Positions 1 to 64,000 of a DNA stretch of 64,000 nt are shown here, in pieces (within the stretch, counting starts at the first letter, position 1; each line of letters opens with the position of its first letter). Location of the stretch: the NCBI GenBank assembly GCA_015039315.1, contig WIDE01000040.1, positions 11,108-75,107 of the forward strand, read 5' to 3'. Origin of the DNA: Clavulina sp. PMI_390 (taxonomy: Eukaryota; Basidiomycota; Agaricomycetes; Cantharellales; Hydnaceae). Position numbers and translations under genes: made by a program. The notes under the pieces were generated by a model. That model searched no databases and was not told the origin of the DNA. It worked only from the letters and a program-made list of their open reading frames with translations.

Positions 1-1417
1 GACAATTGAGGTCAATCAAATGCTATAGTGAAGATGATTGAATAAGGACCGCCTGACCTCTGGATCTTGATGGATGAGCACAGAGCGCCCGGGCAGTGAT
101 AGCCATCGATCGTCACAGGCAAACGTTCGAGGACTTGCTGAAAGAAGAGCGCACGACTGGTCCGAGATATAAATAGAATATGCTAAGCGGATCCTGTCGA
201 TTGCTTCATCGTCGTTTTTTGGTGGGGGAAGTAGAGATTCATTTGGTAAACATTCATTCTCCATTTTCCCATCAGGATTGACGCTATCTGCCAGCCCACA
301 CGCAGAAGCGAGTCGTGCGGCGGAACTGACGACGACGTAGGCTTCATTCATTCGGTGAAACCTCCCAAGATGGCAGGCGAAGACCATACTGGCCCAGAGG
401 AAGTGAGTGATGCGGTCCGCATACATGAGTGACTGATTGAGGAAGTGGCGAGTTCGCTTGATGAAGAAAGGTTGTAGAGTAGCAAGGGCATTCCCGCTGC
501 TAGAGCACGCTCCCAGGTAGATTGCGTTCAGCAGACAGGGGTGAATGGCGTCCGGATGTGATTGAGGAAGGGAGGCACAGTGAAGGAAATAGTTGACGTC
601 CATGAAGAAATAATAGTGTGAGCGATACGGTAGAAATAGACCGATTCTGCAAAGGGGGAAACGATAAGTCGGCAGTAATATCACGTTTAGCAAGCTCAGA
701 GCGTACAAGTATCGAGACAACGTAGGTGGCAGTTCTTCGTATTCTGTCAAGCGGTAAGAGTGGAACTCGTGCTCGACAACTGCTCTCGAGATGACGGGGG
801 TGTATCCTTCTGCCGTGTCTTCGCGCACGATTTGCCCGCTCCTCCCGGTTCGGGCTTCAAAATCCGCATCATCGGCCCTGGGGTAGACTGGTAGCCATAC
901 CGCCTCTTCATGTTTGGGTAGACGACGATTCTCCAAGCGCCCTATTCGCTCCAGCAGTCTGACCGATGCTAAAGACAGGTTATGCATCGAAGCAAGTGCC
1001 ATTCTGTGGACCTTCAACTGGAGCTCCAAGGAGCGGATTTTGGTTATCTCCTGGGGGACCGGGAGCCGCGCTCTGGTAGCTCGAGGGACGAATTGACATG
1101 GTTTCCCTAGACGATTGCAGCGCGAGCAGATAGGTTTGGTCCCATCACACCGCTGCATCAGGGGTGGCGGAGGAGCGGCGTCCAGCAACGAGTGGGATAG
1201 AGAAGCAAGGAAGTCATTATAGTCGCCAAGGCGAGATAGTGTTGGAATCCAATGAGTCAGAAATCGAGCCCCAAAAAAATGTAGAGTCGAGATACGGGTG
1301 GTTAGTGATCGCAGCCCCAGAAGCCACTTGCAAGTTGCGTAACACACGCACCACTTTGTTTTGACGACATTGAAAGCAAGCATTTCCTTTAGGAAGGATA
1401 ACGACTGTATCGCTCAT
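1..1417 (-). CDS. Zn2Cys6 transcription factor 1 (partial, 3' end outside window)
   Basis: This is a fungal binuclear zinc-cluster regulator that should bind DNA in the nucleus; its target pathway is unknown. The ATG is at 1415-1417. Exons read as 1352-1417, 707-1152 and 58-646, and the last intron opens at 57 and leaves the window. The zinc cluster is split by intron 1 and reads CFQC, then CDG, ICSRC and KPC, giving the C-x2-C-x6-C-x6-C-x2-C-x6-C spacing. A leucine-rich coupled helix follows, and then a helical middle region containing FLPYRSHYYFFMD and HPDAIHPCLLNA. The two paralogues immediately downstream on the same strand share every intron position, which fixes this model and shows that the missing part is about 200 residues. 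Family membership is certain from the cluster. Function beyond that is not visible. Confidence 0.9.
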
Positions 1418-2189
1418 GCTCGCGTCCGAGTTGAAATTCAGACACCCTGCATGCAGGTGGGAGTGTGACGGGGAGGTGAAAAGCCCGTTGCCATGGTGAC
1501 AATATAGGAGGAGAGCGGGAGCACGATCGACCGTCCCGCCCCACCTTGGAGGGCTCCCGAATTGGGGAGCCTATTCTGGATTAGGGAGGACAATTTCAAA
1601 AGAAAGGGTGTAGGTATGAGTGTACTACCACCCGCTGCCTGGGTAACATTTTGGCAATTATTCATCACCAAACTATCGGCGTGAATGAAGTATAGGCAAC
1701 AAAGAAAAAAACAAAACGTCTGGCATGATAGCGTTACAGAAGGATGAAAGACAAGATGGATACTTGATTGGTTACCGGACATTTCCGAGGATTTGAAATT
1801 TGAGATACACTATGCAATGCTGCAGAGATTGGACTGCCCCATTCCATCCGATAACAGATAACCATCACAAACGCCTCAGATCCTGGGCTGCGTTGTACAG
1901 ATCGAATAAGGAAAGAGGATGGCGATCCTCCTTGGAGATAAGTCTGTGGAATTATGGACCAGCAAATGATCGAAACGTGCATATGTGCTCGCGTGCTTTA
2001 AGCTAAATCAGGGGGCGGCGATGAATGGGATACTGTTGGAGTAAACTCCAAGAAGACTAGGCAGCACTGCCGCACTTAGAAGTTGTCTGAGGCGCTACAA
2101 ACCTCACGGCCACACAGGAAATTTACAGGTGTGCAGGAACATAGTTGGAGTGGTCTGGCAGAATAGCCCACCATGGCACAGTCTTGCGA
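1418..2189. other. Intergenic spacer between regulators 1 and 2
   Basis: No reading frame here resembles the neighbouring genes. The stretch must hold the promoter of regulator 1 and the terminator of regulator 2, but I could not single out elements. Confidence 0.5.
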
Positions 2190-4283
2190 TCATACACTCG
2201 TTAGGGATGTTGCAGTCAGTAAAAGTGTGTCCTTCAGCGACATGGGAACATCCACTGTGATAAAATCGAATGAAAGCAATGAGCAATCCTAGCTTCGGAT
2301 CCCGGAAAGGCTAGGATGGCGATCGCTAGGCCACTCACCCCAGTCTGGGTACAGTAAGACCATATCGTCTAGGAAGTCGAGGAGATATTCCACTGAAGTG
2401 TAATAGCTCATGGACAGCGCTGTATTCGCTCGAACCTCGGCTTGCTGCAACTCTCGGGCGAGTACTCGAACAGCATTCCTGATATGGAGCTATGAACACC
2501 ATTATTATGAAACGTTATGTTGGTGATGGGCAGGGATGATGGGGTGCTCACCATGGACAGCATAGCCCCTTGCACCCTGGAACGGGGGCGAGGACCTCGC
2601 ATCATCCCGCAGATCCTCACCAATGCTTGTAGACATTCGAGCAGTTTGTCCTTGGCTTGAATATCCTCATGAGCTCGCAAACTCCAAAGAATGAGCCCAC
2701 TCCCGTAGAGCGTAGTATGAGCAAGAATGAGGTGGGGGTTGAAAGTGCTTACGGCCTCAGACGGCTGAAGGCCGCGCGGATCAGATAGCGGTGGAAGAGA
2801 CTTCTGCCGAGAAGATATCTCAGCACACAGTGCTTTATACTCGTTCTCCTTTCCGCTACACCCATTGGCTGTCATAGCTCAATAGTGTTAGCTACAAAAT
2901 ATATGAGGGGACAAATTGATGGGTGCATACCACAACATAGAAGAGCAAACTTGCTCACTCGCTCGAAGATCCTCGCGATTGAGACCTTCAGGTGCATGTC
3001 TGAGTGCCAAACCTCGGCTAACGCATCGTTCTCTGTTGCAGTTCTCTATGCTACGATTCAGAATTTTTCATAATGCTCGCCTTAGTGCGCAGAAAACACA
3101 CCTCGCGGTCTGGAGTAGTAGAGTTTTTCTCCTGCGGGGATCCCCAACGGCCGTCGTACTTGAACGTCGTTGGGTATCCAGAGAGGATATACAAAGTTTG
3201 ATCGGTGATGTAGATGGAATGTGCAAGCCGAAGACGATCAACCATTTCCCCCACATTCCGCGGCGGAGGTAGCAGGTATAGACCGGTTTCTTCGTTTGTG
3301 CCATTCGCATCAAAGAGACGATCTAGGCCGCATGCAGAGGCCAGACGAGCAGCGGGACTAATAACAACGAAAGCTTCCTCCAATCGCCGTGACCTCCCAA
3401 AATAAGCGCTCAAAAGAATGCTAGCCCATAGGAAGTGTGTGATCCGATCCGCAAACATGAGAGCCTGATTGAGAAAATGGCGAGTCCTTTTGACGAAGAA
3501 AGGCTGGAGCGAGGCCAACATACCCTGGCTACCTGCGCATGCGCCTAGGTAGCAGGCGTTCAGCAGGCAAGGGTGAATGGCGTCCGGATCCAAGGAAGGA
3601 AGAGAAAGTAGACCAAGAAAGTGTGGTAGGTCGACGAAGAAAAAGTACTGTGAGCGATAGGGGAGGAACAGGCTAACTCTATCGCTGAGGGTCAAGGAAG
3701 GTCCTTGATTCGATGCATATCCGGCAGTACTCACAAATGGTGTGATAGTGAAGTTGGAAGCTCATCGTAGCCTGTCCATTGATATGCGGCTAACTGGTGC
3801 TCGACGGAGTCTATCGAAACAACTGGAGAGTATCCTGCGCCATTCTTTAGGATACGGCCATTCCCCTTCGAGCTGTCGGAAGCTGAGCTTTCTTGTCCGG
3901 GTTGAAGAGATATGGGGAAACAGGGGATGTCAATTGGTGCATGGTTGTTCAAGCTACCTAAGCGCCCACTGCGTTCGATGAGTCGCGCTGATATTAAGAA
4001 AAGATCATGGGAAGAGGCAATCGTAGCTTTGCGAACTTGTAATTCAAGCTGCACAGTACGAGCTTCCAGAGCGTCGGTGAGCCGACGTCTCGTTATGCCG
4101 TTAGCATATGTGCACTGCTTTCCAAGGCGCTGACATAGGGAGCATGATGGTTTCAAGCCATCACACTTCTGGAGTAACCAAATGGTAGTCAACCTATATG
4201 TACGTGGCGGTTAGGGTACAACAACTTACCACTTTCCGTCTACGGCATTGCAGGCATGCGTCCCCTCTGGTTAGTACCGCCAT
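2190..4283 (-). CDS. Zn2Cys6 transcription factor 2
   Basis: This is the second member of the tandem regulator family, complete at about 565 aa. Exons by splice sites and paralogue comparison: 4230-4283, 3735-4168, 3102-3678, 2931-3030, 2552-2868, 2339-2489, 2190-2254; the total is divisible by three and ends in TGA. The zinc cluster is CLQCRRRKV / KCDGLKPSC / SLCQRLGKQC, joined across intron 1. A 12-residue linker and a leucine-rich helix follow, then the middle homology region (FLPYRSQYFFFVD, HPCLLNACYLGAC, THFLWAS). The C-terminal part includes PPLSDPRGL and FNPH. The start is chosen because it places CxxC about ten residues in, as in the paralogues. The exon 4 acceptor must be the second of two adjacent AGs (AGAG), since the first gives a stop. 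Targets are unknown. Confidence 0.92.
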
Positions 4284-5427
4284 GGATCTAGCTCGTCAGA
4301 GGCTGGTGGTGAGGGTTGAAATTCGGGTACCACAACTCCGGGCTGATGAGCAAAGCGGTGGTGATTAATTGCTTCCGTAGGAGGTAAAGGAGAGAGTATG
4401 AGGTAGAGAAAAGTGTCCCAGCTAAGGTAAGACCGGTATGATGCTCCTGTATGAGGATCCAGGCTCATACCGTCAATGGTGAACTCGGCGAATTGGGGCC
4501 GATCGTTCGTCCGAGTGCGACAGAGATGAGGCGAGGAGTTCTGTGGACCTCACCCATAAGAGCGAGTTAAGTCTTGGCTTGCGCAGCCATTTCAAGGAGA
4601 GTGGTAGACATTACATCCTCTACACAGCGTCCTGATATTTGCTCAAGAAGAAGAGCCAAGAAGGAGACCTCCAGCGATGGTCGAAGGTCTAGCCAAGGGT
4701 TGAGGGGAGAAACGGTTCGTTGAGGTGGTGCTATTTCGCCAAAAGCACCTTCTGAGTTACTAAAATGCGCCAATAAACAACATGGTGCAATTTGTGGGAG
4801 AAGCTTCGACCGCAGCGCGGGAAAACGTCACACCCAAATTGAGTCACAGTGCGCTTGGGTCAGGTTTCATTTGGCTTCTTAGCGAGGATCCTCATTTCGC
4901 ATAACTTGGATGGTATTAGACTTGAAACAACCCTTCGGATTTTCACCCGACAGGGAAATGAGTCAATACTTGCTACTCAAACAGGACATCGTTTTCTTGG
5001 CAGTCTCGCACATGTTGGTAACTACCTGTACAGAAACTTGGATTATTTCGAATTCTACATTGATTGCGACTGAAAGTTGAACGCTTTTGTTGTTCGAGAA
5101 GGCTGATCAGGATGAAATGAGCACCACTGAATGTCGAGGTCATTGACACGACGGGCCAGAGCAACAAATAGACAGGGTCGGGGTCCAAGAACACGGTCTA
5201 GACAAGCTGAAATAGACAGTGAGCGGCCGGTTCCAAGGGCCTGTCATGATTATTATTTATTGTCGCTCTCTTGGGACCCAAAGAGATGTTGTCCTTGGGA
5301 TTTGGAAAATAGATGGAGCATTCGCCTCTGGGCGGGCCACCAGATGCGCAGCTGTAAATCAGAGGTTAGATCAAGATGCACTGTGAGGGACAGTCCTGAT
5401 CCGACGCACTCGCCAGAATGGTTGCAT
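4284..5427. other. Spacer with two unassigned minus-strand open frames
   Basis: Between regulators 2 and 3 lie two open stretches on the minus strand, 4567-4773 and about 4271-4500. The second contains SYLSWDTFLYLILSPLPP and runs into the start of regulator 2. They look protein-like in composition, but no start, splice pair or family joins them into a convincing gene. They could be the remnant of a neighbouring gene trapped by the tandem duplication, or chance. Confidence 0.3.
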
Positions 5428-7625
5428 TCATGAGGTGACCAGGCAGTTTGCTGTAGCAACAAGAGTGCCTTTTAGGGCCAAGGGGACGTCTCCTGTGCAG
5501 AATAAAGTTTGGATTAAGCATATACAGTAAACTTCCGTTACCCAAAGAACACCCCTTGAACACGGCGCGAAACACTTACTCCACTCAGTGTATACTTGCA
5601 TCATATTCTCAAGATAATCAAGGAGCAACTCCATGACGGAGCAATAGTTGCTGGATAGAGCGACATTGCCTATTACTTCTTTCCGTCGCATTTCTCGTGC
5701 TAGAACTCGAATGGCGTTTCTCATAGGTAACTAGGGTCGATCGTGAATCTTAGTTGTGTACCTTGCCACGTTATCATGCAGATCAAATCTCACCATGGAC
5801 ATCATCGCTGCGTGGACCCGGTGAAGACGTTGGTGAGTTCTAACCAACTCGCAAATGGCCGCAAGCGACCGAAGACATTCAAGCATCCGTTGTTTCGCTA
5901 TCGGGTCTTCGTCTGCTCGCAAACTCCACAGTATTAGTCCACTTCCCCATATAGAAGAGTGCGCTTGCAGTATGTGGGGGTTGAATGTGCTGACTGCTTC
6001 ACCAGCCCGTAGCCCACGCGGATCGGAGAGCGGTGGTATTGATTTTTGTTGGGATCGGATCTCTGAGCTCAAGATGGTATATTCTACATCCATCCTGTGG
6101 TAACCATTGGCTGGCAAGGTCGAATTCAGTTGAAAATAAGTCGAATAATAAAGGGACTGTAAAGGTCGACTCACCACAATACGCGTAGGCAAATTTGGTC
6201 ACTTTCTCGAAAATTCTAGCAATAGAGACCTTTAGATGCATATCGGAATCCCAAAGTTCTCTTAGTTTCGCTTCTCCATCTGGAGATATCTATTCGCCGG
6301 CAAGCACAGGTCAGATTGAGTTTGTCGAATCGAAAGGAAATATAAACCTTGGAGTCTCTATCTCTCATTATCTCGTGTTGTCCCGAGAGTGACGCCCATT
6401 TCTCGTCGTAGGGGAATGTGGTAGGACATGCGGCGAGTGCTGCAAGGGATTGGTCGGCAATGTAGAGTGAGTATGCCAGCCGGATGCGCCCAATGGCTTC
6501 TGTCTCATCTTTGGGAGGGGAGAGGAGCCGCTCGCCAACTTGATAGTCCACTCCCTCCATGGTGCTGATACCATCAGTCAGGCCGCAGGCAGATGCGAAA
6601 TGTGCTGCAGAGCTGATAATCGCGTACGATTCGTCTAATCGACGGTACCTCGCGAGGTGACATGCTAGGACTATGCTGGCCCAGAGGAAGTGAGGAATGC
6701 GGTCCGCGTACATTAGAGCTTGGTTTAGGAAGTGTCGAGTGCGCTGGAGAAAGAACGGTTGGAGGGAGGCTAGGGCTCCCCCACCGCCCGCACACGCGGC
6801 AAGGTAGCAAGCGTTTAGCAAACAAGGATGGATGGATTCGGGGTCTGAAGGGGGAAGGGAGAAACAATGAAGAAAGTATGAAATGTCCATGAAGAGATAG
6901 TAGTGTGAACGAAATGGAAGAAATAGATGGATCCTGTTGGATAGGAGGTTACTTGGCAGTCTAGAATAGGGTTTGAAAGAGTTGGACGAACAAATGTTGT
7001 GATATTGAGGACGGTAGGTCACCGAGACCCGACCATTCATGTGAGCTGAGCTCGTGCTCCACAGTGGCTCTTGAGATGATAGTGTTATAGCCCTCAGAGA
7101 CATCCTTTCCCAGAACTTGGCCGTTGCTGTCAGAGCCCTTCAGTTGGGTGGCGCTCTGCTTTGATTGAGGGTACACCGGCAGCCATTTTGCATCGGGAGA
7201 CCTCTGCTCGTAGCTATTTCCGAGGCGGCTGATTCGTTCAAGCAGTCGAGAAGATACCAGAGATAATGTATGTGTTGAAGCAAGAGTTGCTTTGCGGACA
7301 CTCAGTTCAAGTTCTAATGCACGAGCTTCCAATGTTCCCATGATCAGCGCCCTCCTAGCAATATCAGCTGCATAAGTGCACTGTTTCTGGAGACGTTGGC
7401 AGCGGGAGCATGTTGGCGTTTCACCGTTACACTTCTGAAGGGATCGCCATGTTGGAGTCCATAGCGTTCGTAGGGAAATAGGATGAGAGTGCGGTTCCGC
7501 AGTGCCCGAAAATGCAGCAGTAGAAGATCATTTCTGAGAGTTTGCGCTTCACAAGGGAATGACAACACACGCACTACTTTGTGTTCACGACATTGGAAAC
7601 ATGCATGCCCTTTAGACGGGTGCAT
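5428..7625 (-). CDS. Zn2Cys6 transcription factor 3
   Basis: This is the third tandem paralogue, complete at about 575 aa. Exons: 7575-7625, 6992-7434, 6348-6933, 6175-6289, 5794-6110, 5580-5730, 5428-5492; the total is divisible by three and ends in TGA. The zinc cluster is CFQCREHKV / KCNGETPTC / SRCQRLQKQC, again split after the second cysteine pair by intron 1. The middle region repeats FLPFRSHYYLFMD, HPCLLNACYLAACAG and PHFLWAS. The C-terminal region holds MRNAIRVLAREM and a short last exon of the same length (65 nt) as in regulator 2. Identical exon phases and lengths show recent tandem duplication. It should be nuclear; its regulon is unknown. Confidence 0.92.
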
Positions 7626-8057
7626 ATTAGCTTGGTTAGCTTGTCGTCAGCGAGAGGCTAGGTGGCCCATCACCGAGTGACACCGACACCGACAGGTGTG
7701 TGACGAGCGGCGTTATGGGGCTGTCACGCGAGTATGAAGCCGCCGGCTCCGGGTCGCTGGTCGAGGAAAGAGAATTCCTAAGCGATGAAAATATCGTATG
7801 TGGCGAATCAATGACGGCTGCGTAAGAAATTCTCTGCTGTAGTGTTTACGGACTTCTTAATTCTTGAATTATGCATTGTGGTGCTGTGGGTTTACACAGC
7901 CACGAAAAATGATGGGAACTTGTAGAGCACTGGTACCCTGTGAAATTGATCGGATTTCTGGCTTCTGATTCCAGTGCTTCAATACTGATATGGTATAGAT
8001 TCAGGTTGCCTATTGTTAAAAGAATCTATATAATTGTGCACTCCTTCCGCCAATAAT
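7626..8057. other. Intergenic region upstream of the tRNA
   Basis: Promoter region of regulator 3 followed by AT-rich sequence up to the tRNA. No coding frame or repeat was recognised. Confidence 0.5.
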
Positions 8058-8144
8058 GGTCCGCTGGCCCAATGGCAAGGCGTCTGACTACGATTACTTC
8101 GTAATTTGATCAGGAGATTGTCGGTTCGATCCCGGCGTGGATCA
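8058..8144 (+). tRNA. tRNA-Arg(ACG) with a 15-nt intron
   Basis: The cloverleaf folds by eye. The acceptor stem GGTCCGC pairs with GTGGATC (two G-T wobbles), with discriminator A. The D arm is GCCC/GGC. The anticodon stem is TCTGA paired with TCAGG around the loop CTACGA..A. The T arm is GTCGG-TTCGATC-CCGGC. The anticodon ACG sits at the normal place, and about 15 nt (TTACTTCGTAATTTG) lie between the base after the anticodon and the last loop base, the standard eukaryotic tRNA intron position. Reading the unspliced loop could suggest another anticodon, so the isotype rests on this intron placement. Confidence 0.88.
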
Positions 8145-8149
8145 TTTTT
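8145..8149 (+). terminator. RNA polymerase III T-run terminator
   Basis: A run of five T directly after the tRNA discriminator base is the usual Pol III stop. Confidence 0.7.
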
Positions 8150-8533
8150 CTCATTTTAGAGTCTGCGTCACTCGGAAACCTCTATTTTTGGCCTCTCAAT
8201 CGAGTGAGAGCCGTGAACAAGAGGCTTTATCATTTTTCCGCCGAATTATTCTGGGGATTCAAGCCGGGCTTCACTAAAACATAATTTCTCCCCAGCCAGT
8301 TTCCGCCTGTTTATTTAGCCAGAGACATTGGAGCGTTCTAAATTGTGACCTGGTAGTCTGATGGCAAGTCCTACTCCATTCGCCCTCCCCACTCAGAGTC
8401 CATCGTCTCCATTTGGCTTCAAGGTCACTGACTGCTCACCGCTCTGAAAAAGCTTCTGATCCTGAATGTATTGTTGACTAAGCTACAAATGGTATACGAT
8501 TCGCATAGTCTTTATAGCTGACCATCAAAGAGC
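8150..8533. other. Intergenic region downstream of the tRNA
   Basis: No gene is visible. It contains the 3' flank of the P5C dehydrogenase gene. Confidence 0.5.
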
Positions 8534-11046
<2,513 letters not shown>

Positions 11047-11463
11047 TGTCGTAGGGTAGAGGTGATTGTATCAGGAGGTGATTGGTCAAGTGACCGGGGC
11101 GGCTCGGTGGGCGGGTAGGAACAAAGTTCCATCTGACCCCGACGCGTTGCATGACAGCACCAAGCTACTTCTTAGCGAACACCCAGTAGAGCAGAGTTTC
11201 AAAGATTTTCAACAATGAGATTAGAAATCGTAAATCGTATAACATGGTGTTTGATGACTTGATCTGGTCTAGGATGTTGGAGGGTAACAGAAAAATGGCA
11301 TGGACAAAAGTGAAACAGCACACATACAATGGCACCATAGGGTGACGTACAGAGCAAGTGATGAAATTGAAAGAAGACATGTACAAGCTGAGAAAGAGAA
11401 AGACAGAAAGAAGGAGAGGGAGTGGTGTCCGTAATATCAGTCCCGGAGACTGGGACGGCAGTC
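11047..11463. other. P5C dehydrogenase promoter and ARB1 3' flank
   Basis: Short intergenic stretch between two minus-strand genes. No feature was recognised. Confidence 0.5.
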
Positions 11464-14228
11464 CTAGACAAGGGAGCCTTTCTTGGCTTGCAGTTTCTCG
11501 ATCTGCTTCATACCTGAGGGAGAAAAGATGCGTATTAGCCTCGACGGATACAAGTGGAACGTAACGGTCGCAACATACTCTTCTTTACCAGCTTGGCCTT
11601 ATACTGCTTGATATCAATTCCCTCCTTAGTAAGGCTTCGAATTGTCTTGTTCTCAACCTCCCATAAGTCTTGCGCAACTTGGCTGATCAGCCTGAAGTCG
11701 TGCGACACAATGACAACTCCACCAGGGAACTCATTGATCGCCTTCGCGAGCGCATCGATTGAGCCCATGTCCAAGTGGTTCGTCGGCTCATCAAGTAGGA
11801 GGATGTGCGGGTGCTCCATCGCCAGCTGTGCGAAGACAACACGGTTACGCAGGCCGTCAGATAGTTGCTTGATCGGAGAGGTCTGATGTGCGCCAGAGAG
11901 ACCGAAACGACCAAGCTGCTGTCGCCAGGCCTATAGACGATCATGAAGATTGTAAGCTACAGATCGGTTAGGGATGGAAATCGAGGAGAAACGCACGGCG
12001 ATATCCTTATCAGGATACTTCATCCCGTACAGGGCGTCCATATATTCAACAGGGCTCTTGTCGTATGGGAGCTGGTCAGCCGAATGCTGGCTGTACTTAG
12101 CCAATTTGAGGGCCACATGTTTCGAGATCGTTCCCTCCACAGGTTGGAGCGCGCCAGTGATCAGGTGCAGCAATGTCGACTTGCCTGCGCCATTTGCTCC
12201 CAGAATAGCGATACGAGAGTCCATACTATTGTTTAGTCATGGTCGCGTTAGCACGGACCGTCCAAGGGGGAAAGCGAAAATTCTATTGAGAACTCACTCG
12301 ATACCAAAGCTGAGATTTTGGTAGAGATAGTCTTCCTTCTTTCCGGAATAGCTGAAGGCAACCTCGTCGAACGCAATAATAGGCGGCGGCAACCTGTTGA
12401 CATCCTCGAAGTTGAAACGAAGCTGCCTCGGTGGCTCAATCTTCTCGATGAGACCAGCTGCCTCCATCTTGTCAATAATCTTCTGCTTGGACTTTGCTTG
12501 TCGTACAAGGTTGGCATAGGTACCAGCAGACGCGATGAATCTGTTGGGGGGCGTTAAACGGTAGATCACGGAATATCATTGATGGCGCATACTTCTTGAT
12601 GTGTGCAATTTCCTCCTGTTGTTTGTGATACGCCTTCATCTGGTTCACTTCGTTCTCCGTCTTGGTTCTGACGAAGGTGGTGTAATTACCGGTGTAGTAC
12701 GTCATCTACCGCAGGGGAGTAAGAAGATACCCCAAGAGTGAAGTCACAAAGAGATACGTACCTTCTTCTTCGGGGTGAGCTCCATGATGTTCGTGCATAC
12801 GCTGTCCATGAAATCTTGCGAGTGGGAGGTAATCTATATGTGACATAAACTGAGATGAAGGGACTGGCGGGAGATGACCAAGGGCCTTACGACGAGAATG
12901 TGGTTGTAAGTGGCAAGATAGGCTTCCAGCCAGACAACAGCCCCAAGATCCAAATGGTTAGCTAGGCAGGAAGAGGGTCAGTGAAACCAGGAAGAACGAT
13001 AGGAAGGCATTGATACACACTCGGCTCATCTATCGCGAGGGAAAAGGTCAGAAGCGTCAGAAAGAATCTCAGTGTCGGAGTACAATGGAAATGAGATACC
13101 TAGTAGGAGCAAATGGGGCTTGATGAAGAGGGCTCGTGCAAGGGACACCCTCATTCTCCATCCACCACTCATATCTTTTGTCGGCTTCGCCATCATCTGC
13201 TGGCTGAATCCCAGACCATGGAGGATGCTCGCCGCCTTGGCTTCGAAGGTGCTAGGGTCGAGTTCTTCGAGTTCCTCGTATTTTTGTTCGATAACCAGGT
13301 CATCCACCTCATCGGCCATAGAAAGTTCTTCGATTTGCTTTTCAAGGCGGGCAACCTTTTCTCTAGCAGACTTGATGATGTAGTCGACAGCATTGATCTC
13401 TGCCGGCTCAGCTTCGCCACGAACGATATAGATCTGCACAGATAACAGTATAAGACCACAAAATAGAGAAGCACAGTGGCGAGCATACATCGATGTGATC
13501 CGGGATAGCAATATCGCGCTGAGCGAGTGACTCCAAAAAAGTGGACTGAAAAGTTCGGACGCCATAAGCAATTGACAGGAGGGAGCTAAAGGGGAAATGT
13601 GTGTACCTTCCCGGAACCGTTCTCGCCTAGAAGACCATACCTACGGGGAAGAATCATTATGAATGATATCCGGGAATTATAAACGTGAGGAAGCGAGATA
13701 TTTACCTTCGCCCATAATTGAGCTCAATTGTTGCACCCTCGAACAATAGCCGCCCATGGAAAGAGAGCGTGTACGCATCGATCTTAATATCACGGCCTTT
13801 GACGTCGGATGAGAGTGTCCCCGCCGCGCTCCTGTAAGTTAGAGAGCCCAGAGGGAGATGGACAGGCGCGTGGTGAGCACGAACTACAACACGGCCAAAA
13901 GATCGATCGAGGACGAACCTGTCAGTCGCAGCATTGAGGGCAGCCATAGACATCTTTTGGGAAAGATCATCGACACTTTGGTTGGCCGAGACGTTTGTCA
14001 TGGGGGTGGTCTTGCCTGACGTGCCCCCGTCAGATCCAACAGCTGTTGAATCATTATCGGTGGTGCCATTTGTTTTTTGCTTGGCGCTTGCCTTAGCGGC
14101 CTTCTCTGCAAGACGTTTTTGCTATCATATTTAAAAGTGGGTAGGTTAGTAAAGCCGATGCACAATCTCTTGAGGACAATCGGGAAACGGAAAATGCTGT
14201 CCAGTACCTTGGAGGCGGAAGGGGCCAT
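11464..14228 (-). CDS. ARB1: ABC-F ATPase, ARB1-like ribosome biogenesis factor
   Basis: Soluble twin-ATPase of the ABC-F family. The yeast orthologue acts in 40S and 60S ribosome maturation. Start ATG 14226-14228 (MAPSASK), stop TAG at 11464-11466 after KAKLVKKS and [10 protein letters not shown]. The N-terminal tail is Lys/Ala/Thr-rich. The first cassette carries [17 protein letters not shown] (joined across an intron), the signature [12 protein letters not shown] and [13 protein letters not shown]. The linker has [12 protein letters not shown] and a charged helix. The second cassette has [30 protein letters not shown] and [20 protein letters not shown]. There are no membrane segments, as expected for ABC-F. 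About ten exons; the total length fits the family at around 610-620 residues. It shares its upstream region with the divergent PP4 gene. Confidence 0.95.
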
Positions 14229-14415
14229 GACGAAAAGATTAGATAATGGGGCGGGATTAAGAGCTAAGCTTCTTTAATTGACTAATTTAGAAAAGAGACG
14301 CCGATCGGATGGCTTTGGAGAGGTAGATGGTTGATGGAGGGGAAAAAAGCCTAGGTGTTTGGACTCGACAAACACGCCACAACAGACGTCACCAACATTC
14401 TCGCCACTGTTTGGG
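14229..14415. promoter_or_regulatory. Divergent promoter between ARB1 and PPH3
   Basis: The start codons of the two divergent genes are only 187 bp apart, so this stretch must contain both 5' leaders and a bidirectional promoter. No TATA box is obvious, as is common for housekeeping pairs. Confidence 0.55.
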
Positions 14416-15838
14416 ATGCCAAGTGATCTTGATAGGTACTTGGAAGCATATTTTCATGTATACCATCAGACTCTTCGCAACTCACCACATCGACGCCTTC
14501 CCCTTGTAGACAAATCGAACAACTGAAGCGTTGTGAACCGATCTCAGAGAGCCAGGTAAAGGATTTATGCACGAAAGCTCGTGAGATACTTGTCGAGGAA
14601 GGCAATGTGCAATACGTGGACTCGCCAGTAACAGTGAGCTCCCCGAACCAATCATGTACTCCTCGATTACTCAACACGAACATGCTAAGATATGTGGGGA
14701 TATTCATGGCCAATTCTTTGATTTGTTGGAGCTCTTCAAGGTCGGAAGATTCTGTCCTGATGCCAACTACCTGTTCATGGGTACGTGAGGTCTACTATGC
14801 CCCTGCGCCACGTCTGAAACTGTCCTGTATCGCACGAAGTATCAAAGTGGCCTTCACGTTGACAATCCGCTTTCCTCTCTTCTATATGTGACCGTTGCTG
14901 CCCCCCTATCGTCCTTCAGGCGATTTTGTCGACCGCGGATTCTACAGCGTCGAGACGTTCCTCTTACTTCTGGCGTTCAAAGTGCGGTACCCCGACCGGA
15001 TAACTCTCATCAGAGGGAACCACGAATCTCGCCAAATCACTCAAGTATACGGCTTCTATGATGAGTGCCATAGAAAATATGGCTCAGCAAATGTATGGCG
15101 CTACTGTTGCGAGGTGTTCGACTATTTAGCCCTCGCTGCCGTCGTTGATGGACAAGTTCTCTGCGTGCACGGAGGGCTCAGCCCGAATGTCGAATCGATA
15201 GATCAGGTCTGCGTTTTTATTGCGTTCAGCTTCGCTAGATACTCACTGGAAACTCACCAAACCTTCAGATAAGAGCAATCGACCGGAAACAAGAAGTTCC
15301 CCATGACGGCGCAATGTGCGACCTTCTTTGGTCTGACCCTGATGGTTCGTGGCTTGTCTAACAACGCTCTTGCGCGCCCCTACTTACGTGTCTGTCGTGT
15401 TGCTAGACATCAAGGGCTGGGGAATCTCCCCAAGAGGTGCCGGTTATCTCTTTGGGGCAGATATCGTGAAAGTCTTCTCTCACAACAACGGTATCGACCT
15501 AATTGCCCGAGCACACCAGCTTGCGATGGAAGGCTACAAGCTCATGTTTGACCGCATGATTGTAACCGTTTGGAGCGCTCCAAATTATTGCTATCGGTAA
15601 GATGTCTGCTGTCTATCCCATGGGCGAGTTCTCACCCGGCTCCATTAGATGTGGGAATGTTGCGTCTATTCTTGAGCTTGATGAGAATCTACAGCAAGAA
15701 TACAAAGTATTCCGACATGCCCCTGCAGTACGTTGACCTATTGTTATTCTCTGCACAGCCTGCGCGTAACTAACCACCTACTCGCAGGATACGAGAGCGA
15801 TCCCGGTCAAACGCCCCCCACCACAGTACTTCCTGTAG
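14416..15838 (+). CDS. PPH3: Protein phosphatase 4 catalytic subunit (PP2A-like)
   Basis: Metal-dependent Ser/Thr phosphatase of the PP2A/PP4/PP6 group. PP4 acts in DNA-damage checkpoint recovery and nutrient signalling. Exons: 14416-14435, 14510-14633, 14690-14780, 14920-15206, 15269-15344, 15407-15596, 15649-15727, 15788-15838, giving 305 aa, the usual PP4c length. The first exon is only 20 nt and encodes MPSDLDR. Diagnostic PP4 text follows: [26 protein letters not shown], then the catalytic blocks [39 protein letters not shown] and [19 protein letters not shown], and the C-terminal QYFL, where most members have DYFL, the methylated-leucine tail. PP4 rather than PP6 or PP2A is inferred from the N-terminal block. 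Confidence 0.93.
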
Positions 15839-16375
15839 CCATATCGCCAATATGCTTATACCTTTAATGCTGTGATCTACGTTGTTTCAGTAACGAGCTC
15901 CAACAATTTACTCGGCTTATCGTGTAATGTGTGTGTTTCGCCGATTGACTCCCTAATATCAGACCTAAGCTATAAATATACGTGCCTATGAGTTGCGCGT
16001 GTGAAGGACAAAGTAAAGCAGGATTTTCCCCTGAAGTGCATGAAGAACCCTCAGAGAACCCATCACAGGCATCAATGAACTCATATGCCTCGGTCTTCTC
16101 AGCGGGAACTGGTTCCTACACAATGGGATGACAAGGTCGATTTCATGACGATGCTTTATAATGGCGCGCATGCGGCTATATTTGAGTAATCAAAGTCGCT
16201 AGCAAGAAAAAAAATGGACTGGGCGGCGAACAAAGCTTGACGGTGGATGTGGCATACCCACATACGGGTTCGATTCGTCGATTCGCCTGGGACCAATGCC
16301 ACCATCAAGCACGCTACGAGGATTAATTAGCAGAATGCGTGGGCTAGAAAGGCACAGCATACCTATGTACGTCAA
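15839..16375. other. Intergenic region between PPH3 and precursor A
   Basis: Convergent 3' flanks. Just after the stop codon of precursor A the minus strand keeps an unused donor-like GTATGCTG around 16352-16361, which looks like the old end of a repeat exon. Otherwise nothing is visible. Confidence 0.45.
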
Positions 16376-17054
16376 TCATTTGCGCTTCCAGTATACTTCG
16401 TCCTGGTTCAAGGAATTGTGGCGAAGTCAGCTCATGCTTATGGGAAATCACTGTAGGAGGTGTCGCATACCTCCTTTGGTCCGTCGCGGCGTCCCCAGTA
16501 CTCCAAGTCCTTAGAAAGGTATTGGACCAAGTCGGCTAGCCGTGCCATGAATTTATGGATCGTACCTCTTTGGGAGCATCACTGCGTTTCCAGTAAACCT
16601 CGTCCTAGTAGATGGGGCAACAAATGTGTAAGAACGAGCCTGAGTACACGAAGGATGTCATATCCACCTCTTTTGGCCCATCGGCGCGCTTCCAATATAC
16701 TGCATCCTAAGTTGACGCGTCAATAAAGGGCAGGTAGTAAAACCGCAGAATGCCATAGCGGTATATCGAATATCGTACCTCCTTGGGTGATTCAGCGCGC
16801 TTCCAATAAACCATGTCCTAAGAACGAATATGTGAAGTGAAAGAAATCAGCAGCTGCGGCGAAAGACGCATACCTCCTTGGGCGCTTCACGGCGACCCCA
16901 ATATTCCAGGTCCTATATCCAAGTGACATTTTCATCAGAAAGAGTAGGTGGGTGAGCCCAGCAGTCTCCATACTTCACCGGGTTTGGCCCCGTCAACGGG
17001 AGCGCTGAAAGCTACAGCCGCAAAGGCGAGAAAGAGAACAGAGAGGACCTTCAT
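16376..17054 (-). CDS. Secreted repeat peptide precursor A (PKEDxxYW repeats, one per exon)
   Basis: A 100-aa protein from seven exons: 16974-17054, 16874-16912, 16779-16817, 16668-16706, 16566-16604, 16471-16509, 16376-16402. All introns are phase 0 with GT-AG ends. Exon 1 encodes a signal peptide (MKVLSVLFLAFAAVAFSA) and DGAKPGE. Exons 2-6 are each exactly 39 nt and encode one 13-residue unit D-x-x-Y-W-(K/G)-R-x-x-x-P-K-E. Exon 7 ends the array with DEVYWKRK and a stop. Cleavage at the KR/RR pairs would free 10-12-residue peptides with invariant P-K-E-D-x-x-Y-W, for example EAPKEDMVYW and ADGPKEDEVYW. This matches the logic of Kex2-processed fungal peptide precursors. The product, and whether Tyr/Trp are cross-linked by the nearby UstYa-like proteins, is inference. 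I recognise no named homologue. Confidence 0.85.
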
Positions 17055-18338
17055 GACGAGGTTACGACACGGAATTAAGGCTGCAAGGTGAGCATAGCCT
17101 AGGTCTCGAGAGCCTTTTAACTCTCTGGTGTTCGTATGGGGCCCATCGATGACCAGCCACACACGCCACATGCTGATCTTCGAAGGATCAAGGATATAAG
17201 AACACAGATTTGCCTTGCGCGGATATCGATTTTATGTTCTCAGAAGTGGTTTTAGGAAGCTCATTACGTGGGCATCTGGGATGAATCATCATATGGCCGT
17301 CGATGGGGAGGAGAGCCTTGTGGAGGAGCTATTCCTGGCTGCAACTCATCTAACATGCTGTATCGATTCAACAAGAAATGGATTGTGGTGGAGGATCAGG
17401 CATTTTTATGCATCCGGATGGATAGCATCCATGAACTGTCAATGAGCACCGCACCATATGGTCATGCCCCACTATGCACTATGGTTCGTCGCGGATGCAC
17501 ATGCGGCAGGAAGTGAGAGGGAACACATACATCATCTGATTAAATTCAACATAGATATTTTTTTTCTCAGCTAGCACAGCTCTCGTAGCGTGTCGATTAC
17601 TATGCACATGCTGAGTCAAACTCCGGACCGAGCTTCAACGTTACTGGCGACAGGAGAAGTGTTTGGTAGGTGAAGGTGACCCATATAGGATGATAAAAAA
17701 TAGGTGATTATTCAAGAGGAGGTGGTGGAGCATGTTAGTCCTAGTTCCTAAGACTTCCAGGCGGAGGGTCCTGAAGACGAAGCCAAGGCTGCCGAGATGA
17801 CACCTCCACCAGAAAGCAAGGACTTCATCAAACCATCGTGCGCGTGGATGGACTCACATAGAAATTCCGTTTCTCCGAGACGGAGATCTTTTTAGCCCTC
17901 TCCGTGCCATGAAAACATTCATATCCCGAGGACGATGATTGGCACACGACTGTTTCGATTTGTTTGGTCACGACAGCATTAGTTCCCACGACCGTGCAAT
18001 GCATCGCTGGCCACCGACGTCCTCAACGCCGGTCCAGTGCGGAGCTCCGGCTTGCCTACCCATCGTCTCTGGGGGTCACAAATAATCAGAACAAATTGCG
18101 CCCAATGATGTGTTTCAGACCCGTTTCCATATATGGCCCGATCATCATGGTGATGTTGCGTGATGGTGGTGATTGTTGTGTTCTTGGCATCGCAACTGAG
18201 GCTCTCACACTCGTCGTATTTTTGGCCGCCGTCCCGTCCTTGAAGGACTCTCTTATCTTTCCTTTTCTTTTCAGCTGTGCTGCTTTTTTTTCTCCTTTGC
18301 TTCTTCCTCTGAGCTGGACTCATAAGCCTATCGTTTCA
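17055..18338. other. Spacer between precursor A and the LPMO-like gene
   Basis: Contains the promoter of precursor A and of the LPMO-like gene. Long open frames overlap on both strands near 17.96-18.39 kb but show no splice logic or family resemblance. No further repeat exon was found. Confidence 0.4.
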
Positions 18339-19664
18339 TCATGGTTTCATCGTCATCGCTCTTCTATCTGTCTGCTGCACTGCTGTCATTGATCCCCGCT
18401 GTCCACGGCCACGCAAGAGTGACGAGCCCTCCCATTCGTACTGTGAGTCCCAGCTCCCTCGTCTATGCTCTATCTACCTGAGGCTGACGTCGATCTCCAC
18501 CCTTTAGCCTGGTAACGCTTTCCAGTGAGATAGCAGCCTTTTTGCTCGTCTCGACAACACACGCTAATCACCTCCCTCTTCCTGCTCCACCATGTCAGGC
18601 AACAATGTGGAACCCCTTCCTTCCAATCAGTGACCAGTGATCCTACTGGGCACATCGAGGAACAGGAGCCATTCAATGCTGGCTGTCAGCCAACGCTCTG
18701 CCGAGGCATGGTATGTACCCAGTGTTCTATTAGGCATCATGGGAAAGTTCTGAAGTCTCTTTTATGCAGCTGTTCCAAGATCAACCCGCGAGCAACGTCC
18801 AGCAAGTCATTCCAGGTCAGGCAATGAACATGGGGGTTGATTGCACAATCCCGCACGGCGGTCCAGCGAACGTTTCCTTGGTTGACACCACTGTGGGTGG
18901 AGCTGGTGTAATCTTGGGCTCTTTCCTCGCCACATTCAGCGATTTTTGCCCTACGTCCGGTGGGACCCCTGCTGATCGTGAGTGCTTTCCTGGTCGAAGC
19001 CTGGTTCGCTCTGTCTCATCCCTAATGTATCCACCACGCTGTAGAGTCAAATATCCAATTCAACCTTCCCTCCGCCAATGTTATTGGATCGAAGTGCCAG
19101 AATGCAGGGGACTGCGTTGTCCAGGTGGGCATCGTATATTGTTACAATCGTCTTGTTTTTGTTCTCACTATTCTTCTCGTCTATAGCTCTTCTGGGCGAC
19201 CCCAGACTTTTCGCAAAACTACTACTACTGGTAAGTTTATTCCTGCTTCCGAGCAGTCGTCCCTCGTTGCTGACGATTTCGGTCCCATCTCTAGTGTCGA
19301 TGTCAAGGTCAATGCCGTACAAGCCTCCACAACCACTTCCTCGACCACTTCGTCGTCAGCAACACCTGTGGCCCCGTCGACGACAGTCCCAGCGGTCGTT
19401 CAAGCGGAAAACACCTCAACTTCAGAATCTTTCAGTAGCACACCCATCATCACGCCTACGCTCGTCGCTCCGACCGTGGTAACCACTCCTTCGTCCATGG
19501 TCACCATCACGACCACTAGCCCCACTCCTAGCACGACATCGAACAAGTCGACTGGGGCGCTGAACGGCGGGGCCTTCGCGACCGCAACAACGGGCGGCGC
19601 TTCTGGGCTTCTGGCGATTGCTTTAGTTGTGGGTCTCGCGCAAGTTTACGGACAGGTGTTGTAG
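18339..19664 (+). CDS. Secreted LPMO-like protein with C-terminal GPI-type tail
   Basis: The signal peptide (about 23 residues, ending PAVHG) is followed directly by HARVTSPPIRTPGNAFQ. A histidine at the mature N-terminus is the hallmark of copper-binding lytic polysaccharide monooxygenases and related X325-type proteins. The core (about 200 residues over several exons) has many cysteines, among them QQCGTPSF, NAGCQPTLC, VDCTIPHGG, FSDFCP, SKCQNAGDCVVQLFW and NYYYCVDV, which suggests a disulfide-rich beta-sandwich. A Ser/Thr-rich linker of about 100 residues follows, then a hydrophobic C-terminus after ATATTGGASG, consistent with a GPI signal. The exact CAZy family is uncertain (chitin-binding type-4/AA-like or BIM1-like). 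It lies inside the peptide cluster but may be unrelated to it. Confidence 0.65.
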
Positions 19665-19941
19665 TGGTTTGGGAAGTTAGACGAAGCCTTGGACAATACA
19701 GTGTAATTTGTAATTGCGACATATAATGGACGATGCTCCTAACTGCAAAGCTGTGCTATGTGAAGACGGAAGGTCCCTCGTGGATCTGAAGCTTCATGTC
19801 GCTGAGGGATCTCTTGCGCAATGTTTTCCCTCGCTCCTATATTTCCTGATCCTCACAAATGCTTAATCAGTATGCACTGAATTTTCTATGAAAGCTACAG
19901 TATGTGGCGTTCCACTTACAAGAAGAATCCTTGTGTTGCTT

Positions 19942-20257
19942 CTAACAGCCCATGCATTCCCGCTTCTTCGTATCCGCAAAGGTCTTAGCGTCACGGTCGT
20001 AAAGAATGGCGTTTGGGTTCTGGAGAAGATTCGTGACTCAGTATAGAGGAGAGGGTCAGGAATATTTGAGACTCACTGTTGCCTCAACCCGCTCGATGAT
20101 TTTCAGCTAGGTGTACGGACGCTCGGATTATGAGACGACGACCAGTGAGTCTACCGGGGGAATGGCGACTTACAGATCTTGGTTCTGAGGCAATAGGGGC
20201 AGCGACGACCACCCCAGCAAAAGCGATCGCGACAGCGGAGAGGAATGCGACCTTCAT
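19942..20257 (-). CDS. Secreted peptide precursor B (single NPNAILYDR core)
   Basis: A 63-aa protein from three exons: 20174-20257, 20077-20106, 19942-20019, phase-0 introns. Exon 1 is a signal peptide (MKVAFLSAVAIAFAGVVVAA) plus PIASEPRS. Exon 2 encodes LKIIERVEAT, in the place where the sister precursors have a short xNKRAEEI exon. Exon 3 begins NPNAILYDRDAK, the same core as in precursors C-E but with YY changed to YD, then DTKKR and the tail ECMGC. The dibasic KKR would release the core. It differs from the sisters in lacking KR in exon 2. The ending CMGC resembles a CaaX box, though on a secreted protein this would be odd. It is a divergent or decaying member of the family. Confidence 0.75.
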
Positions 20258-21603
20258 CCTACTCAAGTGTCCTAAGAGGTAGAAGATAGAAGGGTACTGG
20301 AGCGAAAGGATGCATCCCTATCCGCCGTTTAACTACTTATTTGTCCTTCTGATCGCAACACTTAGGAGAAGGAACAATAGTGTTCATGTGGCGCCGCGTA
20401 CTTGACTGGATAGAGCTATTGTCTTAGGATCGCATCGCTTTCGATCTCATATATATCCTATACAGCAGCATCGAGATATGGTATCTGTATATTTATTCTG
20501 TGGGAAATCCACGAAATTGTAGCAACCTGTTAGCCGAGTCGTTTTCTTCAGGTCTGTCGAGGTAATTGCGGGTGTTTTAGCTAGATACCACAGGAAGCAA
20601 AAGGTCCGGTGAAGGTCTATTTAGCGCCGATGGATCCTCCACGTGTGCTCAATGATAGAAATCCTCAGGAGTTGGGGGAAGAACCGATGTTCATCCTCCT
20701 GTCCGTGATGAAGCGTAGTGATGTATCAATTGGTTGAGGCTCATAGTTCAATCACTTCCATTTAATTGAGGTAGAAGCATAGCTCTCAATGTCTCCAGGG
20801 TGATCTGCTAAAGGCGCTGGCACTGCTTTCAGGAAGTCTTGGCGCTCGGTGCAAGGCCCCCGATACTGAATTCTGAGAGTCGGCGGCTATCCGTTAGTCT
20901 CAGCCGCTCGTGCCCCTATACAATCTCACGCGCAACAAAAGGATTATACACATCCTACAGCTTAGCAGCTGATACCATTTAAGCGAAGATACCTGAATCA
21001 ATCAGTGAACGTATCTTGCGTTAGGGTACTCTTGCTGCGCAGTGTTGATTCGAGTCCTAAAGAATTAATCTCCATCCTAATCCTAATCCTCAAGGGAAAG
21101 GTTTCAGAGTCATATTTAAACTCAATATTAGCTTCTTCTGGTACCGTGCTGTACACTAAGATGTTCGCAATAACTCGTCGTGTCTCCGGTAGAATTATTA
21201 GGTTCTCTCCAAATTCACCTTACTCATGAAGGAATTTGTTTAATTAAATGAAATCGTCCCGGAAACCTCGACCAGAAGCGAGTATCGAAGGAACTGTCGG
21301 CTCGGTTGCTAGACTCCTTCGTTTGTAGTATCCTGGCTCTATTCAGGGTGCACACAATCTACGGAAATATACGGGATGCCAAATATGCTTGGTAAACTGT
21401 CTGCCACTGCTTGACGTTTTTGCACATGTCGCATGGTATTCATCCTATATCGCTCGCGGGTATCATTAATCTAATGAGAAGTTGGCATATTGATTGGATT
21501 GACATCTGATTTTTTTTTACATAAATAGGAGAGTTTCAAAATATACACGGAGGGCCTAGAGGCCTTGAAACTTATCGGCGGGGACGTAAGAAGCTTCAGA
21601 CAG
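20258..21603. other. Spacer between precursors B and C
   Basis: AT-rich sequence with no supported gene. A TATA-like AAATAAG on the minus strand at about 20336-20342 is about 80 nt upstream of precursor B. Confidence 0.4.
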
Positions 21604-21981
21604 CTAACCACGGTAATAGACGGTAAGATTAGGGTTCTACGAAGGCTCGATAAGTAGATCTCCTAGAAATTATCAGTAGCGATGACATACCACCTCTTCG
21701 GCGCGCTTCTCTTTAGCCTCGGGATCTTTGTCGTCGCGGTAGTAGAGAACGATGTTGGGGAGCTAGACCATAGAGTCCATATGAGCATTATGGTGAGATA
21801 AAACTCTTCACGACTGACGACCTCTTCCTCTCGCTTTTTAATCTGGACATTGAAGAGTTGAGATACGTGGTTTGATAGAAAAGAAGCACAATGAACTGAC
21901 CAATCCGGTTGGCTGGGCAAAAGGGAGCGCAAGAGCCATGTTGACGACAGCGAAGACAATAGTAAAAAAAGCGAGCTTCAT
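21604..21981 (-). CDS. Secreted peptide precursor C (two NPN/LPN-YYR cores)
   Basis: A 69-aa protein from four exons: 21901-21981, 21819-21842, 21691-21762, 21604-21636, all phase 0. Exon 1 is the signal peptide MKLAFFTIVFAVVNMALA followed by LPFAQPTGL. Exon 2 (24 nt) is IKKREEEV. Exon 3 (72 nt) begins LPNIVLYYRDDKD and ends KEKRAEEV. The last exon is NPNLTVYYRG and stop. Cleavage at KKR and EKR would give cores starting EEEVLPNIVLYYR and AEEVNPNLTVYYRG. Exon layout, 8-residue spacer exon and core match precursors D and E, so the family is clear although no named homologue is known to me. A TATA box lies 58 nt upstream of the ATG. Confidence 0.85.
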
Positions 21982-23492
21982 TGGGACGAGATGTTTGGAG
22001 ATTCAAGATGGGGTGGAGGAATAGACACGAAATGGAGGTTTTTATACTCCCATCGTTTAATTTTCCCTCCCCTTCGCTGTGTGATAGGGCAGAAGCATGC
22101 TTAGTGGTCATATGGCATGCATTCGGCCAGGATATGTATGAAATGGCACGTCACATTTCGTTTTCTATTCTATGGTCTTCCATATCCAACATTTACATGT
22201 CTTTCTCAGGGAACAAAACTGAAGGTTGTTTCCCCTCAGTCTCTCTAAAAGTCATCAGTCGTGCTTTAACACTCCTGAACTGGACTGAATTTAGCTTTGG
22301 CATTTGGCAGGTCCTGCGAGGCCAGAGGGGGTATGGTGGTGAGCCTCCGGCCCGCGGGGATCTGATCGAGATGGTGGTTGTTGAATGGGGCGGCATATTT
22401 AGATAGCTGGAGTGTCGTCATATGGAGGTTGAATATACCATTTGTAGCTTCTTCAAATGGTGAGCTGCACAAAGAGGATTTGGCGCCCCGGAGCGTAGGC
22501 ACCGAACCCTTTTGACAGCCTCCCTATGCTAGTCTCTTCTCTAGTTTCCTGAATCGTATCCGCTCACTATATTCTCATTATATATATTACCGGCCCGGCG
22601 TGTGAGTGTGGTCTAATGTGCGGAGGTTGCTCTTAGAAACGCTGTTTTTTCAGCAGCTTGGACTCTTTCAAACTAGGTCTGCAAGCTGCCACATATTTCT
22701 TCCTTTTATTTTTTAAGGACGTGCGTTAATGCCATTTACTAGATGATATTTCTACACTATATTAGTCACTCGTCGACTCAGCCATGTTAGGGAATATTTG
22801 ATGTTCATCCAGATTCCTACATAATTCTAGAAATGTGTATGATGCTGATTTTCACGAACCCCTCTCGGATATTACATGTAGCTGTACCATGAGGAGATCT
22901 ACGGCTGCCGACTCCCGTCATTTTTTCCCGTGCTTTGGGGGCTGAGCGCTCACTGCTGACAATATATTCCAGTCTTTACTTTATCATTCCCGTCTTCTTG
23001 GAGGTAAGCAACATCTTCATAAATTCTCGAATATATACGCCAGAGATAGCATGCATCCAACTAAAATAGGTCGCACCGCCCTTGATGAGCTTCGGAGTTT
23101 TTATTCATCGCGGTAGCTAGGAGCTAGTTTCTTCATTCGATACGTCATACTACCGCCTGGCGTTTCAATCATGACATTAGGTGACAGTCAAATATCATCA
23201 AACTGTGAGTCGGCTTTGGTAGCAGCTAAATCATTCATATCATCTTACGGGACGGCAGAGATGCAGGCCTAATTTTTTTTCAAAAGCAGGTTTGAACACG
23301 GTGTAAGTTCTCCTCGCTCTTTGTTTTATCAGACAGGTAAAATGGAAGTACAGAAGCTAGTTTAGGTTTATTTACTTGGTTGGCGATTCAAAATCCTATT
23401 TAGTGCCTACAGGAGCATTCAATGTGGTCGGCAGGGGGTCAGTGGGGATAAACCTGATGGGAACTGGGACTTCCTCATTCGTTATTGAATCT
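21982..23492. other. Spacer between precursors C and D
   Basis: No intact gene. Around 23101-23130 the plus strand has TCATCGCGGTAG followed by AGGAGCTAG, resembling the complementary pattern of a YYRDD core exon; it may be a decayed repeat exon. Confidence 0.35.
22039..22046 (-). promoter_or_regulatory. TATA box of precursor C
   Basis: TATAAAAA on the minus strand, 58 nt upstream of the precursor C start codon. Precursors D and E have ATAAATA at nearly the same distance. Confidence 0.55.
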
Positions 23493-23886
23493 CTAAGCCA
23501 CTTTAGGATACATCTCGTCCCGACGATAGTATAAAACGATGTTAGAGTTCTACAAGATACGATAAGTCGGTACCAGGCAGGTGGAAAGGGTTATGACACA
23601 CGATCTCTTCCGCACGCTTCTCCTCCAAATCCTTATCATCGCGGTAGTAGACAACGATATTGGGGTTCTAGACAGGCATTGTGAGACTGATTGGTACTTT
23701 CATGGGCGTCAGGGACTTACAATTTCCTCCACGCGTTTGTTCATCTTGTTCGACGTGATCAAATGGTGGTATTACCCCTAATAAAGGGCGAAGCTAACTC
23801 ACCATCCTAGACTCTTGACTAGTAGGCAGAGCCAAAACTGCACTGGTGGCAGCAGCCAGGTAGAGCACGACGAAAGTGACCTTCAT
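23493..23886 (-). CDS. Secreted peptide precursor D (two NPN/NSN-YYR cores)
   Basis: A 76-aa protein from four exons: 23803-23886, 23721-23744, 23602-23667, 23493-23549, phase-0 GT-AG introns. Exon 1 gives the signal peptide MKVTFVVLYLAAATSAVLA and LPTSQESRM. Exon 2 (24 nt) is MNKRVEEI. Exon 3 (66 nt) begins NPNIVVYYRDDKDLEEKR and ends AEEI. The last exon begins NSNIVLYYRRDEM and ends without another KR. Dibasic cleavage would release a core starting VEEINPNIVVYYR and a final one starting AEEINSNIVLYYRR. The Tyr-Tyr-Arg centre is the same as in C and E. It should enter the secretory pathway; function unknown, RiPP precursor inferred from the nearby UstYa-like genes. Confidence 0.86.
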
Positions 23887-25188
23887 AGTACTCGGATAGT
23901 GGGTAGTGATTTCTTTGGGGGTCGAGCCAGAGCGAGAAGATACGAGCATATTTATGGCTTTCCAGATTCCTCGCCTATCTCATTGTGACCGTATATCCGG
24001 GTGGGAGTAGTTATTGTTCCATTAGGCTTGCACTTCTTCACTCGATCTATGGCGTATAAATTTATACGTCAAGTGCTTTCACGCACAATCGCTGGGAAGT
24101 GATGCCCACACTGTATTGACAAGACCTTGTGCTGCTCTTGAAGACCTCCTTTTGGCCGAGTTTTATATAGAGCCCCACTGGTGGCTAATTTGCCTGCAGA
24201 TCTACAGAGATCAGTGATATCCTGGGTCGTTTCAATGAAACAGAGCCGGCAGCTTGAGGCGCAAACGCGGGGTTTAACGTCCGGCCAGCGAGCGCCAATG
24301 AGACAATTGCGGAGCCGGTCCATCGTGACATCTTAATAGTTCATCAGCTTCGCGAGGGGCTTGGCGCTCTGGGAGCTGGAGGAAAGGGCGCCGATCATGG
24401 CGCCTGAGAATCGGCGATGTTCCAATATGGTAGCCCGAAAGAAACGCGGTGTCTTGGATTGATATTTGGACTCAGTAAAGAATTAACCAAGAGTGGGAGT
24501 AGCTCATTATCAATCATCCATACTTAGCAGAGCCTGCACCTCATTTGAGCATACGTAACGACTATGCAGTCCTTAGTCGCGTTAGCTCGCAGACGGAGTT
24601 TTTTTTTTTTTTTAATTCTTTGGCTGAAACGTGCAGATAGCAGTGTGACCATTTTAGTTGTTAGTAGGTTGATAGTAGGCGTTCAAGAAGAGTATAGCGA
24701 CTGAGTTAGTACCAAGCATCGCCTCGTTGTACTAGGGGTAAATAAAGCCAATTGAAGATATTGTTCTGACGACGACGTCACTGAGTTGCCTTCAATATAA
24801 CCAAAGACACTACGGTATATCTCAATGGCGCACAAGAACAAATGGGTATAGAGTGCGTGCTCCTGACGCTTATGAGGTTCCACAGCCGGCGACCTTGGGT
24901 ACTATCGAAACACTCGCGTTTGGTTGAAGGATTTCCTTATAAATTCAACTCAGGACAAATGTTGGTTTTTGCGATAGAGGCAAAGAAGTCGAAGTGAGCT
25001 CGAAAAACATTCAATATTACTGCAAATGTATGTTTGCTTCGGTAGCAGCTAAAGTTTCATACCACCATTTCAAAGGAAAATGAGCCAGTGCTTCATTCTT
25101 GACACCATAGCCCGCGTGAGATCTCGATGGTTGAGAATGAGGGTTCTCATTCTGAAAGCAATAAGACCACCTCATGGTTTTGGTCAAA
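23887..25188. other. Spacer between precursors D and E
   Basis: No gene. Near 25126-25147 the plus strand reads GAGAATGAGGGTTCT, close to the first codons of the precursor E core exons (complement of AACCC..CTCATTCT), probably a decayed sixth exon just downstream of the current stop. Confidence 0.4.
23949..23955 (-). promoter_or_regulatory. TATA-like box of precursor D
   Basis: ATAAATA on the minus strand, about 63 nt upstream of the precursor D start codon, matching the placement in precursors C and E. Confidence 0.5.
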
Positions 25189-25748
25189 CTAATCGGCACG
25201 CCTGTCAGCCTGATCAGATTGTGTCTCGCTGCGCCAGTACAGAATGAGGTCAGGGTTCTAATTAATCTCAGTCACCATGAGACTCAAGCTTGTGGCCGTC
25301 GTGACTTACGATCTCCTCATCACGTTTTTCAGTGCCCATAGCGTCCTCTCCGTCCGTACGATAGTAGAGAATGAGGTTTGGGTTCTACGTTTCCTGCATG
25401 AGCGGGGGACTTTGAGCTTCATTAGGGAGAGATGATAGCATACAACTTCTTCCGCGCGCTTGTTTTCCGCCCCCTCAGAGCTCTTGTTATCGCGGTAGTA
25501 GATGATGATGTCTGGGTTCTGCAAAGAGGTTAAGAGTCATATGACCGCTGACGTCTGCGACTCACAATCTCCTCCGCGCGTTTATTGACCTTGATATTGA
25601 TAGTAAGGGATGGGCGAAACGGTCAGTTCCATGTCTCAGTAGGGTGATTGCGATTTCGACTTACTGATCCACCCTCTCGAACAAAAGGGAGAGCCGCGGC
25701 CGTGCTGGCGACAGCGAGGGAAAGAGCGGTGATGAAAGCGACCTTCAT
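25189..25748 (-). CDS. Secreted peptide precursor E (three NPN/NPD-Y(Y/W)R cores)
   Basis: The longest precursor of its family, 108 aa from five exons: 25665-25748, 25566-25589, 25444-25518, 25310-25384, 25189-25257, all phase 0. Exon 1 is the signal peptide MKVAFITALSLAVASTAAA and LPFVREGGS. Exon 2 (24 nt) is VNKRAEEI. Exons 3 and 4 are both 75 nt: NPDIIIYYRDNKS ending ENKRAEEV, and NPNLILYYRTDG ending EKRDEEI. Exon 5 is NPDLILYWRSE, ending ADRRAD and stop. Cleavage at KR/RR gives three related peptides of 22-24 residues beginning (A/D)EE(I/V)NP. The third has YWR in place of YYR, which recalls the YW of precursor A. This is the clearest case of a repeat array built by exon duplication. It ends 1.15 kb from the divergent UstYa-like gene. 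Confidence 0.88.
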
Positions 25749-26902
25749 GGCAGTCAGATGTCGTGGGGTGGCTAGACGAAGCGCGCGATTGGGCCAGCAG
25801 AGACCTCGTATTTATGTTTCGGTCCATTCTTTCTCTCTGTCCAGATGATAGCCCGCTTGGGTAGAAGCACCGATCTTTCCATCAGGGTTCCCTTCTTCCC
25901 CGAGTTTCTCTTCAATTTGGCATCGCCTTACACACAAAATCTCTTCTCACACGATCGCCGATGCGTGATGGACTTGCTACCATGGGCAAACCGTATGACA
26001 GGCCCCACGTTTGATTGAGCTCGTTGGAGTCAGAATTTATGGTCTCTACAGGAGCATCATATTAGTAGATGCCGAATTTGATCTCATTGCCAGAGCACCT
26101 ACCATCCCTTGGACAGGAGAAGAATCAAGAGTTTCAAGTAGACGCCAAGTTGAACTCTTCTGAGCGTCTAGATTATCACGTAAAACTGATTCATGGTAAC
26201 GCCTCAGCCGATGGAGAATTTTCGTCTCATTGATTTCCATTTTCTCACTGGCCGAGCTGCCGTGTCAATGGTACCATCCATGCGCGTCCGGAGAAGAGAA
26301 TACTAGAGCCAGGGTATGGGCACTGATTTCTATGCCAGTAAAGACACAGCCCCAGGCCTACCGAGGAAGCGGAGGCAATAGTTGGAGGCAGATTTGAATC
26401 TTGAAATGTACCATGTGGTGGTGAAGCGCTGTCTATTCGAGCGGCAGAGTCGGGGGAAGGTCATGCTGCATCACGATCGCCTGTAAACACATACAGCGGT
26501 GGTGAGAGAGAAAGGGGGCCGCGCGAGAGACCTTGGAGATTACATCGATTACCAACACACATTTTTGGTGTGCGTGGACTACCTCTCCACGAACGCGTTT
26601 GTTTATTTGTCCCGAATTGCGAGCAAACAGACAACTACAACAGCTCCACTCTTGCCGTTGGGACTGTGTGGACGTGCCTAATTTCGAGATATCTCGATTT
26701 CATCTACGGAACGACGCAATAATATTGGTCAAAATATGTGCCTCTATTCAAGAGCCCGTTTCCTTCGGTCCAGGCGAGAGGATCAACAAGTTCTGCTTAC
26801 GTCATTAAGCCGTGATCTCTCGCCTTTGCGCTGTACTAATACTTGTCACCCAACGAGGGCTAGATCGAAATCCCCTTATATTCGCCCTTGCGAGTCTGAG
26901 CT
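25749..26902. promoter_or_regulatory. Divergent region between precursor E and UstYa-like gene 1
   Basis: The precursors read leftward and the oxidase-like genes rightward from here, so this 1.15-kb region holds both promoters. ATAAATA on the minus strand at 25809-25815 is 61 nt upstream of the precursor E start. No coding frame is convincing. Confidence 0.5.
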
Positions 26903-27922
26903 ATGTCCGCAGCCTATCAAGCTCTCGAGTCCGAAGTCAAAGCCCTGGATGAGGATGTCGACGACGTACCTTCATTCCCTCCAACCCGGCTTGTCCCTAC
27001 CAGTACCAAACGGCAAAGGCATATTCGGATGATCACTATTGCTTCTTCTGCTGTCAATCTGCTAGCCCTCATCTATCTTGCCTCGCTCTGGTTCAGCCAA
27101 TCCTCATATGTTCGATGGCGTGGAGCAAGGCCAGTTTACAGTAGGTCTTATGATGAAAATATCTAGCCTATCCTTTTATGACTTATAACTCATGTCGTTT
27201 GAAAGCGCCCATTACCGAGCCTCCTCATAAGCTCATTGTCCCAGCCGGCCTTCGTGGCAAGACGCCATATGACGGGCCTCCTTCGGATGAAGTGGACAAA
27301 CTCTGGAACGATCTTTACGCGCCGTGTAATACACCCGACTCATACTACTCTGCTTGTATCACTAACGTGGTGATCTTGTAGACTTGCTCACAGGAATCAC
27401 TGCCCACGAAGCGACCCAGTTAGCCAATGCCACGGTGCCTTCGGAAGGTACTGAGGTATATGAGACCCAGATTGAAGTGTTTCACTACCTCCACTGCCTC
27501 GTAAGCAGACCTTACTGTGCGTTTTCTCGTCTTCTCATCCGATTTTCTTTTCACCTCTACAGAATTTCCTCCGCCAACTGGCTTGGCCTGAGCGCTACAG
27601 CGCCGCTGCTTCAAGTCGGTATGCTATCAGTCGCGGGGTCGTTTTCAGCCATGCCGATCACTGCGTCAATGCCATCCGTGAGGCGCTCATGTGCAATGCT
27701 CCTATTGCTGCTTTGCCATGGCAGTTCAACCCCCACAAGAACTTCTCCGAAATTCGCTTCGATGTCACCCAGACGTGCTCTGACTTCTCAGCAGTCCAAG
27801 AGTCGGCCAAAAAACGCCTTGTCCCCGGGAAAATATCGGTTGATTCGCTGAACAAGACTACCCCGCCGGAGTTCGTGCCAACTCATGCGCAATTGGTGGC
27901 GGCAGGATGGGAAGATTCATAA
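26903..27922 (+). CDS. UstYa-like (DUF3328) protein 1
   Basis: A 278-aa member of the UstYa family, membrane-anchored proteins that carry out oxidative cyclisation or hydroxylation in fungal RiPP and cyclopeptide pathways. Exons: 26903-27140, 27206-27325, 27382-27500, 27563-27922. A cytosolic N-terminus of about 50 residues precedes one membrane helix (IASSAVNLLALIYLASLWF). The extracytosolic part has GPPSDEVDKLWNDLY and the two family HxxHC motifs, HYLHC in VFHYLHCLNFLRQ and HADHC in HADHCVNAIREALMC, then FDVTQTCSDF. All metal-binding-type residues are present. It is the first of two tandem genes, 333 bp apart, between the precursors and the transporters. The proposed substrate, Tyr/Trp of the precursor cores, is inference from position. 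Confidence 0.9.
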
Positions 27923-28255
27923 ACATGATATGATGTTGATCTACGATTGACCCTTAACCCCTGTGACTTCTTCCAAGCGTTTGGACTGCACTCGATTAAA
28001 TAGAATTGGCCCCTCACTGATCCATCATTTTGTGCCGCATGGTCGCGACATGGGAGTGAACAGCCTTGGAGAGAAGCCTCTCGGCCAAGGTGATCCACAT
28101 AGTGCCGGACAATCCCCATTTATTCCGACTTCTATATAGATGTATATAAACTACTTTTCTCAGATTCATTAATCAACAACCAGAATTCTACGGACACCGG
28201 AAGGCTCGATCCTCTCGCTGGCGCCCATCACCTCTTGCTTTACGTCTCAACCACC
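27923..28255. promoter_or_regulatory. Spacer and promoter of UstYa-like gene 2
   Basis: TATATAAA at about 28143-28150 lies roughly 110 nt upstream of the chosen ATG. The remainder is the 3' flank of gene 1. Confidence 0.5.
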
Positions 28256-29395
28256 ATGACCATTTTCTCATCCTTCAGGGGAGCAATCGAATCACCTTCT
28301 AATCCTCTATCCACGCCGTTGCTCGACGACGAGGATGAGGAGAACAAGCGATCTGGAGCGGTGTCACCAACCGATGAGCCTCACGATGTTCTGACGTTTT
28401 CGCGACGTGCCGAGATGTACATGTTCGCATCACTGGCTGTAAACTTGATTCTATTGGTGGCTGCCGTTTACGCTGGGGTTCAGCGGTCCCTCATGGTGCG
28501 GTGGGAGGGTGCATCTCAAGTGTATAGTGAGTATATACCCCCGTTCTGTTCTGTCCCATACCATAACTTATCTCTCCACGTCGAATGCGATTTATGCAGC
28601 TCCGGTCCTAGATAGTATAACCCACACTCGTGCTGTATTTACACCGTTATTGGCGAAGACGAAATGGCACGGACCGCCGAACGATGCAGTGGATAGGGCA
28701 TGGGAAGATTTGTATGATAGTGAGTGGTCACCCCGCTCTAATAGCAAGAGCTTGCGCACACTGATACGATGACCTCGTTATTCTATCCGTCGCATCTCAG
28801 CTGGTATTTCCGCTATCTCGGGAGCCCAGGCTTCGCTACTACTCAATAAAACAACTCCAATCGCCGGGCTGGAAGATAAATACATCGTATCTCTGGTGAG
28901 CTACTCTTGCGGAATGAGGATGATACGTACTTATCCCCTTTATTAGGATGTGTTTCATCAGCTGCATTGCTTAGTGAGCCAAGATGTCGTATGTGGGGTA
29001 CTTGGCTCACGATCCTTAACAGAATACGCTCCGGAAATTTCAGCATCCAAAGAGATATCCCTACGTCGTCCAACAACGATACAGAGAAGACAAAGGGTGT
29101 GTATCATGCCTTTGGACTAGACCATTCCCCCGATCTGATGTGTCGTTCTAGGTACGGCACGATTGATCACATTGACCACTGCATACAGGCAATCCGGGAG
29201 ACATTAATGTGTCATGCTGATCGGACGCTGGATCCTTACGTGAAGCCTAGCGATCGAAATCGCACTCAGGTCTCATTTGAGAGCTATCATACGTGTCGGG
29301 ACTTTGGAGCTATCCAGCAGTGGGCTCGGGATAATCAGTCACCGTTCAAGTTCAGCGACACTGTTTTGGCTCATGGATCTCTAGTGCCTGCATAG
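28256..29395 (+). CDS. UstYa-like (DUF3328) protein 2
   Basis: The second UstYa family protein, 276 aa. Exons: 28256-28526, 28600-28719, 28801-28895, 28947-28973, 29023-29096, 29152-29395; the second exon is 120 nt in both UstYa-like genes. It has an N-terminal acidic cytosolic segment and a membrane helix (YMFASLAVNLILLVAAVYA), then VRWEGASQVY, GPPNDAVDRAWEDLYD, and both HxxHC motifs: HQLHC in DVFHQLHCLNTLRKF and HIDHC in HIDHCIQAIRETLMCHAD. SYHTCRDF follows near the end. An in-frame upstream ATG at 28235 is possible; 28256 is chosen to match the usual N-terminus. Ustiloxin biosynthesis also uses two such proteins (UstYa, UstYb). Whether these two act as a pair here is unproven. Confidence 0.9.
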
Positions 29396-30316
29396 ATGTA
29401 TTGTTGGCTTTCCTGCGTTTCTTACATTCCCCAGCAAGCACGACGGGATGCCAAGAACCGTAGTCAGTAGCCTTGATTTAGAGAAGGAAATGGGCTAAAG
29501 CGAGGCTAATAGGAGCTTCTACTTGATGTAAATACGCCTACTATATCACTGATATTTGGGAGATATGATTCACGAGGATAGATCAAGAGCTAATGGACGT
29601 GTTTTTGGAAATGAGGACGTCGCTGGGATTATGACTGAAATTACATCGCAAGCGTCACAAAAGATCAACGCAGATCAATACAGCCATGATTGTTTGTCTT
29701 CACCATCGTTCAAAAGTAGATTGCATTCAGTCGAATTGGGTGGTGAAGCTTTCAACGCCCGACTCAAACAGCCGTCAACAAGATTCTCCACCCTTGCAGA
29801 TGCATTTCCTCCTGCACGCCTTTGGGTGATGCCCCTGGCCTACCCGTAACCTAATATCAACAGTCAATTTCATCATTTCTAATTCGTCCCTCAATATGCC
29901 CATCGCAAGCCTCTACGTTAGGAAGAGCTCTTGCCACAAGAGTCTGGTGGTCATGGGCGACATCTGAGCTCCAGATTGGGTGGTCACCTGAACTACATAG
30001 AAGGCGATTTGATCAGGATTGTAGCAATGTCACAAAACCTCCCCAGCAGCTGACCCCACTAACACCCGTCAGACGACTCAGGGTTGCTCTCGGCGATACC
30101 TCGGATTATCCTTGCCAGCCAAGAAAAAGCACCCAGCCCTAGCGTTCCGACTCGTCAGTTTCCTCGACGGTATTGGTCGATCAGTCTCTACCAGGTCACC
30201 TGACAGATCGTGTGACTTTCGATCCCGAGCTCTCATCTCCCACTGGACAAGGGCCGGTTACCTTTCGTCCTCCACCAGTGTCCACAGAGCCCAATACACT
30301 TCACACATTTATCATC
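29396..30316. other. Spacer before the transporter array
   Basis: No supported gene. The last 200 bp belong to the block conserved upstream of the transporter genes. Confidence 0.45.
30112..30316 (+). promoter_or_regulatory. Conserved upstream block of transporter 1
   Basis: The text around AAGAAAAAGCACCCAGCCC, TTCCGACTCGTCAGTTTCC and CAGGTCACCTGAC recurs, with changes, at the same distance upstream of transporters 2 and 3. It is likely promoter or 5' leader copied with the gene. Confidence 0.5.
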
Positions 30317-32391
30317 ATGGGATTCTCGGTCACAGATAGAGATAACGCATACTTACTAGCCCTCTTCTTGTCCATATTCCTCGTCGGCTGGGATGAGTAC
30401 GTATCTGACCATCACAAGGCCTTTAGATGACTGAAAGCTTGTCCCTATAGTGGCACGACTGGTCCATTGATCCCGCGGATGCAAGAATCCTACGGGGTAT
30501 TTTGAATAATTGCCTCCACGATAGTATATGAACATTTATGACATTAGGTTGGATACACGGTTATCTCAATCATTTTTATCTGCAAGTGTGCGGTCAGTGA
30601 AGAGACATTTTCTGAATTAAATAAAAATTTACGCGATCATCTCTATCGATCTAGGGTGCCTTCACGGCAGCGCTTGTTAATATGTATATATCAGACAAGT
30701 TCGGTTACGCCAAGGTGAGTACCCCAATGTCCACAGATTGAGAATTAACAAAACATATCTCCTTCAATAAGGCGGCTACTGCGGGAGCCATCATACAACT
30801 CATCGCATTCACAATCCAAGCACCACGCCCTCCGTTCCCTGTGCTTGCTGTTGCCTATTACATCGACGGTTTCGGCGGTTCGCTTCAAGATGCACAGGCA
30901 AATGCCTTACTCACGATGTTTCCAACGAATCAACACGCAAAAATGATGATCGGGCACGGCATGTATGGTCTTGGGGCTCTTATCTCTCCCCTAATTTCTA
31001 CCCAATTTGCCCAGAAGAAGCACTGGGCATTTATGTATCTCACATCTCTCAGCCTCGCGGCACTAACAACTGTGGTTCTCTTGGCGGTCTTCCGACTCCG
31101 TTCTCAAGCCTGTGAGCTCTCTGTTTCTTGTTTCCCTGTGAAAGGGCGTCGTTCTGACGTGGCCGCCGAATAGCGATATTGGAAGACCTTGCAGCGCGAA
31201 AGAAAGCTGGTCAACCTGACGGGGAGAAACCAGCAGCCACTGAGGAAGAAGTCGAATATCATGGGTGGGATAAGTACTATGCCCTCATGCGAATGCCAGC
31301 GGTCCACCTCGCAGCACTCTTCATCTTTACTTACGTTGGTGCCGAGGTGTGTTTGGTCTGTTGCGGTCGACGGTGGCACCGTTCTCTGATCATTGCTTCG
31401 AAAGGTATCCATTGGGGCGTGGTCTGTTACCTATCTCCTCAGGGAACGGGGAGGTGGTCCCTCTACAGGATACGTGTCGAGTGGGTTTTTTGGAGGTCAG
31501 TCTCATATTGTCTGTGTACCTCCAACCTAATTCTTACAGCCCTGTACTATCCAGGTCTGACTGTCGGTCGTTTCGCCCTTATTGGGGTGAACCAACTGGT
31601 AAGATAACTTCAAAAGCAAAAGCTGTGTTCTTGCTGACAAACATTCCTCAACTTAGCTTGGAGAGCGTCGCGTAATCTTCTACTACATGGCAATATGTAT
31701 TGGGCAAGTGTTACTATTATGCGGAGCTTTATTTGAAGACATTCATAACTAGCTCATGTTTCACGCGCACATCAGACTTCAGCTGTCTGTCTGGCTCGCG
31801 AAGTCGCTAGTGGGAAATGCTGTTGCCATCTCATTTGTCGGGTTCTTCCTCGGACCTATATATCCTCAGCTAGTACTTGTGCTGGCAGACTTTGTTCCCC
31901 CAAGGTATGTCTTACCCGAACGTCGTTCTCTTTATCTAACTTGTTGATTATTGCTGCAGCTTTATGGGAGGAGCAGTTGGCTGGATCACCTGGTACGTCG
32001 GCATATCCGTTGTTGACTACGCCCATGGGGATAGTACTGACTACCTATGGATATCAGTCTTGGGGCTACTGGGGCGGCAGTGTTCCCATTTATCGCAGGC
32101 GCCATGGCGTCAAAATTCGGGGTCTGGGTGATGCAGCCTCTGTAGGTCGCCTTCAAATCGATGGACTCCATTCTTTGGCGCTGATTAATCATTAACTTGT
32201 TTAGTATTGTGGCGCTGATGGGGGCCATGATGATTTTGTGGGTACTTACATTACTCACGCAGGTAAAACGCAACTCGGTGACCCCACCTGAGTCCATAGA
32301 AGAAGGCTATAGGGAGGGGTCACTTGAGGACCGTGCCTCTATCGAGAAAAAAGTTGAGAAGGATACTGGATCAATGATCGCAACTGCTTAA
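30317..32391 (+). CDS. MFS transporter 1 of a tandem array
   Basis: Major facilitator superfamily membrane transporter, about 12 helices, many exons. It begins MGFSVTDRDNAYLLALFLS and has VGWDDGTTGPLIPRMQESYG after splicing, then FICKCAGAFTAALVNMYISDKFGYAK, YYIDGFGGSLQDAQANALL, the central cytosolic loop EDLAARKKAGQPDGEK, SVTYLLRERGGGPSTGYVS, SFVGFFLGPIYPQL and AMASKFGVWVMQPL. The family looks like fungal BSC6/FucP-type MFS, an assignment from general resemblance. The intron after MAICIG uses a GC donor (GCAAGT), whereas the same intron in the three sister genes uses GT. Transport of the peptide product is inferred only from its position beside the UstYa-like genes. Confidence 0.88.
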
Positions 32392-32784
32392 GTGCGAAAC
32401 CCTTAGACTATAGGCGCCTCACGCACGATCCATGACACAATCATACTCTCACGACCGGTTTCTTTCTTGAAAGCTTCTGTACACAAAATGGGTTCAAATA
32501 ACATTAATCTCGACTTACAGGGCAGGATGTTGAGATATGAGCACTACACCAGCTACTTAAACAAGAATGTGAGGCAACCAGTCCGTCCAGGATCTAAGCG
32601 ATATGGGACATCGATATCACTGCTGACATGCTAGGCCTTCCTTTCATCAGCTGAGCATCATTGAATGCGGCTTGATCGCCGCAACCTTCTCCCGACGACG
32701 ATTATTTAACAATTGTCCCCGCTAGCACGCCTCGGGCTACTCTGAAACCACTTAGAGTTTGCCTCGGCAATTTCTCGGATAATA
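32392..32784. other. Spacer between transporters 1 and 2
   Basis: No gene was seen. Confidence 0.45.
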
Positions 32785-32984
32785 TTTGTGAACAAGAAAA
32801 TGCATCGAATCCAGCCTTCCGAGTTGCCGGTTCTCTCAGTCGTTTTTGACAATCAATATCTCACTAGTCACCTGACGAATATTGAGGGTTCTGATTCCGA
32901 CTTTTCTCCGCTCATTGAGGATAAGAGCGAGCCACCTCTTGCCTTTGCTCTCAAGACCTTCACACATAGTGAACATTCTGTAAT
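32785..32984 (+). promoter_or_regulatory. Conserved upstream block of transporter 2
   Basis: Contains GTGAACAAGAAAATGCATCG, CCAGCCTTCCGAGTTGCCGG and TTTTCTCCGCTCA, matching the block upstream of transporter 3 and more weakly transporter 1. Confidence 0.55.
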
Positions 32985-35060
32985 ATGAAATTCCCAAAGG
33001 TAGAGAGAGACGATGCCTACTTTCTTGCTCTTTTATTGTCTATTTTCTTGGTTGGTTGGGATGAGTAGGTGACCGACTTCACCAAATTTTGGTGTAACTA
33101 AAAATGTCTCTTACATAGTGGTACAGCTGGCCCTTTGACTCCGAGCATGCAAGAGTCGTATGGGGTACGATATCAAGTGTTATGCATGTAACTAAAACCA
33201 ACATTTGTCCTTTAGATTGGATACACTGTCGTATCGATTATCTTTATCTGCAAGAGTGCTGTCAGTCGATCAAATCTGCTGTATTAACTCGAGGTCTTAC
33301 TTGATATCTTACCGACACAGGGCGCCGTCACCGCGGCGCTTGTAAATATGTATATATCAGACAAGTTTGGTTATGCCAAGGTACGTTCCCCGACTCTGCT
33401 CACACATAGCAGATTGAGGATCAGCATGATTTGTTTTCTCCAAAAGGCTGCTACAGCGGGGGCTGTTATACAGCTCATCGCATTTACTATTCAAGCACCA
33501 CGCCCGCCGTTCCCTGTGCTTGCTGTAGGCTACTACATTGATGGTTTTGGTGGCGCACTTCAAGATGCACAAGCTAATACTTTACTCACAATGTTTCCAA
33601 CGAATCAACATACCAAGATGATGGTCGGCCATGGCATGTACGGTCTTGGGGCTCTTGTGTCTCCTCTCATCTCCACCCAGTTCGCTCAGAAGAAACACTG
33701 GTCATTCATGTATCTCACGTCCCTTGGACTTGCGGGGCTAGCGGCAGCGGTTCTTCTGGCCGTGTTCCAACTCCGATCTCAAGCCTGTACGTTATCTCCC
33801 TATAATGAGAGTCCTTCTCATACCGTTACCAAACAGCGATACTCGAAGACTTCGAGGCCCGAAAGAACGCGGATCAGCTTGGCGGGGACCCGAAGCCAGT
33901 GGATGCCGAAGAAGAAGTAGAATACCATGGATGGGATAAATACTACGCTCTCATGCGAATGCCAGCGGTCCATTTGGCAGCCTTGTTCATCTTCACCTAT
34001 GTCGGCGCTGGGGTACGGCTAGCCCCCGCGACGCTACCTCTCATGCCGCTGACAAAAACATCGGCTCTATAGGTATCTCTTGGCTCGTGGTCCGTTACCT
34101 ATCTCCTCAGGGAGCGTGGGGGTGGCCCTTCGACAGGGTATGTGTCCAGCGGATTTTATGGAGGTAGGTCGTATATACTCTTCCCACCTCCGGAAGAGTC
34201 CTGTCTCATATCTTTTTTGTTAGGTTTGACCCTAGGCCGTTTTGCTCTCATTAGGTTCAATCGAATGGTAAGATCGAGTCCAAATGATCAGTACTGCGAG
34301 TTCTGAGACTTTTGAAAATAGCTCGGGGAGCGCCGTGTAATTTTCTATTACATGGCTATATGCATCGGGTACCTTTTTTCTCCCAGATGCACTAGGTTAC
34401 TCCAAAGGCACCATAACTTACTGACCCAGTTATATTGCCATGATATAGACTACAGCTGTCAGTTTGGTTCACAAAGTCGCTTGTGGGGAATGCTATTGCG
34501 ATATCATTTGTGGGCTTCTTCCTCGGTCCAATGTATCCTCAGCTAGTCCTCGTCTTAGCAAAACTTGTTCCGCCGAGGTACGTTGCATGAGTTGCTATGG
34601 AGTAGAAATCTAGCGCGCTGATAATTCTGGCAGCTTTATCGGAGGGGCGGTAGGATGGATTAGCTGGTGAGTCCATGTTTTGGCTCCTTTGTGGCTAGAA
34701 AACCCATTACAGTAAGGATTTATTAGCCTTGGTGCTACTGGATCCGCCGTGTTTCCGTTTATTGCAGGTGCAATGGCATCAAAATTTGGAGTTTGGGTCC
34801 TACAGCCACTGTGAGTTCATATCATACGACGAATCCTCCGACTTTATGGTAATCTTATGCTTCTGTCTTGCAGTGTTGTAGCACTTATGGGTGCCATGAT
34901 GGTTTTTTGGGCACTCACACTTCTCATGCCGGCAAAACGCAATTCGATTACCCGACCTGGGGTAGCGGATAAACACGACGGTAGCCCTTCATCGGTTCAT
35001 CGTGGATCCATCGAGAAGATAGAAGGACAGGATGAAGTACTTGTCACCTCCGCCGTGTGA
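32985..35060 (+). CDS. MFS transporter 2 of a tandem array
   Basis: Close paralogue of transporter 1, same exon plan. The start is ATG 32985-32987 (MKFPKVERDDAYFLALLLS) and the N-terminus differs from the MxFS of the others. Conserved blocks are VGWDDGTAGPLTPSMQESYG, LVNMYISDKFGYAK, YYIDGFGGALQDAQANTLL, FPTNQHTKMMVGHGMYGLG, DAEEEVEYHGWDKYYALMRM, SVTYLLRERGGGPSTGYVSSGFYGG and AMASKFGVWVLQPL. TAG PLTPSM replaces the PLIPRM of the sisters, and GRFALIRFNRM replaces GRFALIGVNQL, so substrate contacts may differ. The intron after FGYAK has a normal GT donor. Membrane protein, probably plasma membrane. Confidence 0.88.
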
Positions 35061-36744
35061 GTCGGAATACCAGGGGGCCATACGCCCCTATGACGCGCAC
35101 AACATACGACCATAGCCAAGTTTTATAAAGATTTACTTCTTCGAACTATATTTACCATTTACTAGTCTGATTTATCGCTCGCTCCGAATTCAAATGTTCG
35201 TCCAAGTACCACAGGATATACTTGCGGCAACTTCGAAGTCAAATACCACCAGGTATTATCTTCCTCTTTAGCTCTTTCCCTAACTCATATAGTTCCATTT
35301 TTCTGAGTCGTCTGGCCCAGTATGCTTTCAGGTAGTGCGGATACGACCGCGATTTTATGCTTTTCACATCTTCCTGGTTTTAGGCTTCTTAACATAAACC
35401 ACCCTTATGATGCTCAAAAAAGAGAGGTATATACGTAGAACCCAGCCAGTGAAGCGGTAGTTGGCTATACAGCTCGGCAAAAACGTCATGTAGGTTCCTT
35501 GTATCAGCAATAGACCCGTTGAATGTGATGTAGATACCGATTGCTATTGCTGCTAGAACTTTGTGAAGAGAGGTTCTACACCCGTATCAACGAGACCGCG
35601 GCCCAAAATAAGCTCGGTTTCTAGGATCTTTACGAGAACAGCACGATCCAACCGTCGATGTTGGGTTTGTGGATGAGCGAAGCTGAAACAATTCCGAACA
35701 GGCCGAGGAGGAGCCGTAACATATTACTTATTGGCTGTGGCTTCAGACCTGCTATCTGAGGGATGTCGAGACCGAAAAGTTCGGCTCGGTGTCAAACTGC
35801 TTCTCGCTGAACCTGACGCTTAGACGAAGTGCCTCTGTTAGATTGCGAGAGACGATTCTGCTACCAGTATCCAGCTTTTATTCCTGCCGTCTTTGTGGTG
35901 GAATTAAGTTCATTGCCTAATATGAGGGCACAGGATTTGCTTGTGCGCGTGTCACGTGACAGCCAAGAACCTGGCGCTTGCGCTTGCTAATCCGCATCCC
36001 TGCTGTATGAGCAAGAAATTAGGGTATGTGAATGCTCCACTACCCCACTAGCTACCGAGGACGGCTCGTGTAATCTAACGACTCGGTGTGGTAGCATCCT
36101 TGGTCTGCTCTACCGATCAGTTTGGAGACCGAGAGCGTGCTTACCACAGGGCTCAATCCCATTTTCGTGAGGTTGACGGAGGTTTTCCTTCTAAGCATAA
36201 ATCATAAAGCATGATCAGCCACATTCGTGCCATGAGGACTGGCCTCGATTCCAGCCCACTGTTCTGAACCCAACAGCAGCATCTCATGTGGGTCTACGAT
36301 CGAGAATCCATGCGTCACTGCGCAGTGTTAGCAATAAGTGTACAATCCTCAGTAAACTCCCTCCTCATTCACTGGAGACCTCCTTTTTTACCTCTAGGCT
36401 CCAACTTAGGGCCTTGCTCAAAGTGTTATAAGCCAGATCAGATATGCCCCGGCCGCTCTACTCTCCTCGTGAGGTCCCTAGCTTGCCGCACTCCCGAGCA
36501 TATGTGACTCCTTCATGTAGCTCGCTCCCTCTCCAAGGTGATATGTCGCTCTCGATAGTGTGACAAACACTACTTTTGGCATGGATGGACTCTTGGCGGC
36601 CGTCGGCCTTCGGCCTTGTTGCCCCAGCTTGATCCGCGGCGGCTTGACCACCATTAGCTATCCCTGAGGATACTCGGATAGCTGGGCCTCCACACATTTG
36701 AGTGCGGAAATCTTTCAAAGGTGACCCACGGTCATATCTCGGAT
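35061..36744. other. Large spacer between transporters 2 and 3 with a possible decayed gene
   Basis: On the minus strand from about 35760 to 35400 protein-like text survives in pieces (LRLLLGLFGIVSASLIHKP, then ILETELILGRGLVDTG, then AAIAIGIYITFNGSIADTRN) but is broken by stops and shifts. It may be a dead gene or one with introns I could not place. The rest is blank. Confidence 0.3.
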
Positions 36745-36956
36745 AAACCCTTTGAAACAAGAAAACGCGTCGAACCCAGCCTTCCGACTTGCCAGTTTCT
36801 TCAGCAATCTTGGACGATCAGTTCTCTCCCAGGTCACCTGTCGTCTCGTGCGAAGATCGATCCCGAACTTTCTCCGCTCAGACAGGATAAGAGTCATCCG
36901 TCCTTTGGCTTCCAGCTTTCTCGTAAAGCCCTCACACCTTGCGAACACTGTTGGGT
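36745..36956 (+). promoter_or_regulatory. Conserved upstream block of transporter 3
   Basis: GAAACAAGAAAACGCGTCGA, CCAGCCTTCCGACTTGCCAG and CAGGTCACCTGTC match the blocks upstream of transporters 1 and 2. Confidence 0.55.
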
Positions 36957-39032
36957 ATGATGTTCTCAGCGCTAGAGAAAGATAACGCCTACTTGCTTGC
37001 CCTTTTCTTGTCCATTTTTATGGTCGGTTGGGATGAGTGGGTATCTTAATGCACAAAACGACGGCTTGTTGTATCTCTGAAGCTATCTCGCGTAGCGGCA
37101 CGGCTGGTCCATTGATACCGCGCATGCAAGATTCATATGGGGTAGGCTACATGTTCGCCCTCGAGTATGGTTCATGATGTTTCGTGGCCCCAGGTTGGAT
37201 ACACTGTCGTATCTCTCATTTTCATCTGTAAATGTGCTGTGAGATATTGGCAGTTACCGCTTTGATTCTTTGATTCAGCACCTTACGCAGCATCTTTATC
37301 ACAGGGCGGATTCACCGCTGCACTCGTGAATATGCATATATCAGACAAATTTGGTTACGCCAAGGCACGCTCACATTCACTCCTGACTCTTAGTTTGTCT
37401 AATAACAAGAGGTTTCCTTCTACAAGGCGGCTACGGCGGGGGCCATCATACAGCTCATCGCATTCACAATTCAAGCGCCACGTCCTCCGTTTCCTGTACT
37501 CGCTATTGCATACTACATTGATGGCTTCGGTGGCGCACTTCAAGACGCCCAAGCCAATGCCCTACTCACCATGTTTCCGACCCATCAGCATGCAAAAATG
37601 ATGATGGGCCATGGCATGTATGGTGCCGGGGCTTTCCTTGCCCCTCTCATATCAACACAGTTCGCCCAGAAGCAGCACTGGACTTTCATGTATCTCACCT
37701 CCTTGGGTCTTGCGGTGCTGACTACTGTGGTTCTACTATCTGTGTTCCGTCTACGTACTCAAGCCTGTGAGTTTTCTCTCCGCCACAAGCTAGAACATTA
37801 CTCAACTTGCAGCTCTACAGCAATCCTTGAAGACCTTGCGGCTCGGAAGCCTGCTGGTCCGCCCGACGAGAGTAAGCAGACAGCCGCCAATGAGGAAATC
37901 GAATATCAAGGATGGGAAAAGTACTACGCTCTAATGCGAATGCCAGTGGTCCATCTGGCGGCGCTTTTCGTCTTTATCTATGTTGGCGTCGAGGTAACGA
38001 TATCCAAACCCAGCATGACTCGTGGAACCTAACTGTCTGCCTCGCATTCTCAAAGATATCCCTTGGTGCTTGGTCCGTAACCTACATTCTCCGAGAGCGT
38101 GGAGGTGGACCCTCCACAGGATACGTGTCCAGTGGATTCTTCGGAGGTTAGTCTGATAAGCTTGCCCGATCCCTAATATTCGCTAATGATCCCTTGTGAG
38201 TAAGGCTTAACTTTAGGCAGATTCGCGCTTATTGGGGTCAACCAATTGGTAAATTCGACCAATTCATATTTACATGCATAGCTAAAGTTTATCCGTATAG
38301 CTTGGAGAGCGTCGGGTGATATTTTACTACATTACCCTATGTATTGGGTGAGCATTCCTTCTCTTCCGACTCATGGTTTACCAAATCAAATTGCTCATAA
38401 ATCACGGCTACGGTATTATTTAGTCTTCAGCTATCTGTTTGGCTCGCAAAGTCACTGGTCGGGAATGCTGTAGCTATATCATTCGTCGGGTTCTTCCTTG
38501 GACCGATGTATCCCCAACTAATGCTCGTATTGGCACACTTTGTTCCGCAAAGGTATGCATCCCAAGCCGCACTTAGTTGTCAGCCTGGACCAATCGTGCA
38601 CTCGATTACTATAGCTTCATCGGAGGAGCGGTAGGCTGGATTAGCTGGTGCGTTGAGATTCATGTTAGAATATTCCATCAATATGATGCTTATTTTTTGG
38701 ATTATAGTCTGGGAGCTACTGGATCAGCTGTGTTTCCGTTCGTTGTAGGTGCGATGGCATCAAAATTTGGGGTATGGGTGCTACAACCACTGTAAGCTCC
38801 AGTTTTGTGAGATAAACGTCTGGTTATGCCTGATCTTACACTTGCTTGATGCAGTGTCGTGGCGTTAATGGGTGTTATGATGGTTTCATGGGCGCTTATA
38901 CTGCTGACTCAGGTGAAGCGTCACCCAGTAACCCAGCCCGGAGCCACGGAGGAAATTGATCGAAAAGGCTCAACCGAGGAGCGTGGCTCTGTTGATGAGA
39001 AGGACAAGTCATCAATGATCGCAACCGTGTGA
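36957..39032 (+). CDS. MFS transporter 3 of a tandem array
   Basis: Third paralogue with the same exon plan. It begins MMFSALEKDNAYLLALFLS (the ATG at 36960 is an equal alternative) and ends SSMIATV, like transporter 1. Blocks: VGWDDGTAGPLIPRMQDSYG, GGFTAALVNMHISDKFGYAK, APRPPFPVLAIAYYIDGFGG, FPTHQHAKMMMGHGMYGAG, SVTYILRERGGGPSTGYVS, FVGFFLGPMYPQL and AMASKFGVWVLQPL. The intron after FGYAK starts with GC (GCACGC), a GC-AG intron, where transporters 1 and 2 use GT. Reading frame is intact. Substrate unknown. Confidence 0.88.
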
Positions 39033-39989
39033 AAGCGAACAACCAGCCCATGAAGCACCACCATAACGACAATTCATTACCTTGATATGTTGAAGCTTTT
39101 GTACGTGTTTGACGATATAGGGTGTGATGGCACTCATGCTTTGATGTATGGCATCCATAATTTCATTCCCAAATTAATTTACTTCCCAAGTCACCTTTCC
39201 GTACTCTTGCTCGATGGATCAATCCTCTTAAACGTGAGGCTTTCTCTTTAAAAGTCCTTCAAGCGAGTTCCGAAGCTGCCAAAGGATGACAAGAACCTTG
39301 GAGGGTACTCCCTACTCAATGGCCTTCTAGCACGGACCACATATCTTGACCGCAGCAATGCACCTTCAATATGGAAGTTCTGGAAATGTCGCCACGCAAA
39401 TGTTCCACTGATTATGAGTGGAGGACCAAAATACTGCAGCTATAGCTATGTTGGTGGAGGAGGCCTCATATGGGTAGTAAATTTGTATGGAGCATGCTTT
39501 ACAATTCGGAACCCGGCTAGTCCCGTGTGGAGAGCCTCGAGGCGCCCAATCCAAAGCTCTGCAAACATCCCTCCCTCGGAGTCCATCCCCAAAAAAGGAC
39601 TTCAGTGACATTCGGAGCTCATTCAGAAGGCTCACAATTTGACACTTTGCTACATCTATATACCCTGTAATCAACATCATTCATTGCATCGAGCCCTTTT
39701 ATCGCCCGCCCCAGCATTCAAACGTCACCTCTGTTTTTGGCAGTATTTCCTTTTCCTTCTACTTGGCGACTCAAATATCATTTGGCGTGGCTTAAAGGCC
39801 AGGATCTACTTTTTTAATGGCCCTTGACCAGCTCCTGGGGCCTCACGTGGGTCACCGGCAAAAATCGCCATTGGCATACAAACACAGTCCTAAACATACA
39901 ACGTGTTTCGATGTGGAAAAAAAACCGACACGTCACGTCCACGTAGCGTGGGCATGTTTGGGCGACCTCTCGGCCCGCCGATCCCTTCA
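39033..39989. other. Spacer between transporters 3 and 4
   Basis: An open minus-strand frame at 39366-39680 shows no family, repeat or splice support and is treated as chance. No other feature. Confidence 0.4.
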
Positions 39990-40143
39990 GCGGGCCTCGG
40001 AAGATCAGTTTCTGCCCGCCCCAACCTGATACAATTCGTGCGAAGATTGACTCACTCATCTCTCCTCCAAGCGGATAAGAGCTAACGATCTTTTATCCTC
40101 TACCTCTGTCTTGTGGCCCCCGTGCTCCAAGATACCCACCACT
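39990..40143 (+). promoter_or_regulatory. Weakly conserved upstream block of transporter 4
   Basis: CTCGGAAGATCAGTTTCTGCC, TTCGTGCGAAGATTGA and AGCGGATAAGAGC partly match the block upstream of transporter 3. Confidence 0.4.
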
Positions 40144-42209
40144 ATGCCATTCTCCGTCTCGGACAGAGACAACGCCTACCTCCTTGCCCTTTACTTGTCC
40201 ATTTTCCTGGTTGGTTGGGATGAGTTAGTATTCAAACGTGCAAGATCACCCAAATTTGGTTTACAACTGAACACCTCCTGTGTATAGTGGTTCAGCTGGC
40301 CCTTTGATCCCACGAATGCAAGAGTCCTATGGGGTAAGCCAGGCGCCGAAGTTCCCGACGACTATGCCAATATCTTCGACTTAGGTCGGCTACACCGTCG
40401 TATCTATTATCTTTATCTGCAAGTGCGCGGTTAGTCAACAATTTCTTTTCTAACTTCTCTCAAATTCTGATGTGGGATCCATCGCAATCCAGGGTGCTTT
40501 CACCGCTGCGCTTGTGAATATGCACATCTCTGACAAGTTCGGTTACGCCAAGGCACGTCCATCTCCATTCGAAACCATCACTTTGTCCATTGACGAGAAG
40601 CTTGTCTCCGCCAGGCGGCCACCTCAGGCGCCATTATACAAATCATCGCATTTACGATCCAAGCACCACGCCCTCCATTTCCCGTGCTCGCCATCGCCTA
40701 CTACATTGATGGTTTCGGCGGCGCTCTTCAAGATGCCCAAGCTAATGCCCTTCTCACGATGTTTCCAACAAATCAGCACGCAAAAATGATGGTTGGCCAT
40801 GGCATGTATGGTCTCGGAGCTCTTATCTCACCTCTAATTTCCACACAATTTGCGCAGAAACAGCGTTGGGCCTTTATGTACCTCACTTCGCTTGGACTCG
40901 CAGTCATCACTATCGTCGTTCTTCTTGCCGTCTTTAGGCTTCGCTCCCAGGCTTGTAAGTTGTTTATCACTCTCGCGAGGGAGCTGCCTTCATATGTTCG
41001 GCCCGCATAGCAATCCTTGAAGACCTTGCGGCCCGAAAGGCCGGAGGTCACCCTGATGGAGAGACACCACCAAAAGTCGAGGAACAAATTCAATACCAGG
41101 GATGGGACAAATATTATGCTCTGATGCGGATGCCAGCGGTCCATTTGGCAGCGCTGTTCATCTTTACCTACGTCGGCGCCGAGGTACAAATAGCCTCAAT
41201 GAAGATTTCTTGTGACCCTAATTGCTCAGCCTTTGTCTCTATAGGTATGCGTTGGCGCGTGGTCCGTGACATATCTCCTTAGAGAACGGGGAGGTGGTGC
41301 TTCCTCAGGATATGTGTCCAGCGGGTTCTTCGGAGGTTAGCCTGCCCATCTAGCATCTTTTCACGAGCCCTGACAACTCCGTATCGCATAGGTCTCACTC
41401 TTGGTCGGTTCGCCCTCATTGGTGTCAGTCAGCTGGTGAGTCTGAGTTCGACCCCATCATCACCGGTCGAAATAACACTGCCGAACGTAGCTTGGAGAGC
41501 GTCGTGTGATTTTCTACTACATCGCTATCTGTATTGGGTAACTGATTTCTTCCTGAACGACTATGTCAACGAGCAGTCATTTACTCACACTATTACATGC
41601 TGCGCTATAGGCTTCAACTTTCAGTTTGGCTAGCAAACTCGTTAATTGGGAATGCTGTCGCCATCTCATTTGTCGGATTCTTCCTCGGGCCGATATATCC
41701 TCAGCTAGTGCTACTATTGGCGCACTTTGTTCCACCCAGGTGAGTCTTAGGCTCTGTAGCACGTTTGAACTTTCTTAACAGGGACGCCGATGAATGTAAT
41801 AGTTTTATGGGAGGAGCGGTTGGCTGGATCACATGGTATGTGGCACATCTTGATTTTTAGCTATGGCTATGATGCTGATTATTTATCGATATCAGCCTTG
41901 GGGCTACGGGAGCAGCTGTTTTCCCGTTTATAGCAGGTGCTATGGCATCGAAATTCGGGGTCTGGGTTATGCAGCCCCTGTGAGTTCCTGCCAAAGCAAT
42001 AGGTTCTTCTACCTGATACTGAGATTTCATTCCGTTCTTGTAGTATCGTTGCGCTGATGGGAGCCATGATAGTGCTGTGGGCCCTTACGCTGCTCACACA
42101 GTTGAAACCTCAGTCGACGGCTCATCCCGGAACTGCGGAAGCTGCCCAGGGCCACATGGCTATTGAAAAGAAAGATGAGGAAGCTGGATCACCCTGCCCA
42201 ACTGCGTAA
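40144..42209 (+). CDS. MFS transporter 4 of a tandem array
   Basis: Fourth paralogue. It begins MPFSVSDRDNAYLLALYLS, then VGWDDGSAGPLIPRMQESYG, GAFTAALVNMHISDKFGYAK, AATSGAIIQIIAFTIQAPRP, YYIDGFGGALQDAQANALL, the central loop EDLAARKAGGHPDGE, SVTYLLRERGGGASSGYVS, GRFALIGVSQLLGERRVIF, SFVGFFLGPIYPQL and AMASKFGVWVMQPL, with a hydrophilic tail ending PCPTA. The intron after FGYAK again starts with GC (GCACGT), as in transporter 3. Intact. It is the last member of the array before unrelated metabolic genes, so the putative cluster probably ends here. Confidence 0.88.
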
Positions 42210-42555
42210 AACAGTCACATCCCGCAGATCTTGACTAGAGTACCCACAGTACAATCATAACGACACCGCATGATCATTAGAAGTGATTGTATTTATAAAG
42301 AATCCCACGTCTACATCACCTTTGTTTTCGCTCGTTCGCGACGTGGTCGCTGATCAATATTGCCCGAACGGTTGAAGCATTGGTTGAGAAGATAACAGTC
42401 CGTTTCAAAGAATATCACTATAATACACTAGTCAGTATAGTGTACTATTTAGCACTTTCTACATGCTCTAGACCTTATGCTGAGACAGTATCTCGTTCAA
42501 TCTCCACCAGACCTCTACCGCCGACCATACGCTCGTTGTGCAGTCCATTTCGATT
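42210..42555. other. Convergent 3' flanks
   Basis: Short convergent spacer between transporter 4 and the acyl-CoA ligase. Nothing was recognised. Confidence 0.5.
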
Positions 42556-45037
42556 TTAGAGCTTCGCTTCGATCTTAGCACCATTTGCCCTCAGGCTCTT
42601 TTCCAAGTCTTGCTTCGCCTCCGCCTTTGCCATCTCTCTCAACTCTCTACGAAGGATTTTGCCAGCGCCGCTCTTCGGGATAATATCAACGACCTTGACG
42701 CCACCTCGAAGATACTTGTGCTTGGCAACCTTTGTCTTGATCCACTCAGCGACCTCCTCTTCGTAAGCTCGGACGGCAGCCGGGGAAGGGGGCGGGTTGG
42801 CACTTGGTAAAAGTGCACTGTCGGTCGGGACGACATAGGCGCTAGGTGAGAGGTTTAGGGACAACGGTCAGCAACGGCTTTGCGTGATGACTGGAAGACG
42901 GGGAGCCATACTCACCGTGGCAACTCTGTGGCCTGTTCCTGGCTCTCGATACCGATCACTCCTGCATCAGCCACTTTCTCATTCGTCAGGAGGACAGCCT
43001 CAAGGTCTGCTGGAGGCACTTGGAACCTAGTTTCCCCAGGACTGATCAGCAAAACCGCTCAGTACATCTATATTGCGGACATATAGCTTACCCCTTGTAC
43101 TTGATCAGCTCCTTCTTCCGGTCAACAATGTAGAAGTAGCCCTCGTCATCGCGTACAGCGACATCACCAGATTTGAACCAACCATCCTTTGTAATAGTGT
43201 TCGCCGTCGCCACAGGGTTGTTCATGTAGCCTTTCATAACACTTTTGCCCCCTAAGGTATGAAGAATCACCGATAAGCTTATCACATTTAATGAACTGGT
43301 AGATTGAGTGCGAACGTACTCATCCAGAGTTCTCCTGGCTTCCCACTGCCCTTCTCGACATCATTCCCATCTTCATCGATGAGTCGGCATTCCAAAGTTG
43401 GTAAAAGGAGCCCGATTGACCCAACTTTGCGCATGTCGTCCGCATCTGGGAGCATGTGTGTTGTCGGAGACATCTCAGTCAAACTTGAAGCCGCCAGATA
43501 TAGAGGCAATTAGTTAATGTATAACGATAAGGGTTATAATGACAAGATAGCCCACCCGTATCCTTGCACGATATATGGCTTTGTGCCATGGACCTTCTCA
43601 AACCGTGCTTTCACGCGACGCACAAGGCCTTCTCCCAAAGGAGCAGCGCCACTGAACAGGTGCCACAGTGACTTAAGATCGTGCTGCTCAAAAGCAGGGT
43701 GCGTAGCGAGATGAACAAGGACGGGCGGGACGAGCTTGACAAGCTATACCCACAGTAAGACGAGATGAGTTCATGGACTCAGGAATTACAGAAAAGGATG
43801 CCACATACTGAGATCTTGTACGTCTCGACAGTCTTGAAGAACAAGACTGGCTCGAACTTTGGGATTAGGACAACAGGGAGGCCGGCCCACATTGAGAGGC
43901 AGAGAAGTTTGATTATCCCGCTAACCAAACGGAATAGATTACCTTTGTTAGCAGGAAATTCCGCCACATTAATCTGAATCCACTTACAAGATGTGGTAGA
44001 GAGGGAGGAGCCCCATCTCGACATCCTTGTTGATATCGAACTTTGGTCGGAAAGGCCAGTAGATCTGGAGCAGGGTCACGATGTTCCTGTGCGTTGTCTG
44101 GGTAAACAGAAGATGAGTATACCATACTGAATCCATGGATTCAGGACATACCTCGACGCCCTTGCTGAGTCCCGTCGTCCCTAAAAGCCGTGAGTCAGGG
44201 GATGTTGGAGCTTGGTCAAAGCTTGAAAGTGATCGACGGCGACCCACCAGATGAATAGCACATCAAGGCAGTCGCATCCGTCTGTGAGCCACTGAGCTCA
44301 ATTGGCCCCTGTTTCTTGCCACTACCCTTCACCAGGTCTTTCAAACGCTTCCACTCCTTTGAGCCCTGGACACCAACAGTCGCCTCGTCCCTCTCGTCCT
44401 GTTCCGTCCAGCTCATCAAAACGGTACGCCACTTTGCATCTTTCTCAGAGACACCAAGTAGCTTCCATGTCTCCATAAGTGTCGGGAGCAGTAACGGGTG
44501 CACAAAAACGACGCGGGCACCGCTATCCCGCAGCTGATGTGCGAGTTCAGCAGGAGTGTACGCACTATTGGCGAGGGTCGCGATGATACCAGCAGTCTGG
44601 AGTCCAAAGAAGGTGATCGGCCAAGAAATTGAGTTCGGGCTATCGGAACGGCGGCATCGTGTTCGATGTTCGCGTGTGCAAATATAGAAGATTGGTAGGT
44701 CGGCCGAGAGATTCGGAAAGTGTTCCAGTTAACAAACGATGACGAATTCTGAAAGATTGCGCGATGATAAGAAAAGATTGTCATACCTGAAGATCATGGC
44801 TACGCTTTTCTTCCGATGGACAAGGCCCATGCCCTCGACCTTCCATGCGAGGCGTAACGAGAAATCATAAACCTCTTTGCGAGTGAGTTTGACACCGGTG
44901 ACAGCATCAGTGAAGGCCACCGTGTCATTCAGAGGCGCAAATGGCGAAGAGAAGATGAAATCAGCCGCTGACGCGTTCTGCACTGGAGGTATGTCATTGA
45001 AAGCTTGAGCAGTGTAAATGACTGGCTCGTTTGGCAT
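42556..45037 (-). CDS. 4-coumarate-CoA ligase-like acyl-CoA synthetase with PTS1
   Basis: Adenylate-forming enzyme that should join a carboxylic acid to CoA using ATP. The start is ATG 45035-45037 ([18 protein letters not shown]). About ten exons. Blocks: [20 protein letters not shown], the P-loop [13 protein letters not shown] split by an intron, [76 protein letters not shown], and the catalytic lysine loop [15 protein letters not shown]. The C-terminus is AKL, a type 1 peroxisomal targeting signal, so a peroxisomal fatty or aromatic acid substrate is likely. It is divergent from the transhydrogenase gene with about 680 bp between them. The substrate cannot be read from the sequence. Confidence 0.9.
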
Positions 45038-45721
45038 CGTTTCGTAGCTGTTGTGCAGGTGGTGGAGAAGGTATCACGTAGTTCGTCGGATAGCTTGTTT
45101 GCGCTCAAGGCTAAAATTGAGGATGTGCCCAAAAGTCGAGTAGGTTGTTCTTCTACAAAATAGATACCAAGTCAGCCCAAAGCAAGTCTCCTCGGAGGTC
45201 CTGGAGGGGCCACCTCGAGTATCACGAAACTTAAGGCGAGCTTGTCCTACACACCTTGGGTAAGAGCAAGCAGGGGGTTCCCAGGTCAAGAAGAAGTGGC
45301 GTGTTGGATCAAGAGATAGGAAACTGCCAACCCAAATCGTGGGGGTTTATGAATGGCAAGAGTCCCTAATACATTTATGCGGGGTACTGAATAGACCGGC
45401 CATGTCAATTCCCGAAGCCGGAGGCTCACAACATGTGCAAGATCGTCGTGTCCTGTGGATGAAATCGAATGGCTGAGTATTATCAGAAGCCAAGGCAGGG
45501 ACACCAAATCCCTAGAGAGAAACTCCTGTGGCTCTCAAATGTGGGTACACTTGGGCTGGAACGTGTCAACTGGGTTATGTGGTCCTGTTTGCCTCGGAGG
45601 TGAGGTCATGGGTTGGGCCCTGCTGTCGGTCTTCCTCCCACCACCATCCACCTCGCCCAAAATCCCCTCAAAATCCTCAAAACCCAAAAACGAGCACGCT
45701 AACCCCGCTGCTTCCTAAAAT
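45038..45721. promoter_or_regulatory. Divergent promoter region (acyl-CoA ligase / transhydrogenase)
   Basis: 684 bp between two divergent start codons. The part next to the transhydrogenase start is C/A-rich (CCACCACCATCCACC). No defined site was recognised. Confidence 0.45.
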
Positions 45722-47732
45722 ATGCCTCCTCTTCCGTCTCGTGCCTCAATTGCGCGTCTCATGAACCTGAGTCGACACACAGCCTGCCCATGCCATTCGT
45801 GTCGATCCGGCGGGGCTCATCCCGTTTCGGCCGCTATCAATCAGTTCAGGCGTATGGCGACGCCGGTTGAACTCGCCCCCGAGCGCGAGTACGCGTTCGA
45901 GGTCGCGGCGAGTAATCTGCGCTTTGGGAATGGCGTTGTTCGCGAAGTAGGAATGGACTTTGCAAACCAGAAGGCCGAGAAAGTATGTCCCATTGCTCGC
46001 TATTCCCGAGAGAAGCTATCTCATCCCTGATGCGTACGACTACTGATACTATCATGTTATGGAAAAGGTTGGAGTGTTGACGGATCCCAACGTTCTCAAG
46101 CTTCCAATCATGGAGAAGGTCAGTAGGGACGAAACCTGAGGAGTGATATCGGATACTAACATAACATCTATCCAGGCCGTAGAGTCTCTCAAGGCTGCTG
46201 GTGTTAATCATGAGGTCTTCTCTGATGTGTCAGTCGAACCCACCGACGCAAGCTGGCTCAAGGCCATGGAATGGGCACGAAAGAACAATTTCAGTCACTT
46301 CCTTGCGTATGTCTCTTCCAGCTTATCTCAGTGCCCCCAAAGACCATCTTCTGATATAACACCTACTCTAGTGTTGGTGGTGGAAGTGTGATGGATACTG
46401 CAAAGGTTGCCAATTTGTGCGATTCAAATACCCTTATCCCCAGATAAACGATCACGACTGAATGTCATCCCAGGTTCTCTGTTTATCCCGAAGCGGATTT
46501 GTATGACTTTATCAACGCTCCTGTGGGCAAAGGTCTCCCCATCAAGAAAACCCTTCGTCCCCTCATCGCAAGTTCGTGCAAATTTCTCTCCATTTCTCCT
46601 ACGTGACTCATTGAGCACCGTTCAACACTCATTATGCAGTCCCTACCACCGCTGGTACCGGATCTGAGACGACGGGTACTGCCATTCTCGATATTCCGTC
46701 AAGGAAATTCAAGACTGGGATTGCGAATCGTGCTTTGCGACCCACTCTCGGCATCGTCGACACTGAATCCACAGAGACGTGCCCAACGGAAGTCCACATC
46801 AGCGCTGGTCTTGATGTCGTACGTTCCGCTTCCATATAAATTGCCCCACTGTTCATTCCACAGAATCTGATCACTCTCCTGCAGCTCTTCCATGCGATGG
46901 AGTCGTATACCGCCATTCCATACTACGAGCGCACGCCGCGCCCCACGAACCCCATCAATCGCCCAGCGTACCAAGGCTCGAACCCGATTTCCGACGTGTT
47001 CTCGCTTTGGGCGCTTCGTCAAACGGTGCAGTACCTTCCTCGGGTAGCGAGCAGCCAGGGGCAGGATCGTGAAGCGCGCACGCAGATGCTGCTCGCCGCT
47101 GCGTTTGCTGGTATTGGATTCGGGAACGGTGGTGTGCACTTGTGCCATGCTGCCAGTTATCCTGTGAGCATTATTCTCCAGAGACACGATTCCATAGCTC
47201 AGACTCATCCATATTGCTTATATGACGTAGATCTCTGGCTTCAACAAGACCGGACCCAAGTGGCAACACCCAGGCTATGTGACTGACAAGCCTATCATCC
47301 CCCATGGTATCAGGTTCGTCCTTCTATCCCTGCGTAGTATCTCATATATTTACCTAACCCGCTCTATGCAGTGTCGCCCTCACCGGCCCCGCTGTTTTCC
47401 AATTCACCGCGCCCTCTTCGCCCTCTCGGCATCGTGAGGCGCTCTCCATCTTCCTCAACCTGCCCTCAGCCTCCGACCCTGCCATCGCGCGCATTCCCGA
47501 TGAGGCGCTCGGGCAGCACCTCTTCGAGGCTATCGCTCGCTTCTTGGATGGCGTCCACGTCCCCAGGGGGCTCGAGGCAGTTGGCTATACCAAGGCAGAT
47601 GTGAGCAGGATCGTGGAGGGTACGCTCCCTCAACGACGTGTGCTGGATCTGGCACCGGGCATCGGGGATGTGGCGGGAGAGAGTGGGGCAGAACATTTGA
47701 CAGAAATCATCACGAATTCGCTGAGATACTAA
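45722..47732 (+). CDS. ADHFE1: Hydroxyacid-oxoacid transhydrogenase (iron-containing ADH)
   Basis: Mitochondrial iron-dependent alcohol dehydrogenase-like enzyme. The animal homologue oxidises 4-hydroxybutyrate while reducing 2-oxoglutarate. The start is MPPLPSRASIARLMNLSRH, a basic, Ser/Arg-rich presequence with CPCHSC. Blocks: YAFEVAASNLRFGNGVVREVG, GVLTDPNVLKLPIMEKAV, the nucleotide-binding GGGSVMDTAKVANL joined across an intron, PTTAGTGSETTGTAI, EVHISAGLDVLFHAMESYTA and GFGNGGVHLCHAASYPISG with metal-ligand histidines, and HGISVALTGPAVFQFT. It ends EIITNSLRY. About nine exons, intact, usual family length of around 480 residues. Confidence 0.92.
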
Positions 47733-47966
47733 ATAGCAAGTTACTGGATGGAGACTACTCCATAACGAGATGTCATGGCAAGTAAAATCACGCCTTTCCA
47801 ATTTGTATATTATCAAATGCTTTTCTCTTGATGTGAGCGATGTTCGACGCGCGGAATGTTTCAGAGTTATGAGGTCGACGTCACGGCTTGAATGTGAGAC
47901 ACTTGGGTTAGCCGCCCTTCTCAGCTCTCGAAGGTTACCAAGACCTCGCTACCCCCACTTCTAGCA

Positions 47967-49368
47967 ATGATGGCTGGGATCAACTCGTTACCAGTTGAAC
48001 TTCTTCGTCTCATTTTCTCCTTGGCTTTGGACCAAATGCCCTCAGGCTACGCTGTCAACCTGGCGATGGTATGTTGGCGCTGGTACAAGGTCGCGACTCA
48101 GCATCAAGCTCTGTGGTCCCATATCACCCTCAACCCAGGGGAACTCTGCAACGAAAAGCTGGTCCTTAGCCGTTTGAAGTTTAGCGGTAGCTCAGTCCAC
48201 ATCGACTTCGAGGATGATATGGAGGGTCTGCTCGATGAGCGGCCAAGTGTCCCAGAGGGAGTCTCCAACATTATTACTCAGAGACTCCGCGCTGCCACTA
48301 TCTCAATGAACCCCGAAAACTGGGAAAATGCCTATATCTGGAACATGCTAGCATCCTTCCCTCAGCCAATGGATCGCTTGGAGTCATTGACCCTCGAACA
48401 TCGTCCGTTCACCGTGGAAGAGTACGACGCTTTGGATTCGGAGCTCTGGGGCATGTTGGAGCGCCAGTTCACTATTGTTCCGTGGTCTACGCCGAACTTA
48501 TCTTTTCTCAGGATCAACGCCGGCATCCTGTGCATGCCGCTTCAGATGCCTCCAGAAAAATTAGAGAGGTGTGAGCTTATCCAAGGTCAAGCGGATTCCC
48601 TGCAACACCTAGGCCCGAACTGTGATGTGGAAATCGTGGAGCTGGTCGACTGTATTGGTACGCTCGTCGTAGACATGGAACCACCCCCTATCACATTCGA
48701 CTCCCTCCATACTCTTCTCCTTCGTGAGAATCACCCATCCTGCGTGGCCACCCTAGCGACGAGCTTTGGGCTTCCAAGCCTTAGAAAGATCCACTTGGAC
48801 AACTGGCAGTCATATATCGAGGGAGAAGAGCCTGTCCAGCATTCAGACGGCGAGGCACTATCCCATGGAGGCTTGCTGGGTCTGCTGGTAAGTCTTCGTA
48901 CATCCCCTTTCTTTCGGGTGTATCTAATCTTCAGATATGATTAAGGGCTCGAGGGCTCCTCGTCTAGAGGTTCTGGTACTATCAAATGGTTTACCTGAAA
49001 AATTGGCCGAACTATTAAACGAGATGGCGGACACGACAAAGCCGTCTCAGCAGATAAGGAATGTGGGCACATTGACGCTCTATACGGACATCTATCGCTT
49101 GAAGGACAATCCCACGTTGCACAAAATCCAGTATACAGCAATCTTCCTTGCGGTTCGAGCGTGGTCGAGAATGCGTGCTGATGCTGGATGCCGTCTCCTC
49201 CCTAAACTCGAGCTGTGCCGATGCCTTGCGCCGACCTCGGCGCTCTCAGATGCATTCGCCGGGTTTGCCAAAAATGTGGAGGTCGTTTCCTGCCCCTTTC
49301 GATCCCTGGAGAGCTTTGAGGATCAATTTGGTTTCAGTGCACGTCCAAAGGCTTTCGAGTGGGACTAA
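47967..49368 (+). CDS. F-box protein
   Basis: Begins MMAGINSLPVELLRLIFSLAL with CWRWYKVATQHQALWSHI, an F-box (about residues 5-55) that would bind Skp1 in an SCF ubiquitin ligase. The rest, about 400 residues, has weak leucine-rich repeat character (LESLTLEHRPF, LHTLLLRE, LRKIHLDN) as in many basidiomycete F-box proteins. There is one intron near 48889-48949; the acceptor must be the AAG before GGCTCGAGG, since the earlier CAG would run into a stop. Target protein unknown. Such genes are numerous and fast-evolving in mushrooms and their relatives. Confidence 0.85.
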
Positions 49369-49563
49369 GCATCATCAATACTTGATTTGATATTGCCTCG
49401 GCTCATGTCTCCCTAAAAGCCATCGGCTGCAGCCTATTGTAATTATTCATGATTGTACTGAGAATATATTGACTTTATAACCTCTCGAACACGAGAACCG
49501 AAGGAGGGGTACGCGATCTGTCACAAGAGCCTTGCGTGACATCACCTCTGCCGAGTCCCGACG

Positions 49564-52416
49564 ATGACGCTGCTTCCAGGTGAACAAGCCATCCTGAACC
49601 TAACTTCTCATGAAAAATCATCTGGGGATTGTCAGGCGGGCACGTTCGATCGCTGTTCTACAACTACCTCTCCAAAGCAACACCAAGCCCCACCCATCAA
49701 CCCTGACACTACCCCATCATCTACTTGCTCAAATGATGACCATGAAGACCATCCGGGGAAGCGTAAAGCAAAGCATCACCTCACATACCGCGATGGTGGA
49801 GATCTCGCTGGTCTCGAAGATGGGCTCGGTATGAAGCGTGGTGCTTCAGCGAACATGCATGTGGCCTCTCCGAGAAGGGTCGGTGTCGCATTGGCACCTT
49901 GGTCAACGCGCCTATTAGGGATGGCCTTATTAGCGGTGGTCATTTTATGCTTCAAGGTGCTCCCTTCAACGTCTTGGACGGCAGTCTCTTTCCTACAATC
50001 GTGGTCTATTGAGCGGGCTACAGTTTGGAGCTCAGGGATTCGCTTGGGCACTCAAGTTCCCATGTGTCCCCAAGCCAAACCCCTCATCCCCCGCACAGGT
50101 ACTGGTGCCCAAATATTAGAGCACCTTGAGAATACGTATCACACTGCGGCGTTCCAGAATAGGAGCGCCGCGTGGTTGAGCGGTGCCGTACAGATCCCGT
50201 GAGTACTATCTCTCCATATGCTTCTCTGTGTCAATACAAGGACCTAATACGTAACAATTCATAGAACAGAAAGCTATGATGACTTTGGACCCGTCGGCGC
50301 CGATCCTCGATGGGATATCTTTGCAGATTTGCACGCATATCTCCAGCGTGCGTTTCCCCTAACCTTCACCACACTTGAATTTACTCCAGTGAATATCTAC
50401 AACATCGTGCTACACTGGCAAGGGGAGGACGATAGTTTGAAGCCTCTTCTTTTGACAGCCCACCAAGATGTAGTTCCTGTGGATCCTACAACAGTTAATC
50501 AGTGGGTGCATCCACCATATTCAGGGCATTTCGATGGTGCGCTGCTTGACTGGTGTCGAAATTTACGGCCCATTGTGGAAGCCTAATGAGCGTCCCAACT
50601 CTACATCAATCTCTTTAGGGACATACATATTCGGTCGTGGGACGCGGGATGATAAATCGGGTCTCATTGGAATCCTGTAGGAGGTCCGGTTCATCATTAT
50701 TGTGAGTTGAAATTAATTTCCAATTCGTGAAAAATAGTTCCTCCTTCGAAACACTCCTCGAGGCCGGCTTCAAACCACGACGAACGATTGTTCTTGCCGC
50801 GGGAATCGATGAAGAGGCAACCGCCGAATTTGTGAGCCACAGTGCCACCCTATTCGTAACCTAGTGGCAATAAAGTATGATTTCATACCCTTTGGTTCGC
50901 AGGGAGCTGGTAAGCTTGCCAGCTATCTTGAGGAGACTTATGGATTTGATGGCTTCGCGATGCTTGTCGACGAGGGAGGCGAGTGCTCAGGCATCTTACA
51001 ATTCTTGGTCACTAAACGCTCTATACAAATACTAGGGTTCCTGGCCGACGAGCACGGAATATTTGTTGCCCTACCGGATATTGGGGAAAAGGGATATTTG
51101 GGTAATTGTGGTGTGAAACTCAGGTCTAGCTTAGCGGCTCATCACCGTTCGGTACAGATGTCCGTGTAGAGATCTCTACACCTGGCGGGCACAGCTCTGT
51201 TCCTCCTCGTATGATGAACTTGAAACTCTTCCCGATTGGTGGCTGATCCTTCCCCTCCATAGCTCACACTAGTATTGGCCTCCTGGCACTTTCAATCGCC
51301 CTTATTGAGCGGAACCCACATACCCCCCATCTCTCACGGACGTCGCCGTTCTATAACACTGTACAATGCATAGCCGAAAACGGCAACGACATCCCATCCG
51401 ACTACCTCAAACTTGTCAGAAAGTCACTTACTTCTGACACAGCGCTCAAGGAGCTTGAAAGACAGCTTGTTACCACGAGTGGGGCGATAGCCAACGCACT
51501 ACTCACGACGACACAGGCCGTAGATATAGTTCATGGCGGAGTGAAGGTGAATGCTTTACCAGAAACGGCGAACGCTGTAGTGAACCATCGTATTTCGGTG
51601 GACAGGTACGTGCCAGACCCTTTCAGTTCTAGAAACCGCCGTTAATCGACCTATCTCCCGGGGCCCTTTCTTTTGCGGAACAGCTCGGTCAATGAGCTGA
51701 TGGCTCATTTAACCACATTGCTCCTTCCTCTCGCCAGCGAGTACAATCTCAACTTCATCTCGTTCGGCCAGGATCTCTCTTCCCAGACTCGGCCTGTCAT
51801 CACACCTTGCATTGAGCAACATGCTCCCAAGCTACTTAATATCCCAACTCCGTCGTCGGATTCAGCTTGCTTATCCGCACTGAACGCGTCGGGCACTTTA
51901 CGCTTGTCTGACGCCTACAATACGGCGCTTGAGCCAGCGCCTATCACACCTACGGATACAGCTGCTTACAAGATACTAAGCGGGAGTATTCATGCCACAC
52001 ATGCGCGCACAACGTTTAGTGACCCGAAGGTGAAGCAGAAGGAGATGATCGTTTCTCCAAACGTGTCTGGAGGGAACACTGGTGCGTGTCGTGAATATTC
52101 GCCTCCCCATGAACAATATCCTGTACGTCCTGGACGCTAACCGTGCTCTAGATACGAGGTATTATTGGAACTTGACGCGCAACATCTTTCGTTATAACCA
52201 TCTCCCGGTGTACGAGCCGCCTTTTGGTGGTGGGGTCCATACTGTGAATGAAGGTACGTTATAGTCATGAATGCGGCTCCCAAAGATGCTCTAATACGAA
52301 TCGATGACGAAAAATAAACTCTGGAATTCCTAGCTGTCCCTGTTGAATCTCTTGTCGAGGACATCAGATTTTTCACACTCCTCATCCTCAATGCAGATGC
52401 ATCTGACGAGCTATGA
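49564..52416 (+). CDS. M20 carboxypeptidase S-like peptidase, copy 1
   Basis: Zinc metallopeptidase of the Gly-Xaa carboxypeptidase (CPS1) group, vacuolar in yeast. It has an N-terminal cytosolic tail, one membrane anchor (LLGMALLAVVILCFKVL), then LEHLENTYHTAAFQNRSAAW, the metal site TAHQDVVPVDPTTV, YIFGRGTRDDKSG (Asp ligand), GIDEEAT (catalytic Glu and Glu ligand), STPGGHSSVPP, GVKVNALPETANAVVNHRIS, and HLPVYEPPFGGGVHTVNE with the final His. The start could also lie downstream of 49564. Every exon has a partner in copy 2. One intron, after MLVDEGG, has a GC-type donor (GCGAGT) where copy 2 has GT. The frame is otherwise intact. Confidence 0.87.
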
Positions 52417-52853
52417 GTATGTTTGGTCATAGAGTATTCGGGCCGCTTCTCAGCAATAATTCCTAGACCTCTTTGTATTTTTTCACGTTTACTGCCGCCA
52501 ACGCTGGCAATGCGTCAACAACAGCCCTTCCCAATTGATCGCGGACTCAGACCGCGATGAGTTTGACTTAGCCTTGTATGATTGATAAAGGACGAAAGGC
52601 AATCCACCCTTCCCGCCTAAGGTGTTCAGCCCCCGCGAACTGTCACACTGTCACACATCGTGACAGTACCTGGAGCCGGCCACTGGGCACCGCGCTCTAC
52701 AACCGGCGATTCACACTTCAACGGGTCAGGGGGCGTTTGGGCGACGGGCGATTCCTGATTCTTTTCGAACCAAACGACCACCATATACTCGAGAAACGCT
52801 CTGATCGGTCACCGTGCGACCAACCCCAACGTCATCTTGACAGCTTCGCGGTG
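52417..52853. other. Spacer between the two M20 genes
   Basis: Open frame continues upstream of the chosen start of copy 2, but its translation does not match copy 1. Treated as 5' flank. Confidence 0.45.
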
Positions 52854-55487
52854 ATGGACAACCACACCGAACGCAGAATGACGCATTCCGACAAATGCGT
52901 CAACTCTCTCAGCGGAGGTAGACTTACTGATATTGAAGATGGTTATCCCGAAAAACCCTCCTCCAGCGCCCGCGTAGCTTCCCCGAGATGGATCGGCCAA
53001 CCCCCTCAGTTGAAGCGCCTACTTTTGACAGCCTTGCTAGCAACATGTCTACTGGCCCTCAAAATCTCTTCTTTCACTCCTCTCGACACTGAACTTGTCT
53101 CAGGACTTTGGACAACGGACGGTGCAGCCGCCACCAGCTCCCGGGCCCCAATGTGTCCCCAGGTCACTGCACTCACCCCAGACGACGGACCACGCGCGGC
53201 ATTACTCGAGCAGCTAGAGACTGTTTATCATACGAAATCCTTCCAGAATAGAAGTGCCGCATGGCTGAGCGGCGCTGTCCAAATCCCGTACGTCGAAACC
53301 CCCACCTCCTTCGAGCTCTGAAACTGACCACTACCTTTCTGTTCTATCTCGTAGAACGGAAAGTTACGATGACCTTGGTCCCGTTGGTACCGATGCCCGA
53401 TGGGATCCCTTTGCCCTGCTACATGTCTATCTCCGGCTTTCGTTTCCGCTCACCTTCGCCAACCTCAAGTTCACCCCAGTGAATACATACAATATCGTGC
53501 TGCATTGGCAAGGAGAGGATGCAAGCCTGAAACCCATCCTCCTCACGGCCCATCAAGACGTGGTTCCTGTGGATCCCACGACTGTTGATCAATGGATGCA
53601 CCCACCATATTCGGGTCACTTTGACGGTACGTTGGGGTTCTTTCTTTTCGCCTCGTTTTTTATATTCTCGATAAGCTTATATTCATCCCAACTCCACTTC
53701 GGACTACAGGAACTTATATTTTTGGACGTGGGACGGGAGATGATAAGTCTGGGCTGATTGGACTTCTGTAAGCCGGAAGTCGCCTACGCCAATTTACCAA
53801 CTAATGTCGTGGATCTCTCTAGCTCTTCGTTTGAAACCCTGCTCGAAGCGGGCTTCAAGCCAAGACGGACCATCGTTCTAGCGTCAGGAATAGATGAAGA
53901 GGCGACTGGCGAGTTTGTGAGTGGTTTCCGCTGTCTGGTGGTTTCATAATTCCTCCTAACGAACTTTATGCGTCAGGGTGCTGGCCAGCTTGCCATTTAT
54001 CTCGAAGAGACATATGGGTTGAACGGCTTTGCCATGCTCGTTGACGAAGGCGGTAAGAGCCCAGGCATAGTTACGATGTAGACAAATGCTCACCGTTATC
54101 GCCCCTTAGGATATCTGGCAGAAGAGTACGGTATTTTTGTTGCATTACCCGACATTGGAGAAAAGGGATATCTGGGTAAGATTTCTCATTTTGTGCGAGA
54201 AACTTGACTCTATGCTCAATCGTCGCCCGTACAGACGTTCGTGTGGAGGTTCTGACGCCCGGAGGACACAGCTCAATCCCTCCCAGTACGTCACTATGGT
54301 TCAATAACTGTTTTAACCACTATGATTAATCGCTTTGGCCATTGGAACTTCTCCAGCTCATACCAGTATCGGTCTGCTCGCTCTTGCGATTGCTCTCATC
54401 GAGCGTCATCCTCACAAGCCCCATCTTTCGCGCACTTCGCCATTCTACGCTACTATGCAGTGCGTTGCTGAGAATGGACATGGTGTATCCCCAGACTACC
54501 TCAAGTTGGTCAAGAAGTCGCTCACCTCGGACAAAGCACTCAAGAAGCTTGAGAGCCAACTCATGGGAATGGCTGGAGCGCAGGCAAAGGCTTTGGTGAT
54601 GACCACGCAGGCTGTTGACATTGTTCATGGTGGAGTGAAAGTCAATGCTCTACCTGAGCGGGCCAGTGCAGTTGTGAACCATCGCATATCTATTGATAGG
54701 TACGCGTGGATCCCATCCAAGATCTGGCACTCGAGGTCTCCCTTAACTTGCTCCCCCTTATCTTTGTATCAGCTCTGTTAAAGAGCTCATGATTCAGTTA
54801 ACAACACTACTTCTCCCGCTCGCCAAAGAATACGGTCTCAACTTTGTCTCGTTTGGACAAGACCTGTCACATCTTACTCTCCCTGCCGTCGCACCCTCTC
54901 TTGACAAGCTTGGCTTGGCATCCTTCCCTGTGTTCTCCTCATCTGATCCAAAGGATTCGCCGCTAGCGAACGCGACGGGTACTTTACGACTCTCAGACGC
55001 CTATAATACAGCTCTCGAACCGGCACCTATCACGCCTACAGATACAGCTGCATTCAAGATCCTCAGCGGGAGCATTCGCGCGACGCATGCGCGTACGACG
55101 CTGAGCCATCCCAGGGCGAAACAACAAGAGATGATTGTTTCACCGAATCTCGCTGGAGGAAATACCGGTGCGTCCTTTACCAGGATTTGCTCATGACACT
55201 GAGCGGCCACTCTGCTAATCGTCATAAATTCTCATGTAGACACAAGGTTTTACTGGAATTTGACCAGTAACATCTTCCGTTACAATCATCTCCCGGTGTA
55301 TGAGATGCCGTTCGCAGGTGGAATTCATACTGTTAATGAGGGTAGGTTCATCTCATCAATGCGAATGCTTTTCTACCGCGATGCGCTAACGGTGAATATC
55401 GCAGCCATCCCCGTAGAGGCCCTTGTGGAAGACATCAGATTCTTCACCCTACTGATACTGAACGCCGATGCTTCGGACGAATTATGA
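52854..55487 (+). CDS. M20 carboxypeptidase S-like peptidase, copy 2
   Basis: Tandem paralogue of copy 1. Start MDNHTERRMTHSDKC, then ASPRWIGQPPQLKRLLLTAL as the anchor. Metal and catalytic blocks are TAHQDVVPVDPTTVDQWMHP, YIFGRGTGDDKSGLIGL, LASGIDEEATGEF, AMLVDEGG, ALPDIGEKGYLDVRVEV, LTPGGHSSIPP, GVKVNALPERASAVVNHRIS, LRLSDAYNTALEPAPITPTD, and HLPVYEMPFAGGIHTVNE. It ends LLILNADASDEL like copy 1. All ligands are present. Introns match copy 1 and all use GT donors. A role in trimming peptides from the cluster 7 kb upstream is conceivable but has no direct support; general vacuolar peptide breakdown is the simpler reading. Confidence 0.88.
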
Positions 55488-55564
55488 ACAAGATCGTGCC
55501 ACACCACCATGTATTAATATTGATAGCAACCATGCAGTTATAACTGTATGGAAAAACATCAACA

Positions 55565-57310
55565 TTAGCAGAACTGGAACATCTTGCAATTGATTCGATG
55601 ATTTGTGCCACCTCGAGTACCCACGACAGCAACCCCCGAAAGAGGGCAGAATCCAAGCCAAGCCCGCCCCCTCTTCTTGTACCCTAGGTCGTCGAGAGGG
55701 AAGGAAATTCGGGTCCCTTTCCTGTCGTATTCCGAGTTTATGCGGCTAAGTTTTTCGCGGAAGCGAGTTGAAGAATCAGGGGCAAAATTAAGCCAGAAGG
55801 GAAATTGATTGCCCTCAAGAGCATTGAGGCCGAACCCAAGGAAGGAGGACGGTAATAGATGCCAATGAGTCACTCTGAGACGAAACAGCCATGGAATTAT
55901 GGTCCGAATTTCTTCAGTAGTCGAATCCCATTTTGCCAGACACAGTTGTTCCGGGGAATTGGGGGATGATCTTGCGAAACATTCTAGATATCTGAAGGCG
56001 GGCGCTGCTGTACCCCAAACGTTGAGAGGACTGGATTGCCATAGCCTTGGTGCGGAGCCAGGATACAATAGATCGCTGTGAGGTAGCTTGACAGCTGTCA
56101 TAACTTTTGCTTCGTCAATGTTATCAAAGTGCTGGGTATCGCGTGGCGCGGACAGGAATTTTAGAACGGAACATGCATCCAAACAGTATACAGGCTCTCG
56201 TGCCTCTTCGCCTTGCCTGATGTAGCTTCGTAGGACGTAGGAAGCAGCCAATAGAGTGTTTCCCCTCTTGAGAGGGTCGGAAGATCGAAATCAACAAGGG
56301 GTTATTGACCAGCATCATGGATGAGATGGAGCACAAACCATCATGTTAATTCCTACAAGATCATCCCCATTGTGGCCGTTACGCCAATTCCATATATTTA
56401 TCTCGTAGTTTGTATTTGGAGGCTGGAAAAGCACATGCGATCCATCCAAGATATGCGTCCCGTAAGGATCTGCAGTGTGATGCGACAGGCAAATTTGAGC
56501 TCTCCGGGTAAAGTAAGGCTTTATATGTCCAAGTGTTGGGCTCCACTTTAGCTGAATAACTTCGTAGGTGATCGCGGTCCTGGACACCAAAAACCATCAG
56601 AAGTTTTCATAGTACAGGTGACACACCCAACGTACGATTGCTCTTCACGATATCTCCATAAAATATTCATGACATAGTCGCTTGGATCATATTGAAAGGT
56701 GATAGGAATCAGCCTCCCATCAAGTCGGTCGGTGAGGGGATGTGAAAAGGATTTTATCTCCGCCACAGGATGTAAGCATTGATCTGGACTTCCATCCAGG
56801 TTCGAAAGATCCCAACATGCCAGAGAATGACGATTATCAACCTTGCCACTCCCAAGAAGCCACCGACCTCCAGGAAGGAGCTCAATGAGACGATCGCGAC
56901 TCTTCTCAGAGTTGCTAGCCCAAGTGAGGACGAAAGTGTGTCCAGATGGGTTACATTGTGCAAAGGTAGGGAGTTCGGACGGCGGGAGGGCGTGTCGTAG
57001 AATAGCACTTTCGATGCGATATGGTCGTAAGGCGACGGATTGTAACGCGAGGGAGCCCGTTTCTATGAAATGAAGGGCCCCAGGAACGACTGCGGATGCC
57101 AACGGTGATCGAAGAATTGCCCTTCTCCAGATTGAGGAACTTGTCGTCAATATGGAGTGGTGGTATTGGCAGGTCTAAAGAAGAACTTATTTGAGATAGT
57201 CTAACTAGTTTTTCGAAGTCTCTTACCCAACTCAAGGCTAGAATGTCTTTTGGATCAAGATGGTCAACGATCAGAAAGAGAATGTCTGATTGGAATATAT
57301 TGAACTCCAT
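55565..57310 (-). CDS. F-box-like protein, tandem copy 1
   Basis: Starts MEFNIFQSDILFLIVDHLDPKDILALSW on an 84-nt exon (57227-57310), a short F-box-like helix pair. The second exon reads SIWRRAILRSPLAS, then a body with LPPSELPTF, IELLPGGRWLLGSGKVDN, LACWDLSNLDG and MNILWRY. It ends in a conserved C-terminal module, WLGFCPLSGVAVVGTRGG with QCKMFQF-like end KMFQFC. The body resembles a beta-propeller-like platform but no repeat is certain. The next gene upstream is a paralogue with the same blocks in the same order. Function is unknown; SCF adaptor suggested by the N-terminus. Confidence 0.75.
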
Positions 57311-57574
57311 AGGTGAGAGATAACTGATAATGGAACTAGCCAGGGATATCTGCGGGCTTGGATTAGCTATAAGGTTCAAAACACGAAACCCTCTTTGCTG
57401 AGTCAAGCACTTCGCGGAGCGACGGCCCGCACTAAGCGCACGTGATCCGGCCGTCCCCACAAGCCAAGCCCGCCGCTCTTTCAGAGCCTTACGATAATGA
57501 GAACTAAGTTCATAGGCAATGGCCTGGAGGTACAAAGTAATCGATGTGGAAGTGTGGAATGTCAAATGAAAATA

Positions 57575-59446
57575 TCAGCAGAATTGGAATATTTTGCACT
57601 GGATTCGGCTGCTCGCCCCATCACGCAACCTGACAAGTGCCACCCCAGAGAGCGGGCAGAATCCAAGCCATACCGCGCCACGGCTGCCGCCATCCAGCTC
57701 GTCGAGCGACAATGACATTTGTATTCCGCTCCGTTCATCTCCCGAAACTTCTTTCGATTCTGCCATATTTCCTTCCAGCGCAGCTGTGGGTTCAGGGTTG
57801 ACAGCTTGTCGGCTGAGAATAGGCTGCCATGTATCGTAAGGCCGGGTCGGGCTGGGGAAGTAGGTGAGATAGAATGGAAAGCGTAACCTATCCGACTGCA
57901 AACTTTTGTAGCCGATCCCTAGGATAGAGTTTGGCAGCTGATGCCAACGCGTTACATCATAGTGCTTAGGTATCGGTGTAATGGGGTAGAGCTGCATGGC
58001 CATCGAATCCCACTTCATGAAGCATGGCAAGTACTCGGGATTAGCGGGGCGTATGTAGCCGGGATTTCGGGCGTAGTCCTGAAATTCAAGGTACTTCGAG
58101 GTTGAGTGTGTTGTGTCCCAGATCCGGCACGTACGGAGAGATGCCAAGTACGGAACGAAATCGCCGCGGAAAATTTCGTTGGGAGGGAGCTCGACGGCTT
58201 CCATCATGCTCGTGTTTTCTTGAATGGCGAAGAAGCGATGATCCCGCCGTTCAGCAAGGAGGGTCTCGGCTGGAATCGCCATGATACGTGGTATGGTGTC
58301 CCTACTCCCATCCTGCATGAATTCGTACCTCTTGAGGATATGAGATGCACTGAACAATGGATTGACCTCATAACACAGCGCCTCAGCATCTCACCAACGA
58401 TATCTGAGCACAGTCTTATCATGGTATCCGCGCTCACCTCTGGTTGCGCGAACTCTTGGATTTTAATTCCATCTGGATCATCCCGCCAATTCCATAGAAA
58501 GAATCCATAGAAAGGTCTATCGAAAAGCACAAAGGAGCCATCCAAAGTATGATCCAAGCCAACCTGTGCTTGACGATACGGAAAACGAGCAGAGGCTTTG
58601 CGAGTAAAGCGAGGCCGAAGCCCCACGTCTTTCTGTTCCCAGGTTAGCTGGACGATTTCGTGGTTTGCTAGCTGCCCCCTAACAATGGGATCCGCTCAGT
58701 TACTATTCCCTTTCGTGACAACAACGAGGAACGCACGTTTCACTATAACTCCACAAAATGTTCATATTCTTTTCTAAGAGATCATATTGCAGTTTTATCG
58801 GTGGATTTTTATGATCGAAAGGAAAGCGGAAGACTTCGGACGGGGAGCTCAGCCCCGCTGCTGGTTTCAAGGGTTTGTTGGGGCTCCCATCTAGCAACGC
58901 GAGGTCCCAACAAGCGAGCTTTTGCATTTTGTTAACATGGGCACTTCCAAGGACCCAACGGCCCCCAGGGAGGAGTTCTATGAAGGGATGAAATGCTTCG
59001 TCGGAGCTCACCCCCCACGAGAGACAAAACGGATGGCCTGCTGGGGGACACCTCCGATGAATGGGATATTTCGATACAGAGAGTGTGAATTTTTCCAGGA
59101 AGTACTCAATACGGTAGGGGCGACTTGTGATGGATCGAATCGTAGGTGCGTCCAACTCTTTGAGATTGATTGAGCCAGGAAGGATGGTCGAAGCTTGAGT
59201 AGAGCGAAGGAACTGGGGTACCCACACGGATCTACTGTTTATCAGAGTCGAATGGAGGGTCCGACTGGCCTGTAAGATATGTTAAGCGGAAATGCTTTGC
59301 ATGAGCGTATCAAGCATTCGCACCTTGCTCAAGTTCTCAAGATCCCTTGGATCAAGTAGGTCGGAGATGAGCAGCAGAATGTCGTTGTTACCAAAGATTG
59401 GTAGGCTTTTGGATGGGGGACGTGACACATTCCCATCCATTTTCAT
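57575..59446 (-). CDS. F-box-like protein, tandem copy 2
   Basis: Paralogue of the previous gene. It begins MKMDGNVSRPPSKSLPIFGN and NDILLLISDLLDPRDLENLS (F-box-like), then after intron 1 ASRTLHSTLINSRSVWVPQF, the usual helix ending of basidiomycete F-box proteins. Shared blocks are IELLPGGRWVLGSAHVNK, LACWDLALLDGSPN, MNILWSY, LGIGYKSLQSDRLRFPFYL and the C-terminal GAVWLGFCPLSGVALVRL ending KIFQFC. The matching order of blocks shows a tandem duplication; divergence is high, so it is not recent. Target unknown. Confidence 0.78.
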
Positions 59447-59684
59447 ATGATCGTGTTGAGAACGTGTTGATATCTACGATCAGGACTGGGTGTTACTTGC
59501 CTGTGACAGTTCTCACGCAGGTTCTCAACCATAACTCTCTTTGTTGAGATCTCAACCTCAGACTATAAAGAGTCCACCAGAAACTTCGAGTATACGCATG
59601 AATTAGTGGAATTTAACTGTTTATAGGAATAGTACACGACCGCCCGCAGCCTGATAGAGATAAGTAAGAAGAAATTACCGCATC

Positions 59685-62600
59685 TCATCGATTTGCAGCA
59701 CTGAGAATCGTAGAAAGACGCTCCTCAATGGAATGAATATCCTTCTCAAGCGATGCTATCCTGTCAATTGAGACATTGGAAAAGTGAGACCCAACCGCAG
59801 TCACGGAAGCCGTTTCAAAGTCCTCTGGCGGCAGCTCGGCGGCCTTGGCTGGCCTTGGCGTCTGCATGGAAATAGGGGCCATAGGGGACGGAATTGTGCA
59901 TTTAAGTAACAGGGCAAGGTAAGACGGCAAAGGACCGAACTCGTGGCGCTTGGAAAGCTGGGCCTCGCACGAAGGGCATAGTTGCTTCCCTGTCACATGA
60001 TTAAAGGGTATTAGCTAGCCTGATCCCCTCTCACGCGACGAGGATAGAATCTTGCCTCGATGATCTCTCGTCATGATGAATCGCGTCCCCGTCTTGTCCT
60101 CCTTACAGTGCACGCAATGATAGTGCCCCTCTGAGACAGTGTCGGCCATGATCACAGTTTCCAAAGCTAGTTTGGTGACCTGCCATCTGGCGTGAGCACT
60201 AGTGAGATGGAATTCTCCGTGGCTGGAGTTCTCTGTGACCAATTCCAAACTACTGGTCATGCTGACCACTGGGGTTTCAACTTCGTCGCTCTCCTCCCAT
60301 GGCTTGACATTTTGTGGAAGCTCCTCGACTTCGGAGAACGACCATGGACGGTGGGAGGGAGATGGCGTCGGGTTACCATTTGACGTGACTATTTGGTCGT
60401 CTGATGAGGTTGTGCTCTCATTGAGCGCATTCTCAGGATCTTCATCATCGCTGAACTCGACTGGAAAATGTTGTCAGCGGTACGGCTTCGTTTGCAAGGG
60501 ATATGTGCCCTACCAGATGATCCAGAAGAAGAATCGCCATCTCCATCCGCAACATGTCGATAGATCCTATTCAGGCTAGCCAACACGTACCGGTCAACCT
60601 TGATTATGGGTCGCACAATCTTCAGAAGCGGGTGAGAGATGTCATGTGAGCCCGTGATTTGATGGGGGTGCCCATTCGCCCAATCACGTTCACAATCGGA
60701 GCAAAGATCGAAGTCTTGTAGGGGTAAGTTTCGGGGCACCCAAAAACCTGGAGATGAAGAATACTTACTATCACATACACTACACAGGTACCGTGCGCCA
60801 TAGATGGGCATCTTCCCACATGAATCGCACTTGCGATCCCTAGTTACATCAAGGCGGGTTGATCCACATCAGCTCAAGAGAGGAAGAGCAGGAATCTCGA
60901 AACTCACGCGTGGACCCAATGTTTTCGATGCTTGGCACGTGCAAGGCTCTGATAATAGGCCCAATCTCCGTGTAACAGCTCACGTGAAGCGTCTTCAAGC
61001 TCGGTTGCTTCACTCGCGCTCAGCGAAGTCGCCACATTCCAGATTGTCCGGATCTCCGCTGCCTCCAACTGCTTTGTCACTAGGTTCACATAGCGTTTTC
61101 GGTTTTCCCGTCTACTCTTCAAGAATTCCCAGGTTTTGTGTCGGTTTGCGTCGGCAATCTGGGCGATAATAGTGCGAACGACCGCCCGGAAGCGCGCTTT
61201 CCCGGTCAATCGAGGGAGAGCAAGGGCGGCTATGATATCGGTTTGTCTACGCTGGAGACCCTCGGAGCGGTCTTTGAACCTTTGAGAGAAAGTGGCCCCA
61301 ATGCGTGATCCTGAATAACTGTGTGAGAGGGCAAAACATGTAGGAAACAGGATGGGAGGCGCACCGTTTGAATTATGTCTGTGGAATGATTTGATAAGAT
61401 TTCCACAGTCCTTGAGATCGCGCTCAATCTTGACCATCAGATCCTTAAGACGTGCAAGCATGCTCGACCCATTGTCGGTAACTAGATCCAGATCCTCGAC
61501 TCCGCGAACCTTCAGAACCTCATTGAGCGTGTTGGCAATCTCCAAGATTAGGCGACGCGTTAGTTGCGATGCATGTCGCTCATGCTCTTTCAGGGATATT
61601 GAACGGAGGAGATAGGCGACGGCTATATGAGGTGTAGTGGTGAGTTGGTCAGCAGTCTTGCCTGGAGGAATATCTGCTCACGTTTCACAAAATGGAAGTG
61701 TTCATGTGATGCGAGACTATCCAGTCGGAAGTAAATCTTCTTCACAAAGGCCTCGGCGGGAAGACCAAAGTCGGTTTGAGGAGTAATTGCAATTGGGCTG
61801 ATCGGCGTTTCCGCCTCCACGGTGATGTCCTCGAGCGACGTCGAAGATGGAGCAGTGGTATACCCTGATGTGTCCAACTTGAAAGCACCAAAACGGAGCC
61901 TCATGTTGGGTGCGTCGTTGGTGATATTCCGCAGATCGGCGTCAACATCGTCTGCGAAATCCTCGTTGAATACATCATCGGAATCGCCTGGGGCTCTGCC
62001 TTCGTGCACATATCGATACTGTCAAAAAAAAAAAAATCAGAAACTGGGGAAAGTGATCATTATGATTAACATACGAGACCCCCAGCATAGCGACAGAAAT
62101 GAGACGAAGGATCAACACCCATGTGTTCGCAGCCATCTGGAGTACTGTAAGGTAAGCTAAAGCATGAAGACAGTAAAGGACAAAATCATACCATCAAGCT
62201 TATCCACACGCGACTTGACTGCTCGCAAGACTTGCTTGATCGTATCAGCAGCCGAGGTGAATTCGCGTTCGTCGATCACTGTCGTCTTGCATAGGACAAT
62301 AAGTCCGGCGTGATGACTCAGGATGCGGTATAGCAGGGGAAGGATATCCTACGGGAACGATGTGAGGGTATGGATAGGGCAGTCAATATCTCATACACGT
62401 ACCACCTCCAACCGTAACGATTCGCAAACAAGGTCAACAGATTCTGGGGTGTCGATCGTATAATAGAGCTTCTCAAGGAGTGGCAGCTGAGCAGCCGCCT
62501 TGCGGTCCATAGCTCGGGCGATGAGAGCGTCAAGTGGGGTTCCCGTGGAATGCGGGAACTGGGCTGCCATATAAGTGAGTGACTCGAGGTCCTTCACCCA

Positions 62601-64000
62601 TTTGGACCCCTGGAAATAGCGCTGGACTATGCGGTTGTTCTCCAGCAGGACGTCATCAAGCATTGCACGCATCTTCTGAAGCAGACCAATGATCTTGTGC
62701 GCGTAGATCGCGGTTTCGCCTCTCCAGCCTACAACACAATTTTCAGAGTAGGCACAATTATTTTAGGCGTTAATGGACATACCATGTGCCCAGTACGCTA
62801 GCCATTGCAGGAGGTTCACACCTTCGGGGATAGCTGCACAGAAGTCGTTTACCTCGGCAACTCTCACAAAGCCGGAGCCATCAACATCGAAGACTTCCAT
62901 CAGCGCACCAGTATGCTTGACTGACAAGTATTTCAAGCACCATATATCTGATGGGGTGGGCACAGAAAAACGAGGTTGTTTTCCGTCCGTGCTTGTCGTG
63001 TCAGCCGTAGGGGCGGCCGGTTGTGGCCGACGGAAGAAATCGTCATAGTAGTCGTGGACAACTAGCACGAAATACCGCGCCTCGACGCTCGTCTTCCAAT
63101 CGTTGTCCTTCCAAATCTGCTGGAGGTCTGGATGTTCGACACGCTCCCACGCTCCGCCAGTAAGAGTCTTCAAGATAACGTCACTCGACGACTGGAGCTT
63201 GTCCAATTGGGATGTGATCTTTTCAACTTGTCGGTCAAGCTTTTCGACATAGAGCGTAGCATTCTGTTCAAGGACAGAGTCCAAAGGAAGTCGAAGTTCG
63301 TGCCTCTCAGTCGCAGTCAGAATAGCGTCTTCTTTGCCCGCAATCTTGGCACCGTCCGTCTGATCAGCTGACAAAGCGGCATTGGGGCTCGCACGAGACT
63401 GGATGACGGCACTGGCGACAGTAGTCATGAGAGCATCATCGCCTAGAACTTTGTCACGGCCTCCAAGATCATGCATCATACGATCAAGGCGGTCCTTCCG
63501 TTCTGACGGATGGTCCACGACTTCGATTAGCTTGGTCAGCATCTGGTTGGTCCTCCTGACTTCGGCCTGAATTGCGTCAATGCCGACAGTGTTGTGGATC
63601 TGAAGAGAGAAGATGATTTCCCCTTTACGGCTCTGATTTAGGGGCCCGGTTGGCCGTGAGCATGAGTCACATAGGGCACAGGTACGAGTGAGGTGCTTAC
63701 AACAAGGCCATCCGCACGGCTCTTAAATTTGTCAGCGTATTGACCTGAGAAGAAGAACTTGCCTATATGAAGGGGCTCAGCAACAAGAATGTCATCGATC
63801 AGGGTGCACGTACTGGCGACTGAGTGCTTCGAGTAAGCGTCGATTAGGTTGCCGCAGTCTTTGATATCTCCTACAATGCATCTCGAATTAGCTTTCCTGT
63901 TACTGGTAGAAAGAGTTGCGATCGTTGCCAAGAGAAAATCTACCCACCTTCAATCGCGCTCATTAAGCGTTGTATACGGCCACCCACGGTCTGGCCTGTT
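59685..64000 (-). CDS. Large EF-hand and ZZ-zinc-finger protein (partial, 5' end outside window)
   Basis: At least ten exons; the start lies beyond the window and the stop is at 59685. From the N-terminal side the blocks are: RIQRLMSAIEGDIKDCGNLIDAY (split in print; RIQRLMSAIEG, then DIKDCGNLIDAYSKHS) and YADKFKSRADGL; a long charged helix region; an EF-hand (EVFDVDGSGFVRVAEVNDF) followed by LQWLAYWAHG; a helical part; then a second copy of the first module (LARLKDLMVKIERDLKDCG, RFKDRSEGLQRRQTD). Next is a ZZ-type finger (RKCDSCGKMPIYG, YLCSVCD, DFDLCSDCERDW). Near the end two more Cys pairs (YHCVHCKEDKTG, LCPSCEAQ) may bind zinc. I do not know a named homologue. The twin helical modules recall the N-terminal helical domains of fungal STAND/cell-death proteins, by impression only. 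Confidence 0.72.

Follow-up and report, generated by a model that had tools for sequence, protein, structure and literature searches.

A predicted dikaritin-type RiPP locus with exon-split precursors in the agaricomycete Clavulina sp. PMI_390

Introduction

Does an agaricomycete carry the genes for copper-oxidised peptides of the dikaritin type? The accessible text of PMC9233826 and PMC12048977 places dikaritins in ascomycetes. The locus that raises the question lies in a 64,000-nucleotide stretch of contig WIDE01000040.1 of Clavulina sp. PMI_390, referred to here as the window (contig C237 of the 39.4 Mb genome search space). An initial annotation had proposed that five peptide precursors, two UstYa-type proteins and four MFS transporters form a cluster there. 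We consider it probable, at roughly three chances in four, that this is an agaricomycete RiPP locus of the dikaritin type, with peptides that would be oxidised by copper enzymes.

Results

Precursor genes

The candidate precursor genes all lie on the reverse strand. P1 (16376..17054; seven exons, 100 aa) is of the PKEDxxYW[K/G]R type, with six YW-type repeats on PKED cores (for example DLEYWGRR, DMVYWKR, DAVYWKR and DEVYWKR). P2b (21604..21981; four exons, 69 aa) has KR..EEV repeats with YYR, P3 (23493..23886; four exons, 76 aa) is of the EEI|NPNIVVYYR type, where the bar marks an exon joint, and P4 (25189..25748; five exons, 108 aa), annotated at NCBI as DL93DRAFT_2098122, has three NP[D/N]xxxY[Y/W]R repeats and was the only one of ten candidates to give a database match at E<=1. 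Repeats of the EE[I/V]|NP[N/D]xxxYYR type and KR sites are common to P4, P3 and P2b, the exceptions being LPN in the first repeat of P2b and NSN in the last repeat of P3. Repeats bounded by KR, RR or KK number six in P1, three in P4 and two each in P3 and P2b; that a Kex2-type protease cleaves at them we infer from the sequence. The precursor-like P2a (19942..20257; three exons, 63 aa) has a single degenerate repeat (NPNAILYDR...KKR) with YDR and a KKR end, and so falls short of the several repeats expected of a Kex2-processed repeat protein (KEP). All five begin with a hydrophobic, signal-peptide-like first exon starting MK (four by a composition rule, P2a by reading) and have aromatic residues in their repeats (YW, YY or Y). 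The proposal of five signal-peptide-bearing precursors with KR/RR-bounded aromatic repeats therefore holds for P1, P2b, P3 and P4, with P2a as the degenerate fifth.

UstYa-family proteins

The two proposed UstYa-family genes lie on the forward strand, each encoding two HxxHC motifs: U1 (26903..27922; four exons, 278 aa) has HYLHC and HADHC and matches PF11807 at 6.2e-34 (118.2 bits against a cut-off of 25), and U2 (28256..29395; six exons, 276 aa) has HQLHC and HIDHC and matches at 9.2e-45 (153.6 bits). U2 is identical (100%) to the annotated Clavulina sp. PMI_390 protein DL93DRAFT_2168257, which bears out the suspected basidiomycete host. The His and Cys residues of the motifs are invariant in an 11-row alignment that includes two ascomycete relatives. 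The AF2 monomer model of U2, which is mediocre (mean pLDDT 66), has one long N-terminal helix and places the HxxHC motifs on helices 163-177 and 202-213; searches of solved structures and folds with U2 gave no significant match.

In the accessible text of PMC12435403, CctR, a member of the DUF3328 family, works as a binuclear copper enzyme through HxxHC(x)nHxxHC, and AprY and ApnU likewise depend on copper and dioxygen. As far as the models go, U1 and U2 would resemble all three in having HxxHC(x)nHxxHC on two helices and one N-terminal membrane-type helix, and a similar copper chemistry may be expected of them. The CctR substrate is a non-ribosomal peptide (PMC12435403, in the text available), unlike the predicted ribosomal precursors of the window.

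Precursor-UstYa modules across the genome

Matches to UstYa were found on four contigs (the window contig, C198, C2 and C60) and form six gene pairs, three on C2 and one on each of the others, with one further C2 copy (84 kb) standing outside the pairs. Absence of synteny between precursors and UstYa-like genes had been named in advance as evidence against the cluster; in this genome a Kex2-repeat precursor stands beside the UstYa pair, on the opposite strand, in six of six cases, with start-to-start distances of 1155 bp in the window, 860 on C198, 1378, 1133 and 1109 on C2, and 1185 on C60. The type of precursor follows the UstYa subtype. YYR precursors with split exons accompany the U1/U2 type (window and C198), and contiguous-repeat precursors with SYYG or TAYGG accompany the C2 and C60 types. 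The C198 precursor, split and of the YYR type, is the closest in design to those of the window, and the C198 UstYa proteins are the closest paralogs of U1 and U2 in the tree. With the C2 and C60 repeat sequences as query, all 17 matches fell on C2 or C60.

These observations bear on the alternative of ordinary KEPs, with peptides that leave the cell in linear form as signals, effectors or pheromone-like molecules, and of a UstYa pair that serves another substrate and stands beside the precursors incidentally. The agaricomycete KEP peptides detected in the accessible part of PMC9769878 are linear or minimally modified, DUF3328 neighbours accompany no more than 103 of the 1680 KEPs counted in basidiomycetes by Umemura 2020 (PMC7329392, in the text available), and an orphan NPD-type precursor lies on C263, a contig with no UstYa match. 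Against this, a divergently oriented precursor adjoins every UstYa pair found in the genome and its type tracks the UstYa subtype, and we regard the linear alternative as unlikely.

One repeat per exon

In the gene models each repeat of the window precursors is its own phase-0 exon, unlike the repeats of the C2 and C60 precursors, which are contiguous in one exon. The initial annotation had noted neither this layout nor the placement of the UstYa proteins in the tree described below. P1 has five 39-nt repeat exons followed by a 27-nt last exon. Across the seven split precursors as modelled (five in the window, C198 and C263), every one of the 23 introns is in phase 0 and all 16 internal exons have lengths divisible by three, and the exon joint falls within the core (PKE|DxxYW, EE[I/V]|NP). 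Identity among the repeat exons of P1 is 0.67-0.77, and among its introns (five of six compared) 0.56-0.64, near the shuffled mean of 0.55; across the five repeat exons, D, Y, P and K are encoded by codons that vary only synonymously.

Searches of the 39.4 Mb with the PKED repeat-exon pattern (<=3 mismatches) gave five matches, all within P1, and none with the reversed control. The NP[N/D] exon pattern (<=2 mismatches) gave ten, seven in the window precursors, two on C263 and one on C297, and its control none. A precursor rule, devised only after the genes had been seen, asked for two or more aromatic-dibasic exons that could be spliced downstream of a signal-like MK start. Over 192 kb it selected six of 18 signal-like starts, namely four window precursors, C198 and C263 (P2a was missed); the reversed control gave no matches, though from just two starts.

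In the open-licence literature searched, as far as it was accessible, no one-repeat-per-exon precursor layout was found, nor a paper joining Kex2 and exon with RiPP or core peptide, and neither Le Marquer 2019 nor Umemura 2020 (PMC7329392) uses the word intron in its main text. Introns in KEP genes are not in themselves new, since the available text of PMC9769878 describes amplification of intron-less KEP sequences from cDNA. Because the joint lies inside the core, an exon that was skipped or duplicated would bring the first half of one core together with the second half of another. That the precursors are exon cassettes giving combinatorial peptides through splicing strikes us, all the same, as quite doubtful.

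Neighbouring genes

Four paralogous MFS genes, with models of 12-13 exons, follow on the forward strand. The assembled model of the first (30317..32391) matches MFS_1 at 4.7e-27, its single exons scoring below the Pfam cut-off; single exons of the second (32985..35060), third (36957..39032) and fourth (40144..42209) do so at 3.8e-8, just below the cut-off, and at 2.2e-4 and 2.2e-6, both below it. The model of the second has two in-frame stops in one stretch where the splicing is unsolved. A 64-aa exon of the window MFS used as query gave 13 matches, on C237, C24, C275, C112 and C23, and none on the UstYa contigs C2, C60 and C198, so the MFS genes are possibly mere neighbours. The four genes are thus where the initial annotation placed them, with their membership uncorroborated and one model uncertain; any part in the cluster is our inference.

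The single repeat of P2a with its YDR and KKR, the stops in the second MFS model and the lack of matches to this MFS subfamily on C2, C60 and C198 would also fit a decaying cluster, in which P2a, perhaps P2b, and the second MFS gene are pseudogenes and little or no product is made. This we hold to be very improbable, given that in the gene models the reading frames of P1, P3, P4, U1 and U2 stay open throughout, with GT-AG introns, and that the conserved residues of P1 show synonymous codon variation.

Between P1 and P2a lies an LPMO-like gene (18341-19664; LPMO_10 E 0.003, weak and below the cut-off) whose predicted product has an N-terminal His. It was considered as a copper helper and set aside: as query it found itself alone (five exon matches, all on C237), and having no match at the other UstYa loci it was left out of the cluster. 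Tyrosinase (PF00264) gave five matches in the genome, only on C113 and at 176.7 kb on C198, about 50 kb from the C198 UstYa pair, and none in or near the window cluster, and ustiloxin-type tyrosinase chemistry was likewise rejected. An exon search for an S41 peptidase gave no match in the genome. Six-frame genome searches for a kexin, in which introns split the domains and exons scored apart, recovered no kexin, the matches being to a subtilisin-like gene and to one unrelated sequence.

Origin of the UstYa genes

In a single-sequence search the closest matches outside Clavulina were ascomycete proteins, bar one unnamed environmental protein, as would be expected had the genes recently arrived from an ascomycete that carries a dikaritin cluster. 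A profile search, by contrast, returned many agaricomycete homologs among the best 120 of 418 matches, and in a 116-row tree all ten Clavulina rows fall in one 25-row clade (support 100/98) that otherwise holds nine basidiomycete rows, four from Sistotremastrum among its members, six environmental rows and no ascomycete row. With no ascomycete in the clade, recent transfer from ascomycetes is disfavoured and seems to us very unlikely.

Discussion

To our knowledge, the asperipin-2a cluster, with the UstYa-type AprY, has no tyrosinase. The Clavulina cluster resembles it in having signal-peptide precursors, Kex2-bounded repeats, a UstYa/DUF3328 neighbour, Tyr in the core and no tyrosinase found, and differs in its paired UstYa genes, its five precursors with two types of core and one repeat per exon, and in being known from its genes alone. 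The asperipin-2a cluster is from an ascomycete and has one DUF3328 gene (PMC7329392, in the text available), and asperipin has two links through Tyr side chains (PMC9233826, likewise). The available text of PMC7329392 and PMC9233826 indicates that ustiloxin and phomopsin share with the window a repeat precursor with Kex2 sites, at least two UstYa-family proteins and the secretory route. Their core sequences differ from those of Clavulina and they require a tyrosinase (PMC7329392, as far as accessible); as none was found in the window cluster, the statement that these clusters combine exactly such genes was wrong. The novelty of precursor and oxidase side by side in a basidiomycete was also overstated: the combination is present in Clavulina, but the 103 KEPs counted by Umemura 2020 (for example Sistotremastrum type S-5) have it in the same phylum. 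The main text of that study, in so far as available, mentions neither Clavulina nor introns, and no repeat-per-exon precursors were found in it.

On the dikaritin-type reading that we favour, signal peptides would direct P1-P4 into the secretory pathway, and a Kex2-type protease would cleave after KR or RR to release several related aromatic peptides per precursor, with predicted cores PKEDxxYW from P1 and EE[I/V]NP[N/D]xxxY[Y/W]R... from P2b-P4. U1 and U2 would cross the membrane once, with their binuclear copper sites (HxxHC...HxxHC) facing the lumen, and would oxidise Tyr and Trp side chains, cross-links being the most likely outcome, and the modified peptides would then be exported. Expression, oxidation and cross-linking are here predicted from the genes. 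The window holds one of the six head-to-head precursor-UstYa modules found in the genome, in the branch with one repeat per phase-0 exon.

The six precursor-UstYa modules found in this one Clavulina genome comprise two architectures of precursor, each matched by its own UstYa subtypes. These modules permit a direct test of whether mushrooms make peptides cross-linked by copper enzymes, and of which core each UstYa acts on. If exon-per-core transcripts are real, such precursors could evade repeat finders that use contiguous open frames, and basidiomycete counts are perhaps too low. They would also provide a natural case in which gain, loss or skipping of exons alters a peptide repertoire in frame; were the cassette reading true, in-frame skipping or duplication of exons would supply new substrates for the UstYa enzymes.

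Split-exon precursors in the window

Five candidate peptide precursor genes, P1, P2a, P2b, P3 and P4, were read manually on the minus strand of the window (16376-25748). The hand model of P1 runs MKVLSVLFLAFAAVAFSAPVDGAKPGE, DLEYWGRREAPKE, DMVYWKRAESPKE, DAVYWKRADGPKE, DEVYWKRSDAPKE, DLEYWGRRDGPKE and DEVYWKRK, with an intron at each junction, and its five internal exons are each 39 nt long, preceded by AG and followed by GT. P4 is modelled as ...VNKRAEEI, NPDIIIYYRDNKSSEGAENKRAEEV, NPNLILYYRTDGEDAMGTEKRDEEI and NPDLILYWRSETQSDQADRRAD, likewise separated by introns; it carries the public annotation DL93DRAFT_2098122, the sole match with E ≤ 1 among 10 candidates from a large protein set, and this single precursor search returned no relative of the P4 core outside Clavulina. 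P3 and P2b are shortened forms of the P4 type and P2a has a single, degenerate repeat, so that the five repeat precursors of the initial annotation hold as genes but P2a not as a true repeat protein. Across seven split precursors modelled by hand (five in the window and one each on contigs C198 and C263), with public annotation backing seen for P4 only, introns were phase 0 in 23/23 cases and internal exons a multiple of three in 16/16.

The five P1 repeat exons encode the conserved Asp, Tyr, Pro and Lys by differing synonymous codons, with identities of 0.67-0.77. Intron identities (five of six introns compared) are 0.56-0.64; shuffled sequences averaged 0.55 and reached at most 0.68. One of three P4 intron pairs, at 0.65, exceeds its shuffled maximum of 0.63, and, judged from sequence, the P4 introns may therefore retain some likeness to one another. 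Genome-wide, the P1 repeat-exon pattern had no match outside P1 and its reverse had 0 matches. The NP-type pattern also gave a single two-mismatch match at L045 (C297:53806-53833), which may be chance.

Precursor-UstYa modules across the genome

The window (G000:C237:11108-75107) belongs to an assembly of 39.4 Mb in 301 contigs. The initial impression of a basidiomycete was correct: the sequence-only model of U2 (28256..29395, +) matches DL93DRAFT_2168257 of Clavulina sp. PMI_390 in the protein database at 100% over 276 aa, and NCBI taxonomy places this organism in Basidiomycota, Agaricomycetes, Cantharellales, Hydnaceae. Against the Pfam UstYa profile PF11807 (cut-off 25), U1 (26903..27922, +) reaches 118 bits and U2 154 bits. 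The genome holds at least 18 matches to this profile on four contigs, C237, C198, C2 and C60, from which spliced models gave 13 UstYa genes. Adjacent pairs of two unlike genes occur in the window, on C198, on C2 (three, one inverted) and on C60, with an additional unpaired copy at C2:84 kb. Precursor-UstYa synteny, proposed at the outset as a test of the cluster in relatives, was found in an in-genome form of that test at 6/6 UstYa pairs of Clavulina; in all six the precursor is oriented away from the pair, with start-to-start gaps of 1155, 860, 1378, 1133, 1109 and 1185 bp.

Repeat scanning identified contiguous Kex2-repeat precursors on C2, with APVDEFLDGSYYGTVKR units and, in two copies, DTPPVDTEFTAYGGEKR units, and on C60, with SYYGVAKR units. 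The same scan gave no match on C198, where, of the five signal-like starts present on the scanned strands, one led to a three-exon precursor, MKLSLISGVVLLFASVVSALPTFVDDGVVKRGDESE, ADDWIRYYRERAEKRSPE and EEIDANIGYYRRELKPNEEAL. Within C2:48000-98000 (L012-L018) the modules are duplicated in inverted order: two pairs lie on the plus strand, at 52-55 kb and at 61-64 kb, and the mirror-image set on the minus strand, at 84-91 kb, includes one surplus UstYa copy; a repeat fragment containing a stop lies at C2:58064-58225. A further split-exon precursor of NPD/YYR type (L051, 4530-4986) lies on C263, where no UstYa match was found, and the open frames around it look F-box-like by eye. U1/U2 may act on this orphan in trans, or it may be a relic.

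A UstYa tree of 116 rows was built from the best 120 of 418 profile matches (7997 candidates scored) together with matches from a U2 single-sequence search. All 10 Clavulina rows used fall in one 25-row clade (support 100/98). The other rows of this clade come from Athelia, Sistotremastrum, Hydnomerulius and environmental sequences; none is from an ascomycete. U1 clusters with the C2/C60 'b' genes, weakly (81/61), and U2 with the 'a' genes, with moderate support (82/85), so every locus seems to hold one gene from each of two old subtypes. Split-exon YYR/YW precursors accompany the U1/U2 branch (C237, C198), and contiguous SYYG/TAYGG precursors the other (C2, C60).

Neighbouring genes

The four MFS transporter genes (30317..42209) are real paralogs, as initially annotated, but their membership of the cluster is unproven: a genome search with a 64-aa exon gave 13 subfamily matches, on C237, C24, C275, C112 and C23, and none on the UstYa contigs C2, C60 and C198. 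They are neighbours, and their export of the product is putative. Between two precursors sits an LPMO-like secreted gene (18341-19664, +) with an N-terminal His after the signal peptide (HARVTSPPIR...). It matches LPMO_10 weakly (E 0.003, below cut-off) and, as a genome-wide query, only itself. Its product could bind copper, next to genes for predicted copper enzymes; its placement is probably due to chance. Zn2Cys6 transcription-factor genes with Zn_clus matches lie at 16-1383 and 3731-4192 on the minus strand; since similar open frames run on to ~7.1 kb, they look like a tandem family, which could include a cluster regulator. The sole tyrosinase match on any UstYa contig is an exon at G000:C198:176668-176982, ~50 kb from the C198 pair.

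Precedent and proposed pathway

In the portion of Umemura 2020 (PMC7329392) drawn on here, 103 of 1680 basidiomycete Kex2-processed repeat proteins (KEPs) are already located near DUF3328 genes, and precursors beside UstYa genes are therefore a known kind of arrangement. For the one-repeat-per-exon precursors no precedent was found in the open-licence literature searched, as far as its accessible text goes, although PMC9769878, in part, implies introns in some KEP genes.

An alignment of 11 relatives shows the His and Cys of HxxHC, one more Cys and a TC pair to be invariant. An AlphaFold2 model of U2 (mean pLDDT 66, 13 rows) has a single long N-terminal helix (45-78) and carries its two HxxHC motifs on helices 163-177 and 202-213. 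The excerpted text of PMC12435403 gives the same arrangement for CctR, whose motif binds two copper ions, and reports AprY and ApnU to be copper- and dioxygen-dependent. The main alternative is that the peptides are linear or minimally modified, as reported for agaricomycete KEP peptides (PMC9769878, in the part available). The Umemura extract suggests that in basidiomycetes cyclisation might hardly occur, or that the motif might differ. The best reading remains that the precursors would be secreted, cleaved by Kex2 and then oxidised at Tyr/Trp by the UstYa pair in a copper-dependent reaction, each step being predicted. Because no tyrosinase was found for the Clavulina cluster, this pathway would be most like that of asperipin.
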